NCBI GenBank assembly: GCA_037893245.1
Contig: JBAIAA010000412.1
Span: forward strand, 2,790,001-2,854,000
DNA from: Crossaster papposus
Lineage: Eukaryota; Echinodermata; Asteroidea; Velatida; Solasteridae
Direction of reading: 5' to 3'
DNA length: 64,000 bases
Shown: positions 1-64,000 of the stretch, one piece after another
How the letters are laid out: each line of letters opens with the position of its first letter
Position numbering within the stretch: the stretch's first letter is position 1
Notes under the pieces: model-generated
What the model saw: the letters and a program-made list of their open reading frames with translations, nothing else
Database searches by the model: none
What the model was told of the DNA's origin: nothing
Made by a program: the position numbers and the translations under genes

Positions 1-2197
1 ATTGGTCAATTTGTGGGACATTATCGGTTGGTGATACATTATCGGTTGTAACAAAGAGTTTCTGGTGATTCTTCGCCGGTACCAATGTGTCGGGCGGCCA
101 TTTTGAAGAAAAAAAAGGGTCTCCTCCTTGCCCAATACCCTTGATGCCATTCTTAAAACTGAAATACTTGCTTTTTTTTAAGAGGAATTTATATTTGTGT
201 ATATAATTGGAATATAAAAATACCGTGTGGAACTTGTCCTGTTGTGGTAGGGTGTGGGCGTGCATTTTGGCACATAGGCCTAGTGGCCTAACTTAAGGAT
301 GTATAAAGTTTGTTGATTTTGTTTTACGAAATGGTGGTGGGAATTTACTACTTATTACTTTACACATGATAATATGTCATATTGTACTACATTGTTAGAA
401 TCCAAGTTTGAGGGTAAGCAAATGGTGATTTGGCCTGTGTCAAACATTTTCGACCGATTTGTAGGTCAACACCCCAAGTCACAGAAGTAGAATCTACCTC
501 TGCGCCCTGGCCAATTACATGTATGTAATTAGGGAGTGAACATGTTTAACCCTGTTTACTTTTTGTGTTTTAAGGAGATAGTCTGCTGAACTCGGCTGGA
601 TAAAATATAAACTGAAACGTGCACTGTACCAGATCAGTACCCAGACCAGAATACCAGACAACCGACTGACGAGCATCGTGGGAAACAGGACTTTCAAAGT
701 TGACCTGCCTCGCACATCTCTGAAAACGTACTTAAGTTAAATAACACTTAAGTTATAAGTTACAACACTGTGTAGTGTCTGGACTTTAAAACTGCTTTAA
801 AGTACTTTACCGAGATAAAGTACTGATTTTTTTTAATTTCTCGTGCTGATTTGGTTTTTCTGGGAAAACAATTGTGTGATGTACTTCAGAGTGTGTGGAA
901 GCGCATTAAATTTTTGGTTATTTAATAAAACTTTTAGAGATACTATACGTGATAAAAGAGTGCTTTATTTAAAATAAAATTTGAAAAAAATATTGAGCGT
1001 TCGCAATCAGCAGCTGCAACCCAATACGCGGCGTTCGCGGGCCATTCGCGAGAGCAGCGTTTCGAATACACCCTGTCCCTAGCTCCAAGGAAACATTAAC
1101 CCCGAAGAAGTCTTCATCTATCTAAGCTGTGAGATGTCTATGCGTCCATCCCTCCCCACCTGACGGTTTCCGAACCACAACTTATAGGCTCCGTTCTAGC
1201 TCCATCACCCGTTGCCAAACTTCATGAACAAGGCTAAAACCAAAGATCGTAGAGCGCCGCGCAGGCGCGGCGCTCTATGATCTTTGCGCGCCAAAACAGA
1301 GACGAAACTGGGGTTGGAAAAACGGCCCACCGTCTCGGGAGGGCGCTGTAGCCTGTACATGTTTGGTTTGGTTGTGCGCGCGCGGTCGTCGTAATCACTG
1401 AATTCAGCATTTTCACCACTCCCAGGAACGTACGGCCGGTGCTGCGCTTACGGAGATTTTGAGTTGTGCACTAAAACTAGAGGAGCACGTGTAAGTACTT
1501 ATCAGGAACATACTAACAAATATTTAACAGGAATCCACAGGCCACACGCGTCTTTTCGATGAAAATGTACCCACCACTGCGCCGCCATGTACCCACTGAT
1601 CATGCATTCAGACCATAATCACACGGGTACTAGGCCATTACTAGCCTCGGTCCCCAAAACAGGCATCCAAATGACAGAAAATGACAGAAAATAGCAATTG
1701 TTGGCAAAGTTTTATTCCAAATAAAAACGCAGCACTATTTTAGGCAAAGCGGACTCCCTCTTAATCTCCATATTATCCTATACACCTCCAGAGTCCAGAC
1801 TATTGTTAACTAACACATTCCCCCTAGATATTACTGAAAAGAATTTCTAAAATTCCCGGGAACACAATGACCATGGAATGTCTTATTTCTCTATGAGGAG
1901 GGGTTTCCCACTGCCTTATACCATGCTCTATCTATGCTTATACCTTGCTTCATATGTAAAAGTGGGAATGGAGTGCGGATATTTACAAGTCTGTCATGAT
2001 ACTCGATGTCATCTTCTGAAGTTAAAGCAACGTTTAAAATTCATCACCATCATCAATTCACGAGCAGAAACAAGTCTGCCAAAACTACGTTCCGGTAAAC
2101 TTGAAGGGTAAGTTTTTCCCGATGTTTTGTTCACTGCCTACTCTTCTGAGTTGTGCCTCCATTATTCTAATAAACATTCTGCACGTGTATAGAAGAA
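1..2197. other. Left flank without a supported gene
   Basis: No open frame here resembles a protein I know, and none matches the terminal exons of the receptor family that might be expected downstream of the minus-strand receptor at 2198-3457. The only clear structure is the hairpin at 1241-1286. Confidence 0.5.
1241..1286. repeat. 21-bp near-perfect hairpin
   Basis: Arms 1241-1261 and 1266-1286 are complementary over 21 bp with one mismatch, separated by a 4-base loop. The stem is very GC-rich (GAGCGCCGCG core). The flanks do not extend the pairing. It could be a small foldback relic or a structured RNA; nothing else supports either reading. Confidence 0.7.
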
Positions 2198-3457
2198 TTA
2201 AAAGTCCCCACTCGTTTCTCGTGACGATGCCATGTACGGATCCAGCACTGCATACTCCGGCGTGGGCTGGTCCTGCAGGCCGACAACTGGCACCGAAGCG
2301 TACGCAGCCGTCGGTTGCACGGTGCCCGTCGACCTGTTGTCCCCCGTTGGTCCAGTGCCTTCACCGCATCGACTGGTCTCATCGTAGACATTCGCCGGGC
2401 ATTTACTGGTCTTGGTTCCGGGCGCCGCGGTATTAGCATACAAGTGGAAGTTAATGTCTCTCGATGCAACTACTCCATGTCTTCGTCGCTTCGCCTTCCT
2501 CCTCATGATGATAAATACACCGACGACAAGAAGCAAGACTGCGAGGCTGCTAGCGCCAGCTATTATTGCGAGGAGCATGGTGTTGGCTTGAGACTCAACG
2601 GGCAGCACTGTAGTTGTACTTGTAAGAGTTAGTGTTTGAGAAATTGCCCAAGTTTCACTTGTACTGTATGACACGCTGAGGTTGAAATTGTCGACGACTG
2701 TTACATCTGTTTCAGGTAAAGGGCTTACTGGCCCAAGGAAGCATATCTTTTCTATACCAGGACATGCCTCACTCCGCATGTAACACGTGAATATCGAGGT
2801 GTAGTAGGAACTGTCCACCGTGTTGAGATGTAAAACATTTTGAACTTGATCAGTTAAGATGGCGGTATCGTTTGAAAGTGATATCCGTGGTGAATTGTCG
2901 ACCGAGGTTGTCCACTCCAGAGAAACCACCGGGTCGGTTATTTCAGCTTCACATATAAAATCAGAAAGTAGCTGCGAATCTGGAAATGGCCAAGACCTCG
3001 TGCACTTTAGTTTTTCTGGAAATTTACCATCACACACGTTTACGTGTATGTCGTTGGACCGTGTCTGGTTGCCTGTCGACAGTACAACACCGCAGATAAA
3101 TGTCGTGCTGTCTGTAAAGTTGCTGTTATCAATAGTTAAAGTTAATGTTGCATCAACGGTTGTGTTTTTCTGATATATAACCCTCCCTCGACTGTCCGTT
3201 GTTTGGTTTTCGGCGCAAAAATAGTTAGAAAATAACTTACAGATTGAGGAGATATTCACCGAGGCATACGTGTTTCCCCCGCGGTACCATTCGACCCGAC
3301 TCACAAATTCACCGCTTTCAGTCTCGACGCGGCACGACAGTTCCAACGGCTCGCCTATTTCCACAGCCACTCTCTCAGTCGTAGGTGTGATTGTTAAGGA
3401 TGCCGCCATGTTTGCAGATACGAGAAACATCGAGAAGGCGAACACTAAAACCGCCAT
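2198..3457 (-). CDS. Two-Ig-domain receptor 1, truncated class B tail
   Basis: Predicted type I membrane protein of 419 aa in one exon. The start is the methionine at 3457 (MAVLVFAFSMFLVSA), chosen because it opens a signal peptide aligned with the other cluster members; upstream in-frame residues are not signal-like. Ig domain 1 has C42, EWYRG at 56-60 and C122, plus an extra Cys pair (C73, C81) shared by the family. Ig domain 2 has C169, LEWTT at 180-184 and C225. A Ser/Thr-rich stalk leads to a membrane helix at about 294-318, a basic stop-transfer stretch, and a tail with AAYASV (Y386) and EYAVLDP (Y402). The frame stops ten residues after YAVLDP with no clear splice donor, so the later tyrosine motifs of its relatives are absent. 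It is the only member on the minus strand. Ligand and signalling role are unknown. Confidence 0.85.
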   Translation of the reverse strand: MAVLVFAFSMFLVSANMAASLTITPTTERVAVEIGEPLELSCRVETESGEFVSRVEWYRGGNTYASVNISSICKLFSNYFCAENQTTDSRGRVIYQKNTTVDATLTLTIDNSNFTDSTTFICGVVLSTGNQTRSNDIHVNVCDGKFPEKLKCTRSWPFPDSQLLSDFICEAEITDPVVSLEWTTSVDNSPRISLSNDTAILTDQVQNVLHLNTVDSSYYTSIFTCYMRSEACPGIEKICFLGPVSPLPETDVTVVDNFNLSVSYSTSETWAISQTLTLTSTTTVLPVESQANTMLLAIIAGASSLAVLLLVVGVFIIMRRKAKRRRHGVVASRDINFHLYANTAAPGTKTSKCPANVYDETSRCGEGTGPTGDNRSTGTVQPTAAYASVPVVGLQDQPTPEYAVLDPYMASSRETSGDF

Positions 3458-5449
3458 CGTCGAGCCAGTTAGGTTAATTTCCCCACAAAACTCTTGCTGG
3501 AATAATATGCAGTAATGCGTGTTAAGCTTTCGACTTTGGTTTGTAATGAGTCTCCTGACGACGGGCACAGCATACTGTCCGAAACGTCGAGTCCCCTCCG
3601 GTTCTTTTTAGAACCACACAACACAACTCACAAAACAGAATTACCACATACCGCATTACAACTTTTGTTGTTTCTAATCGAACAAGGTACTCATCAATTT
3701 TACCCAAATTAGAAAGAAATACATCTTCATCATCATTCGACATTAACGAAAGGCTACGTGGTGAACATGACAAGCGCTACTGTGTGTCTGTAGTACAGTG
3801 CTGTGCAGACAAATTCACTATGGGAGTTTATTTTCAGTACGCGGTTCCCGAAAGTCTAGTAACGTCTACTGACGCGGTAAACGTTTCACACCGTCCAAGC
3901 CAATGACATTACATGTACTTCTAAAACCAACAATGGTCATGGTGTAGCTGAAGGACATCGTATATTGACGGTTTCATTTTATCATTGTTATATTTGCCTA
4001 TGTGGGGTGTTCTGTTTATTTGTTTTGCAACTTCCGCATACTTTTGTTGAATATGAAAGACTCTGTGAAAACAAACAAGTAGGCCAACACCACACTTTTC
4101 ATTGTATAAGAACGTATGATTGTCTTCACTGCAAAAACTGTGTTTAGCGAGTAAACACTTTTCTAAACACTTTCTTGTTATCAGTTTGTAAATATGTTTA
4201 CATGCTAAACATGTTTAGCATGAGGACGGATAGTGTTTAGTCATTGAACATTGATGTTTAGGAATCGGATACGTGGGTTTAGCTTCTATAAACATGTTTA
4301 CAAACTGATAGCAAGAAAAGTGTTTTCTCGCTAAACACAGTTTTTAGAGTGTTGTGGTGACCTTTCGACCGTTTCTGTTTTAAATGCATGTTTCAACTGG
4401 ATGGTACCTTGTTGCCAAAGAAAAATAAACCTTCAATTGTTTAACTCAGTTCCTTAATCCTTGTGGATGCAGGCACGCAATATCACGTACGTCAACCTGC
4501 CCAGCCAGCAGTGCACCAGAAAATAAAACTACCATTAGTACATTTCATCGAGAATTGTGTACATTTTATTGGTAAACGAGGATATTTCTTTTCAATTAAG
4601 AAAACATATTGAAGAAAAAAACACTTCAGTTGGATATGCATTTTTTTGAAGGAACACAGTGATGTTTATGTTAATTAACAGGGTCGTAGTCTAGCCTAGT
4701 TCTGGGGCATTTAAAAATTACAGTTGAATCTAAGATTATTGATATTGGTTTTCGCGGTCAATTTCGGCAAATGCGTCTAATTTAATGACCGCGTGATTCG
4801 AATTCGCGCGAATTTAAATGCTGCTCAAAAACATCATTCAATGTTTTTACTTCATAACTGTAAAACAATAAAAACAAAAAGGCTCTCTCACCCCAAAAGT
4901 AAATTGGTGTGTGTAAGAAAATGACTAGAAAACACAAAGTAATTTTAAGCTCTGTGATTACTAAGAAATACTGTAACTTAGAAACCTCAGGTAAATCAAT
5001 TTTTTGTTTAAATAGTACTAGTATTGCCTTTGAAAGCTGTTAAAAAGAACAAGAACAACATAAGAACCACTGCCCGACGCCGGTTGAAAACGAACGCCGT
5101 TTTTCTTGCTTTCCTCGGCATCCATGATAAAACTTCGTACATGTTAGTTAAACGATATTTACTTCAAAATACAACCCTCAAAATCCACCCATTCATGATA
5201 ACTCAAGCAACTACCAATGGTGTATCCTACATCAACCAAGCATGTAATAAATGAGTATGTTCTTTCACTCGTGTGCAAACAAAAAATATTAAAATTAACA
5301 AACGGGAGCTATGTATGTTTTAAAAAGAACCCATTTTGCACATTTTGTTTCTAAAGCAAAAGTCATGTTTAAACACAAAACTCACCGGAGTGTTACAGAA
5401 CTATTTTCTAACCAATTCCCCATGAAACGACCTCGGTAATATTGACGGG
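3458..5449. other. Spacer between receptor 1 and the methyltransferase gene
   Basis: No convincing coding exon. It holds the 5' flank of receptor 1 and the 213-bp inverted repeat at 4134-4346; the rest is AT-rich with nothing I recognise. Confidence 0.5.
4134..4346. mobile_element. Small foldback element, TGTTTAG motif
   Basis: The ends pair as an inverted repeat of about 60-70 bp: AACTGTGTTTAGCGAG at the left and its complement at the right, continuing through TATCAGTTTGTAAA-type sequence on both sides. The interior repeats TGTTTAG / CTAAACA in both orientations. It is non-coding and reads as a non-autonomous DNA element or foldback relic. Confidence 0.7.
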
Positions 5450-8400
5450 CTATCGCGACCTGGCTACGCAATCGTTCAGATGCACCAACTTGAAGCCGGA
5501 GGTTTCCACCAGGTAATCCATCATGAAGACAGAGTTCATGTAGGTGTCTGGCAGGTCTGTGTCTAGGGTTAGGACGCCCCCTTTGTTCTTGGCGAGCACG
5601 TCGTGGATCCGCCGCAGGGCCTTGGGCACGCGCTCCACGTCGCGGTATCTGTAGTAGTTGTCCACCGTAAGTTGCCCCACGGAACCTAAACAAATGACCC
5701 AATAAGACATAACACGCAACGTCACATATAGCAGCGAGATGTTAATAAAACATTTGGTTGAATCTTGTTTAACAAAAGACACGGCCGTATTTAACAAGCT
5801 TTCTTTAACAATCTGTTGTTGTTTAACGCAGTGGGTATCGTTACGGCAGTCGACGATTTGACTATACCTGACCGCAATCCTTAAAGTTTTGCATTTACCG
5901 TTTTTGGCAGGAAACTCCACGATGGGCTTAATGACCCTTAGCCCTCTTCGCTCAGCTTCTGCTCTGATAGCTGGAAGGATTTCACTGACCACCGACGGCA
6001 GATAGTAAGAAGCAGTGATCCCAATCTCCTCCAGACGCAAGATGCTGCTGATCAGACCCATACGGACCCAGTTACCGGGCATCTTCTCCAAGTGACCCGG
6101 GGGATTATAGCCGTCCTCCCGTATGCCGATGTTGAAGTGCTGGGCCCAGGACTTGACCGTCTCAGGGAAGACCTGTACGAAGTCCCCGTAGACGAACAGC
6201 GTGGTGGGCACCAGGGGCTTGTGGGCCGCCAGAGTAGCCACCACCCGATGTGCTCGCTTGAAGTTCATGCCGACAGCGACGGTGACGGCCACCGAGCCGC
6301 TCTCGCAACTCGAGTATACACCGCCCGGCTTGCCAGGGGTGCCCGGTGGCACCTGATCACAGAATGATTGCAAAAGAACATTAGGGATGATACAATACAA
6401 GTCGCAGTAGTATCCACCAGTTACAAGAATGCCAGACAACCCTCTGATAGTGATAGACAGAACACATGCTTAGCATGAAAAGCACATGGCGATTTGGCTG
6501 GTAAGTATTAAACCTGTTTTTACTAAGCAAGACTTTTTTGGTGCAAAGCAAATTTGTGTGCTTAAACATTTTGTTTTTGAAATTGGCCCGGGACCCCAGA
6601 ATCATGGTAAACATTGGCACTTTTACCGGGTCATTTTTATACCAGGTCATTTTGACACGGATACCTTGGCAAAATGACCTAGACAACTCACTGATGACCC
6701 GGACAAAAAACCAGGGTCAGATTTGACCCGTAACCTGGATCCTTTTTTTTTATTTTTTTTTTTTTGGGAGGGGGGGGGGGGGCAGAATGACACTTTTATG
6801 GGTCGGAATGACCCGGGAAAAAGTATAGTTAAAGCAGTGTCATTTTGACCCAGAAAAGTGCCATTCTGAGGTTGGAAAAGGGTCAAACCCCACTTAGACC
6901 CAGATTCCGGGTCAGTCTGAACCGAATTATTTTTAGAGTGAATTAGGCCAAATTGAAGCCCGATCTCCCGACCAAATCTAGCCAGGGTATACTTATTTAC
7001 ATTGTAAAGAAGAACCCAGTCTTGACCAGGGGTCATTAATTGCCTATCAAATGTCGAGATCGTCCTCTCTGTACCTTGATCGGGTTCATTTGATCGATGT
7101 CTCCGTAGGTCCGTGTCTCACCGATCCATTTTATCATGGTGAAGCCCGCCTTTTGTATGTCGGCGCGTATCTTGTCTTTACCTTCCTTCGACCAGCCTGT
7201 CGGTTGGCCATTGTGATATTCACCGTAGTATCTATATACCCGATCGAAAGAAGCAATGTTCTCTTATTTCCAGACAGTGATAATATTCAAACCCCGACTG
7301 AAATTAATCTACCGGACGTTTTCAATCGATTTTCGAGTATTGTATCTAAAGTTAGTGATTTTTTTCTTTAAATCATCTAGACCAGTTTGTAAAAAAGTTG
7401 TGAAACATTAAAAACATGAAAAACAATGCCCACGTGCAGTGATCTTTGGCTAATATTTACAAAATTGTGTGAAAGAAACGTTAACGGAGGTAATTCCTTA
7501 CTTGTCGATATAGGCAAAAGCTTTGTCGTCTATCATCTTCCGTAGGATGTCGAACTCGGCGCCCTCAACGTCCAGTTTTAGGATGACGTAATCGTCCACT
7601 GAAAAGTTGTCCATGATCCATTTTGAAAGGTCAACGACGGGGATGGTCTTTCGATACGACAGCTTACGAAATCCACCTGCAAGAAAAAAATTACAACCAC
7701 GAAATAAAATCATGTGTTTTATTCTCAGGCGCCCCATATTGATACCAAGCAATTTCCACATCAAAACAGAAAAGAACAACGTGTCAATCCATAACTTTAA
7801 CGAGGCCATCAGTATAGTCTTGTTTTGAGGCTCAAACCAAATCGCAAGCCACTGCTGATCGTGGCTTATTTGTCTTTTACAATATACGTATACTTGAGTC
7901 GAGACTACCTGACGCACCTGTTACGTTATCTTTCAATTCTTTTTCGGAAACGAAGAGTGAACCTCCTCCCCACTGCATGTCCATGCCGTGATTCTTGCCC
8001 TTGTTGGGTCCCCAGACCATCTCCGAAAAGGCTGTCATGTTTCCTACGGAACGAAGAAAAGAAGCAAGCTTGTAGTGAGCTCGTTCTGCGGTGGTAAAAA
8101 ATGTTTACACGGATGCACGAAGGGGATCCATCGGGAGGAATTTTATCGGGAGGCTATCGGGAGGCTATAATTACCCTGAGTGTATTTCTGTGTCGGAATT
8201 GGAAACGGCTGTGTTTGCATTGACTCCCAGGGCCAGACAAATGATGCCAGACAGTGTATTGACAGTCGGCTATACACAATGGTATTAGATTTCAATTTCT
8301 GTGCACAAGTCAATGGCTTTTGGCAGAGACCATTATTTTGAAGGGTTGGTATACCCCTTGAATGACGTCTTGGGTGAGAAATGTTTATCCAGTTTTTTGA

Positions 8401-9289
8401 GCAAGGTTCAGTGATAGATGGAAAAACATCAGCTCCATTGACTGAAGGAATTTTGTTTAATTAACAGTAATTTTGTCCACTCGGTGGAGCCCCTTCGCTT
8501 CTCCAAGGGTTTTTAAATAAAAACGCGGGATATGCCTTGGAAACCACACACAAGTTGAAAAATGTCCACATTTCAAACACTTCACGTACCGTCTTTACCC
8601 GCTACACCGACGGGACAGTGTAGGTGATGTTGGTCGTACGGGCTGAAGTACGGCGATAGCCGGTCGTCAATTTCGAACGAGTAAATGGTGAAGTCCCTTC
8701 CCCCGGGATACGTCTCCCTGAACAGCAGCACCGTGGAGGCCACGTTAGCACCGCAGTCTAGCAGGATTTTTCTAGGCGACGACGGCGACAAGGACTGGCC
8801 TACCCCTCCCCCGTACTTGCTCGCGAATTGCGGGTTTCTTGGCGACGAGAACCGCTGGGAAGTCCTACAGTGTACACCAAGTCAAAATGATATAATACGT
8901 TGCTTCACCTGCACTGATCTGTAAGCTTGGTCACCGCACCCCTCTCCCAAGCAAGAGGCATTACCAATGCCTTGCTGTGGACAAGTTACCCATCCCAACC
9001 CTATGTGAAGGGATCAGATTGTCTTCTTTCAGTGTGAGGGGCTGGTCCTTGCTGTCTCATTGCTTCTCTCCACCCAGGAAAAGAAAAAAAAGAAAAAAAA
9101 AAAAAGAAGAGTTTTCAGCAGCAAATGCGGTACTCACATGAAGAATGGATTAGCCAGGTGCGGGGCACACCTCGTTATTTTGCGGCGACTGAAAAAACCC
9201 AGCGAACCGCTCAATAGAATGGACGGTACCAGACCAAGAAGAAAACCTAGAGTAAAGACAACAAATGCCCATGGCTTGACCGGCCTCAT
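5450..9289 (-). CDS. Membrane-anchored FkbM-type methyltransferase with C-terminal pseudo-deacetylase-like region
   Basis: Seven exons: 9138-9289, 8590-8864, 7918-8043, 7502-7676, 7075-7231, 5899-6352 and 5450-5685. All junctions are GT-AG and the joined frame is 1575 nt (524 aa). Residues 8-33 are a hydrophobic signal anchor after a short basic N-terminus, suggesting type II topology in Golgi or ER. Residues about 84-240 carry FkbM-family signs: ILLDCGAN (84-91, AdoMet loop), YSFEID, and KLDVEGAEFDIL (218 onward). The part ending ...GFTMIKWIGETRTYGDID closes this domain. Residues about 300-520 resemble the polysaccharide-deacetylase (NodB) layout (VAVTVAVG, then TTLFVYGDF, then late LVHLND), but the catalytic Asp and the His motif are not where that family has them, so this part would be non-catalytic. 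The fold call for the C-terminal half is inference; the methyltransferase call is firmer. The substrate is unknown, plausibly a glycan or other secreted molecule. Confidence 0.8.
6586..6935. mobile_element. TGACCC-motif foldback-like element in an intron
   Basis: This stretch of the intron between the exons at 5899-6352 and 7075-7231 is made of repeated TGACCC / GGGTCA motifs in both orientations (GGGTCATTTT, TTTTGACCC, ATGACCCGG), interrupted by T and G tracts near 6748-6782. It has the same motif-filled style as elements elsewhere in the window. The exact ends are uncertain. Confidence 0.5.
8930..9085. repeat. Dispersed repeat, related to the right end of the window
   Basis: The segment ending CTCATTGCTTCTCTCCACCC matches, in reverse complement, the stretch around 63930-63950. 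It lies in the first intron of the methyltransferase gene. Family unknown. Confidence 0.45.
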
Positions 9290-9427
9290 CGTCCCAGCGA
9301 TATAGATGAACGTTGTGAATGGTGTGGAAAGGGTATTAATTAACGGTCAATACAATGGATCAATGGAGGACGACTCCGAGCTGAGGAAGTACACGCCATG
9401 TGAAACGTTTAGGTACAAAGTCCACAC

Positions 9428-10149
9428 GCCGGTGTGGACGGTAATTCTGTCCCCCGGTAAAATTGTCCGGGGGGACAGAATTACCTAGGTAAAAGTGTCC
9501 CCCTAGAGCCGTTAATTCTGTCCCCCTCCAGTTTATTCTGTCCCCTTTCTAGGTAATTTTGTCCCCCAATGTTCCACACATAAGTGGTTATTTTGAGGTT
9601 ATTTCAATGAAAAGCCCACATGGTATTTATTTGGATTTCTGTTCCCTTCATCGATTTATCAAAATCAAAATAAAAATATAAATAACTGTATTAATTAAAT
9701 CAACCGATCTACGTTTCTGCGCGAAAGGGAAAATAGCAGTAATCAGTATTTTCAGACTTCTTGCACGCGTACAAATTCTGTATACCCAGCACCTATGTGG
9801 CAGCACTTTTGACCAAATATCCTAGAGCTTTTGACCACCTGTAATTTGTAGTACTCTACACATCATACAGTCTGCCACAAATGATGCACCATGTATACCA
9901 TGAAGGGGTGAACCTGTACTACACTGGTTGTTGCGTCTAGTGGGTGCTAGACTTGTGACGTTGCACGGGACAATTTTACCAGGGGGACACGTTTAACGTA
10001 AGTTGGGCAGGGAGACATAATAACCTGGAGGGGGACAGAAATACCTAGGTAAATGTGTCCCCCGGACAGATTTACCGGGGTACGGCCTGGTAAGTCTGTC
10101 CGGGGGGACACATTTACCAGGGGGGACAGAATTACCTTTCACACCGGCA
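9428..10149. mobile_element. Foldback element, AATTCTGTCCCCC motif
   Basis: Terminal inverted repeats of about 28 bp begin GCCGGTGT and run into GGTAATTCTGTCCCCC; the right end (10122-10149) is the complement. About 120 bp at each end consist of the same motif (GGTAAxTxTGTCCCC) in both orientations; the middle is unrelated AT-rich DNA. It begins about 140 bp upstream of the methyltransferase start codon, so it sits in the likely promoter region. Non-coding. Confidence 0.75.
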
Positions 10150-12222
10150 CACACTATAATATTTACTGCAGTGGATATACCAACGAGATAACAGTTGACC
10201 GTTGTAGGCTACATGTACATGTTTTGTGAATTAATGCAAACCGTGTTCATTGTCTCTACTGTTAATTATTTCCAGTCTGCATTGATTGTCCGTGATGAGG
10301 TGTCGTATTTGTTTTAACACGGCAGACTATTGTTGAACAAAAGTACCAATATTGGCAAACAGAAAGTGTACTCTGTACACACAAGGCAGCGTTTTGTTTT
10401 TTATCATAATGGGCCTCACAGAACCGGGAGACTTTTAAGACGCCAAATACACTGGTCCGTGTTTACGTCGTGTTTAAGCTGTGGACCGTGTAAGTCTCGC
10501 CAGTTCACGTTCACCTTTTATGCGAGTGTCTAGGTACCAAACACTGACTAGTCCAGTCACAGATTCCCGGCCGTGTTTGAATTTACCCAACTGTTATCTG
10601 CATATTCGATTGAACGGAAGTAGAGGTCAACAAATTACATTTTGCAATAGTCATAAATTGGCAGTATTTTCAATATGTTGTAGATTGGAATGCTTTATTT
10701 TCAATTAAAATACCCATTTATTGCCCTTAATCGGATGGCGCGGCCCTGTGCATTATGATGCAAAAGAAATGAAAAGAAATAATAGATAGGATGTTTGACA
10801 CGTAGTAGCTGCTACACATGGTGCCCGGATGTGGTGTATCCTCGTAAAATCTCGCACGATTATGTGCACCGTGTTCTCAAAATGACGCAGACAATAGAAA
10901 AAGGACGGTTTGTTTGCTGCCACCAAGAGTTTCAAGAGGCTCTCATTATTTCTGACTGTCAATAAACCGAAACGTGCCGACATTTCTTCCTCTTAATTAT
11001 AAAAAGCAGTTGATTGAGTACAGTACAATATTACTGTCTTATAGACAGTGTAACGATGTTGACTATTTATCGGCGTCCCGTGTCGGTGATCGCACAAATA
11101 TTTCGCCCTTGATTGTTTAATGACTACATTATCGAAACGAATGTTAGTCAAGACATGAAAGAGGCGTCAATGGTAAAGGAAAAACAGAACTAAACTCACA
11201 TTGCATATAATGGACGTGAACAATTTACGGACTCCTGTGAAAATCAGACCCATTTCCTCTATTATTGGTTAAACCCTCTCATGTGACCTGTCACTCTCCT
11301 AATTATCAGGATCATCACTTTAATTAAGCCGTGCATAATACTACTAATGAGTCCATATTAAATTTCATTAACTGAAATTTTATGCTACACCGGTATGCTT
11401 ACAATTATGTAAACACGCGCACTTGTATCATGAACAGCGCCAACATGTGACACAATGTGTCCACGCCTTAACTTGTACCCCGGCACCCCCGGCCAAGCAG
11501 AATCCCCCCCCCCTTCCCTGTTCATCGGGGGGGGGGGGGGGGGGGGAATACGCAATTGAACACAATGGAAGCGGGTGGTGTTTTGTTGCCAGGATGCACC
11601 GGTAGATGTCTATAATGTACAGTGGCAGAATTTACAGACTTGTCACTACTTTTCCTATAGAACCACACAGTTAGCAAATGCTGAACAGTATAAACTTAAC
11701 TTTTATTCATACCAATTCAAGCATTTGCTTTTCTTTAATGCTTTTATTCAAAAAAAGTAAATGTCTTTTCCTCCTTTTGTTTTTGTTTTTTTTTGGGGGG
11801 GGGGGGGGGGGTAGTATACCACATTTGCTATAGTTTATATTCATACGGCTCATTTAACACAATGAAAGGTTTTTACTAGGGTTTTCCACAGTAATCTGGC
11901 GTATATGACTTGTGTACTTCACAAAAAAACACCATTGAGCCAGATGGTTGATATGACATCGGCATTATACTGTTCGAACTTCAAAGGCGTATTGTTATTA
12001 AAATGTCCCTTGCGAAAAGCGTGAAAAGTGTTTTTGGGATGGGAATTACAATACAACCCAACCATTTAACAAGGAAGTGAACTTGGCAAAATTTGTCTAC
12101 GTACGTTACTGGTGTTGGGAGAAATAGCAAGAGTGTATTTTTGCTACGTGCATGTTGTTGACAGAGAGGTACACGTAAGTTAAAATACTGGCGTTTGCTG
12201 TTTTGGTCAGCGGCAGGTCAAG
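10150..12222. other. Spacer upstream of receptor 2
   Basis: No supported gene. It contains G tracts at 11527-11546 and about 11797-11812. From about 11425 to 12222 it resembles the 5' flank of receptor 3 (from about 18305), including a shared TTGTATCA-GAACAGCGC block, so upstream DNA was duplicated along with the gene. Confidence 0.5.
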
Positions 12223-14227
12223 ATGGCCAGAGAAGTAGTTATCATCTTACTCACTACAACAGTAATGAGTGTGACACATGGCGTGCTAATTGTCACTGCC
12301 CCGGGCCTCGTGACGGTTCGGAGAGGGGAACCATTGCAATTGTCATGTGACATCACCTTTGAAGCTGGTGATATTAGTATCAGGGCGGCTCGATGGTACC
12401 GAATGCAGGATTCGGGTTTACTATTCTACGGTTCAATTGATGTTTCAGGAGGCTGTGCGTCCGGAAACCGACCGTGTATTGGGAACACTACTGACAATCG
12501 TGGAACAGTACAATACGAAAGAGGCAGGTTTAACAGTGCAACATTAAAGCTTACAATCAATAAAAGTGTACTTGAGGACGACACTATGTTCCAATGCTTT
12601 GTTTTTAGTAGCAGTAGCGGTAGATCACATGCTGCACAAATATCGGTGACCATTAACTACTTCCCAAATGCAACCTACCCGTTGTGTTTTGTGTCTTCAT
12701 ACACCCCTGGACCACCCGTTTTACCTTCAATTCTGTCGTGCTCATCTGAATTAGCTAAGCCAACTGTTTCTCTTCTGTGGACAACTTCCGTCAGTTCAAC
12801 AGTCTTGACAGGGAGCTTAGGTGTTGTGGGCGATCAAATCGAAAACAATCTGCATTTAGACCCATCCTGGACCTACACTACCTATTTTTGTCACGTCTCA
12901 AGCGATGCCTTCCCAGGAATCGAAAGAAACTGCTCTGTCAGTATCGGACCACCAACTATCCCGATCGATCCCTCAGCAGGAGCGACAACTCACGACTTAC
13001 CTACTATCACAACTTCTTATATGTCAACTCGCCATTTTACTGACTCAAGTCCGACTCATTTAAACCCTTCCTCATTTAAAACAGCAACCATTGTGGTATC
13101 GTCTGCTGCAGGTGTTGTAATCATCATTCTCCTCGTCATCATAGTGTACCTCGTGTTGTCAAGGAGACAGGCAAGAAGGTGGAAGGATAGAGGAAGAAAC
13201 CAGCCGCCATCCTCTCCCACCATACAAGGTGGTGCCAGAGACGCAGGGCCAACCAATCGGGCACCGCCGTTACCGCTAGGCGCCTGTGCTGTACAAACCG
13301 TCGGCTCAGAGCAGCTTTCACCTCGGAGCACCTCACTGCAAGCTCTACCCAGCGACACAAGAGGCAGTACCAACTCCTTACACCACTCCTACGAAACCAG
13401 ATTCGGACGTACCGTAGCAGAGCTGCACCCACAGGAACCAGACCAGAGACAACGAGACCAGACTCCCGTAACCGGCAACACAGTCGAGCGACTGCAGCCC
13501 CAGTTTACAAAGAACGGATATACAGCGTACATCGTGGAGGATACTATAAACGGGAACCAGACTAACTCCAATACAGACTACATGCCGCTCTCACCTTATG
13601 AAGAAGGTAATCTGACTGGTTTCTTTGTTGGTCTGCTTGGTGTCAATGCCAACTCATTTTGCTTTCAACTTCAAATAATAGGTACATGTATACCTGTACC
13701 CAGGGTTGTAGTCGAGTCCCTGCAAGTCATTTCACAAGTCCTTTCGTGAAGCCAGTCACAAGTCCCTTCATAAAGGCAGTCACAAGTAACTAGATGAACA
13801 ATGCCAAAGGAATGCCTTTGTCAAAGCTGATTTGAATAGCTTGTGATTTGAATTGGAACTGAAGGACTTGTGATGGACTTGCAGGGACTTACAGGGACTT
13901 GCAGGGACTTGTGATGGACTCGACTACATCCCTGCATACCTAATTGTAGAAGTGCAAAAAGGCATCATCAATCAATTACAAGTTACGAGTTTATAGTTGA
14001 TGTTATAAAACTGCCAAACTGACACTGGGATTAAGCTATTAAATGTATGAATTGACTTTCTCAGTATCTGAGTTATCATGGGTATAAATGTAATGTATCT
14101 ATCGTCCCATGGTTTTCGATCTCTTTTTGTATACATGCATCACAAATACAACAAATGGTTTTCTCTTCTTTTTTTTACAGTCGGTAATGCTCCACCGTGT
14201 GACTATGAAAACCTCAACGAGCAGTGA
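12223..14227 (+). CDS. Two-Ig-domain receptor 2, class A tail (chimeric)
   Basis: Two exons, 12223-13606 and 14181-14227, joined in phase 1, give 476 aa. Signal peptide MAREVVIILLTTTVMSVTHG; Ig1 with C42, RWYRM and C125 plus the family's extra Cys pair (GGCASGNRPC); Ig2 with C173, LLWTTSV at 185-191 and C223; membrane helix about 289-313. The ectodomain is nearly the same as receptor 3, but the tail differs. After a short class B-like stretch (ARDAGPTNRAP, with ACAV where receptor 3 has AYAV) it switches to class A: GYTAYIV, then TDYMPLSPYEE. Splicing turns the last codon into Val, giving SPYEEV, an ITIM-type motif, followed by CDYENLNEQ with a Grb2-type YxN site. Reading on into the intron would instead give a longer, unrelated tail, which I regard as intron sequence. 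Inhibitory signalling is inferred from motifs only. Confidence 0.85.
13701..13934 (+). mobile_element. hAT-like MITE, copy 1 (intron of receptor 2)
   Basis: This 234-bp non-coding element starts CAGGGTTGTAGTCGAGTCC and ends in the complement of CAGGGATGTAGTCGAGTCC. The interior repeats ACTTGTGA / GGGACTTG. Its flanks do not show a clean 8-bp target duplication, unlike copies 2 and 3, so it is probably older. Confidence 0.8.
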
Positions 14228-14271
14228 ATTCTACCAGACCTCTTCGTGTTCTCATTTTGTCTGACACCAAA

Positions 14272-14277
14272 AATAAA
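14272..14277 (+). promoter_or_regulatory. Polyadenylation signal of receptor 2
   Basis: AATAAA lies 45 bases after the stop codon in the terminal exon, supporting that small exon as the true 3' end of receptor 2. Confidence 0.6.
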
Positions 14278-14452
14278 GAAGCTGCCAGCCACGATGTCAG
14301 TGATCCTTACTTCTGAACTCCACATTTAAGAGAAGAATAGGGTGTGAATAATGAAGTGTCTTGGTATCAGCTAGCTTTATATTCGTTATTTGGTAGTTGG
14401 TTACTGCTAGTATATACTGTAAAAGAAATAGCGTCATAATAGTTAGTATTTA

Positions 14453-14693
14453 CGGTCGAAAGTCGAGAAGCGAGGTGCCACCCTTCTACCGTTTTTATTT
14501 TGCGTTTTTGTTATAGGTCGGGTCGTCACCGTAGTAGTATTTACTGATAAACCATATTTTGTTAACGGTAACAAACTTTCTAGTGGCAGAATTTACATAT
14601 TTTTTACCGTAACAAATACCAAAATACAACTATACAGTCCGACTATACAAAATACGGCACAAAGGTGGCACCTCGATGCACGACTTTCGACCG
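14453..14693. mobile_element. Short inverted-repeat element (MITE)
   Basis: Ends pair over about 30 bp: CGGTCGAAAGTCG at 14453 and CGACTTTCGACCG ending at 14693, followed inward by GAGGTGCCACC and its complement. The 241-bp element is non-coding and lies just downstream of receptor 2. Confidence 0.7.
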
Positions 14694-15594
14694 AACTTTG
14701 TACAGTGTGGTCTATAATTATGGTATTTGTTAACAGCCGAGAGCTAGGCGCGCATATAGCACCCGAGAATAATAAGAATGTTACTAAGCGCACCGAGAGG
14801 TTAAGAAAACCAGTAACTGTTAAATATAAATGTATAGTAACTAACTTGTTATAGCCAGAAGTCAAACATTAAACCGTTGAAATGTAGCCTTTGATAACCG
14901 CGGGCTTTTCTGCCGGACATTAAATAGTCTTGGTTCCAAGACCTTCGTGTTGTTTATTCCGCGATGACACAAACCACCGATATTATAGAGGGCGCTATCT
15001 ACAGACGAATCGCACCCGCGAACTCAGTGGACTCACTCGAAGGTCTTGGACAAGTTGGCACACAGGGGGCGTGGTCAGACTATTGTAATATATGCATTAT
15101 TCATATCACGTGATAATGATGGACGGTTATAGGCAAATTCGTGGGAGGGTTACGCAAAACGTTACACGTACACGCCGCGATTGACCCGGCCGTGATGTGC
15201 ATGTACTATACTGTACATGTATTCGCATTTTTGTATCACTGTGGACGGAGACATGGGCATGGCTTCCCTTACCGAACATGACATGTTCTCGTGTACAAAA
15301 TGGTTAGAAAGTCGAGCACTTTTTTCAAAATGCTCCCATTTTAACCACAATTATTTTCCTGGGTTGAAATTTCCAACCAATATACCCTATACCCTAACCC
15401 AAACACTAACCTTATTTCTCCATGCCCTAACCCACATCCTAACCCTAGCTTTTGAGTAATTTAAGTACAATCCAAAAATCTAATTCGTGAAATTCCTAAT
15501 GGAGACCTAAATATAAATCACCCTTTGGAGACCTTTTTACTCCCATTGTCCCCATTGTGTTCACGTCTCCAGAGGTACCGTATTTCGCACCATA

Positions 15595-15642
15595 CAGTAC
15601 ATGTACATATGTACATGTACATGTACTTTACATGTACATTGA
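15595..15642. repeat. GTACAT simple repeat
   Basis: Repeats of the self-complementary GTACAT unit, with another block at about 17357-17400. Simple-sequence DNA only. Confidence 0.7.
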
Positions 15643-15733
15643 CACAGCAAATCATAGCTGCCCCGGCGTTTATTTGTGACTGCGGGTGAATTTGTTGATT
15701 GAAACAACTTTGCTCTATGGTGAAAACCTCCAA

Positions 15734-16512
15734 AGCCCCAGTCCCACCGAAAGCCGGATACGCTACGGATCAACCCGGATGCACTACGGTTCATATCCGG
15801 GGTCATCCGGAGTGGAACCTTAGTCAAACCGTGATAATCCGGGACTATCCGGGACTATCCGGGGCCATGCATCTGGGACCATCCGGGGACATCCGAAGTG
15901 AGTCCGGGAAGTCGAGCGTCACCCTGCGGATCAGCATCTAGCATCCGGAGTGATCCGGGGCCATCCGGGAAGGGAGAGGGGGGCGGCGAAGAACCGTAGT
16001 GAAACCGTAGTGCGATCGTGATGATCCCTAGTGTATCCGGGATAAACCGTAGCGTAACCGTAGTGTAACCGTGTTTATCCGGGATGAAACGGGAGTTGGT
16101 TCCACTACGGTTCCACTACGGATCACCACGGATTCACTACGGTGTCACCACGGTATTTCCCGGATGAACCGGGATGAACCGTAGTGTATCCGGGGTCATC
16201 CGGGGTGAACCGTGGCACATCCGGGATGAACCGTGGCGCATATCCGTAGTGAAATACCGTGGCGGAACCGTAGTGAATCCGTGACCATCCGGGGTCATGG
16301 GGGAAAAACAGGCTTGAACCGGGGTGATCCGGGCCCATTCGTGGCAGAACCGTAGTCAAACTATAGTAGAACCGTAGTAGGATCGGGGAACATGTCACTT
16401 TGTTTTTGATTGCCTTCCCGGACCACCCCGGATCAAACGTAGTTTCATCCGGGGTCATCCGGGGCGATCCGGGGCGATCCGTAGCATATCCGGCTTCAGT
16501 GGGACTGGGGCT
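15734..16512. mobile_element. Foldback element filled with ATCCGGGG / CCGTAGTG motifs
   Basis: Terminal inverted repeats of about 35 bp start AGCCCCAGTCCCAC and run into GCCGGATA and GCTACGGATC at both ends. Almost the whole 779-bp interior is made of ATCCGGGG(T/C)C and ACCGTAGTG words in direct and inverted order. No coding frame is supported; open frames across it are products of the repeat. It abuts a second foldback element at 16521. Confidence 0.8.
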
Positions 16513-16520
16513 ACTAATTT

Positions 16521-17050
16521 ATATGGTGGCCCTGAGGGATATCAAAAGTCGTGAACATTTTCGCGACAAATTTGCGACTTGTCGTTAATTTATTTGCGAC
16601 TGGTCGTAAATATTTTTGCAACTAGTCGCAAATAATTTCACAACTAGTCGTGACAAAATTTGCGACTAGTCGCGAATTTTGTCACGACTAGTTGTGAAAT
16701 TATTTGCGACTAGTTGCAAAAATATTTACGACCAGTCGCAAATAAATTAACGACAAGTCGCAAATTTGAGTCCTGAATTGTTTACGACTTGTTTTTTGCG
16801 ACTAGTCGTAAATATTTTTTCGCGAATAGTCGTCAATATTTTCAATAGTCGCGAAAAAAATTCGCGACTAGTAGCGAAAATATTCAATAATAATCACGAA
16901 TTATACGACTAGTCGCAAAAATATTCACGAACAGTCGCAAAAATATTAACAACCAGTCGCGAATAAATTCACGACAAGTCGCGAATAGTTTCACAACTAC
17001 TCGCAAACAAATTCACGACTTTTATGTCCCTCCATGCAGAGCCACCATAA
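16521..17050. mobile_element. Foldback element filled with CGACTAGTCG palindromes
   Basis: Ends pair as TATGGTGGC...AAAGTCGTGAA at the left and its complement at 17013-17049. Inside are about twenty GCGACTAGTCGCAAA-type units, each largely self-complementary, spaced roughly 20-25 bp. A partial relative of the left end lies at about 30200-30300. Non-coding. Confidence 0.8.
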
Positions 17051-18798
17051 ATTTCCCCTTTTATTTCAGGGAAAGGTAGTTTTTGCAGGTAATTAACTGT
17101 TTGCCAAAATGAAGCACGACCTCACTAGATTTGAGGCTAATACTGACGTACTGTACGTTCGATACACTGGAATACAAAAAAACGCACCGCGCTGAAGCAC
17201 CATAACATAGCGATGCTGCAGCGGGCAGACCCACGGTACCGGTGGCTGTAGCTAGCTTGCACTGCCATGCCCCGGAAGATCGGACACACGTACATGTACA
17301 ATGCTATTAAAAGTCTGCACATTTCGCGCAATGCACCGTTATACAGTCACCATCACATACATGTACATTGTACATATTATGTACATGTACACTGTCTTGT
17401 GTACACACACACAGTATCTTATATTTGTGTATAATGAATAATTCATGATGAGGCTCAAACTCGGTCGCTGATTGGATCCCTCGGAAAAGCGAGGGAGATT
17501 CGTCGAAAACTAAGGTTAAAGTTAACAATTGATTGCCAACTAGTGCTAGACCCATTGGGGAATCCAAAATCATGTACGTTTGTCAAACGTCGGCTCCAGT
17601 GCGAGTATGGATCCAGCTGCATTATGTAAACTACGCATGCGTGAGACACCAACGCACACGAAGTCGGGATTTGAAAAAGAGACAGCGTTAACGAATCTGC
17701 GCGCGTGGGCGCCGAAATAACACAAGGGTCTAGGACTAGACTAGACATTAAACTGAGCGGTGACAGTTCTCAGTCGCGAGTGCGTGGGCGTTCTCTGCTC
17801 CACGCCCTCTATATATTTCGAAGCTTTTTATCTCATAATTCTCGCTATATATATATATAAAACAAGATAACAGTTTGTCAATGTATATCTTTTGGCGGCT
17901 TAAATACAGTAATAATAACAGCAGGCATATACTCGTCAAAATAAAGTAAAGATAATACAATTTTCCTAACAAGAATTGAACCAACGCACGGGTTTGGTGT
18001 CACCCTCTCCCCAATGTGAATTAAATATTAAGCAAAAACACCGACCGTTTTTGTTTTCTCTATAGTAAACGCAGTGATTCCAATCTAGTGGCATGGCCTG
18101 TTGGTGATCATACTCCATGTATTTTTCGTAAGTTTTGTTTCAATGACTAAGCCATCGAATCTAACACTTTGATTAAGATTTTGTATTTAACATTTCTTTT
18201 TAGTAAAAGGATTTAAAATGAGAAATAAAACACAGAACCATAGCCACTGTTTATTTCATGTTTTGTTTATAAATGCCCTTGGTGGACGTAAAATGTATAA
18301 TTTGTATCACGAACAGCGCTAACATGCGACACAATGTGTATAACCCCTTAACCCCACACACCCCAAGCATTACCCCCCCCCCCCACATCTCATTCTTCAA
18401 AACTAGTTATATTTATGGCGTTGAACACAATTGAAAGGTTGTCGCCTTGGATTTCCCAAAGCAATACTGCGTATACGAATACTTCGCAAAGAGTATACAC
18501 CCCACTGGGCCAGTTTGTTGATGCAACATTATAGCCATAATGCTCTAATTTCAAAAGAGTATTGTTATTAAAATTCCCGTCAAGATATGCCTAAAAGCAT
18601 ATGTATTCATTGGAGGTGAAATGTATACGACCATGGAACCAGGAAGTGAACTTGGCAAAATACGTCCACGTACGTACGTACGTTACCGGTACTGTGAGAA
18701 AGTGGAAGCATTTGTTAATGCTATGTACATGTATGTTGTTGACAGCGAATTACACGTAAGTTAAAATACTTTGTTGTTTTGGTCAGCGGCAGGTCAAG
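17051..18798. other. Spacer upstream of receptor 3
   Basis: No supported gene. The last 500 bp match the 5' flank of receptor 2, ending in a nearly identical GGTCAGCGGCAGGTCAAG before the start codon. Confidence 0.5.
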
Positions 18799-21380
18799 AT
18801 GGCCAGAGAAGTAGTTCTCATCTTACTTACTACAGCAGTACTAACTGTGACAACCGGCGTGCGTGTCACTCCGTCAGGCACCGTGACTGTTCGGAGAGGG
18901 GAACCATTGCAAATGTCGTGTAACATTACATTTGAAGCTGGTGATGGTATCAAGGCGGCTCGATGGTACCGAATGCAGGATTCTGGTTTAATAATCTACG
19001 GTGCAATTAATGTTTCAGGAGGCTGTGCGTTCGGAAACCGACCGTGTATTGTTGGGAACACTATTGACAATCGTGGAACAGTACTATACGAAAGAGGCAT
19101 GTTTAACAGTGCAACATTAAAGCTTACAATCAATAAAAGTGTACTTGAGGACGACACTATGTTCCAATGCGTTGTTTTCAGGAGCAGTAGCGGTACTTCA
19201 CATGCTGCACAAATATCGGTGACCATTAACTACTTTCCAAATGCAACCTACCCGATGTGTTTCGTGTCTTCAAACACTCCCGGACCACCCGTTTTACCTT
19301 CAATTCTGTCGTGTTCGTCTGAGTTCGGTCAGCCAACTGTTTCCCTTCTGTGGACAACTTCCGTCAGTTCAACCGTCTTGGCAGGGAGCTCGGGTGTTGT
19401 GGGCAATCAAATCGAAAACAATCTGCATTTAGACCCATCCTGGACCTACACTACCTATTTTTGTCATATCTCAAGCGATGCCTTCCCAGGAATCGAAAGA
19501 AACTGCTCTGTCGATATCCGGCCACCCATCATCTTCACCGATTCCCCGTCAGTGTCGGCACCACATGACCCACCTACTACTCCAGATTCTTCGACGCCAA
19601 CTCCCCACTTTATTGACCCGAGTCTCACTGATTCAAACACTTTTTCGTTTAGTCCAGTAATAATCGCAGTATTGTCAGCTGTGGGCGGTGTGATCATCAT
19701 TCTCCTTGTCATCATATTATGCCTGGTGTCGTCAAGCAGGAAGGCAAGAAGGTGTGAGGATAGAGAGACAAACCTGCCGCTATCCACTCCCGTCACGCAA
19801 GGTGGCGAGGCCAGTAGGCAGGCAGCTAACATCTACGGCGATCAAACCTACTATCAACCTACAGACCTCGGACCTGGTGGAGGTAACACCAGAGATGCAG
19901 GGCCCATTGATCGGGCACCGCGGCCACCGCCGGAACCCATGGCCGAGGACTGCCGCGGCGCCTACGCGGTGACAACGGTAGTCTCGGGTCTGCCTCCACC
20001 GCCACCAGTGTACGCAGTCCTGGACCCTGACTCGCCATCGGATGACACATTGGGTGACTACTCGTACGCCACTGTGCAGAAGAGGACAGCGCTACCAGGG
20101 GATGGCAAACGAAAGCCAAATGGTGAGTACGTTGAGCTTCAGTTTCTAGATATAAACCAACTGGCAAAATTGAATGATTCGGGACATACCAACGACTCAC
20201 TATGATCCAGGGATGTAGTCGAGTCCATCACAAGTCCCTGCAAGTCCCCGCAAGTTCATCACAAGTCCCTCAGTTCCAATTCACATCACAAGCTATTCAA
20301 ATCAGCTTTGACAAAAGCATTTCTTTGTCATTGTTCATCCAGTTACTTGTGACTGCCTTTATGAAGGGACTTGTGACTGGCTTCACGAAAGGACTTGTGA
20401 ACAGACTTGCAAGGACTCGACTACAACCCTGCTCCCTGCTATGATCCATGTCATATCTGACGTTGGGCGACTCTTAAATGTCTCTTATTGACGACATTTC
20501 TCATCTCAGCCCGAAGCTTTCCGACACAGCTTTACCTAGTTTTGTCTGAGCTCTCCATGTCGCACGAGATTTGTCGTTGGAGATTTGCTAGTACTTGGTT
20601 GATACCAAAGATTGATACCATAGAAATATAAAGGTCCCGTGGGAAAAACGATCAACCTATGATATATGGCGAAATATAATTCGTGGGCAACTCATAATAA
20701 CTTGCATTAACCCTAACCCTAATGTGTAAAAACAATAACATTAATATTTGTGTATTTAATTGGTACTGTTAGGGTTCGTACATTTCGGCCCATTCTGTAT
20801 AATTGTTTAAGGTCAGTTTCTTGAACAAAACCTTGGGTGAAGGCAAACAAAATGCGCTAAAAGATTTTAGAATCTTTGGGAAGAACAGAGTACTTACCAG
20901 CGGCTTATGAAAAGTCCTTTTAAAACTTACACAGGATTAACATTTGCCTGTCGTTTTGTAATTCTTGGTCACTTCCTGGGTGGAACAAGTAGCTCGTTAA
21001 CCCTATTTATTTGGCGCTACATTACAATGTACTACACAATATGACACAATTCTCAAAGGCCAATGTAGTAAGAGTATACAGTTTATTCAAATAGTATTTT
21101 GTAGTATTAGGTAACGTTAGGGATACCGCGTGTGACAACAATGCCAAATGTTCACCATCTTTGTTTTTCAGTTGCAGACAAGCGGAGTACCACGGGAGCT
21201 TTCGCCGTTGTCGGGCAGATCCAACCCGGCGGCTCGTCTGGGCAACGCGGGGACGACATCGGGAACAACGGGGGTTACAAAGATGACAACAGCGACACAA
21301 TCTTCGTCGACAATATTCTGTATGTTGCTTCGTCTGATGATGCACTACAACTTAAGACCAGATATAGTGACGTCATTTAA
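18799..21380 (+). CDS. Two-Ig-domain receptor 3, class B tail
   Basis: Exons 18799-20122 and 21172-21380, phase-1 join, 510 aa. Signal peptide MAREVVLILLTTAVLTVTTG; Ig1 with RRGEPLQMSC, RWYRM and FQC, plus the extra pair GGCAFGNRPC; Ig2 with SCSSE, LLWTTSV and YFC; membrane helix about 287-311. The tail is class B: GAYAV (Y389), VYAVLDPD (Y405), DYSYATV (Y421, Y423), and the terminal exon adds DNILYVASSDD (Y492). Its ectodomain is almost a copy of receptor 2's, while the tail follows receptors 4, 5 and 6. The intron carries a hAT-like MITE. The start codon context is the same as in receptor 2. Function is inferred: a surface receptor with several SH2-binding-type tyrosines. Confidence 0.87.
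20208..20438 (-). mobile_element. hAT-like MITE, copy 2, with 8-bp target duplication
   Basis: This 231-bp element lies in the intron of receptor 3, in the opposite orientation to copies 1 and 3. Ends are CAGGGATGTAGTCGAGTCC and the complement of AGGGTTGTAGTCGAGTCC with a few extra bases. It is flanked by direct repeats CTATGATC at 20200-20207 and 20439-20446. An 8-bp duplication with CAGGG termini is typical of hAT transposons. It has no coding capacity. Confidence 0.88.
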
Positions 21381-22700
21381 AATAGGTCAAAGTTCAGGCT
21401 ATACAGGATCGATGGCCCACAAAAACGGACGAGCATATTTCACTAAACCCTGGTCACAACTACCCAATACAAATGAATTTCTGGAAGAAAAATGATACCA
21501 AGAAATCCAGACATTCTGGTATCATGGAAGGCTTGCCCGTTTGTTGTGTGAACCACTCTGCACGTTGCTTGCTAGTAGTAAAATTATAAAATATTTGCAA
21601 ATGGTGTATCTACCTTTAATCCAAGTAAAATAGTTTTAAACAGTTTAATGATGCAAAAGAGTTATAGAAAAGTGCTTTTCATCTTGATTGCTTGTCAAAT
21701 TATTTTACCAACACTGTTGCTTTTGGCTCCTAAGAACAACCTTTTTGCTGTATAGAGGCCACTGATATTATGTATAAAATAATATAAGCGCTTGTGCATA
21801 AATATTGTTGAGTTTTAATCATAATTTGTACAGTGGCCACAAACAAAAATATAATTAACTCTATCTAGAAGTTTGTCTATGGCGTTGCGTTGTGAGTAGC
21901 ATTTTTTTTTACCAGAGGGCGTACTTTCTTAAATGTTTGCGATTGCGCCCTCGAGGAGAGTCATGATCCTGTCCGATAGACTCTTTCCCACCCCCCCCCC
22001 CCTTTCTAGCCCCCCCCCCCTCACTTCATATTTCCCAGCCCCCCCCCCCCCCCTCCCGTTCCTACCCCCCCCCCCCCCCTCCCGTTCCTAGCCCCCCCCC
22101 CCCCCCCCCCTTCAACACAACATTCCACAAGCACGCACGGAGAAGTTCTCTTCTTGCTTCATACGAATCAACTATTTTTGAGGTTAAAGGTCACGCCGAA
22201 GTGAGGTCACGGGGAAATCCCCCGTTTCTTCCCCAACTCTTCATGGAATGTACGCATTATACTCAACAATTGTAATTCAATATATTAGCATTTCCTGAGT
22301 TGAACGTTGCATGTGTTGTAAAGAATCGAAGGCGTGTGAACATAAAGTACATGTATAACAACAGGGAAGCTGTCTTAATATAACTGATTTCGTTTCCGTC
22401 ATGGCGTGTATTTGATGAACATTGGGCGTATAAAGGTTTCTGTTTGTTTCACGTACGACTGGTCACATTGTGAATAATGAAATGCCCAGAAATTCCCAAG
22501 ACCGACTAAATGGTTTGCGTTTAAGGAACAATCCACTGAGAAGAATCTCGCACAATTAAAGTGACGCGTGCATTCACATCTGTGTAAAGACCTTGATATG
22601 TAATACAAGTCGGTGTGGTAGTTGTTAAACACAGGAGCTAACTGGTGCCATTTTGTTTGCCGTTGTGACAAGGTGAATGTTCTACTGTTATACTGGGAAG
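21381..22700. other. Spacer upstream of receptor 4
   Basis: No supported gene. It holds the C-rich low-complexity tract at 21990-22110 and otherwise AT-rich DNA. Confidence 0.5.
21990..22110. repeat. Poly-C rich low-complexity tract
   Basis: Runs of 10-20 C are broken by TTTCTAG, TTTCCCAG and TCCCGTTCCTA; the last unit is present about twice. Similar G or C runs occur at 11527-11546, 50374-50405 (about 32 G), 54784-54811 and 58902-58928. Confidence 0.8.
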
Positions 22701-24015
22701 ATGGCTTCCAAGTTAAGCGTCGTATTGGTGACTACCATTCTTGCGCTTGTAAACACCACAGTTTCTTTACAGGTCACGACTTTCCAACATGTATCAGTGA
22801 GGAGAGGTGAAGAATTATACTTGGCTTGTGACATTACATTGGAAGCTGATGATTCGTTATCAATGGTTCGATGGTACCGAGGGGACGAGGCAGATCCGTA
22901 TGGTGTGATTGTTGTTTCAAGTGGTTGTGGTACACAAGACTTTTCATGTCATGCAGCAAACACTACAGACAGTTGTGGCGTGGTCCAGTATGTGCAAAAT
23001 GGCAACAACGATGCAACATTAACGTTGAAAATTCACATCACAACTTCAGATGACAACACGCTTTTTAATTGTGCGTTTTTGGATAGTAGGGGCCATCAAA
23101 GTTCGGCTAACATAATGGTGGCAGTTTTCTATCTGCCGCAACCGGCATATCCGACGTGCACTTTATCGATGCATCTCACTGAAAACTCGACTGCTGTGCT
23201 TAACTGCTCCTCCGAGAAAGCTCAGCCAGTGGTTTTCCTAGAGTGGACAACCTCGGTTAATTCATCCAGGATATCACTCTCAAGTCATAGAGTCGTCGTC
23301 GGGGATCAAGTTGAAAACACTTTTCATCTAAGCACTCTGCCTGTTTCCTATAGTAATTTGACATTCACGTGTTACATGAGGAGTGAGGCCTATCCGAACA
23401 TCCGCAGAAACTGCTCCCTCGGACCAATCTTTAGCCCAAACACTCCTACCACGCATGACCAAGAACCATCAGAAGAAAGTCCCCTTCACACAACACCTAT
23501 TCTTCAGACCGACGAAACCACGGCTTCCGTACTTGCTCCCGACTCCGCCCGATTACCGGTCGGCACCGTCGTCATTGCGGTCGCGGCGAGCGCTGGTGGC
23601 GCCATCATTATCATTCTCCTCCTCATCATCGCTTGTCTTGTCTCAAGGAGGAAACCGAAGAGGCGTGAGGACAGAAACATATCCTTCCGCCTTTCGAGCG
23701 TCGCAGCATCGCTCACCGATGTAAATGATCAAACCGCAAACGACTACGAAGAACGTGGCGCGGGAATCAGCTTCGGGCTCGCTGGCACTCCGCCGCCACC
23801 TGGCCAGTCAGCCTACGCCTACGCCGTGATTCCAGGGGCTAGCCCCTACCAGCCACCACCGCTGGAGTACGCCGTACTCGACCCTGACGCACCCAGCAGC
23901 GATGAGTACGCGTACGCGTACGCGAGTACCAATCGACAGGAGATGAGAAATCAGGACTTGAGTATGGATGCAGCTGGGGGTAACGGAGGAAACATCGAAC
24001 AGGATGTGGAAAGAG
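22701..24015 (+). CDS. Two-Ig-domain receptor 4, class B tail, terminal exon not found
   Basis: The main exon encodes 438 aa plus one base and ends at a GTGAGC donor in the family's usual phase 1. The start at 22701 (MASKLSVVLVTTILALVNT) is preferred over an in-frame methionine 24 bases upstream because it opens the signal peptide. Ig1: LACDI, RWYRGD, FNC, with extra pair SGCGTQDFSC; Ig2: NCSSE, LEWTTSV, FTC; membrane helix about 289-314. The tail has AYAYAVIPG, LEYAVLDPD (a full ITIM match, LxYxxL) and EYAYAYAS. No exon with the DNxLYVxSxDD motif is visible before receptor 5; if the donor is not used, the frame stops at 24050. The region where the exon would lie holds three mobile elements. 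Confidence 0.82.
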
Positions 24016-24167
24016 GTGAGCTTGTCAAAACCGAAGTTTGTTTGTTTTAAATAGAGACATCACAAAACTGAGTTTACTTTTATGCCAATGGAGTTCACAA
24101 GGTTTACAAACTGTTAGCACACGAGCGGTAAAAGATGACCCAACCACTGGTCATCACCCTAATTTAA

Positions 24168-24902
24168 TAATTTATATAAATGAGGCCCGTGAGGTGAAGT
24201 GAATTGCGGTCCTATAGAAAATGTGCAAGGGTCCAATCATTTGGGTAATTTTCTATAAATTTGTCAAGAAATTGTTTTCTTGACCGATGCCATAACATCG
24301 TCATAAGTTATATCACCCAGCATAACTGGGTTTTTTTTAAGAACAAAATAAAAACGTAAAATACTAAAAACAATTCATCCCCGGCCCCGCACGATGTCAA
24401 GGGAAAATAGCAAGGCTTCTTTCCGCACTGTGGCCAACAAATACTTGTGCGAGTCTGGGTACCATCATCCATCAGATTTTGAGCCGATTCGCGACGGGCT
24501 GGTTACGCCAACGGCCATTATACGCATCGGGCACTGGGAGCGCGTACCGGGGCAGATATAGTACATGCTCGGATGACGTGCATGCACCGCGTATCGCCAT
24601 CACATGAATGGTACCGAGAATCACACGGGTATATTCTTCTAATCATGCGGAAAGGAGCCCTGCTACTTTTCTTTGACATCGTGTGCACGGACTAAATTTT
24701 TTTTTTTAAGTTTTGATGTTGTGCTTAAAAAACACAATTATGATAGATAGTTTTACTATGGTGATTTAAGAAGCATCTCTCAAGAAAAAAGCGAGACATC
24801 CTGAACAAATTATTCGACATTTACCCGAATTATTGGACCCCTGCACATTTTTAACGGGACCGCCTTCACTTCCGGCTCATGGGCCTCATTTACATAAATT
24901 GT
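24168..24902. mobile_element. 0.73-kb inverted-repeat DNA element
   Basis: Imperfect terminal inverted repeats of about 75-80 bp: TATAAATGAGGCCCGTGAGG and following at the left (AATGTGCAAGGGTCCAAT further in), with the complement at 24825-24902. The interior has no coding frame. A hAT-like MITE lies immediately to its right, with its own target duplication starting at 24905. It lies downstream of receptor 4. Confidence 0.75.
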
Positions 24903-24912
24903 CATAATATAC

Positions 24913-25136
24913 CAGGGTTGTAGTCGAGTCCCTGCAAGTCCGTTCACAAGTCCTTTCGTGAAGCCAGTCACAAGTCCCTTCATAAAGGCAGTCACAAGTA
25001 ACTGGTTGAACAATGACAAAGGAATGCTTTTGTCAAAGCTGATTTGAATAGCTTGTGATTTGAATTGGAACTGAAAGACTTGTGATGGACTTGCAGGGAC
25101 TTGTAGGGACTTGTGATGGACTCGACTACATCCCTG
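24913..25136 (+). mobile_element. hAT-like MITE, copy 3, with 8-bp target duplication
   Basis: This 224-bp element starts CAGGGTTGTAGTCGAGTCC and ends CGACTACATCCCTG. It is flanked by perfect TAATATAC repeats at 24905-24912 and 25137-25144. Same family and orientation as copy 1; the intact duplication suggests a recent insertion. Confidence 0.9.
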
Positions 25137-25552
25137 TAATATACAGTGAAAAGTTCTATTAATCCCAGTGACAAGCGATAGCGGGCCTAATGATCGTACA
25201 ATGGTTGCCTAGTGAACAGTGCTAATAATATGCCCAGCCGTATGCTCGGACACCATATTTGAGGTATATAGCGCCCCCAAACGGTTTTAAATTTGTATTG
25301 GGGGGGTTGCCGACAAGCGGACACATAGATGCAACACATTTTTGTTTTACTATATCTTCTTCTTTTCAAAGCAAGGGCAGTTTGACCCCAAACCCCCTCT
25401 AGCTCTGGATCCGCACCTGCACACTTGTTTTTAATAACGACGAGGATGTGGTTTTGTTTTCGTTCAAACATTCCCACGCTCAATTCTTTCTGCATGCATC
25501 CCGGGAAATTGTGTTTTGATAATGTACTTTGAAAGTAAACAAACAAGTAGTT

Positions 25553-25987
25553 CCTTAACCCTAACCCTACCTAATGCTACTTTTTACCACTAGTAGTAAA
25601 AAGTAGTATGCAGTACTCACTTGTGTGCAATGCCTGTAGTAATTTTTAGTATTTGGTACTTCACCCCTTATTGCACTCGTAGTACTTTTTAGCATTGTGT
25701 CCCTCTGCTTGCTGAGTGTGCATGGCCCATGTATGCTGTGTAAGGTGTTCTAAACTCTACAGCAAAAAATGTCACTTGGGACACATTGGGTCAAGGCTGG
25801 ACTACTGCATTTTTTTGCCAGGTAAGTATTACTGACCTGTATTGCCACTATTAGTACTTTGTAGTTGGCAGTATCTGTACTCTGTCAGTACACACCCAAT
25901 CATCAGTCACGGAGAGACCCAATGCTACAAAATACTAAGTAGTATTCTGTAGTACGCAGTTCTTTAGCCCAAAGTGAGGCCTAGGGG
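25553..25987 (+). repeat. 0.43-kb dispersed repeat, copy 1
   Basis: It starts CCTTAACCCTAACCCTACC and runs to AAAGTGAGGCCTAGGGG. It is rich in TAGTA / TACTA words and contains a palindrome around ACCACTAGTAGT. A copy in the opposite orientation lies at 61528-61969 in an ashwin intron and is very similar over the full length. Non-coding; probably a non-autonomous transposon, family unknown. Confidence 0.8.
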
Positions 25988-27093
25988 TATAAAAATAATA
26001 TATTTCACTCCTCACTGTATGTTGCTAAAACTGTCGTTCCGCCCGAGTTCGAGATTTATTGGATTTACATCTTTCACATGCAAATTCCTTCCTACATGTA
26101 TATATTAAACGTATATTGTTTTGGCAACTTGACCATTAATTAAACACTGTTCACACAGTGTTCTTCGCTTTTCTATCGGAAAAGCATCCGATTTCCGTAT
26201 ATGAGCCATGGGCTGAAGCGGTCAGTACATAAACAAATTTCAAGTAACGCAAAAGTCACAACAAATTTCGACAAGGAAAGGGTATAAGAAATGTTGCCAA
26301 TTTTTATTTCTATTTTTATTCTTTAGTTATAATATAAGCCATATTAAAATTAAAAATCTAAATCGCTAGTGCTATAGTTCGTGAATTGCCATTACGACCG
26401 AGGATTCCCTATTGTGTTTTCCTTTATTCCTTAACTGAAACCTAACCCCATTGCTTTGCGCTTATCTTGCCGATCGAGGACAAAGAAACCGTCCTTCGAG
26501 GATCTTTTGTTCCCATTGTTTTCTTTTGTTTTTCGATCCTCGATCGCAAAAGGAAACAAGCACATGTATATACTTACTGAGTGTCCCCTCAAGAAAATGA
26601 GCCCCCGCCCACAAAGTGGACCCCAGTTACATCACTGCCTCCCCTGACACCCAACGCACTATAATTGTTACCATGATCACCAAACCACCAAACGGCTAGA
26701 AACAAAGACTAATTTAAATTGAACTGTTCTTGTTTGGACACATAACAAGGAAGTGGTAAACAACTACTAGGATATTTTCACACGATCACAGCATGTAGTA
26801 CAGGGAGTTTTACTGTGACGTGGTTATATTTTTGATCATCCTGTTTTGAATGTAAGCGATCTTCAACAGTATTGCGAAAGCAATCGACGAAAACTGTACT
26901 AGTTTCGTTTCACAGGCGTTCATGTGATTTAGAAATCGAAGGAAGTTTAAATATTATGTGTATCACATGATTATTCACTGTTCATTTTATGCGGCCGGGT
27001 GTCGTTGGGTGAAGATGAACTTAACTCTTGGGATAAATAGAAATTCGTGTCTCTGTTAAAGTCATATCTAGTAGGTCAGTAACTATACGCAGC
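25988..27093. other. Spacer upstream of receptor 5
   Basis: AT-rich DNA with no exon that I can support and no copy of the receptors' terminal exon. Confidence 0.5.
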
Positions 27094-29433
27094 ATGGCAG
27101 CTTTAGTATTTGTCTTTCGTCTGGTTATGGTAGCCGTGGTAACGTCTGTAACAGTTTCGGCTGCAGAAGCGGTGAGCGTAAACAGTGGAGATTCGTTACA
27201 TATATCGTGTGGTGTCTGGTATGAAGATGATACTGAAGTGTATGGAGTTCGATGGTTCAGAGAGGCAGATCAATTATCATATTATGGTGAAATCTTTATT
27301 TCAACAACTTGTGCGCAAACGATTTGTCCCGTAGCAAACACTACTGACAATCGTGGGATAGTCCGATACGAAAGAGGTACGAGTAACAATGCAACGCTGT
27401 CACTGACGATCGGTGCCAGTACATTAGAAGACAACAGAGAATTCTTGTGTGTATTCTTTGTAAAAAGAATAGACAATAGTCTATACCCGTACAGTTCCGA
27501 AACCATATCTGTGAGTGTGATTTACCCTCCAGATGAAATCTACCCAGCGTGTCATGTGTCAAGTCATCTTGTACTGACTTGCTCTTCTGGGATAACTCAT
27601 CCTGTGGTTACCCTGGAGTGGACAACCTCAATCAACTCATCAAGGATATCACTCTCAAGTGATACAGTCATCGCCGGGAATCAAGTTAAGAACATTCTCC
27701 ATCTCGACGCCCTCGGGATTCCTTATGAGAGTAAGATATTCACTTGTATCATGACGACGGAGGCTAACCCCGTCTTCGAAAGAAGTTGCTCAACCGGGCA
27801 AATCACCGTTCCGTCGGCTCCAGCGACTGCAGGTACGCAAGCCACCCAAGCCCTAATGAGCACTGCAAGAACAACTGAAACACCGAGTACTGCCGCAGCC
27901 CCATCCACTCCAAGAAATATAAACACCGGGGCCTTTCAGACTTCTAGAAGCACCTCTCAGCAAGGAGAAACACGGAACCGGCCTAGTTCTCCAGGCATAA
28001 CAGCCTCCAGACCCACTCAGTACCCAAAACTGTCCTTTCCCACAACCGACAGTACTCCAGGCACAACAGCATCCGAACCCACTCGAGTACCAGAAACGCC
28101 CCCCACCACAACCGGCATCCTTTCCTCAGCATGGCTACCCACGACTTCCCCATCGACGGAATCTGGGCCGAATAGTCCAACCGAGACTTCCACTAGACAT
28201 CAGACTACAATGAGTCCATCTGATGAAAGAACGCCTTCCATAATGTCGACAGACCCTTCCCTCTCACTCGCTCATACTTTGCTCGTCTCAGTATCTGCTG
28301 CATCCGGTGGAGCCATCATATTTCTACTCGTCGTCGTAGCTTGCCTAGTCTCCAAGAGGAAGGCAAACAAGCGAGATGCGAGAAATATGGGCATGCCCAT
28401 GGCCACAATATCGGAAACGGAGGAGACCGGTGGCCTGGCAACTTGTGTATACGGCCATGAATACGATGACTGGCAAAACATTCGAAGAGTAGGCGATAAT
28501 CGCGATGACACAATGTGGGATAACGGACCGACGAGTCCCGTGCAGTCAGTGGCCGCGTACGCTGTGTCTCCCCTGCTGGGCTTAGACTTACTGCTGCAAC
28601 CGCCACCGGCTGTGTACGCGGTGCTAAATCCAGACAACTCATCGGAGAAGACAGCTAGCGATGAGGACTCGTACGCCTGCGTTGTTGAGCAGAAGATGAA
28701 CAGACGAGACTCGAGTGAGGATGCGGGAATGGATGATGGAGCGAAACTTGGACGCGGCGGTGAGCAAACTCTTCTATATAGGTTATAAGCAAACGGGTTA
28801 TAAAAAACGAAACGCAAGCCCTTATCATTAATCGGACTTGTCGCGTATAGGTGTTAGATCTCACAACTCGCCACAAATCTTGGTGTAACTACGGTTCCTC
28901 GTTCAGTTATAGAGGCTAGAACTCGAGATCAGTGTATTGGCGAATCTTCAGAATGCGGGATTTCAGCCCAACCGGCGTGGTTGCCGAGTTTTTTGTCCTA
29001 GCCCCCGACTCTGGGGAAAAGTAGGAACACTCGTTAGGTTCGACATGAAAACAGTAAAAGTCACATGCACCCAGCTGGCCCCGTAGTCAGCGGGGTGCAA
29101 GTGCAATTGGTCAAACTAGATGGTGGTTTATATATATATTTTCTTCATTAATAACCTGATCTTCTCCGTCCCACAGCACCACTGCCCCCAGATCCCAAAG
29201 GCGAGGAGATGACCGCGGTCTACGCCGAGATTGGAGAATGCTCCACGGCGAGACCCTCTGTGTCACCTTGTCTAGGCAACGGAGGCGACAGCGACAGCGA
29301 CAGGGGGTTCGTGGACAACGCCCTGTACGTGGCGTCGTCGGACGATGCCATCGTCAACGATCAAAGATTAGCTAACCGTGAGCTCGTCGCCCCGAAGAAG
29401 GTCAAAGGGAAGCCCAGACTGGATCCGTTCTAA
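27094..29433 (+). CDS. Two-Ig-domain receptor 5, mucin-like stalk, class B tail
   Basis: Exons 27094-28759 and 29177-29433, phase-1 join, 640 aa, the longest member. Signal peptide MAALVFVFRLVMVAVVTSVTVSA; Ig1: ISCGV, RWFRE, FLCVF, extra pair TTCAQTIC; Ig2: LTCSSG, LEWTTSI, FTCIM. Residues about 230-390 are a Ser/Thr/Pro-rich stalk with imperfect repeats (TTDSTPGTTASEPTRVPE-like), which should be heavily O-glycosylated. Membrane helix about 395-420. The tail has AAYAVSPL, VYAVLNPD and DSYACV; the terminal exon adds VYAEIG, ALYVASSDD and ends KGKPRLDPF, the same C-terminus as receptor 9. The long stalk sets it apart; its relatives have about 40-90 residues there. Confidence 0.87.
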
Positions 29434-29639
29434 CGAACAGACTTGAAACAACCGCGCTGGTTGGCATCTTTGTGAACGAGCTTAATTCGATGTCAAAAGA
29501 TATCTATACAGGGTGGCCTATACACAAACAAACGGACAAGCATACTTCCACTACCCTGAGGCTTTTAGCTCAGATCCTATTTTGTGAAGCGAAGTCAGAG
29601 GTTCTTTCGCACCGAGGAATAACTAAACCGCGAGAATGC

Positions 29640-30000
29640 TTTCCCCAAAAGAAAGGTTTTAAGGTATTTTTTTAACAGACTTTGCGAGTGTAAATTACGA
29701 ATATCGGACCGCAGATTATTCCATAAAGTAGGTGCGGCTGATGTAAAAGCTCGGTTTCCTATAATGTTGACAACATTTTTCCCTTTGGGTGTTCTAATAA
29801 AACTTCACTTGTAGACCTGAGTCTGTAATGACTTTGCCTTCGGATTGTAATTAGTTCACTTAGATAATTGGGAGCAAGGCCATGTATACATTTAAAAACC
29901 ATTAGTAAAATCTTAAAATCTATTCGAAACTTAACAGGAAGCCAATGTAAAACAATAAGAACAGGAGTTACATAACTCAATCGGTGCGAATTGATGACAT
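29640..30000 (-). mobile_element. LINE 3' fragment (CR1/L2-like reverse-transcriptase C-terminus)
   Basis: Minus-strand translation contains VLIVLHWLPVKFRIDFKILL, FKCIHGLAPNYLSELI and, in another frame, GNRAFTSAAPTLWNNLRSDI. These are the conserved end of the reverse-transcriptase ORF of CR1/L2/jockey-type LINEs. One frame change separates the two parts and the 5' portion is missing, so this is a short, decayed, truncated copy. It lies just downstream of receptor 5. Confidence 0.85.
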
Positions 30001-30194
30001 GGTTTAGTTATTTATCGGTGTAAAAGGATCTCTGCAGTGGCTTCGCTTCACAACATTTGGCCTGGAGCTAAAATCGAGATATCTTGGTAACATTTTTCTT
30101 CTAGAAAGATTTCTTATATAGATCCATTGGTATAGGTAGGGTAGTGAAATTATGTTTCCGTGGAGGTATGCTTGTCCGGTTTTTTTGGGGGGCT

Positions 30195-30305
30195 ACCTTT
30201 GGTGGCCCTGGAGGGACTACGCAGATCGTGAATATTGACGTCAATATTCACGACAACTTTAACGACTTGCCCAAAATTCGTAAATATTGACGAATACAAA
30301 TTGGG
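30195..30305 (+). mobile_element. Partial relative of the CGACTAGTCG foldback element
   Basis: TTTGGTGGCCCTGGAGGGA followed by ATCGTGAATATTGACG and short palindromes matches the left end of the element at 16521-17050. No right end is visible, so it is a fragment. Confidence 0.55.
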
Positions 30306-31426
30306 AAACTATCGTTTGATAGGTTATCATTATTATTACTGTAAACCTCGTTACGTATCGTTTAAGCGAATATGTTGGTGGTGGTATTATTTTGTACAGC
30401 GCGCTATTGGTAATAACAGAAATATAAGTAATATTTGTATTATTACGCAGGCTTAAAGGGTCTATATATGTAATGCATTTTTGTATTGGCTTAAATGAAA
30501 GATTATATTTAAATGAATGATTTCCAGTATGTAAAAGTTATTAATTTGATTAATAAATTTGAAAACAAAATTAATTGTTTTTTGGGGGTAGGCCTACTTG
30601 TTTCCCCGGGGCCCATGAGCCTTAACAGCGCAATCTACATATACACGCAGTAAATACTGCAAAATGTCGAGATCGAATGGCATAAATCATATATCGTAAT
30701 CTATGTCTTTCAAGTGCTATGGCGGCTGAATTGCGATCCAGGCTGGCATACTTAGAACAATCAACATGGACATAGAATTGTTTTTTATCTGCCATTAATT
30801 TATTTGTGGATAGAATGTGGAATGTCTTTCCTGACCTTTTTCTTGAGAGATTTCATATATAGAATCATTCTGTTGCCGTTTCCTGCTGCCAGGTAAGGAG
30901 GAAATACGTCACACAAAAGGAGCGCCCAGTTAGTGTTGTTTTACCCTTGAACTTCATGTTTCTTACTGTTCCAGCTCCAACAGGCGTATTACAAACATAT
31001 AGTGCAGCTACCGGCCGCATATGCATGGCATATGTACACATGCTCAGTACATATAGTATAGGAAAGCTGATTATGTGAACTGGCCACTTCGCGTAGCGTG
31101 ATACGAGCTGATCAGCTCGAAGTTATAGTTGTATTCTGCTGACAACACTTTCTGGTACAAACTCTCAAAATAAACAAAGAGAAACAGAACGTTTTTCTTA
31201 ACGGAGAAGAAGTATAATGATCGTTTGAGCTTTTCACTTGGATTCAAGTCAACGTGAAGTTTGCAGTGAAAAACCCCGACTATATTAATCTAGTGTTTTA
31301 TAGGTGATTTTGTTTTGGTATAGCATTTTGCTGACCTCTAGGCCTACACAAGCCGAGTCCAGTTTATCAGGTCTGGTCTGACTCCGTTTTAGGAAGAGTG
31401 CAGTAGTATAGCATCTCTGGTTCGTC
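30306..31426. other. Spacer upstream of receptor 6
   Basis: No supported gene or recognisable element. Confidence 0.5.
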
Positions 31427-34107
31427 ATGATCGGTATAATTCACCTGGTTCTAATAATGGCCGCGAGCTTTAATGTCACGACGCCAGCAAGCACCCAGCC
31501 CGAGTCTTCCTCGGTCACCGTCCGCAGAGGTGAGCCGTTACGACTGTCCTGCGACATATACATCCCGCCCGGTGAAACTATAGTTGGGAGCTTTTGGATT
31601 CGCAATGAAGATTACTTAGATCCGTACGACACAGTGAACGTTTCCACCTGTCGGCCCGAGATCCAAACAGATGTCCCACCTCCACCATGCGCTATAAGTA
31701 GGACCATAGACTATCGGGGGCGAGTGGTTTACATATACAAGACAAATGCAACGGCGACAACGACGCTGACGATCGATGACAGCTCGTCGGAGGACAACAC
31801 GACATTCCGCTGCGCTGTCGAAAAGCAAGAAGGTGGCAGACAGCAGTCCGAGCAGATACATGTGACCGTTTACTACCTCCCCAACGCAACCTCTCCAATC
31901 TGCGCATCTTCGAACTTCGAATCTTCGAACTCAGAAGTCCCGGGATTACCGTCTAATTTAACGTGTTCGGCTGGGGAATCGCAACCTAGCGTGTCTCTGG
32001 AGTGGATAGCAGTTGATGAAGACTCGAATAGAATTTCTCTCTCGAACCTCTCGGTAGTGATTCAGGATAGAGTGGAAAACACGTTGGATCTGACGATACT
32101 CAAGATCCCTGTCCACGACCTGGTATTCACCTGTTTCATGACGAGTCGGGCGTATCCAGAGTTTCGCAGTAACTGTTCCACTGGGCCGTTCGTCATCCCA
32201 ACGACTGAAACCACGATAGCATCTACTTTTACAACTCTCTCAAAGGTAACAGATCAGCCAGTCTCTCGGCTGAGCGGAATCACAGTCATCGCAGCAACGG
32301 CTGGCGGTGGTGCTGCCTTTTTCATCCTGATCCTCATCATTGTATGCGTTGTCTCGTCAAGGAAGAACAAGACGCGACGTGGAACCGCCGCCCAATCCCG
32401 AACCACCGTTTTCGGCCGGCAGCTAAGTGATACCGCCCGCATGGCAACCATGGCGCCCGATTACGAGAGCCAAGAACGTGTCTCTCTTCCTGCCAACTGC
32501 AGAAGAGCGAAAGCCAACACACCAAGCGATGAGGCGGGTTCAGCAGCTCTCGTGTATGCCTACGCGTCGGTGACACCGGGCTACCGCCAACCAACCTCGC
32601 CGCCGTTGTACGCCGTACTGGACCCAGACGTGCCGTCGGAGGCGATAAGCGCCAGCTATGCGTACGCAAGTGTCGAGAAGGTGGCGGGACATCGACAGGA
32701 TTGGAGCGAGGACGCGGCATCGGACTTGAGTTGGGACGACGACGATCCACAAGGTAAACAAAAACAGTTACCTGTGTTATTTAGGTGCCTAAATAATTGT
32801 TAAAAATACGTTCAAAATAATTGGCCAATTAGCCAATAGCGTCATCGGCGGTGTCTTGTTGGTCGCCCCGTTTGAGGCCTTTTCCCCCATCTTGTGCCAG
32901 TATAAAACATCAGAAATGAATGAAAAATAAATTGTTTAAAAACGTATTGAGTCCCCTCTAGAAAACTAGCCACTTGGCTTTCCCGTCCCCTTCAAATTGG
33001 AGAACACTTAGCCAGTGATAGAAACGCGAGGAGGGATCGTAGAATGGAACCTCGTAGGGTTCGATAAAACTCAATCAAAATGGCAATCCAGGGAGGTAGT
33101 ATGACAGATAGGTGATATGATTGTGCCTTTGGTGATACAAGCATGGAATTTGGCACACAGTCAGAGTATGTATTGAGACAAAAATTGGCCGTAGGGCCAT
33201 CGCAGATTTGTCCTTTGAAGAAATATAGGGCCTTTTCGAAACCGTTGCTTCGTCTTTGGCTTTGGCTTCGCCTCCGAATTCCGAAATACTGAGAAGCAAA
33301 TAGAAATGGAAGAAAATTGAAATAGTCTAACTTTTGGGTTCACATCAATCGAGTGAATGTTTCTGAAGTACAACAGGCGTCAGAATGTGGCTGGAGATCT
33401 TGCAGTTGGGAGTCAAAAAATCGCCTTAAACCAAAGACGAAGACGAAGCCAGGGATTCGAAAAGGCCCTATGGTAGATTAACAAGCAATGGCAGCTATTA
33501 TTGAACATTTAAAATATTGCTTGTTATTCTACCTGTGAACATTTCCCCTATCTGGGGCCAATTTCATAGAGCTGCTAAGCACAAAAATTTGCTTAGCACC
33601 AACAAGTCTTGCTTATTAAAAACAGGTTACCAGTCACAATTCTACGCATTTTTCATTCTAAGCCAAAAACCAGCTGATTATCAATCGAAAACAATAAAGA
33701 TCACGTGAAAATTTGGTCAGTAACCTTGTTTTTGCCAAGGACAAATTTTCATGCTAAGCAAATTTGTGTCCTTAGCAGCTCTATGAAATTGGCCCCTGAT
33801 CTACTAACGCTTTTATGCTAGATAACAGCAGAAGTGGATAAGTACCATAAAAAAACAACCCATGTCCCCATTTGAAGCTTGTCGTTTGTCATCTTTCACC
33901 AATCCTTTCGAAATACCTTTTCTCGCAGATAATCACGAACTACCAGGAACAAAGGTCGGTTTAACGTACCGCGAAATGAAACAATCCGAATGCGGTGGAG
34001 CCGGAGACAACGACAGTGATACTGTCTTGGTGGACAATGTCTTATACGTACCGTCTACCGATGACGTCATCCTTCAGGCAAAGTTCAAGGGGCAGCCGAT
34101 GGTTTGA
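31427..34107 (+). CDS. Two-Ig-domain receptor 6, class B tail
   Basis: Exons 31427-32753 and 33929-34107, phase-1 join, 501 aa. Short signal peptide MIGIIHLVLIMAASFNVTT; Ig1: RRGEPLRLSC, then FWIRN where relatives have WYRG, FRC, and extra pair STCRPEIQTDVPPPPC with a longer loop; Ig2: LTCSAG, LEWIAV, FTCFM; membrane helix about 286-310. The tail has ALVYAYASV, LYAVLDPD and SYAYASVEK. The terminal exon adds LTYREM (a YxxM, PI3-kinase-type site) and DNVLYVPSTDD and ends KFKGQPMV. The intron contains two inverted-repeat elements (33226-33470 and 33554-33796). The terminal exon is the left edge of a tandem duplication that also carries receptor 7. Confidence 0.86.
33060..33225. repeat. Dispersed repeat shared with 44210-44300
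   Basis: GGTGATACAAGCATGGAATT and flanking sequence match, in reverse complement, the stretch at about 44240-44300 in the last intron of receptor 9. Family unknown. Confidence 0.55.
33226..33470. mobile_element. Short inverted-repeat element (TAGGGCCTTTTCGAA ends)
   Basis: The ends are TAGGGCCTTTTCGAAACC and its near-complement, with inner GCTTCGTCTTTGG and its complement. The 245-bp element is non-coding and lies in the receptor 6 intron. Confidence 0.7.
33554..33796. mobile_element. Short inverted-repeat element (GGGGCCAATTTCATAGAGC ends)
   Basis: GGGGCCAATTTCATAGAGCT at the left is repeated as its complement at the right. The inner part has CTAAGCA and TTGCTTAGCA words that also extend the pairing. 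A possible relative lies near 6470-6570. Non-coding MITE in the receptor 6 intron. Confidence 0.75.
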
Positions 34108-34600
34108 TCACGTGTTAACTGTCACGTGGATTACAGCTTCATTTTGGGCCTTCTTGTACCTTGAACAAGCTCCTTAAAAAAAAACCCAATTCTTTTCGAT
34201 AGCTGAAAATACATTTGTGTGCGCTTTGTACCAAATGGTATCCGCTTCAATGAACTTAAAAGCATGTGTAAACAAAATTGGAATGAGGAAACTCTACAAT
34301 GTATAGAAAAGTATATATACACAAAATAGTGAATACAGACAACATGTACTAAATAACTGTATAGTTACCTGGTATTGGATTGAATGTAACGTGTTGGATG
34401 GCGCAGAAATGGCTTAATATGTTGTTCAATTGTCCATCTGTAAAGCGATATTTATAAAGAAAACGACGAAGTGACAACTTCAAGCAAATTTGAACTGTTG
34501 GATGACTGAAAACAAAACCGTTTTTGCTATAGCTATTCGTCAAATGTATCGCACCGACAAGAAAGCCACCCACTAGTCCTAGCGGATAACTTGAACAAAG

Positions 34601-35992
34601 ATGGCGATCGTCGTATTTCTCTGTGCAGCACTGCTTGTTTCGGCTTTTACCACGACTTCGTCGTTTACGATCACACCTACGGTGGATGCAGTGACCGTAC
34701 GGCGAGGTGAACAGTTACAGATGTCGTGTGTCGTTGTTCCTGAAGCGGGGGACACTTCTCCAGCCGACAAGGTTCGATGGTACCGTGGGTCAGACACATC
34801 TCCCTATGGAGTCATGGATGATGTGTCATCATGTGGCTTCGTCGGCTTTCCATGTTCGAACCCCAGCACAACGGATAATCGTGGAATTTTAAGTTACACA
34901 GTTAGAGAAAACACCAGAACAATGACGCTAACGATTGCCAGTAGCCTGTTGGAAGACAACACTTCTTTTCGCTGTGCCGTTATCAAGGGCACACAAAAAT
35001 CGGCACTAATATCCGTAACTGTGTATTATCTTCCAAATACAACCTACCCAGACTGCACAGCATCTGGGACCCCACCGTATGTTCTATTTTGCTTATCTGA
35101 GATAACCCAACCAGTGGTTTCTCTGGAGTGGACAACCTTGGTCGTCCGGAGATCACTCTCGAACAATACAGTCATCGTCGGGAATCAAATTGAAAACGCC
35201 CTGTATCTCCATGCAGTGGATGCTTCCTACAATAACTCGATATTCACCTGCCACATGACCAGCGAGGCCTACCCTAGCTTTAACAGAAGCTGCTCCGTCG
35301 GACCCGTCGACATGTTCCCTACGGTTACATCCCAAGCTGTCAGCACAAACACACCGACCACTGAAAGCACTTCCACAGCCATTCGAACATCCCTAGACCT
35401 CCGTACTTCCAAGCCCACTGAGAATTTAACACCCGAGCAGAGCTCATTAGGAAGTCTTGTCTCGGCCGCTTCAACTACCAGGGAAGCCAGGTCAATTGAT
35501 CAAACCACAACTGCTACTTTTACCCAAACTGTTTTTGCCACCGACCTTATTCCCGACCCTTCCAGCAACACAACTGTCATAGCAATCTCATCAATTAGCG
35601 TCGTCGTCGTCACAGTTCTTTTGATCATCATAGCTTACCAAGTCGCATCGAAGAGGAAGTTACAGAAGCAGTCCAGGAAAAAACAGCCATCTTTGCAAGA
35701 AGACACCCAGCGGCAGCAACCTGGTGGAATCTCATTAGAAACTGTCGCCCACGATGAGCCAGGAACCAGCAATACCAACTCGTCCCTCGACCCAAGCCAC
35801 GCCTATGAGACCTCCATCATGGGAAACAGCAGAGCCATACCAGCCACTGCCCCGGACCAAAGCCCCATGAAACCCCAACAACCAGGCACCAACGATGGCT
35901 ATACTCCGTACATCGTACCGAGAGAGACCGGTGCCACTAACGCTGATGCTGACACTGGCTACATGCCACTATCTTTTTACGAACAAATTTGA
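34601..35992 (+). CDS. Two-Ig-domain receptor 7, class A tail
   Basis: One exon, 463 aa, closed by a stop with no terminal exon needed. Signal peptide MAIVVFLCAALLVSAFTTTS, preceded by AAAG before ATGG, a good start context. Ig1: RRGEQLQMSC, RWYRGS, FRC, extra pair SSCGFVGFPC, then TTDNRG; Ig2: LFCLSE, LEWTTLV, FTCHM; Thr/Ser-rich stalk of about 90 residues; membrane helix about 324-348; basic KRKLQKQSRKK. The tail has HAYETS, GYTPYIV, and the closely spaced TGYMPLSFYEQI: TxYxxL (ITSM-like) followed two residues later by SxYxxI (ITIM). This suggests an inhibitory or adaptor-recruiting receptor; that role is inferred from motifs only. Confidence 0.88.
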   Translation: MAIVVFLCAALLVSAFTTTSSFTITPTVDAVTVRRGEQLQMSCVVVPEAGDTSPADKVRWYRGSDTSPYGVMDDVSSCGFVGFPCSNPSTTDNRGILSYTVRENTRTMTLTIASSLLEDNTSFRCAVIKGTQKSALISVTVYYLPNTTYPDCTASGTPPYVLFCLSEITQPVVSLEWTTLVVRRSLSNNTVIVGNQIENALYLHAVDASYNNSIFTCHMTSEAYPSFNRSCSVGPVDMFPTVTSQAVSTNTPTTESTSTAIRTSLDLRTSKPTENLTPEQSSLGSLVSAASTTREARSIDQTTTATFTQTVFATDLIPDPSSNTTVIAISSISVVVVTVLLIIIAYQVASKRKLQKQSRKKQPSLQEDTQRQQPGGISLETVAHDEPGTSNTNSSLDPSHAYETSIMGNSRAIPATAPDQSPMKPQQPGTNDGYTPYIVPRETGATNADADTGYMPLSFYEQI

Positions 35993-36146
35993 AGACGTTT
36001 CGTTTGAACAAACCCATAGCATCTCATTTAAAGTAGTTGATAACTCCCAGTAGTACAAATAGCTGAACAAAATTAATTTGTATAATATGAATGCATGGCG
36101 ACAAAAACGAAAGGTTTAACCCCTCGCCCATTTTAAAGTAACTGAC

Positions 36147-36339
36147 GCTCGGTTCAGACAGGCGTTCTACAGTCGCGCCTAACCAAATTGAAATCAAGTC
36201 GCTCCTGGGTCGCTCTAACAACTCCAGCAGTCGATCGTTCGCCGTCTGGCGCGCCTTGTCGCCCTCATTCGTTTCAGACGTCGGACTCAATTCACTCGTT
36301 TGGTTCGGCGCGACTGTGGAACGCCTGTCTGAACCGAGC
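36147..36339. mobile_element. Short inverted-repeat element (GCTCGGTTCAGACAGGCGTT ends), unit 1
   Basis: The ends pair over about 45 bp: GCTCGGTTCAGACAGGCGTT and the complement ending at 36339. The 193-bp element is non-coding. The same insertion is present at 39629-39821, so it predates the tandem duplication. Confidence 0.75.
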
Positions 36340-36440
36340 TCAAGTTTCGGGGTTTTGGGAAGGGGGAAATCGAAGAAACAAACCATAATATGCTCAGACG
36401 TTTGGTTTAACAAGAGGGTAGACTTTCTAACTTATTGGGT

Positions 36441-36790
36441 AGTCAGGTTGACGCAGTGGTTGATCATGCCGTCGCTTTCCACCGCTGTTGCCGGGTTCGA
36501 TTCGTGTCCCATAGGGCAGGGCGGCGGTACATGTACATGTACGTCAGCCAGTAAAAACATAACGCCAGAACGCGTATTTTCACCTGCAATACCATTCAGC
36601 ACCCCAGACTCTACAACAGTTCAGTTTTATATAAATGGGTCTGAGAATGAGACACGGAAACTTGAGACGTTCCTGGATGTCCACGCTCGTCTATTCCACC
36701 CTTTGGCCCGGTTCGATTCATGGCTCATTGGGTTTTTAGTCCCTGTCTGATTCCGTGGGCGTTTTCCTCAGAATTAGTTTTCTGGCGTTT
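36441..36790 (+). mobile_element. tRNA-derived SINE, unit 1
   Basis: A tRNA-like head with GCGCAGTGG-type A-box region and a clear B box (GGGTTCGATTC) near 36495 is followed by a body with a second CGGTTCGATTCATGGC and GATTCCGTGGGCGTTTTCC. Duplicated at 39918-40250. The A box is weak, so this is a decayed copy rather than a functional tRNA gene. Confidence 0.6.
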
Positions 36791-37516
36791 GTCTACCATA
36801 TCTCAAACTGTAATTTCTTCTCATTGTCTTCTTTGTATATAGCTTTCTTCAGGCTTAAGCTACAGTGCCTCGGTAATATTTGAGGAATACTTGGTTTTAT
36901 TACCAGAAAGAAACAATAAATAAGTTGTTCTTTTTCAAATGAGCAGTTTTGTGTGCTTTGTACACCGCCGGTTTTTGAGAGCAGATGAAGGGCAAGAGAG
37001 GAAGAAGACGATAGACAAAAACATAACAATTCTCATTGATCCGCGATTATAAACAAACCCCGGTTAAATTATGATTTAAATAAATTACACTTAGAAAAAG
37101 TTGTATACTTTTTGGTACACCAATGGCTGTTTTTTTGCAAAGAATGAAATATGAAGAATGAAATAAAATAAAGAATGAAATGAAATAAAGAATGAAATGA
37201 AAAAAATTAAATGAAAAATGAAAAATGAAAAAATTAACAAGTGGAAGGATGGACAAATGAAAAAAAAGAACAAATGAACAAATGCGACAAGGCCTTTATG
37301 TTCTGTTCTTCAAACGGACATAAAATTAAACCTCTACTTTTTAATGTGTGTAACGTATTTCAACGTTCAATGCGAATTATTACGTCCATTCCACCTCAAA
37401 ACACTACTTTCATTTTGCATGTAGTGTGATGCTGCATATTGCTTGGAAGATTATAACATTTTATTTTGATTTTGTTTTCAAATCTGAGGTCGCACTGAAT
37501 TATGTTTCACCCCCAG

Positions 37517-37611
37517 ACAGTGATACTATCTTGATGGACAATGTCTTATACGTCCCGTCTACCGATGACGTCATCCTTCAGGCAAAGTTCAAGGGGCAGC
37601 CGATGATTTGA
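37517..37611 (+). pseudogene. Orphan terminal exon of a class B receptor
   Basis: Copy of the last exon of receptor 6, moved by the tandem duplication. A plausible acceptor (CACCCCCAG) precedes it and a phase-1 join would read DSDTILMDNVLYVPSTDD and end KFKGQPMI. No class B main exon lies directly upstream; the nearest is receptor 7, which ends in its own stop. The frame is intact, so it could be a silent relic or an alternative last exon spliced from receptor 6. Confidence 0.7.
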
Positions 37612-38118
37612 TCACGTGTTATTAAACGGTCACGTGGATTACATCTTCATTTTCGGGCTTTCTTGTACCTTAAACAAGCTTCTTAAAAAAAAAAAAATCT
37701 TTTCGATAGCTGAAAATACATTTTGTATGCGCTTTGTACTAAATGGTATCCGCTTCAATGAACTTAAAAGCATGTGTAAAAAAAATTGGAATGAGGAAAC
37801 TTTACAGTGTAAACAGGTACAAACGTGTAGAAAAGTATTACATGTATACACAAATAGTGAATGTAGACAACCCGAACTAAATAACTGTATAGTTGCCTGG
37901 TATTGGATTGAATGTAACGTGTTGGATGGCGCAGAAATGGCTTAATATGTTGTTCAATTGTCCATCTGTAAAGCGATATTTAGAAAGAAATCGACGAAGT
38001 GACAACTTCAAGCAAATTGCTGGGCGACTGAAAACGAAACCATTTTTGCTATAGCTATTCGTCAAATGTACCGCACCGACAAGAAAGCCACCCACACTAG
38101 CCGATAACTTGAACAAAG

Positions 38119-39471
38119 ATGGCGATCGTCGTATTTCTCTGTGCAGCACTGCTTGTTTCAGCTTTTACCACGACTTCGTCGTTTACGATCACACCTACAG
38201 CTGATGCAGTGACCGTACGGCGAGGTGAACAGTTGCAGATGTCGTGTTTCGTTGGTCGTGAAGCTTGGGACACTTATCCAGCCGACGAGGTTCGATGGTA
38301 CCGTGGGCCAGGCACACCTCCCTATGGAGTCATTGATGTGTCATTTTGTGCCGTCCCCAGCTTATGTTTGAAAACCAACACAACGGATAATCGTGGAATT
38401 TTAACTTACACAATTGCCGATAACACCGAAACATCGACGCTAACAATTGCCAGTAGCCTGTTGGAAGACAACACTACTTTTCGCTGTGCCGTTGTTAAGG
38501 GCACACAAACATCGGCACTAATATCCGTAACCGTTTATTATCTTCCAAATAGAACTTATCCAGAATGCACGGCATCTGGGACCCCACCGTATGTTCTATT
38601 TTGCTTATCTGAGATAACCCAGCCACTGGTTTCCCTGGAGTGGACAACCTCGGTCGTCAGGAGATCACTCTCAAACAATACAGTCATCGTCGGGGATCAA
38701 ATTGAAAACGCCCTGTATCTCCATGCAGTGGATGCTTCCTACAATAACTTGATATTCACCTGCCACATGACGAGTGAGGCCTATCCTGACTTCGATAGAA
38801 CCTGCTCCGTCGGACCAGTCGCCATCTTCCCTACGGTTACATCCCAAGCTGTCAGCACGAACACACAAGCTACTGGAAGCCAGGAGACACCCATGGTCAC
38901 ACCCCAAGCTACAGATACAGGAACGAGAATTAGTACAACCACTACCACCACCACTAGTCGTGTCTCGGCCCCTTTAACTTTCAGGGAAACCATGTCAATT
39001 GATCAAACCACAACTTCCACTGACTCTGTTCCCGACCCTACCAACAACACCGCTGTCATTACAATCTCATCAATTAGTGTCGTCGTCGTCACAGTTCTTC
39101 TGATCATCATAGCTTACCAAGTCGCATCAAAGAGGAAGTTACAGAAGCAGTTCAGAAAGAACCAGCCATCTTTGCAAGAAGACACCCAGCGGCAGCAACC
39201 TGGTGGAATCTCATTAGAAACTGTCGTCCACGATGAGCCAGGAACCAGCAATACCAACTCGTCCCTCGGCACAAGCCATGCCTATGAGACCTCCATCGTG
39301 GGAAACAGCAGAGCCGTACCAGCTACTGCCCCGGACCAAAGCCCCATGAAACCCCAACAACCAGGCACCAACGATGGCTATACTCCGTACATCGTACCGA
39401 GAGAGATCGGCGCCACTAACACTGATGCTGACACTGGCTACATGCCACTATCTATTTACGAACAAATTTGA
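38119..39471 (+). CDS. Two-Ig-domain receptor 8, class A tail
   Basis: One exon, 450 aa, tandem copy of receptor 7. Signal peptide identical. Ig1 has MSCFVG, RWYRGP, FRC and extra pair SFCAVPSLC, and differs from receptor 7 at many positions; Ig2 and tail are nearly the same. The stalk contains TTTTTTTS and differs in length, and shares ATGSQETPMVTPQATDTGTR-type sequence with receptor 9 rather than receptor 7. Membrane helix about 311-335. The tail ends GYTPYIV, then TGYMPLSIYEQI: the same TxYxxL plus SxYxxI pair. Confidence 0.88.
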   Translation: MAIVVFLCAALLVSAFTTTSSFTITPTADAVTVRRGEQLQMSCFVGREAWDTYPADEVRWYRGPGTPPYGVIDVSFCAVPSLCLKTNTTDNRGILTYTIADNTETSTLTIASSLLEDNTTFRCAVVKGTQTSALISVTVYYLPNRTYPECTASGTPPYVLFCLSEITQPLVSLEWTTSVVRRSLSNNTVIVGDQIENALYLHAVDASYNNLIFTCHMTSEAYPDFDRTCSVGPVAIFPTVTSQAVSTNTQATGSQETPMVTPQATDTGTRISTTTTTTTSRVSAPLTFRETMSIDQTTTSTDSVPDPTNNTAVITISSISVVVVTVLLIIIAYQVASKRKLQKQFRKNQPSLQEDTQRQQPGGISLETVVHDEPGTSNTNSSLGTSHAYETSIVGNSRAVPATAPDQSPMKPQQPGTNDGYTPYIVPREIGATNTDADTGYMPLSIYEQI

Positions 39472-39628
39472 AGACGTTTCGTTTGAACAAACCCATAGCA
39501 TCTCATTTAAAATAGTTGGTAACTCTCAGTAGTACAAATAGCTGGGGAAAAAGTAATTTGTATAATATGAATGCATGGCGACAAAAACGAAAGGTTTAAC
39601 CCCCTCATCCTATTTTAAAGTAACTGAC

Positions 39629-39821
39629 GCTCGGTTCAGACAAGCGTTCCACAGTCGCGCCGAACCAAATTGAAATCGAGTCGCTCCTGAGTCGCTCTAA
39701 CAACTCCAGCAGTCGATCGTTCATTGTCAGGCGCGCCTTGTTTCCCTTATTCGTTTGAGACGTCGGACTCAATTCACTCGTTTGGTTCGGCGCGACTGTG
39801 GAACGACTGTCTGAACCGAGC
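39629..39821. mobile_element. Short inverted-repeat element, unit 2 copy
   Basis: Tandem-duplication partner of the element at 36147-36339, with the same ends and a few substitutions. Confidence 0.75.
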
Positions 39822-39917
39822 GTAAGTTTGGTTTTGTTTGGAAGGGGGAAATCGAAGAAACAAACCATAATATGCCAAAACTTTGGTTTAACAAGAGGGT
39901 ACATTTTCCAACTTATA

Positions 39918-40250
39918 TTTGGTAGTCAGGTTGGGGCAGTGGTTGATACTGCCGTCGCTTTCCACCGCTGTTGCCCGGGTTCGATTCATGTCCCATAGGG
40001 CATGGCGGCGGTACATGCACGTCGGCCAGTAAAAACATAACGTCAGAACGTGTATCTTCACCTGCAATACCATTCAGCACCCCAGACTCTAGAACTATAT
40101 TCAGTTTTATAAATATGGGTCTGGGATTGAGACACGGAGACTTGAGAAGTTCCCGGATGTCCACGCTCGTCTATTCCACCCCGTGGCCCGGTTCGATTCA
40201 TGGCTCATTGGGTTTTTAGTCCCTGTCTGATTCCGTGGGCGTTTTCCTAC
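39918..40250 (+). mobile_element. tRNA-derived SINE, unit 2 copy
   Basis: Partner of the SINE at 36441-36790, with the B-box GGGTTCGATTC near 39978 and the second CGGTTCGATTCATGGC. It lacks a short segment at the 3' end that unit 1 has. Confidence 0.6.
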
Positions 40251-40970
40251 CACATCTCAAACTGTAATTTCTTCTTATTGTCTTCTCTGTATATAGCTTT
40301 CTTCAGGTTTAAGCTACAGTACCTCGATAATATTTGAGGAATACTTGGTTTTATTACCAGAAAGAAACAATAAATAAGTTGTTCTTTTTCAAATGAGCAG
40401 TTTTGTGTGCTTTGTATATCGCCAGTTTTTGGGAGCAGAGGAAGGGCAAGGAAGGAATGAGACGATGGACTAAAATCTGTTTAATTCTCATTGATCAGCG
40501 ATTATAAACAAACTGCCCGGTTCAATTATATTTTAAATAAATTATACTATTAGAAAAGTTGTATATGTTTTGGTACACCAATTTTTCTTTATTTGCAAAG
40601 AATGAAATATAAAGAATGAAATGAAATAAAGAATGAAATTAAAATAATTAAATTAAAAATTAAAAACAAAAAATTAAAAATTAAGCAAATGGAAGGAGGG
40701 ACAAATAAACAAAAAATGAACAATTGAACAAATGCGACAGAGCCTTTATGTTCTGTTCTTCAAACGGACATAAACCTCTACTTTTTAATGTGTGTTACGT
40801 AATTCAACGTTCAATGTGAATTATTACGTCCACTTCACCTAAAAACACTACTTACATTTTGCATGTAATGCGATGCTGCATATTGCTTGGAAGATTGGAC
40901 CATTTTATTTTGATTGTGTTTTCGGATCTGACGTCGCACTGAATTATGTTCTACCCCTAGACACTACATG

Positions 40971-41692
40971 CAGAAACAAACGCTAATTTACAGCACAGTC
41001 CGGCACCTGACTATTCCTAATGTTCATGCAAGAGTTTTGAACAAATATGCAAAATGATCCCGGAAAATCCCCCGCAATACCAGGGCGGTTTGTATGGGGC
41101 TTTAATGTTGTAACCGTCAAACTTTTGTCATGAACTCTTGTTTCACTCTATTTACACAATTAAAGAAAAAGAGTGGTTACCGTTTGTATTTTTTTCGACA
41201 GTGTTTCGGTTCAATTCTTTTAAGGTTACCTTCCTGTTCAGGTTAGCCAAGCCTCTTGCGGAAATACAGTTTGTTTATTGAGAACTGAATCTCTGCATTG
41301 CGCTGTGTGGGCAAAATAAAAAACGGTTCAGTGAACTTGAAAGCGTGTGTCGAGAATGGAATGAGGAAACTCTATAACAATGTATATAGGCAAGTACAAA
41401 CGTGTAGACAAATATGACAGAATCAATAATAATCTGCAGCGCACCGCTGTATGATATTGGTGTTAATCGTGGAATTCGACTCCCACGCCAGTATTACAAA
41501 GTTTACTGTTTCGTGTAAGTCCAAGTGTAAAGCAACGTGTAAAGAGTACAACAGAGTAAAAACCACGTAAACACTTCAGTAGAACTGTTGGGTGACTAAG
41601 ATGATGTTCTTGTCGTTGTTCATTCAGTAGACTGAATGTTCATGATTGTGTATGGTCCCTCAAGGAAATCCCTCACCGATATTTGAACAAAG
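40971..41692. other. Spacer upstream of receptor 9
   Basis: No gene. From about 41330 it is recognisably related to the flank upstream of receptors 7 and 8 (GGAATGAGGAAACT and GTACAAACGTGTAGA), more diverged than those two are from each other. Confidence 0.55.
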
Positions 41693-44634
41693 ATGGCGAT
41701 CGTCGTATTTCTCTGTGCAGCACTGCTTGTTTCAGCTTTTACCACGACTTCGTCGATTACGATCACACCTACAGCTGATGCAGTGACCGTACGGCGAGGT
41801 GAACAGCTGCAGATGTCGTGTGTCGTTGGCATTGAAGCCGGGGACACTTCTCCAGACAAGGTTCGATGGTTCCGTGGGTCAGACACATCTACCTATGGAG
41901 TCATGGATGTGTCATCGTGTGGCCTCGTCGGCTCACCATGTGTGAACCCAAGCACAACGGATAATCGTGGAATTTTAAGTTATACAGTTACCACTGAAAA
42001 CACCGGAATAATGACGCTAACGATTGCCAGTAGCCTGTTGGAAGACAACACTACTTTTCGCTGTGCCGTTATAAGGGGCTCACAAAAATCGGCACTAATA
42101 TCCGTAACCGTATATTATCTTCCAAATACAACCTACCCAGACTGCACGATATCTGGGACCCCACCGTCTGTTCTACTTTGCTCATCTGAGATAACCCAAC
42201 CGGTGGTTTCTCTGGAGTGGACAACTTCGGTCGTCAGGAGATCACTCTCGAACGATACAGTCATCGTCGGGAATCAAGTTGAAAACGCCCTGTATCTACA
42301 TGCAGTGGATGCCACCTACAATAACTCTATATTCACCTGCCACATGACCAGCGAGGCCTATCCTGACTTTAACAGAAGCTGCTCCGTCGGACCTGTCGCC
42401 ATCTTTCCAACACCCGATCTCACGACTACATTCCAAGCTGTTGACACAAGCAGACAAGCTACTAAAAGCCAGGAGACACCCGTGGTCGCACCCCAAGCTA
42501 CAGATACAGGAACGAGAATCAATGCTACCACTGGCACTCTCCTTACCACCGACGGTTATACATCTCAGTCAAACGGCTCATATGACACCACCTCTTTTCA
42601 AAGTTCCAGTTCACCGTCTCAAGAAAATCCTACCTCCCCGGCCACTGTAACACTCAATATCATAATAGTTGCTTCAGCAGGAGCCGCTGTGGCTGTCATA
42701 GTTCTGATTCTCTTAATCATCATGGCGTGTCTCGTTGCATCCAGACGAAGAGCTAAGAAGAACAGATCTAGTGGAGACGACACGAGTTTTATCTACGAAA
42801 ATCACGGAGTCGTTGGCGATCAAACCACCGACCACGCAGAAAACAGGTATGGCAACATCCCGCTACACGACGTCGGACCCTCCGGACCACCACCTCCGCC
42901 TACCCACAACTTTGCTCCGTTGATGGTTGGCGCGGCTCCTCCCGAATACGCCGAGGTTACACCCCGCAACAAACGGCGACCACCACCGCCTGAGTACGCC
43001 GTGCTCAACCCGGAGGGCAACGAACCGTCGCCGGAGATTGCACCCGATGGGTACGCGTATCCCTTTGGTAAGCGGGCTGATGATGAGAACGAAGGTGCAT
43101 CTACATCGTCAGATGACGAAGATGGAAAAGTGGATCAAGATTGGCAAGGTATAGATACATGTAGTATGTTGTTTATAAGTTACATGTATTTATTAAACTT
43201 CCTAACTTTTTATACTTGTGGAGACAAACGGGGAAGTTCCAGACCAATCAAAAGCAAACATTAACTTATGGTCACTGCTAAGTTGTATTCGAGTCCCTGC
43301 AAGTCCATCACAAATTCTTCAGTCTCAAGTCAGCCACTAGCTGCTTAAATATACTGTTAACACAAGCATTCCATTGTCATGGTTCAACCAGTTACTTGCA
43401 ACTGGCTTTATGAAAGAACTTGTGACTGGACTTGTGACTGGACTTGTGACTGGACTTGTGACTGGACTTGTGACTGGACTTGTGACTGGACTTGTGACTG
43501 GACTTGTGAAAGGACTTGAAGGGACGCGAATTCAACTTTTCAGAAGAAAATTAATTGTGTTCTCATTTGCTTTAAAGGACACCTCTTTTTCACATCTCGA
43601 GTCGAACGGTATATAACTTCGTTACTCCTTGCTCGGTTGACCACAATTAAGTAACACCTCACAATTCTGTTTAGTTTTTCTCAGCCACTTTTATCGTACA
43701 CTGAATACGATCGTTATTTGTTTTGTAATCACACGTGAAGAGACCCCGGATGTTGGAGGTCAGGAGGTTGCCGTCATTTACGCCCAACCCAAAAAGGTCA
43801 ACAAGCCACAACCAGTCGGCTCATCACCGAGAGACAACGATGAGCATATCGAGGAAGGTAGGAAAGTCTGACATGAATTGTTGATGTTTCATATAATATT
43901 CAACATAATAGAATAATTATAAAAAGACCGCATTTCCTATTTTTAGCAAAGCAAGTGTACGCAACATGTGTAGTCTTCAGTTAGGCAGATTAGGGGAAAT
44001 ATTTAGGGGAATTGTGTCTTTGATTAAGCAAGCATGAACATTTGGCATGTCGTGAGAAAGATATTTGGAAATGGGGCCATGGCTGATTTGTATGGGTATA
44101 GAATAGCAAGCAATTTTCAAAATTTTCAAAATGGCTGCCATTGCTTGTTATACATGTATTTGTTTTCAAAGGACTTTTCTGCAATGGCTGTGTTCAATGT
44201 ATATCTAAATATGTTTATCATGACATGCTCTGATGACTTCCAAATTCCACGCTTGTATCATCAAAGGCACAGTTTCATTACCTATCTGCCGTACTAACTA
44301 CCATTTTCTCACGATTGTACTCGACAAAGGTGCCGACTCGCTTCAAAACATGGCGGCTCCGGATCCGTACCCAGATTTAGGCTATGCCGAAGTTGGAGCG
44401 TCGCTTATACCAGACTTGCCAAGTTTGGAACGTCGGGATACCGACAGGGTTAACTACGGAAAGCCCAAAGGTGAATACCAGGAACTTGACGACAATAAAT
44501 CGGTGGATAGCATCCTGTTTTTGGCTTCACCAGATGATGGCGTGTTCGTTGAGAAGAATGTCGGCGACACTGACTCCATCACTCCCATCAAGAAGAAGAA
44601 GGGAAAAGGCAAACCACGACTTGATCCATTTTAA
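41693..44634 (+). CDS. Two-Ig-domain receptor 9, class B tail with extra exon
   Basis: Three exons, 41693-43148, 43741-43857 and 44330-44634, all phase-1 joins, 625 aa. The ectodomain is that of receptors 7 and 8 (same signal peptide, RRGEQLQMSC, RWFRGS, SSCGLVGSPC, TTDNRG; Ig2 LLCSSE, LEWTTSV, FTCHM). Membrane helix about 321-348. The tail, however, is class B: EYAEVTP (Y419), EYAVLNPE (Y435) and YAYPFG. The middle exon adds VIYAQPKK, and the last exon LGYAEVG (an ITIM match), EYQELDD and a variant of the terminal motif (VDSILFLASPDD, with Phe replacing Tyr), ending KGKPRLDPF like receptor 5. The first intron carries a hAT-like MITE with an expanded 12-bp repeat. The acceptor of the last exon is weak (GACAAAG), but frame and homology support it. 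Confidence 0.85.
43279..43537 (-). mobile_element. hAT-like MITE, copy 4, with internal 12-bp tandem repeats
   Basis: Degenerate member of the CAGGG...GTAGTCGAGTCC family; left GTATTCGAGTCCCTGCAAGT, right the complement with several changes. At 43419-43502 the 12-bp unit CTTGTGACTGGA is repeated seven times perfectly, an expansion not seen in the other copies. It lies in the first intron of receptor 9. The open frame across the repeat (LVTGLVTG) is a by-product. Confidence 0.8.
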
Positions 44635-44674
44635 GGGTTTTAAGTACAATCCATTTCAATAGGAATCATTACCA

Positions 44675-44890
44675 GATTTGATACGCATACGGGATAGTTG
44701 TTAGTCGTTAGTTAGTCGTTAGTCGCTGCGTTGTTATTTTATCTGGTACACTATCGGCGATTTACATCTTTTCTCAAATTGTTGAAATGTATAATGTCAA
44801 ACTGATACAATTATCACACAAAATAGTAGATTTAATAGGCGATTGTTCCGAGCCGCATGCGTATCTCGTATGCGTATCAAATTCGATGGT
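44675..44890. mobile_element. Short inverted-repeat element 3' of receptor 9
   Basis: TTTGATACGCATACGGGATA at the left and the complement of TTTGATACGCATACGAGATA at the right; about 215 bp, non-coding. It follows the receptor 9 stop by about 40 bp and so may lie in its 3' UTR. Confidence 0.6.
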
Positions 44891-45227
44891 CCCTAATATC
44901 TTTTAAAAAAACGTTTGTTATGATGTTTACATATTTTAGTGTCCAATACTTTGATTATGTTATTGTAAATATTTGCAAGCTGAGATAGAAATAACTTGAA
45001 ACATTTTATTACAGGCACGAGACCGGGAAGTAACGAGGGAAAAATGTCATGATTTATAAAAAGAGTTTGTACAGTGGTTTTTAAATGTTATTGTTATTAC
45101 TGTGAAGTGAAACAGGAAATCGGCTGATCCGAAAAGGTGCATATAATGATCGCCGTATACCTGTACATGTTTTGAGAATTATAACCACCAAAATAAGAAA
45201 AGAAATCCGTTGTATTCTTCCAAATAA

Positions 45228-45480
45228 CTTGGGGAGACAAATTAGCGTACGTTTTTTTTTCAAGGTAATAAGGAGACAGTGGCACTTAGGGAGACATTTC
45301 AGTGTCTCCCTAAGTGTCTAACTACCTTTAAAAAATATTTGGGAGTTATTTTTGTTATAGAACGACAGATTTTGGTCTAAACAGCATAAATCTCGAAGAT
45401 CTCGAGAAAAGGGTTAGGGTAAACAAGTTAGGACTGTTTGAAGTTTGTGTACATCTCTGTGGGATTGTCTCCCCAAGTGC
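45228..45480. mobile_element. Foldback element, GGGAGACA motif, with perfect inner hairpin
   Basis: Ends are CTTGGGGAGACAA (45228) and its complement (45465-45478). Inside, 45283-45296 and 45303-45316 form a perfect 14-bp stem (CACTTAGGGAGACA) with a 6-base loop. Non-coding. Confidence 0.65.
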
Positions 45481-45607
45481 TCATTTGGAGGTATTATTAT
45501 AGAATACAATTGAGATGCAAGTGTAAACAAGTGTTGTTACATGTAATCGGAAGAGTACGGTGAATAATGAGGTGTATTTGTACTCAGAAAAAAACCATAT
45601 CGTTATC

Positions 45608-45702
45608 AGTAGCGGATGCAGAGATATGTTGTTTCCCCCTGTTTCGGCCACCCATTTTGGCCACCATCCCCTTTTCCGCAAATGTAGGATCCGCCCCTGA
45701 TT
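45608..45702. mobile_element. Small element with CAGxxGCGGATC-type ends
   Basis: ATCAGTAGCGGATGCA at the left and GGATCCGCCCCTGATT at the right are approximate inverted repeats of a CAGGGGCGGATCC terminus; about 95 bp. A single similar end (GGATCCGCACCTG) lies near 25410. Confidence 0.45.
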
Positions 45703-47529
45703 AAGTTTAGTCGGAATTCAAAGGAATTGAGTCTGTTCAATTTGTTTTGGGTAAACGTAGCATTTATGTTTGAAGTGCCATCGTTTCTTTTTTTGTATTT
45801 AATGCAAATCAGATGTTTATATATTTTTGTAAAATGGCATATCTAAAATCGCATTTTAGACAAAACCGAGTTAACCATAATAAGATCTGCATAATATATT
45901 GATTATGCATTATATTAGACATAATAGTGGCTTAAATGTATGCAATATACAATTTATTACATTAACAAAACTTCACCAACAACTAATTTTTAGTCCACGT
46001 TACAAGATTACAGTAATTGGAAAAATTGAAAAGGAAATAATGTATTATCAGCAATCCTATTATCAGATCATATCATGTATAAATAAAAAGGCTTTTTAGT
46101 CTTTTCAACTTAACATACATGAACAGCAACGTGACTTTGCACATAATCAGAATATTGGACAGTATTTGACCGTCTGTATTTTAAAGGTCTGAATATGTTT
46201 ACAACAGATGTCCCGCTGTTAGCCTGACCGTATGTTGCACGCCTGGATCGAGACTACGTGTCTGCGCCATTTTTAAGTCGCACGTCTATAATTCTGTTCT
46301 TTTTAAGCTCGTGGTTCCCTTTGTATAATTCAAACTCTGAACTCGACCCACAAAATACAAATACGCTTTGAAATGTCTGCCAAAATCTTGCGTGCGAGCT
46401 TTGTGCCAACCATGTATCGGTTCGGTGAGTATGAAAGCGCTAGATTAATTGTCGAAAACGAAATAAGGAAATTCAAACACGGCTGCATTATGTGGCATAT
46501 ACACGTCATAATGATGAAATATTGGGCATGCGGAACAAACATGTAATTATACACAACATGTTCCACGGGTTTTTTTTCATGTGCCTTATAAATTTAACTT
46601 ATTACCACAGGAGGTGATGTTTTAATAGACATGGAAATAATAAAATTTACTGGGATAGTCAAGATTTGTAATCAGGAAATGAGCTCATCGATCAATACAC
46701 AGAAAAGTTGTACGCACTATGAAAGAAAATTACTACGTGTCGTTAGGCTACAAATAGTCCATGTTATATTAATTAAAACTGACCGATACCTTTAAACAAA
46801 TACCCAGAATTTTCAATGTGTATATATTAATTATTGATTGTTAGTATAAATGTAAAATTAGAGAAAGGTATAATCATTTATATGCAGGAAAGTTTAATTC
46901 AAACATTGCTCAATGTTCACGAATAAGATGAATGGCATAGCCTATGTCTCTTTATTGTGTATATTAAAACAAATCTAATTTTAAACTGTTTATGGATTAC
47001 TCATAGGGCCTACATGTAGTTTTTCTCATCTTTTTGTTAAAAGTCTATTAATTTGCTTAGTGGCAGTGTAGTCCTTTCTCCATGATGGTATATTTATTTG
47101 TAATAAGTTTTTGTAATGTTAATATTTCTTAATTTTTAAGTAAAGCGCATAAGAGCATGATTTATTTTATGGACGGGCGCGCGCTATATAAATCTTAACT
47201 TAATGTTATTATTATTAAGCCACGAAGTAGAAAAAGAAAATATTAAAAAGTCATATTTAGGAAAATCCCGTGCTAAAGTACACCATAATATTAATAGACC
47301 TACGACCACCCATAAGTTGTCAGGAAGGTCAGTTGTTATCTTTTACTTGTGAACAATGTCCCCCCCCCCCACCCCCCCGCTGGACCCCGCCCACAGGCCG
47401 GACACGTGGATGTTATGTGAGGGCGCTCTTTAGCCGGCCATTCATCGACCGTTTTTTTGCGCAGACCGTCTGCAGCTGGCAGATGCCTCGTAAAATAAGA
47501 CAATTTTATCTTAAAGAAAGTGAACAACA
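45703..47529. other. Spacer between the receptor cluster and the jagunal gene
   Basis: AT-rich, without a supported gene. At about 47150-47217 is a LINE/SINE-like 3' tail (GGGCGCGCGCTATATAAAT ending in ATTATTATTA). Confidence 0.5.
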
Positions 47530-48717
47530 ATGGCGTCTCGCGGAGGGCCAAGAGCTGCCGGATCCGATGGCAGTGATTTCACCCACAGGGAGCAAGTAGC
47601 CAGTCGATACCAGGCGAGGTAAGGAAATAGATGCTGTTTGAAATTGATAAGGAAATGCGTCTATTTCCGACAGACTTTTTTGTTTGTTACAAAAATAAAT
47701 GTCACCGCGAAAATTCGAAAAATTACTTTGAAAATGATTTGGGTCGACATTTGTAACATTTCCCGTGTACATTTCCTGTTGTTGGCCCTAGTATCATGGC
47801 CCTATTAAAGCTTGCTAATAAAAAAAGATACATGATGTTAAACTTGGCATATGGCTGTTGACTTTACTTTTTAAAACTCAATAATTTATTCATTTTCTAA
47901 ATTAAAAGTTTTGTTTCTATACAAAAATACATAACAGTCACTCTTTTTCGAATTTCAAACATATCAAAGTAATTCAAAGCATGCTCAAAGCTTTATGTTT
48001 GCACCTTTACAATTGTTGACACTAACATATTCCTATGCATTAAATGTGGCAAAATAGACAATATTTTTGCTGTTTAGTGTTTACTATTAATACTTTGCCA
48101 CACCTTGTGTTTCGTGTACACATAATGTTTTGAAAGTTTTAAACATTCGTAACCATTATTTAAATCTAATGAGTTTGTTTGTTTTTTACAAGAAAAAAAA
48201 GTGCAATTTATTTATTAATTTGTTTTTTATTTCGACTTTGATTTTTGTTTTACTTTACAGCACAGCCTTGAAGGGCAAACTGAAGGCGTGTGCCTACATC
48301 AACCTATTTGTCTGCCTGCCCCAAGCCCTCTTCATCATCAACTCCCATCTCGGCCTCGTGAGCCTTCCCGAGGAGATTGGTCCCCACCTCTGCCACTACC
48401 TTCTCCTTGCCACGTGCATCTCATCCGTCTTGTACCTCGCCTCCCTGTCTCGCAATAGAAAACTAATGGTGCAGACAGCAAATGTGGTGTTGGTGGGTTG
48501 CGGACTAGGCGGTGTGACGTTGGGACTATATTCTTACTTCCGGATTCTTAAACTGCTTCTATTTGGGGATGATTTCAAGTCGATGTTGGCGCAACCGTTG
48601 GTGTTTCTTGCCGTGGCCTGGTACATCGTGTTTACAATAAAGATCTTCCTTTACGGCCAGACACTCTATTATGCCCGGCAATTGATGGGTACATGGGACG
48701 CTAAAAAGACCAAGTGA
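47530..48717 (+). CDS. JAGN1: Protein jagunal homologue (JAGN1)
   Basis: Two exons, 47530-47618 and 48261-48717, give 181 aa (human protein 183). The N-terminus [17 protein letters not shown] and the join ...YQA-S-TALK align with human MASRAGPRAAGTDGSDF...YQMSVTLK, which fixes both the start and the splice. Four hydrophobic segments follow (about residues 38-60, 76-98, 105-130, 146-170) and the C-terminus [12 protein letters not shown]...KKTK matches LYYSKKLLDSW plus a lysine-rich ER-retrieval-type end. Jagunal proteins are ER membrane proteins needed for ER organisation and secretion; in mammals JAGN1 is required for neutrophil granule and glycoprotein maturation. The long in-frame extension upstream of exon 2 is intron. 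Confidence 0.93.
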
Positions 48718-49358
48718 TTTTATTTTAAAACCTTTTTCCGAGAGATGATTGTGAAGGAAATACAACAGAAATAACTTAAAACTTTTAACATTCAATTTTT
48801 GTATGTATGCGCGTTTCCTTTTTTTGTGTGAATTGAAATATAATATGTGGACAACATGAACATATGAAGAAAAACAAATTATTTGAAAACTGACTTTCAT
48901 GAAGATTTTTTAAATGATACCTCGGTGCATGTACTTGCTCATCTGTTTTTAATCAATCTCAGTCTTAAAAGATTGTTTTATTTATACTGCTCAAGTGCTC
49001 ATGTGAGTTGGAAACAAAAAATATTGAGTGGATTGTCTACTTGATATTGTAAATTCCCCCTTTAAAAAAAAAAGAGGACGAATTGGAGAATTCTATGTAG
49101 TCTAATCTTTGGCGCAGTTGTTAAAAAAACACTGTTTACTATTTATTGAAAATTAAAATACTCCTTAAAAATCATTTGGTAACTGAAGTCATGTTTATGT
49201 TTTGGTTGATTTATGTTTATTTGTCGACATTGTGTTGCTTTGAGGTTTGTAATAAACCACAATATGTATAGTCCCCTTCTTAGTAATATGCTAAGTTAGT
49301 AATATGCTTAGTAATAATAGACTAGTGGTGTTTGCCCGTGTTTATAATGGAGATCAAT
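48718..49358. other. 3' flank of the jagunal gene
   Basis: Probable 3' UTR and spacer. A possible AATAAA lies near 49250 (TTGTAATAAACCAC). No other gene. Confidence 0.5.
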
Positions 49359-50084
49359 TATATAGTCAGGTTCACTATGTAGTTTCGTTAATTTTTTTTG
49401 GAGATTAGCAAACTTATACATTTTTAGAATCTTCAGAGCATGGAAAATCAGAAAATCAATGTTGGCATTTGCGTAGACACCTGCATGGCGGCCATCTTGG
49501 ATTTTCAAAATGGCCGCCCTAAAATACATAATTTGCGCTGTTTTCGGCTTCTAGTCAACAAAAAAAATAAATTTAAGAGGCTAATCCTATGTTTTTGGGG
49601 TCAAGGAATCTACTAAAAGCCACACAATAGTGCTCAGGATTAAAGAAAACAAAAAAGGTATGTGAAAACCATTTTCTTTATATTTGTAATATATATGCTA
49701 ATCCTATGTTACGCCACAGAGTGGAACAATACTATTCCGCTTACATTTTGTTTTGTTGTTTTTATTGGGAAGCAGCGTAATCATACATGTCACTCACGTT
49801 TTTTTTAATTTTTAGAACGATTCTCGGTCACCTGGGAAGGACATTAACGTGAAGGACGTGTAATACTGGGTTTTGTGGAATTTTCTTTCTTTTTCTGTGA
49901 GGCTATTAGGTTTTTTAATTCTAATGGAATGCTTTTGCAAGAAGGTATAGCACAGAGACACCGGTTTATGCAGGCATACTTCAAAGAATGATCAGTTAAG
50001 TTTTTTTTATTTATTTGTTGGGGTCAATTCTAGAGTTAGCTGCTGTGAATCAGAACTCATTCTATGTGGGAAGGGGAGGGTGTT

Positions 50085-50373
50085 TATGGGAGTTGTCACA
50101 AGTCAGAACTTTTTTCTCATCGTTTTCGTAATTATTTTTGGAGATGCTGAAGCAGTTCTGCTGCGTGAAGTATCATTGGATTGTAGGTGTGTGGCTGGTC
50201 TGCAGAGATAAATCTGTATAATTGATGATGTGCTGGTATGCCAGCAGTGTGGTTGCGTAACTATCCCGCCCAGAGCGTAATTCTTAATTTAATTTTTTTT
50301 TGCTAGTGATATACGCTTCATGGGAGGTCAGTTCAGGCCACATTTTTTTCGCGAGATTGCAGTCTGTAGGAAT

Positions 50374-50407
<34 letters not shown>

Positions 50408-50700
50408 GTTTCTTGTACAAGTTTCAAAAGAACCCCTCCGTGCTTTTCGTTATTTTTTTGAGACGCGGAAAAGGTTCTGCTGACAAGTATCATATGGATT
50501 GTATTTGTGACTGGTCTACAGAGATAATATGTAATTATACGTTAACTAGTGGGTATGCTAGAAAGTGGTTGTTTGACTGGTCTCTCCAGAGCGTAATTCT
50601 TAACTCTTTTTTTCTTTTTTTCTGTAAGACACGCATCTGGGGGTCAGTTTTAGCCACATTATCTCTGCTAGATGACAGTCCGTGGTTTGAGTTCGTGGAC
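50085..50700. repeat. Diverged tandem repeat of about 330 bp
   Basis: About 50085-50395 and 50405-50700 share CTGGTCTxCAGAGATAA, CCAGAGCGTAATTCTTAA and GGTCAGTTxxxGCCACAT in the same order, separated by a G tract at 50374-50405. It lies between the left arm of the large element and the retroelement coding part; it may be the terminal repeat of the retroelement. Confidence 0.55.
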
Positions 50701-51070
50701 GGGCAAATACATCAAACGTCTGCAGGCCAATTGGGTTAGACATTCCCTAAAAGCGGGAGTTTCAAACCCTGTCTCTGGTTTTGGCGACGCGATGACCGGT
50801 TTGTGTATTGCAACAGTGGTCCCTTTGTTTTTAGTTCACACAGTGATTGATTATTACCGGTGATAATATGCCGTCCCCTCTTTTTTTTTCCTTTTTTGGA
50901 AGGGGAGCAGGGCATATTTTCTGTGCTATATCATGCACTTCATCAGTCACCTTCTTATATAGTTCATTTTCCTTTCCTTGTTTTTATTTGTGTGTCGGTT
51001 TATATGACGCGTGGCAAGGACAAGGGGGGGGGGGGGGGGGGTTGGTGGGGTTTGACTTAATTATTTTGTT

Positions 51071-52786
51071 TTAGTCTTGAGATCCATTTCTTTGATCATT
51101 GTTTTGTTCTTTCAATAGTTCCAATAGAATTTGCAGATTCTCCTCATCAAGATTTTGTTCCTCTTGGTTGTATTGTGGAGATGCTTTAGTCCTAGATCGA
51201 ACAAGTTCATCTTTTATGTTTTTGTGCCGTTTGTATGCCAGGATGGGCTGGGTATCAAATAGCCTATTCAGATATTCGTTTTCGCTAATCAAGGGCCAGT
51301 GTTTAAGGATAGCCCGTTTGAGGGCTGGGTGCGCGACATGTGGGTAGTATGGTAGGACGAACACCAGTGGGATATTGTTTTTTGGGTTTTTTCACGCTTA
51401 TATAGGGTCCGCGGGAGTCTTGCCCCTTTGAGAAAGGAGGGCCTGTCTTCTTTGTGTATCCGCGCTTTTGAAGTTTGTCTTTGAAGAATTCAACCCTCTC
51501 CTCAAAGTCTTTTAAATGGGTACATATACGTTTGTATCTGGTCACTTCGCCCTTGATTAATCCGCCAAATACCGACTTAGGGTGTGCTGAATCTCGAGCT
51601 AGGTACTGAAATGTATCAGTTTTTTTGGTAGCGACTCGAGTATCCAATATTCCTTCATGTATGAATCGTTCGCCTTTGTAGATAATAAGGTCGAGAAAAG
51701 TGACTTGGAGGTGCGAGATCTCAGACGTGAACTTCAGCGTGGGATGAATTTTATAAAGTGATTGCACTAGGTCAGCAGCCTGCTTTACATTTCCGTTAAA
51801 GATTATAAGAACATCGTCTCTATATCTCATGTAGCTTATTGAGGGATTGTGAGGGAGGATTTTGTCTTGTTCGTATTTGAATAGGGTTATGTCACAAATC
51901 TCCGGACTGCATTCGCTGCCCATGGCCACGCCAATTGTTTTGTCTAAAAAACTTGCCATTGAATTCAAACGTGTTTCGACGCATAATAAGTTCAAGGAGA
52001 CGTCGCGCGTGGTCTGTCGTAGGCTTGGGTATTGCGTATAGTCTGTCGTCGGCCATTGCAAGTGCGTCACAAACTGATTCAATTGCCTCATCTTGTGGGC
52101 AGTTAGTGTACATGGATACTATATCCAGTGTTATCAATAGGTTATCTTGCTCCAATGTCAGGTTATTTAGTTTTTCAAGCACATGCCCAGAATCGCGTGT
52201 GTACATATGTATGTGCTTTGCTGTTTGACAATTGGGAGCAAGAAATAGTCTATGTATTTGGATATGGATTGAGTCGGTCCTCCGCAACCACTAATGATAG
52301 GCCTCCCCACGAACCGTGTGCCTTCTGGTACTTTTTTGTGAACTTTCGGTAGGAGGTAAAGGCAAGGTGTTTTAATGTCGTGGTTGCGGGGGTTAAGAAA
52401 CTCAGATATGTCTTTCGATATGAGTCCGTCCACGTAGAGTTGGCGTATGGCTTGAGAGACTAATTCCGCGGTTTCATCGGTCAGGTCCCTGTTAATTTCT
52501 TCATAGTGGGGGCCTGTTAATTGTCGTGTCCCTTCACGTATGTAGTCTTGTTTGTTAAGGACGCACACACCGCGGCCTTTATCAAATTGTTTGATGATAA
52601 TATCCTGTCTTTTCTTAAGGCCAGATAGCGCAACACGTTCTGCTTTTGTTATATTTAGTTTGACATTTTGAATTTTCAGTCTGGACAGTTCCTCCAGAGT
52701 GCCTTCAATATATGACTCTAGGTTTAGATTGAAGGTAGGTTGGGGAGTCCAAGTTGAAGGTAGTTTGAACGGGTGCACGTGAGCTT
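51071..52786 (-). mobile_element. Penelope-like retroelement, broken
   Basis: Reverse-transcriptase signs on the minus strand appear in order: KQFDKGRGVCVLNK, LYLLPKVHKKVPEGT then GRPIISG, LDIVSMYTNCPQDEAI, IGVAMGSECSPEICD, SYMRYRDDVLI and FTSEISHLQVTFLD. The end (LAYKRHKNIKDELVRSRT) is the connector typical of Penelope-like elements; no GIY-YIG endonuclease is evident after it. The reading frame is broken in about two or three places, so it is a decayed copy. It appears to interrupt the cysteine-rich frame at its right edge. Confidence 0.85.
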
Positions 52787-53445
52787 ATATAGGTCTGACA
52801 AGGCAGTAGCGTTACGGGTATTCCATGCATTCACCGGAGCGGGCAATGTTGGAAGATTCTCTGGTGTAGGAAAAACCAAGTGGTTTCAACAGTACATTAA
52901 GGTTCACAGGGACATCATCTCAGCACTGATGAAACTGACAGAGGAAGGCGACCTAACACAGGAGGTGAATGATGCATTAGCCAAGTTTGTATGCTTAATG
53001 TACTGCCCGAAGGGAATCCATATACATTGTAACAAGTATTCCTGACCTGAGATGGCATCTGCTTTGTAAACATCTGGCAGAAAGCAGCAAGTTGCCTCCT
53101 ACAGTTGGTGCCCTTGAGGAGCACATTGAACGTGTGCACATACAGAGTAAGGTGTGGTGCCAAGCCACGGTGACGTGGCAACGTCAGTTTGACCCACTCA
53201 AACATGGCTATTATCAGAATGACCATGATGAGATACTTCGTTCCACCACGAAGGTTCCACCTGCACCACAGGCCATTGTAGAGTTGGTGAGATGTCAGTG
53301 TAAAGCCCATTGCACATCCCAGAGGTGTTCATGCAGGAGACACAACTTGGGGTGCACAGACCTTTGTTTGTGTGGAAGTGACTGCGAAAATGATGCGGAC
53401 TGTATTGCCCAAAGTGACACTCAGGACAGTGATGAAGATTTGTGA
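52773..53445 (+). pseudogene. Cysteine-rich frame of a widespread transposon-associated protein type
   Basis: Translation gives VFHAFTGAGNVGRFSGVGKT...KWFQQYI, a frame change near 53.03 kb, then LPPTVGALEEHIERVHIQSK, PPAPQAIVELVRCQCKAHC and a CxC-type zinc-binding cluster (CSCRRHNLGCTDLCLCGSDC). Proteins with this HAFxGxxxxxxFxGxGK plus C-rich ending are abundant in aquatic invertebrates and fish as repeated, unnamed genes. The 5' part is missing where the Penelope-like element begins. Function unknown; probably carried by the long-inverted-repeat element. Confidence 0.65.
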
Positions 53446-54416
53446 AAGCATAATCGTGAACAATCTCGACCTAGTAGATCCTGTGTAAGGAAGTTATATT
53501 TCAAGCTAATAACTAACAAGGCTTTTCTGTTTTGCTTTATAAACAGTACATGTACCTATAACTTCAAATGACTTGCGGCATGTATTATGTAATAGTCAAT
53601 CACAAACATAAAGACAGTGGTGCTCATTTACCTTTGTTTATTGCTTTTATATAATCCTGGGCACTATTTTGAGGAGTTTATTGAATTCCCTAAACCAGAA
53701 AATATAAGATTACATCCTGAAATAAGTTTATAGATTGACTAGATGCCGAGATAGCGCAAAATATGTATTACGTAACACTGATATGTCACAAATATAAAGA
53801 AAATGGTTTTCACATACCTTTTTTGTTGTTTTCTATAATTCTGCGCACTATTGTGTGGCTTTTAGTAGATTCCTTGACCCAGAAAACATAGGATTAGCCT
53901 CTTAAATTATGTTTTTTGGTTGACTAGAAGCCGAAAACAGCGCAAATTATGTATGTTATGGCGGCCATTTTGAAAATCCAAGATGGCCGCCATGCAGGTG
54001 TCTACGCAAATGCCAACATTGATTTTCTGATTTTCCATGCTCTGAAGATTCTAAAAATGTATAAGTTTGCTAATCTCCAAACAAATTGAACGAAACTGTC
54101 TTTCTTAACATAGTGAACCTGACTATATACAGTGTAGGCCGTTTTCTATACTCGGTTTTTGTTCGGGCTTTATTCATGCAGTATTTAGCAAAGGGACGGA
54201 TCGGAGCCGGAGCTAGCTAGGGGTTTGAAAAACACGACGAATTTTGCGCTTGCTTAAGCAGCCTAGCGCCCTCAATAGTTTGAGTAAACGAATCGGAGAA
54301 GGCGCGCTATTTTTGTGTTCTAATTTGAAACATTGGAAATGGTGTGCTCTGTGTCGTGTTTGGCGTGCGTTTAACCGAATTCCTGACGAGATTTTCCCCA
54401 GCTAATTTGCACAGAA

Positions 54417-56071
54417 ATGGCATCGCAGCCATCGCAAGTATTCGCCTCTTTCTCCCCGCAGACAGACGAGGTAAAACACGCACAGGTCAGTGCGAGCAAG
54501 GGACAGAAATTTCTCCGGGAGATTCAAGTTTCTTCGACGGGCGAGGCGGTGCGTGCACCGGACAGGGCCACGGTCCGAGTTGTGGTGACAAGCACCAAGG
54601 AGGCGATAGCTGATGCTAAGGCTAGCACGACAAGACGGCTAGATTACATCATACAGACGCTTCATACGCACAATGTTAAAGTGAGTGTAGCCTTGCTTTT
54701 TTCTGAAATCTCAGTCTTAACTAGGCCAAAAAAACAAAACTACCCAATTCATTGTCTTAACTTTTTTGTTAAGAAAGAAAGCTGGGGGGGGGGGGGGGGG
54801 GGGGGGGGGGGTAGTGCCTTGTCTTAAATTGTAGGTAAAGATTTTATCATATAATTATATTATCGCATCATTATTGGCTGTAGTGTTAGACTCACCTCCT
54901 GCAACTAATGAACTATGCTCTAAAAAACTGGAAAAGAAAACAAAATTACGATCAGGAGATATGTGCCGATGGAAAGACATGATGTATACGACTCGGGTTT
55001 TTGTCAGTATGTTTTTTTAGAAACTTTTAGAAATTTGTAAAATGTTTCTGAGACAGTCCACACATTTAAGTCTGCATTTATGTGTTTTATTTCGCATCCC
55101 ACGGCTTGTTGTAGGAAGGTGACGTGACGATGAGTAAGTTTATCCAGCGCGTAGATGGTCTCTACTGCATGGAGATTGAGGTTACCATCATCTTCGTCGA
55201 CTTCACCAAGTGCCAGTCGGTCTGTAATTTCCTCACAGAGAAACTGGATGAATCGGTCCGACTGCAACCGCCACATTTCTACCACAGTGTACACAGTTTG
55301 GAGACCGTCCGGTAAAATGCCAACTTGAACTAAACCGTTTTCTGAACATGTTTTGTTATTGCTTTCAACCAACCAACCCGGGATGTCATACTAATCACTA
55401 ACAAGATGCACACACATTTCAACTGACAGTCCTCTTACTCCTCTACCATGTCTACAGCACATTCTAAATTGGCAAGTGCTGTACTCCTAGTGTTGTACAT
55501 GTACTAAGTGTTTTTTGTCCCCAAAACGGGCCTTTCCGTAGAACTCCGTGCGAAGGCAAGATAGCAACCATCGTAAACTAGCCCACGTGAGCTGACCAGT
55601 TAGTTATGCCAAATTATCGTACCATCGAAGTACGTCATTTCCGGATGTGCACTTGTGAATTTTGGCTTTGTCCAGCACAAAAAAAAGATTTGAAGGACTG
55701 TCATCAAGCCACATACAATGTTTAGGTTCTAGCAAGATTAGAGTTAACATTTCTACCACAGCAACCATTATTTTCTCCCTTTTTTTTGCCTCGCCAATAG
55801 GAGACAATCTTGTCTGAACGCAGTACAGAATGCCAGACAGAAGGCTCTCGAGGTTGCCCGGTTGCTGCGACAGGCTCTGGGACGACCACTGACTATCCGC
55901 GAAAAGGAGAGCTCGGAGTGTGAGGGGTCGTCGCGCGATTCCACAAACGGACTCGAGGGACCGATGACATTTCAGCAACGGATAGCCAATGCCACCTTCA
56001 CAGTGATCACAAAAGTATTCGCACAATTTGAACTTGTGTCCAGAGATAAAGGAAAACTGCTTAAATCATGA
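54417..56071 (+). CDS. IRAK1BP1: IRAK1-binding protein 1 homologue (SIMPL family)
   Basis: Three exons, 54417-54680, 55115-55311 and 55801-56071, with GT-AG borders, give 243 aa. Matches to the vertebrate protein run throughout: REIQVSSTGEA with PDRATVRVVVTSTKEA (exon 1), RRLDYI; MSKFIQRVDGLYCMEIEV and ICNFL-like VCNFLTEKLDESV with PPHFYHS (exon 2); RRQSCLNAVQNARQKALEVA and LGRPLTIREKE (exon 3). The codon for Arg at the second junction is split, and only this join keeps the family motif. It belongs to the SIMPL/DUF541 superfamily; mammalian IRAK1BP1 binds IRAK1 and modulates NF-kB signalling. The exon 1 frame reads on into a G tract at 54784, which is intron. Its 3' end converges on PYROXD1. 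Confidence 0.92.
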
Positions 56072-56804
56072 CTCGGAATTTTTTCTCTACGTTTTGGAAA
56101 TTTGGCTATCATGCAACCAAAGTCTTAATGCCTTGATCATGTTTTCCGACAAAAGTTCTGCACAAACTTGAAGGAAATTTTTTTTTTTATTTCAGTGGCA
56201 TTGTTCCTTTTAAGAGGCAGTGGAGTCGGTAATCATTGAGGAGGCAGGAGATCTTTAAAAATATTCTTTTTAACTTTGATTTTATTCAAAGACTCCATCA
56301 TGTCGAGGCTCGACCACAAATTGGCTTGGTGAACTGCATTGTGCTTGGGTGTCTAAACTTGAAATGCATACATGTACACGTACTAAAGATCGTGTACTGG
56401 CTAGTACAGATATTCAACCCATCATGGATAATATTAAATCCTTGTATTTCGTCTTACTGATTTCTATCGTTGCATCTATCAAAATTGAAAGAATATTTAA
56501 ACAACCAAATATGTAATACACACGGAATACATTCTCAAATGTATATTCCTGTAGGACATGGCATTGTTACTCAACCATTCCGTGTGGACTTTGTGCACAA
56601 AATTCCTTTGTGGAGACTACATGCAACTCCTCTTTAAAACTTCCTGTGGATACCTTTTCATTCCTCTTTCTTGGTGGTCTCTACAGGGTACTGAATTTAG
56701 AAACACTCTTTGAGCAATAGGCATGTTAAGGGTGTTACTATACCCCTGAGTGATGAACATGAGTAATTATGTTGGATACAGAGATTGCGAGTGATGAAAC
56801 TTGG

Positions 56805-56810
56805 AATAAA
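56805..56810 (+). promoter_or_regulatory. Possible polyadenylation signal of IRAK1BP1
   Basis: AATAAA in TTGGAATAAATTTGC, about 730 bases after the stop and only about 30 bases from the opposing PYROXD1 signal. Confidence 0.35.
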
Positions 56811-56840
56811 TTTGCACTTTTGTAAGAATCCAAACTTTGT

Positions 56841-56846
56841 TTTATT
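56841..56846 (-). promoter_or_regulatory. Polyadenylation signal of PYROXD1
   Basis: TTTATT on the plus strand (AATAAA on the minus) lies 15 bases beyond the stop codon, implying a very short 3' UTR. Confidence 0.5.
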
Positions 56847-56860
56847 GCCAAATTGTACAT

Positions 56861-58776
56861 TCAGTCAAAATAGTCTTCAATATCTATTCCAGGATCTAGA
56901 AGATCTTCTCCGTAGGCACTCAAGTCCATCTCGTTCAGAATCAAGTTCTCAAAAGTTTCTTCCAGGTCCGTTTCACCGATCAGCACGACTCCCTGCATCC
57001 GCCCCTCCTTGAGTACCACCTTCACGTACTCCACGCCTTTGGTCATTCGCAGGAGGATCTCGTAGTTCGAGCCGAGCCCCTGGGCATTGTACTTTCCCAG
57101 GAGCACCACCTTATACCCGAAGAATTTGGTCACGTGAGCGAACAGCTCAAAGCAGAAGTCCTGCGGGATTTGTTCTCCGCGGACGTCTGCGATCATGCAC
57201 TTGGCAGCGTAGGCGCCCATCTGTCGTGCCTGGGACCAGAGTCGCATCTGCAGCCAGTGCGGGGCAGGATGCCAGGCTGCAGTGCACACATCACCTGCCG
57301 CATAGACATCGGGGACGCTGGTCCTCATGTGGTCATCAACTTTGATTCCCCCATCCTCGGCTACATCCAAACTTGTCGTCTTCAGAAACACGCCAGTGTT
57401 GGGTATCACGCCTGTTGCGCTGATGACAAAGTCACAACCGTACACTTTGCCATTGGTGAGAGAGACGTACACTGGCCATGAAACAGTGTCATCCTTATTT
57501 TTAGTTGAATAAGGAAAGACATCTGGAGTCCGGCCTAAAGTTTCTACTTGCTCTGGTGTGAGTATACCGTCAACCTGAATATTAAAAAAGGCCAACAAAG
57601 AGTTAACTGGGCGATACCAGACACCATACAACCCATTTGGTTAGGAATAATTTTACTTCAGTAATTCTTTGAGTGATTGAGTAACTTGTGCATAATTTGG
57701 AGATGAACAAAAACAAATCCACATTTCTTTGCCAAATGATGAACTGGCTCTCACATCTTTCTGACGACAAACAAATCCCAAACAAGTACTTACCTCACAC
57801 TTGTATTCCACATGGATGTTGTGTGAACCTTCAGCTTTGCCTTTCATCATCAAACCACTACTCCAGTCGGGTCCGAGAGCACCTCCTTGGGTGTCTGAGC
57901 CTCCACTGCTAGTTACTAAATCAGGAAAAGGGAACAAGAAGTAACGAGTTAAACACAACTTCAAGGGTAACAGGAAACTGAATTGCTAAACTAAAAGTCC
58001 AACACTGAACTACATACTAGTGTACTTGTGTCTTTTAAGAGGTCCTTTAGGAGCCTCTTTCTCAGCATTCAATTGCGCCAGGAAGAACTCAGCCGCTCCG
58101 GCATCCACGAAGGTGCTGCTGATAGCAGCATCCTTGATTGCCCAGACCACTTCACAGCCTTCGATCTCGTAGACAAGCTCCGTCGCAATACCACCATTGC
58201 CAACGACTATCACGCGCTTGGCTCCCGACATCCTCTTCTGGAAATTGACCACACTCTCGGTGTCTCGGATGCCCAGGACATAGGGGTTATCCCTGAGAAT
58301 CACTTTGGATTGTCCCCCAGTGCATATGCAGAGTTTGCGATAACCTATCTGGGAGCCATCTTGTGTGGCGAGTCTGCGGTTGGCAACATCCAGGCCATTG
58401 ACTGCGGACTGCAAGACCTGAATGTTCCGACAACGTGTCTGCATGCTGCTAACTGGTAGCTCCTCTACGTCAAATTCTTCCAGAGCTCTCGTGATCTGTA
58501 GAAGAGAAGAAAAAAAAACTTTCGAGTGGAAACTAGTGGAAATTGCATGGTATTTTACAGCTTGAAGAAACTCTAAAGTTGCTCATTCCATACCTTAGTA
58601 AAGTTCGTTACTGCTTTGATGAGAGGCGAACTTGTGACAAATAGAATCGTTTCTTCGGGACACATTGCAGACAACTGTTCAGCACACGTAACCCCGGCGA
58701 TGCCGCCACCGATGACCACACACGCGTAGCTTGCCTCAGTTTTAGTCCCCGCCTCGGCTTGCTCAGCCATGGCCAT
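56861..58776 (-). CDS. PYROXD1: Pyridine nucleotide-disulphide oxidoreductase domain protein 1
   Basis: Four exons, 58594-58776, 58018-58495, 57794-57915 and 56861-57574, join to 1497 nt, 498 aa (human 500). FAD-binding motif [16 protein letters not shown] lies near residue 21; the second nucleotide-binding motif is [19 protein letters not shown]. Other matches are [99 protein letters not shown] and the C-terminus [23 protein letters not shown]1 is a class I flavoprotein oxidoreductase in nucleus and cytoplasm; it protects the tRNA-ligase complex from oxidation, and its loss causes myopathy in humans. Head-to-head with ashwin. Confidence 0.96.
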
Positions 58777-59410
58777 ATCGCTCGGATTTTCCTTTCTCGG
58801 TTAAGTTTTACTTTGCGTGCTGTTGATCTAAAAGAATATTCACATTCACAATATTTTACACAATTCAGTAGGTTAACAAAAAAATGCCAGAAGAATGACC
58901 TCCCCCCCCCCCCCCCCCCCCCCCCCCCAACCCTCTCCACGGCCCCCCAACCCTCTCCCCGGCCCAACCACCCTAAAGCAACCTCCACCAACCACCCTAA
59001 ACTTAGCAATCTCCACCCCTAACCCCTGCCCCCTGCCCCCTTAACCCCTGCCCCTTTAACCCCTTCCCCTTAACCCCTGCCCCCTTAACCAACCATAAAC
59101 CAACCCCATACAAATCCCACCCAAGCTCAAACAACAAAGGCAGCGCGCAATTTTACGCGCGGCGCGGACGTACACCTGACCGTTTGCCAGGTCCATCGTT
59201 TAAACAAAAATTACCAAGTGTGCGCGATCAAACTAACTAACTAACTAACGTAACAACAACAAGGAGTAAACCGCTGCATTTACATTTGGCTTTAGCCGGC
59301 CTAGTACTGCAGTACTGGCCGCTACAATATCTCATTTGTAATGTTGTGAAACGGTAGATGGGCGCCGCCATTTTTGTGACCTTTGACATATGCCCCAAAC
59401 TCGCACAAAA
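58777..59410. promoter_or_regulatory. Shared upstream region of PYROXD1 and ashwin
   Basis: The two start codons face away from each other across 634 bp, so the promoters must overlap here. The region holds a 27-base C tract at 58902-58928 and a stretch of AACCCCTGCCCC-type repeats to about 59090. TAACTAACTAAC repeats lie near 59230. No TATA-like site stands out. Confidence 0.5.
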
Positions 59411-62305
59411 ATGGAGTCCGACGAGGTCGAGTCCGTTTCTGTTGTTGATATTTTACATCCAGAAATGTTGAGCAAAGAGGACCTAATTGATCTACTTTCT
59501 CAGGTGAAGTATTTCTTATATTTTTATAGTACGTCGTTATCTTTGAAAGAGTGGCTAACAAATGATAAATGTGACGATTTTTTTGTTGTAAATCCCATCA
59601 CTGTTTCACGTTCACTTCGAATTCGAGACATGACTATTGTGTGACGTTGATGGCGGGCTTTTGGAGTTTTGGTATTTTCCAATTGTATATTTTTTTTTCA
59701 AAGGGGATTATTTACTTGAACAATAACTTTAAATTGTAAAATAAATTTGATTGACAATAATGTTGCAAACTGACGCCACTTTATTTTCAATAGATAGCGT
59801 TGGAAAATACTTTTGAAAATGTGCTTGACTCTCCATACTTTTGTACACAACCAAAGTGGCGGCAGGATGTACCACATAAGCTTTCTTGAATTACTTATAT
59901 TACCAAATGTGTTTGTGTTTGTTAATCAGAGACACATCAAGCTAGATCATCCCCATGCAACCAAAGAGGACCTCCTTGAGATCTTCCATAGGACCATCAC
60001 GCCCCTTCCCCAGCGCCTGCCGAGAGAGAACAGACGAGGGCGCTGTATAGCTCAGGTGCACAAAAAGCTGCAAGCGAAGAGGCGCCTTAATGGTGATGAG
60101 GGTTCAAAAGTTACTCTGACATTGGGGTTCTCAAAGAGGTTTGTGTTTTGCTTTTGGAATTTTACATTTCATTTACAATTATTTTGTGTTGAAAATGTTC
60201 AATTAGTACGGTATAGACTGTAAAAAGTAAATGCCCTACTTCCTTTTAATACTATACACCTTATTCACGAGTCGGCCATCTTGAATTGAATTGAGGTAAA
60301 AATCTTAATTTTTGGAACTTGCAAATAGAAAAGAAAGTAATGAAATAAAGTAATTAAATTACAAATTAATACCAGTCTGCTCTGATGAATAATTACAAAT
60401 TTGTGATTAATGTTACACTAATGTTTTTTATGCCACATTAAAAATATAAAAATAAGCGAGGCTTGGAACGCATAAATAGTCCAGCACCATCCGTGTGTGA
60501 TTCAGGGAGCACAATAAAAAAATATGGCTTCGCTGTGAATAAGGCCTATTAAGTACTGAATCAAATCTGCCAAAAATCCATCTCTCATTCTGCTTCTAAG
60601 TTATATATGGGATAATGGAACCAGCACTGAAGTACTGGCATAAGCCAGCTGGTCTGATTCCCTGGATGACAATTCTCTGAGGTCTATACATTGTATACCG
60701 TCCTGTTTTGTCTAAAGTGTAGGGTCTGGTAACCGGACTACAAGAACAGCACTTCTAGCTAGCAATTAAAGCATATTGAATCTTTTTTGTTGGTTGGTTG
60801 GTTGGTCCACAGCAATAGAAAGCAACAATCGCAAGGACTGACAAGCTCATCAAGTTCCTCGTCAAGTCCCGGAACCTGCAGGCTAAAGCCCCCTCCCATT
60901 GTGACCAGTAAACAACGGACACTCAAAATCACTGCCCTCTCCCCCTCCTCAAAATCGTGTTTGTCCGGTCCTGCAATCCAAGCCACAAAAGATGACACGG
61001 GTCCTGCCGCAAACGGCAACAAAGTCAACCTGCAACGAAAGAGGATCATGCTGAACAAATCTCCTGTGCAATCGAAATCAGACGGCGAGTCCCCTGCAAA
61101 GGTTACGAGTCCAAACGCTGCCATTCGACGGGACTCCGTGGCCAGTAGCGCAAACTTGCCAGTTACACCGGTTTCAGATCAACTTAAAAAGATTTCCTTG
61201 AAGTCGCTAGAGTCAGTGGACGGATCCGATGCTTCCAAGATATCACTGAAGAGAGCAGCACCATTGGATATAAATGGACAGGTAGATACTAACTAGGGCT
61301 GGAGATATTAATTTTTTTCGTAGTCGATTTTTTTTTTCCTGCGTTATCGCCGATATTGCTATAAAATCGGCAACAAATTAAGGCATGAAAAAAATGTCGA
61401 CAAAGGTACGCTCAAACGGCTTTCGAACACCCCCAAAGCTTTCTGTAAGTACAGTACCGCCATGATCGTCCATCAAACATGTTGCGGTGTACGTACGGCG
61501 ATAAAATCTGCAACAAATTAACCCTAACCCCCTAGGCCTTACTTTGGGCTAAAGAACTGCGTACTACAGAATACTACTTAGTATTTTGTAGCATTGGGTC
61601 TCTCCGTGACTGATGATTGGGTGTGTACTGACAGAGTACAGATACTGCCAACTACAAAATACTAATAGTGGCAATACAGGTCAGTAATACTTACCTGGCA
61701 AAAAATGCAGTAGTCCAGCCTTGACCCATTGCTGTGTCCCAAGTGACAATTTTTGCTGTAGAGTTTAGAACACCTTACACAGCATACATGGGCCATGCAC
61801 ACTCAGCAAGCAGAGGGACCCAATGCTAAAAAGTACTACGAGTGCAATAAGGGGTGAAGTACCAAATACTAAAAATTACTACAGGCATTGCACACAAGTC
61901 AGTGAGAGTACTGCATACTACTTGTTACTACTAGTAGTAAAAAGTAGCATTAGGTAGGGTTAGGGTTAAGGCATGAAACAAATTAAGGCATGAACAAAAA
62001 TTCTGTATTTTTTGTTTTAAAGTAGGTCCCGAGAATATCTAAAAGTGATTTGGGGCAGGTCTCTCAAGCCGTTTCTGTTCATCGTTCCTGCATGTGCTTA
62101 TTAAACTCGTGCAAAATTGACAAGATCATGCAAACTGGTTAACCCAAACTTTTATGAACACCTGTGCTAAGTGTAATACTGATAACTTCCCGATGTCATC
62201 TCTCTATAGAGCGCTGCAGGACCAGAAGATACCAAGACAAAAGTGTCCACGTCAGAAGAGGATCAGTCACCCAAAAAGAAGATAAAACGGATCGCATGGC
62301 CATGA
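59411..62305 (+). CDS. C2orf49: Ashwin homologue
   Basis: Four exons, 59411-59503, 59930-60138, 60813-61281 and 62210-62305, join to 867 nt, 288 aa (human 232). The N-terminal region has LHPEMLSKEDLIDLLSQ (human LLHPELLSQEFLLLTL), then ITPLPQRLPRENRRGR (human AIPLPQRDLPKNRWGK). The middle is Ser/Lys-rich and low in conservation, with LKRAAP near the exon 3 end as in human KLKRAAP. The C-terminus KKKIKRIAWP matches human KRKIQHVTWP, which fixes the small last exon. Ashwin is a nuclear protein of the tRNA-splicing ligase complex (with RTCB, DDX1, FAM98, CGI-99). Its pairing with PYROXD1, which protects that same complex, is notable. Methionine 59411 is favoured over one 21 bases upstream by its AAAAATGG context. 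Confidence 0.93.
60240..60560. repeat. Repeat in ashwin intron 2, related to 62390-62700
   Basis: Shares GGAACTTG, AATTAATACCAGTCT, ATGAATAATT, TTTGTGATTAA, GCCACATTAAAA and a terminal AATATGGCTT / AAAATGGCTT with the stretch downstream of the ashwin stop, in the same order and orientation. Family unknown. Confidence 0.65.
61528..61969 (-). repeat. 0.43-kb dispersed repeat, copy 2
   Basis: Inverted relative of 25553-25987, in ashwin intron 3. Starts CCTAGGCCTTACTTTGGGCT and ends TAGGGTTAGGGTTAAGG. Confidence 0.8.
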
Positions 62306-62389
62306 TGAAACATAAATGTAGGACAACAGTTGTGGTGCAGAGGAAAACTGCCATTGCACTTTAAACTGGGGAATTTAATTATTATTAAA

Positions 62390-62700
62390 TTGACAGTGAG
62401 GTAAAATCAAAATTTTAGGAACTTGTGGATATAAATAAATGCAATAACCTCAAGTTAATTATAAATTTATACCAGTCTTCTCTAATGAATAATTTAATTT
62501 GTCATTAAAATTATAAATTAATACCAGTCTTCTCTAATGAATAATTTATAATTTGTGATTAAACATACTTTGTTTTAAGCCACATTAAAATAAAATATAA
62601 AAATGAGGCTAGAATTCTAAAGATAGTATGGAACCATCCCATTCAACAGTTCACAATTGATAATATACAGTCAGGGAACACAACCAAAATGGCTTGTATG
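62390..62700. repeat. Repeat 3' of ashwin, related to 60240-60560
   Basis: Partner of the intron 2 repeat. A block of about 50 bp with AATTTATACCAGTCTTCTC is itself duplicated in tandem (about 62462-62560). Confidence 0.65.
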
Positions 62701-62761
62701 TACTTAAACTTACCAGTAAAAAAAAAGAAAATTATGTGAATGAGTTGAAGTGCAAATAACT

Positions 62762-62850
62762 AGATAATAATAATAATAATAAAAACTTGTACAGCGCTGG
62801 TATCTAGACAAATCTATTCACTGCGCTGGGGTCTGAGAAAACTACTGATA
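62762..62850 (-). mobile_element. LINE/SINE 3' tail
   Basis: TAATAATAATAATAA followed by AAAACTTGTACAGCGCTGG is the reverse complement of a common CR1/L2-type 3' end with an ATT microsatellite tail. Only the end is recognisable. Confidence 0.5.
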
Positions 62851-63056
62851 TACACGAGTGAAAAGGTAGAACTTGGGTAGTGAACATTAATTAACACTAA
62901 CAATCCCCTTAAAGTCTAACTCTAACACCAGGTTTGATTGGACCCATATCCTGATTGTCTTTTACACTGGGTTAGGCATACCTCCAGAATCAGTCCAGAA
63001 GTTCGGGTGTTAGAAAGTGTTGTTTTTTTGCGAATCTCTCTCGGGTGGTTAAGAGT

Positions 63057-63433
63057 TTAAAGGTAGTATACACCATTGGTAATTGCTTGAATTATCATGA
63101 TTTGGGGGGTTGTATTTCATAGTAAATATCGTTTAACTGACTTCCGAAGTTTTACTATCATGGATGCCGAGAAAAGCACGAAAAACAGCGTTTGTTTTCA
63201 ACCGGGGTCGAGCAGTTATTCTTATGTTATCTTTGTTTTTTCACTCTCGCCGTCCGGCGAGAGCGAATTTTTCTTTATAAAATTCAATTTTGTTTGAATA
63301 ATTACAGGATATCTAGCGCAATCCTTTTGCTGAATGCCTAGAATCATTATTTACTTTCAATTGAGTAAGGTATTTCTTAATAATTCAGTAGTAAATATTT
63401 TTGATATCTGCAAATGGTGTATACTACCTTTAA
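63057..63433. mobile_element. TTAA-flanked inverted-repeat element (MITE)
   Basis: The left end TTAAAGGTAGTATACACCAT and the complement at 63411-63433 (ATGGTGTATACTACCTTTAA) are a perfect 20-bp pair. The inner CTCGCCGTCCGGCGAGAG is a second palindrome. Non-coding; TTAA at both ends fits a TTAA-targeting element, but no superfamily is certain. Confidence 0.8.
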
Positions 63434-64000
63434 GCAAATATTACCCTGTAAGTTTTGAGCACAGTTCATGTGAAATGTGTAAGGTGTTTTTTAGACTTAA
63501 ATTAATAGTTCTGGAAATGCGGTTGTTGATTTTAGGGCTAGTTGATTGGTTAGGGTAAAGGAGGGGCATGACCCTTTGTACTGAGCTCAAGTATTCTGTT
63601 TACTTAAAATTTACTTATTTTTTTTCTTTTCATTTACTTTGAATAAGTTTTTGTTTGGTTTAATTTTATCGGTTTGTACCTTTATAGTGTGTTAGTATAG
63701 TATAGTATAGTATATTATAGTAGTGACCAATTATAGTGCACTATGTCTGTCAAATTGGGCACTTCTGACGCAATCATCATTATCATCCCTGTTCATTGGG
63801 CCCACAAAACGTTCCAAATACCATCTCACCTTCCTGGGAGTATACAGCTCAACGCAGCCATTTTGGCGCAAAGCAGCTAAATCAACCACAATAACCATCT
63901 CTGCCCTCACAGTTTACCCATTTACTCCTGGGTGGAGAGAAGCAATGAGTGACAAAGTGCCTTTCCAAAGGGCACACGTGTCATTAGAGTCCCAAGCCGG
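63434..64000. other. Right flank without a supported gene
   Basis: No gene. The last 120 bases include a repeat related to 8930-9085. A short ATAGT microsatellite lies near 63690-63725. Confidence 0.5.

Follow-up and report, generated by a model that had tools for sequence, protein, structure and literature searches.

Paired activating and inhibitory receptors underlie the control of NK cells and myeloid cells in vertebrates, and we know of none outside chordates and cnidarians. The vertebrate paired receptors of the immunoglobulin superfamily (IgSF; CD300A/C, SIRP, PILR, KIR, LILR, FcR-like) are encoded by clustered genes with near-identical ectodomains and different tails, and the SIRP tail carries a YADLxL-type motif. 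Allorecognition is established for Hydractinia Alr, and amphioxus, an invertebrate deuterostome, has secreted VCBPs with V-type Ig domains. The VCBPs are described as carrying chitin-binding modules (PMC13428168), and gene conversion of the ectodomain together with tail divergence is reported for primate CD300A/C (PMC12447643). The FcoR receptors of Botryllus combine, by description (PMC12065747), a V-type Ig domain with long tails in which ITIM, hemITAM, or core YxxI/L/V motifs occur.

The window analysed here, a 64,000-nucleotide stretch of the Crossaster papposus genome, contains nine receptor ORFs (R1–R9; 452–583 codons), the first on the minus strand and the other eight on the plus strand (Table 1). 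Each encodes a signal peptide, a V-like domain (D1), a C-like domain (D2), a Thr/Ser/Pro stalk, one membrane helix (TM), and a Tyr-rich tail, with signal peptide through tail in a single long exon; a small second exon is recognisable for four of the nine (R3, R5, R6, R9) and was looked for and not found for R2 and R4. Every pair aligns in BLASTP (E 1e-28 or better), and the nine share 40 invariant columns; ORFs at the stated positions, shared build, and all-pair matches confirm the claim of an earlier note that a cluster of nine two-Ig-domain receptors is present. The signature words it listed are common but not universal, as exact RWYRG occurs in only three of the nine (R4, R7, R8) and R1 reads VEIGEPLELSC instead of RRGEPLQLSC. 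Our own Cys-pair pattern is present in 7/9 window genes, 17/20 genome ORFs, and 39/43 database proteins. A whole-genome search with the R4 ectodomain returned exactly R1–R9 at E ≤ 6.7e-38, with the next match at 4.2e-10. The nine do form one cluster, and the end assigned to it (44634) is that of the R9 second exon, but other parts of the genome also contain more distant genes of similar build. Scans of the window gave neither a tRNA nor an Rfam match at gathering score. The best reading is that R1–R9 form a single cluster within a superfamily of type I membrane receptors of the sea-star lineage, each gene coded almost entirely by one exon.

Table 1. Receptor genes and associated features, in window coordinates.
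Feature	Position	Strand	Remarks
R1	2198..3457	-	Type A tail; no visible splice donor; stop within exon 1
R2 exon 1	12223..13606	+	Type B tail; phase-1 donor at 13606
R3 exon 1	18799..20122	+	Type A tail; D1 83% and D2 89% identical to R2
R3 exon 2	21172..21380	+	DNILYVASSDD tail end; acceptor inferred, one among several possible
R4 exon 1	22701..24015	+	Type A tail; ectodomain is the source of the structure model
R5 exon 1	27094..28759	+	Type A tail, long stalk; Patiria P0002 has its best match here
R5 exon 2	29192..29433	+	KGKPRLDPF end; acceptor inferred, one among several possible
R6 exon 1	31427..32753	+	Type A tail; Patiria P0001 has its best match here
R6 exon 2	33929..34107	+	Acceptor inferred, one among several possible
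R7	34601..35992	+	Type B tail; stop within exon 1
Relic of R6 exon 2 end	37516..37611	+	Similar to R3/R5/R6/R9-type second exons
R8	38119..39471	+	Type B tail; tandem duplicate of R7, V-like domain more divergent
R9 exon 1	41693..43148	+	Type A tail on R7/R8-like ectodomain; phase-1 donor
R9 exon 2	44267..44634	+	KGKPRLDPF end; 5′ end uncertain
R7/R9 shared tract	R7 34591..35322 = R9 41683..42411	+	91% identical

The main point, missed by the earlier note, is that ectodomain and tail have different histories. Tails in the window are of type A (R1, R3, R4, R5, R6, R9) or type B (R2, R7, R8). R7 and R9 are 100% identical in the signal peptide, 88% in D1, and 89% in D2, versus 41% in TM and 27% in the tail, and dS is 0.14–0.16 in the Ig domains and saturated in TM and tail. 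Their shared DNA tract starts 10 nt before the ATG and stops 14 nt past the second Ig domain; there is no similarity in stalk, TM, or tail, and a weak short stretch upstream. R2 and R3 are likewise 83% and 89% identical in D1 and D2, with tails at 37%. The ectodomain tree rejects a clade of the genes with B tails (R2+R7+R8; p-AU 4e-61) and the tail tree rejects R2+R3 (1e-36) and R7+R8+R9 (0.02), the outputs of the ectodomain, tail, and C6b trees carrying warnings of long branches. Degenerate type A tyrosines are present in the R2 tail (ACAV for AYAV, SLQAL for VYAVL), and the A–B tail similarity found by hhalign corresponds to this part of R2. R1, R4, R5, and R6 lack a close ectodomain partner within the window. 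A block containing R7 (34012–37519) is duplicated to 37516–40963, and the second-exon relic is present because it was carried along in this duplication.

Beyond the window, 44 further matching places were found among the best candidates scored. The total of 53 is a hand-made union of two genome searches, with two C474 fragments taken as one, and includes weak matches (E near 1e-3), possibly to other Ig genes, and some short contigs that could be haplotype copies. The stretches examined on contigs C6 and C110 contain five more ectodomain groups with two different tails in each: all four multi-gene groups at C6 and one at C110. The best pairs of X and Y tail genes at C6 have ectodomains 80–95% identical (dS 0.05–0.27) and tails 18–26% identical. 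One C6a gene, C6:450482, has no close ectodomain partner among the C6 genes compared and is left out of the pair counts. Clustered genes with alike ectodomains and different tails, the arrangement of paired receptors, are found in seven groups (R2/R3, R7–R9, four at C6, and one at C110), and in each of them one and the same outer portion is joined to two unrelated membrane and tail parts.

The gathering score of a Pfam Ig family is reached by R1 and R6 only; matches of the remaining seven, to V-set, ig, Ig_2, Ig_3, or I-set, stay below threshold, and the Pfam and PDB profile searches overall give only generic matches to these and to C2-set_2. Weak, mixed V-set matches in the PDB search are to Sidestep (6.5e-5), Nectin-3 (E 1e-4), BTN2A1 (E 1e-3), and TCR alpha (2e-3), and DIP-gamma is also among the weak sequence and fold matches. 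Matches to RIFIN, Stevor, ASFV_J13L, Orf78, RCR, TMEM154, and similar families were rejected, being below cut-off and on the TM or low-complexity part. The R4 ectodomain model (pLDDT 84) has a V-like plus C-like fold as in B7, butyrophilin, and nectin, and among the chains listed ranks nearest B7-H6, PD-L1, butyrophilin, and nectin; two further invariant Cys bracket D2. We did not draw membership from the Foldseek and VIA-align rows, in which V-C proteins and antibody light chains predominate, and a modelled fold by itself cannot provide a family name. Sea stars are the only named matches in protein searches, which need shared 5-residue words, and the papers listed by the literature searches contain no description of this sea-star receptor family, so that as far as tested the genes do indeed fit no named invertebrate immune family. 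The comparison with LILR, KIR, CD300, and SIRP put forward previously is apt for the mode of evolution.

DNA similarity between tail-switched genes is lost 0–54 nt after the end of D2 in nine of 11 pairs, which are not independent because they are drawn from seven groups; in the same comparison it continues into the 3′ flank in 4/4 same-tail pairs. The exceptions are R2–R3 and R8–R9, where it reaches 278 nt and 123 nt past D2, and pair 462124–464907 has an additional similar stretch in the 3′ flank. The nonsynonymous share is higher in D1 than in D2, the V-like domain thus changing faster in amino acids, in a pooling of seven of 15 pairs (one per ectodomain group, hand-chosen after the table was seen) and a Fisher test on sums added by hand; pooled D1 dN/dS is ~1 and not clearly above 1. 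Conversion readily occurs among tandem copies, and nectins, DIP-gamma, and Sidestep are among the fold and weak sequence matches, as would suit adhesion or guidance receptors (nectin/DIP/Side-like) of homophilic or heterophilic developmental or nerve contacts, with tails differing by cell type and mosaics arising by neutral conversion. Neutral conversion is not expected, however, to end near D2 in nine of 11 pairs or to preserve a pair of tail types across seven separate ectodomain groups, and both the faster V-like domain and the restriction of named relatives to sea stars (by 5-residue-word searches), unlike conserved adhesion genes, make this explanation unlikely. The simplest cause of the mosaics would be recurrent gene conversion or unequal crossing-over, mostly ending at the end of D2.

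Two groups could be compared across species, R2/R3 with Patiria and C6b with Asterias amurensis, and both show within-species homogenisation of ectodomains with distinct tails. In the ectodomain tree R2 and R3 group as sisters to the exclusion of the Patiria R3 counterpart (99/98), whereas the tail of R2 shares 69% identity with that of the Patiria R2 counterpart (known from the end of D2 onward only) and 37% with that of R3. The A. amurensis proteins P0037/P0038 (Y) and P0039–P0041 (X) are 72–77% identical in the ectodomain and 19–24% in the tail, and in trees of the C6b group including this species ectodomains cluster by species and tails by type. P0010 and P0008 of A. amurensis are 70% identical in D1, 88% in D2, and 24% in the tail; assignment of the P0008 tail to type B has no BLAST or hhalign support. 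In the groups compared, ectodomains are alike within species and tails are distinct and conserved between species, which is the concerted-evolution signature of paired receptors. Upstream, similarity extends over 1.3 kb in some pairs (655544–659999, 1038871–1041343), as in ordinary duplication, and could reflect tandem duplicates whose tails were each replaced once by segment capture, without ongoing homogenisation. This seems quite improbable, as homology of the X tails spans ectodomain groups as well as species, and the clustering by species of X and Y gene ectodomains (Asterias, Crossaster) needs repeated homogenisation.

Distinct best-matching Patiria counterparts are present for R5, R6, R2, and R3, a slower turnover than would be suggested by a polymorphic histocompatibility locus, like Hydractinia ARC or Botryllus fuhc, with haplotype-variable ectodomains. 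Adult Patiria pectinifera coelomocytes do show allorecognition (PMC9763293, the main text of which does not use the word receptor), and ITIM/ITAM-type tails are described for Hydractinia Alr and Botryllus FcoR (PMC12065747), but we regard such a locus as improbable here.

The X tails (C6, C110) contain an ITAM-like YMEL-x8-11-YxxL/P element, and the ITAM consensus is present in 5/6 C6 X tails and 0/5 C6 Y tails. Asterias X tails with the element read YM[EG]L-x9-Y[MT]EP and fail the strict ITAM, which weakens strict ITAM as a defining mark of X. An ITIM/ITSM-like pair, YADLxL...YAxV/I, characterises the Y tail, although it is present in only 3/5 C6 Y tails. Type A window tails have YAVLDP/YASV motifs. 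Strict ITIM, in 3/9 window tails (R4, R7, R8; two of the three type B), was dropped as a general tail feature; no window B tail meets the ITAM consensus and R4, of type A, does, so the inhibitory member among A and B tails is ambiguous by motif. Comparison by hhalign showed no relation between either window tail type and X or Y, nor between X and Y. The TM helices of the nine contain no charged residue, and thus no adaptor-type activating form is present.

We favour, with a probability of about 0.68, a paired-receptor system of the sea-star lineage that parallels CD300/SIRP/LILR by analogy and arose independently from a V-C ectodomain of B7/nectin-like type. The evolutionary pattern fits immune-type paired receptors; an immune role is putative, and the genes are candidates for sea-star immune or self-recognition function. 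Each ectodomain group with two tail types would be a set of paired receptors whose members bind the same ligand class through the V-like domain. Judging by motifs, the X tail may recruit Src/Syk-type kinases or adaptors, and the Y tail, perhaps also the window A tail, SH2 phosphatases, with coelomocytes presumably integrating both signals in recognition of pathogens or allogeneic cells. More tentatively, and with considerable doubt, a genome-wide repertoire of paired kinase- and phosphatase-recruiting V-C receptors, independent of that in vertebrates and with single-exon genes that let conversion carry a whole ectodomain onto several signalling tails, could lie behind sea-star allorecognition and coelomocyte activation. 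If true, a family that copies ectodomains across tails inside single exons would mean that paired-receptor logic arose here independently, and would provide concrete candidates for sea-star allorecognition and coelomocyte responses to disease.

Like amphioxus VCBPs, these proteins have V-type Ig domains in an invertebrate deuterostome, but the nine are membrane proteins with TM and tail, and a Pfam scan of them gave no chitin-binding match. Botryllus FcoR is likewise a receptor family of an invertebrate deuterostome with V-type Ig and long motif-bearing tails, but as described adds sushi and two C2 Ig domains, whereas the sea-star receptors have only two Ig domains, and Pfam scans of the nine window and ten C6 genes gave no sushi domain. 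Hydractinia Alr genes, cited in PMC12065747, are allorecognition candidates of the IgSF whose products have ITIM/ITAM-type motifs, a likeness by description to cnidarian proteins, allorecognition being only a possibility for the sea-star genes. B7, butyrophilin, and nectin ectodomains are 12–19% identical in the rows compared and differ in the two extra Cys around D2. The vertebrate paired receptors differ from those of sea stars, which have the V-C ectodomain in one exon, tyrosines in both tail types, TM helices that in the nine lack a charged residue to engage an adaptor, and no sequence orthology found by 5-residue-word searches; shared with them are ectodomain conversion with tail divergence and YADLxL-type motifs.

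The nine tandem receptor genes (R1–R9) proposed in the earlier note are borne out as nine long ORFs in the window, and all nine encode the signal peptide, two Ig domains (V-like D1 and C-like D2), membrane helix (TM) and tyrosine-rich tail (5–10 tail tyrosines) described there, together with a Thr/Ser/Pro stalk. A single exon codes for the entire receptor as far as the tail, an unusual arrangement, as Ig genes mostly have one exon per domain. Exon 1 closes with a GT donor in six genes (R2–R6 and R9; phase 1 in all six), and for four of these there is a second exon that bears a D[NS]xL[YF] motif and keeps the reading frame when joined, several acceptors being possible; in R7 and R8 the stop codon lies within exon 1. 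A relic of the R6 second exon is located between R7 and R8, brought along by duplication of the R7 block.

The window shows two types of tail. Type A (R1, R3, R4, R5, R6 and R9) has xYAVL[DN]P-like motifs, and type B (R2, R7 and R8) has GYTxYIV...YMPLSxYE. R7 and R9 are 88–89% identical in both Ig domains but only 41% in TM and 27% in the tail, and synonymous divergence, 0.14–0.16 in the Ig domains, jumps to saturation in both TM and tail; their DNA similarity starts 10 nt upstream of the ATG and ends 14 nt past D2. Splicing is ruled out as the source of this mismatch because ectodomain (the part before TM) and tail sit in one exon. R2 and R3 behave similarly (Ig domains 83/89%, TM 59%, tail 37%), and the alignment indicates that R2 retains a degraded type A stretch that has lost tyrosines. 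A clade of B-tailed genes is rejected by the ectodomain tree (p-AU 4e-61); in the tail tree the rejected groupings are R2+R3 (1e-36) and R7+R8+R9 (0.02). For R1, R4, R5 and R6 the window contains no gene with a closely similar ectodomain. There is good support for the receptors being mosaics whose ectodomains have been homogenised.

The window corresponds to C412:2790001-2854000. The same pattern recurs elsewhere in the 1.02 Gb genome, where at least 53 places match at E <= 1e-3, 44 of them outside the window (two queries, counted by hand), with an internal stop in only one row of matches. The stretches fetched from contig C6 hold 12 receptor ORFs, named here by position, 11 of which fall into four ectodomain groups, each with two tail types: X, mostly shorter with YM[ED]LQ-type elements, and Y, mostly longer with YADLxL plus YAxV/I close to the end in three of five. 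The best X–Y pair per group is 80–95% identical in the ectodomain and 18–26% in the tail. Y gene 464907 resembles X gene 462124 in its ectodomain (dS 0.27) and Y gene 467828 in its tail (dS 0.35, with 0.92 between the ectodomains of these two Y genes); 462124 and 467828 share only 54% ectodomain identity, below the range of the best pairs. On contig C110 (17 kb read), ORFs 1041343 and 1043949 have a YMEL-x8-YTEL tail in common, and 1038871 combines a similar ectodomain with a different tail. DNA similarity stops 0–54 nt past D2 in 9 of 11 tail-switched pairs (seven groups), the exceptions being R8/R9 (123 nt) and R2/R3 (278 nt); in same-tail pairs it reaches the 3′ flank (4/4). Two receptor ORFs, C110:1028001-1029794 (L047) and C6:462124 (L030), contain long simple peptide stalk repeats, (TPPA)n and (PIT)n.

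Between species, X and Y ectodomains of one C6 group (C6b) and Asterias amurensis form species-wise clusters (100/100 for the window genome, 97/98 for Asterias), and within Asterias one Y and one X gene are ectodomain sisters (96/95), whereas the tails cluster by type (100/99). The ectodomain data reject a grouping of the Y genes (4e-31), and the tail data reject a grouping of the three window-genome tails of this group (0.001). R2/R3 and Patiria give the same ectodomain/tail split, D2 of the Patiria R2 counterpart being known from its last 19 residues only. The A. amurensis proteins P0010 and P0008, which belong to the family of the window genes, are 70% identical in D1, 88% in D2 and 24% in the tail.

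Amino-acid changes accumulate faster in D1 than in D2, with pooled pN/pS of about 1.0 and 0.38 (hand sums over one pair per ectodomain group, 7 of 15 pairs); a Fisher test on rounded counts, in which sites are not independent, gives OR 2.6 and p 3e-6. Single pairs vary; in the 471117 group, for example, D2 too shows high dN.

The nearest database proteins are uncharacterised, from Patiria miniata, Asterias rubens, A. amurensis and Acanthaster planci. Every named match is a sea star in all three protein searches (4 of 5 matches named in one that scored the best 7993 candidates by shared words, 8 of 9 in the second, and 27 of 33 with a C6 query), which need shared 5-residue words, such that more distant relatives in other animals could escape. 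Patiria proteins P0001 and P0002 are 61% and 54% identical to R6 and R5. The halves of P0006 are 61% identical to R2 (first) and 57% to R3 (second), and it reads as a fused model of their counterparts; P0036 likewise reads as a fusion of two adjoining receptors with different tail types. Database annotation of these receptors is unreliable. A search of open-access literature gave no paper on them among the matches listed.

The ORFs at 5453-6469 and 8585-8881 beside the methyltransferase exon are without a Pfam match, the oxidoreductase is presumably PYROXD1, and the reverse-transcriptase-like ORF is probably a retroelement downstream of the receptor cluster.

Neighbouring genes and repeats in the window
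Feature	Position	Strand	Evidence or remark
FkbM-type methyltransferase exon, between R1 and R2	7501-7920, perhaps gene 5453-8881	-	Pfam Methyltransf_21
44/88-bp repeats between R2 and R3	16561-17019		
12-bp minisatellite directly past R9 exon 1	43418-43518		similar sequence past R3
Jagunal-family membrane protein	48091-48717	+	Pfam E 2e-9
ORF with reverse-transcriptase match below threshold	51306-52118	-	RVT_1 E 3e-4
Probable PYROXD1 exons (pyridine nucleotide-disulphide oxidoreductase)	56864-58582	-	Pfam Pyr_redox_2, Rubredoxin_C

The ITAM consensus (Yxx[LI]-x6-12-Yxx[LI]) occurs in five of six C6 X tails, some of them near copies (shuffling chance 0.2–1.9% each), and in none of the five C6 Y tails; it is found further in three C110 ORFs, C551, proteins P0004, P0008 and P0011, and R4. 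In the Asterias X tails bearing the element, the last residue of its second half is P (YMEP/YTEP), so a strict ITAM is absent from them; YxxP suggests Crk-type adaptors. The pair YA[DE]LxL-x17-20-YAx[VI], which resembles a tandem ITIM/ITSM, occurs in eight Y tails (three from this genome, two from A. amurensis, two from isoforms of a single Acanthaster gene, and one from a further sequence) and is also readable in P0036. The Y tails of C6:455463, 476953 and 655544 have YADLNL/YADLHL/YAELDL, reminiscent of the SIRP-alpha tail motif. Among the nine window tails a strict ITIM is met only in R4, R7 and R8, and the A-tail YAVLDP/YASV is SHP-like at +1 and +3, mostly with Pro at -2. These motifs suggest how the tails may signal, and the genes may be paired receptors of opposite sign that would act in coelomocytes on putative ligands. 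Syk, Csk and Src-family kinases are among Patiria egg transcripts (PMC11593052). Adult Patiria pectinifera coelomocytes react against allogeneic cells (PMC9763293), and the word "receptor" is absent from the main text of that paper. The species-wise ectodomains and type-wise tails of the sea stars match what PMC12447643 reports for primate CD300A/C.
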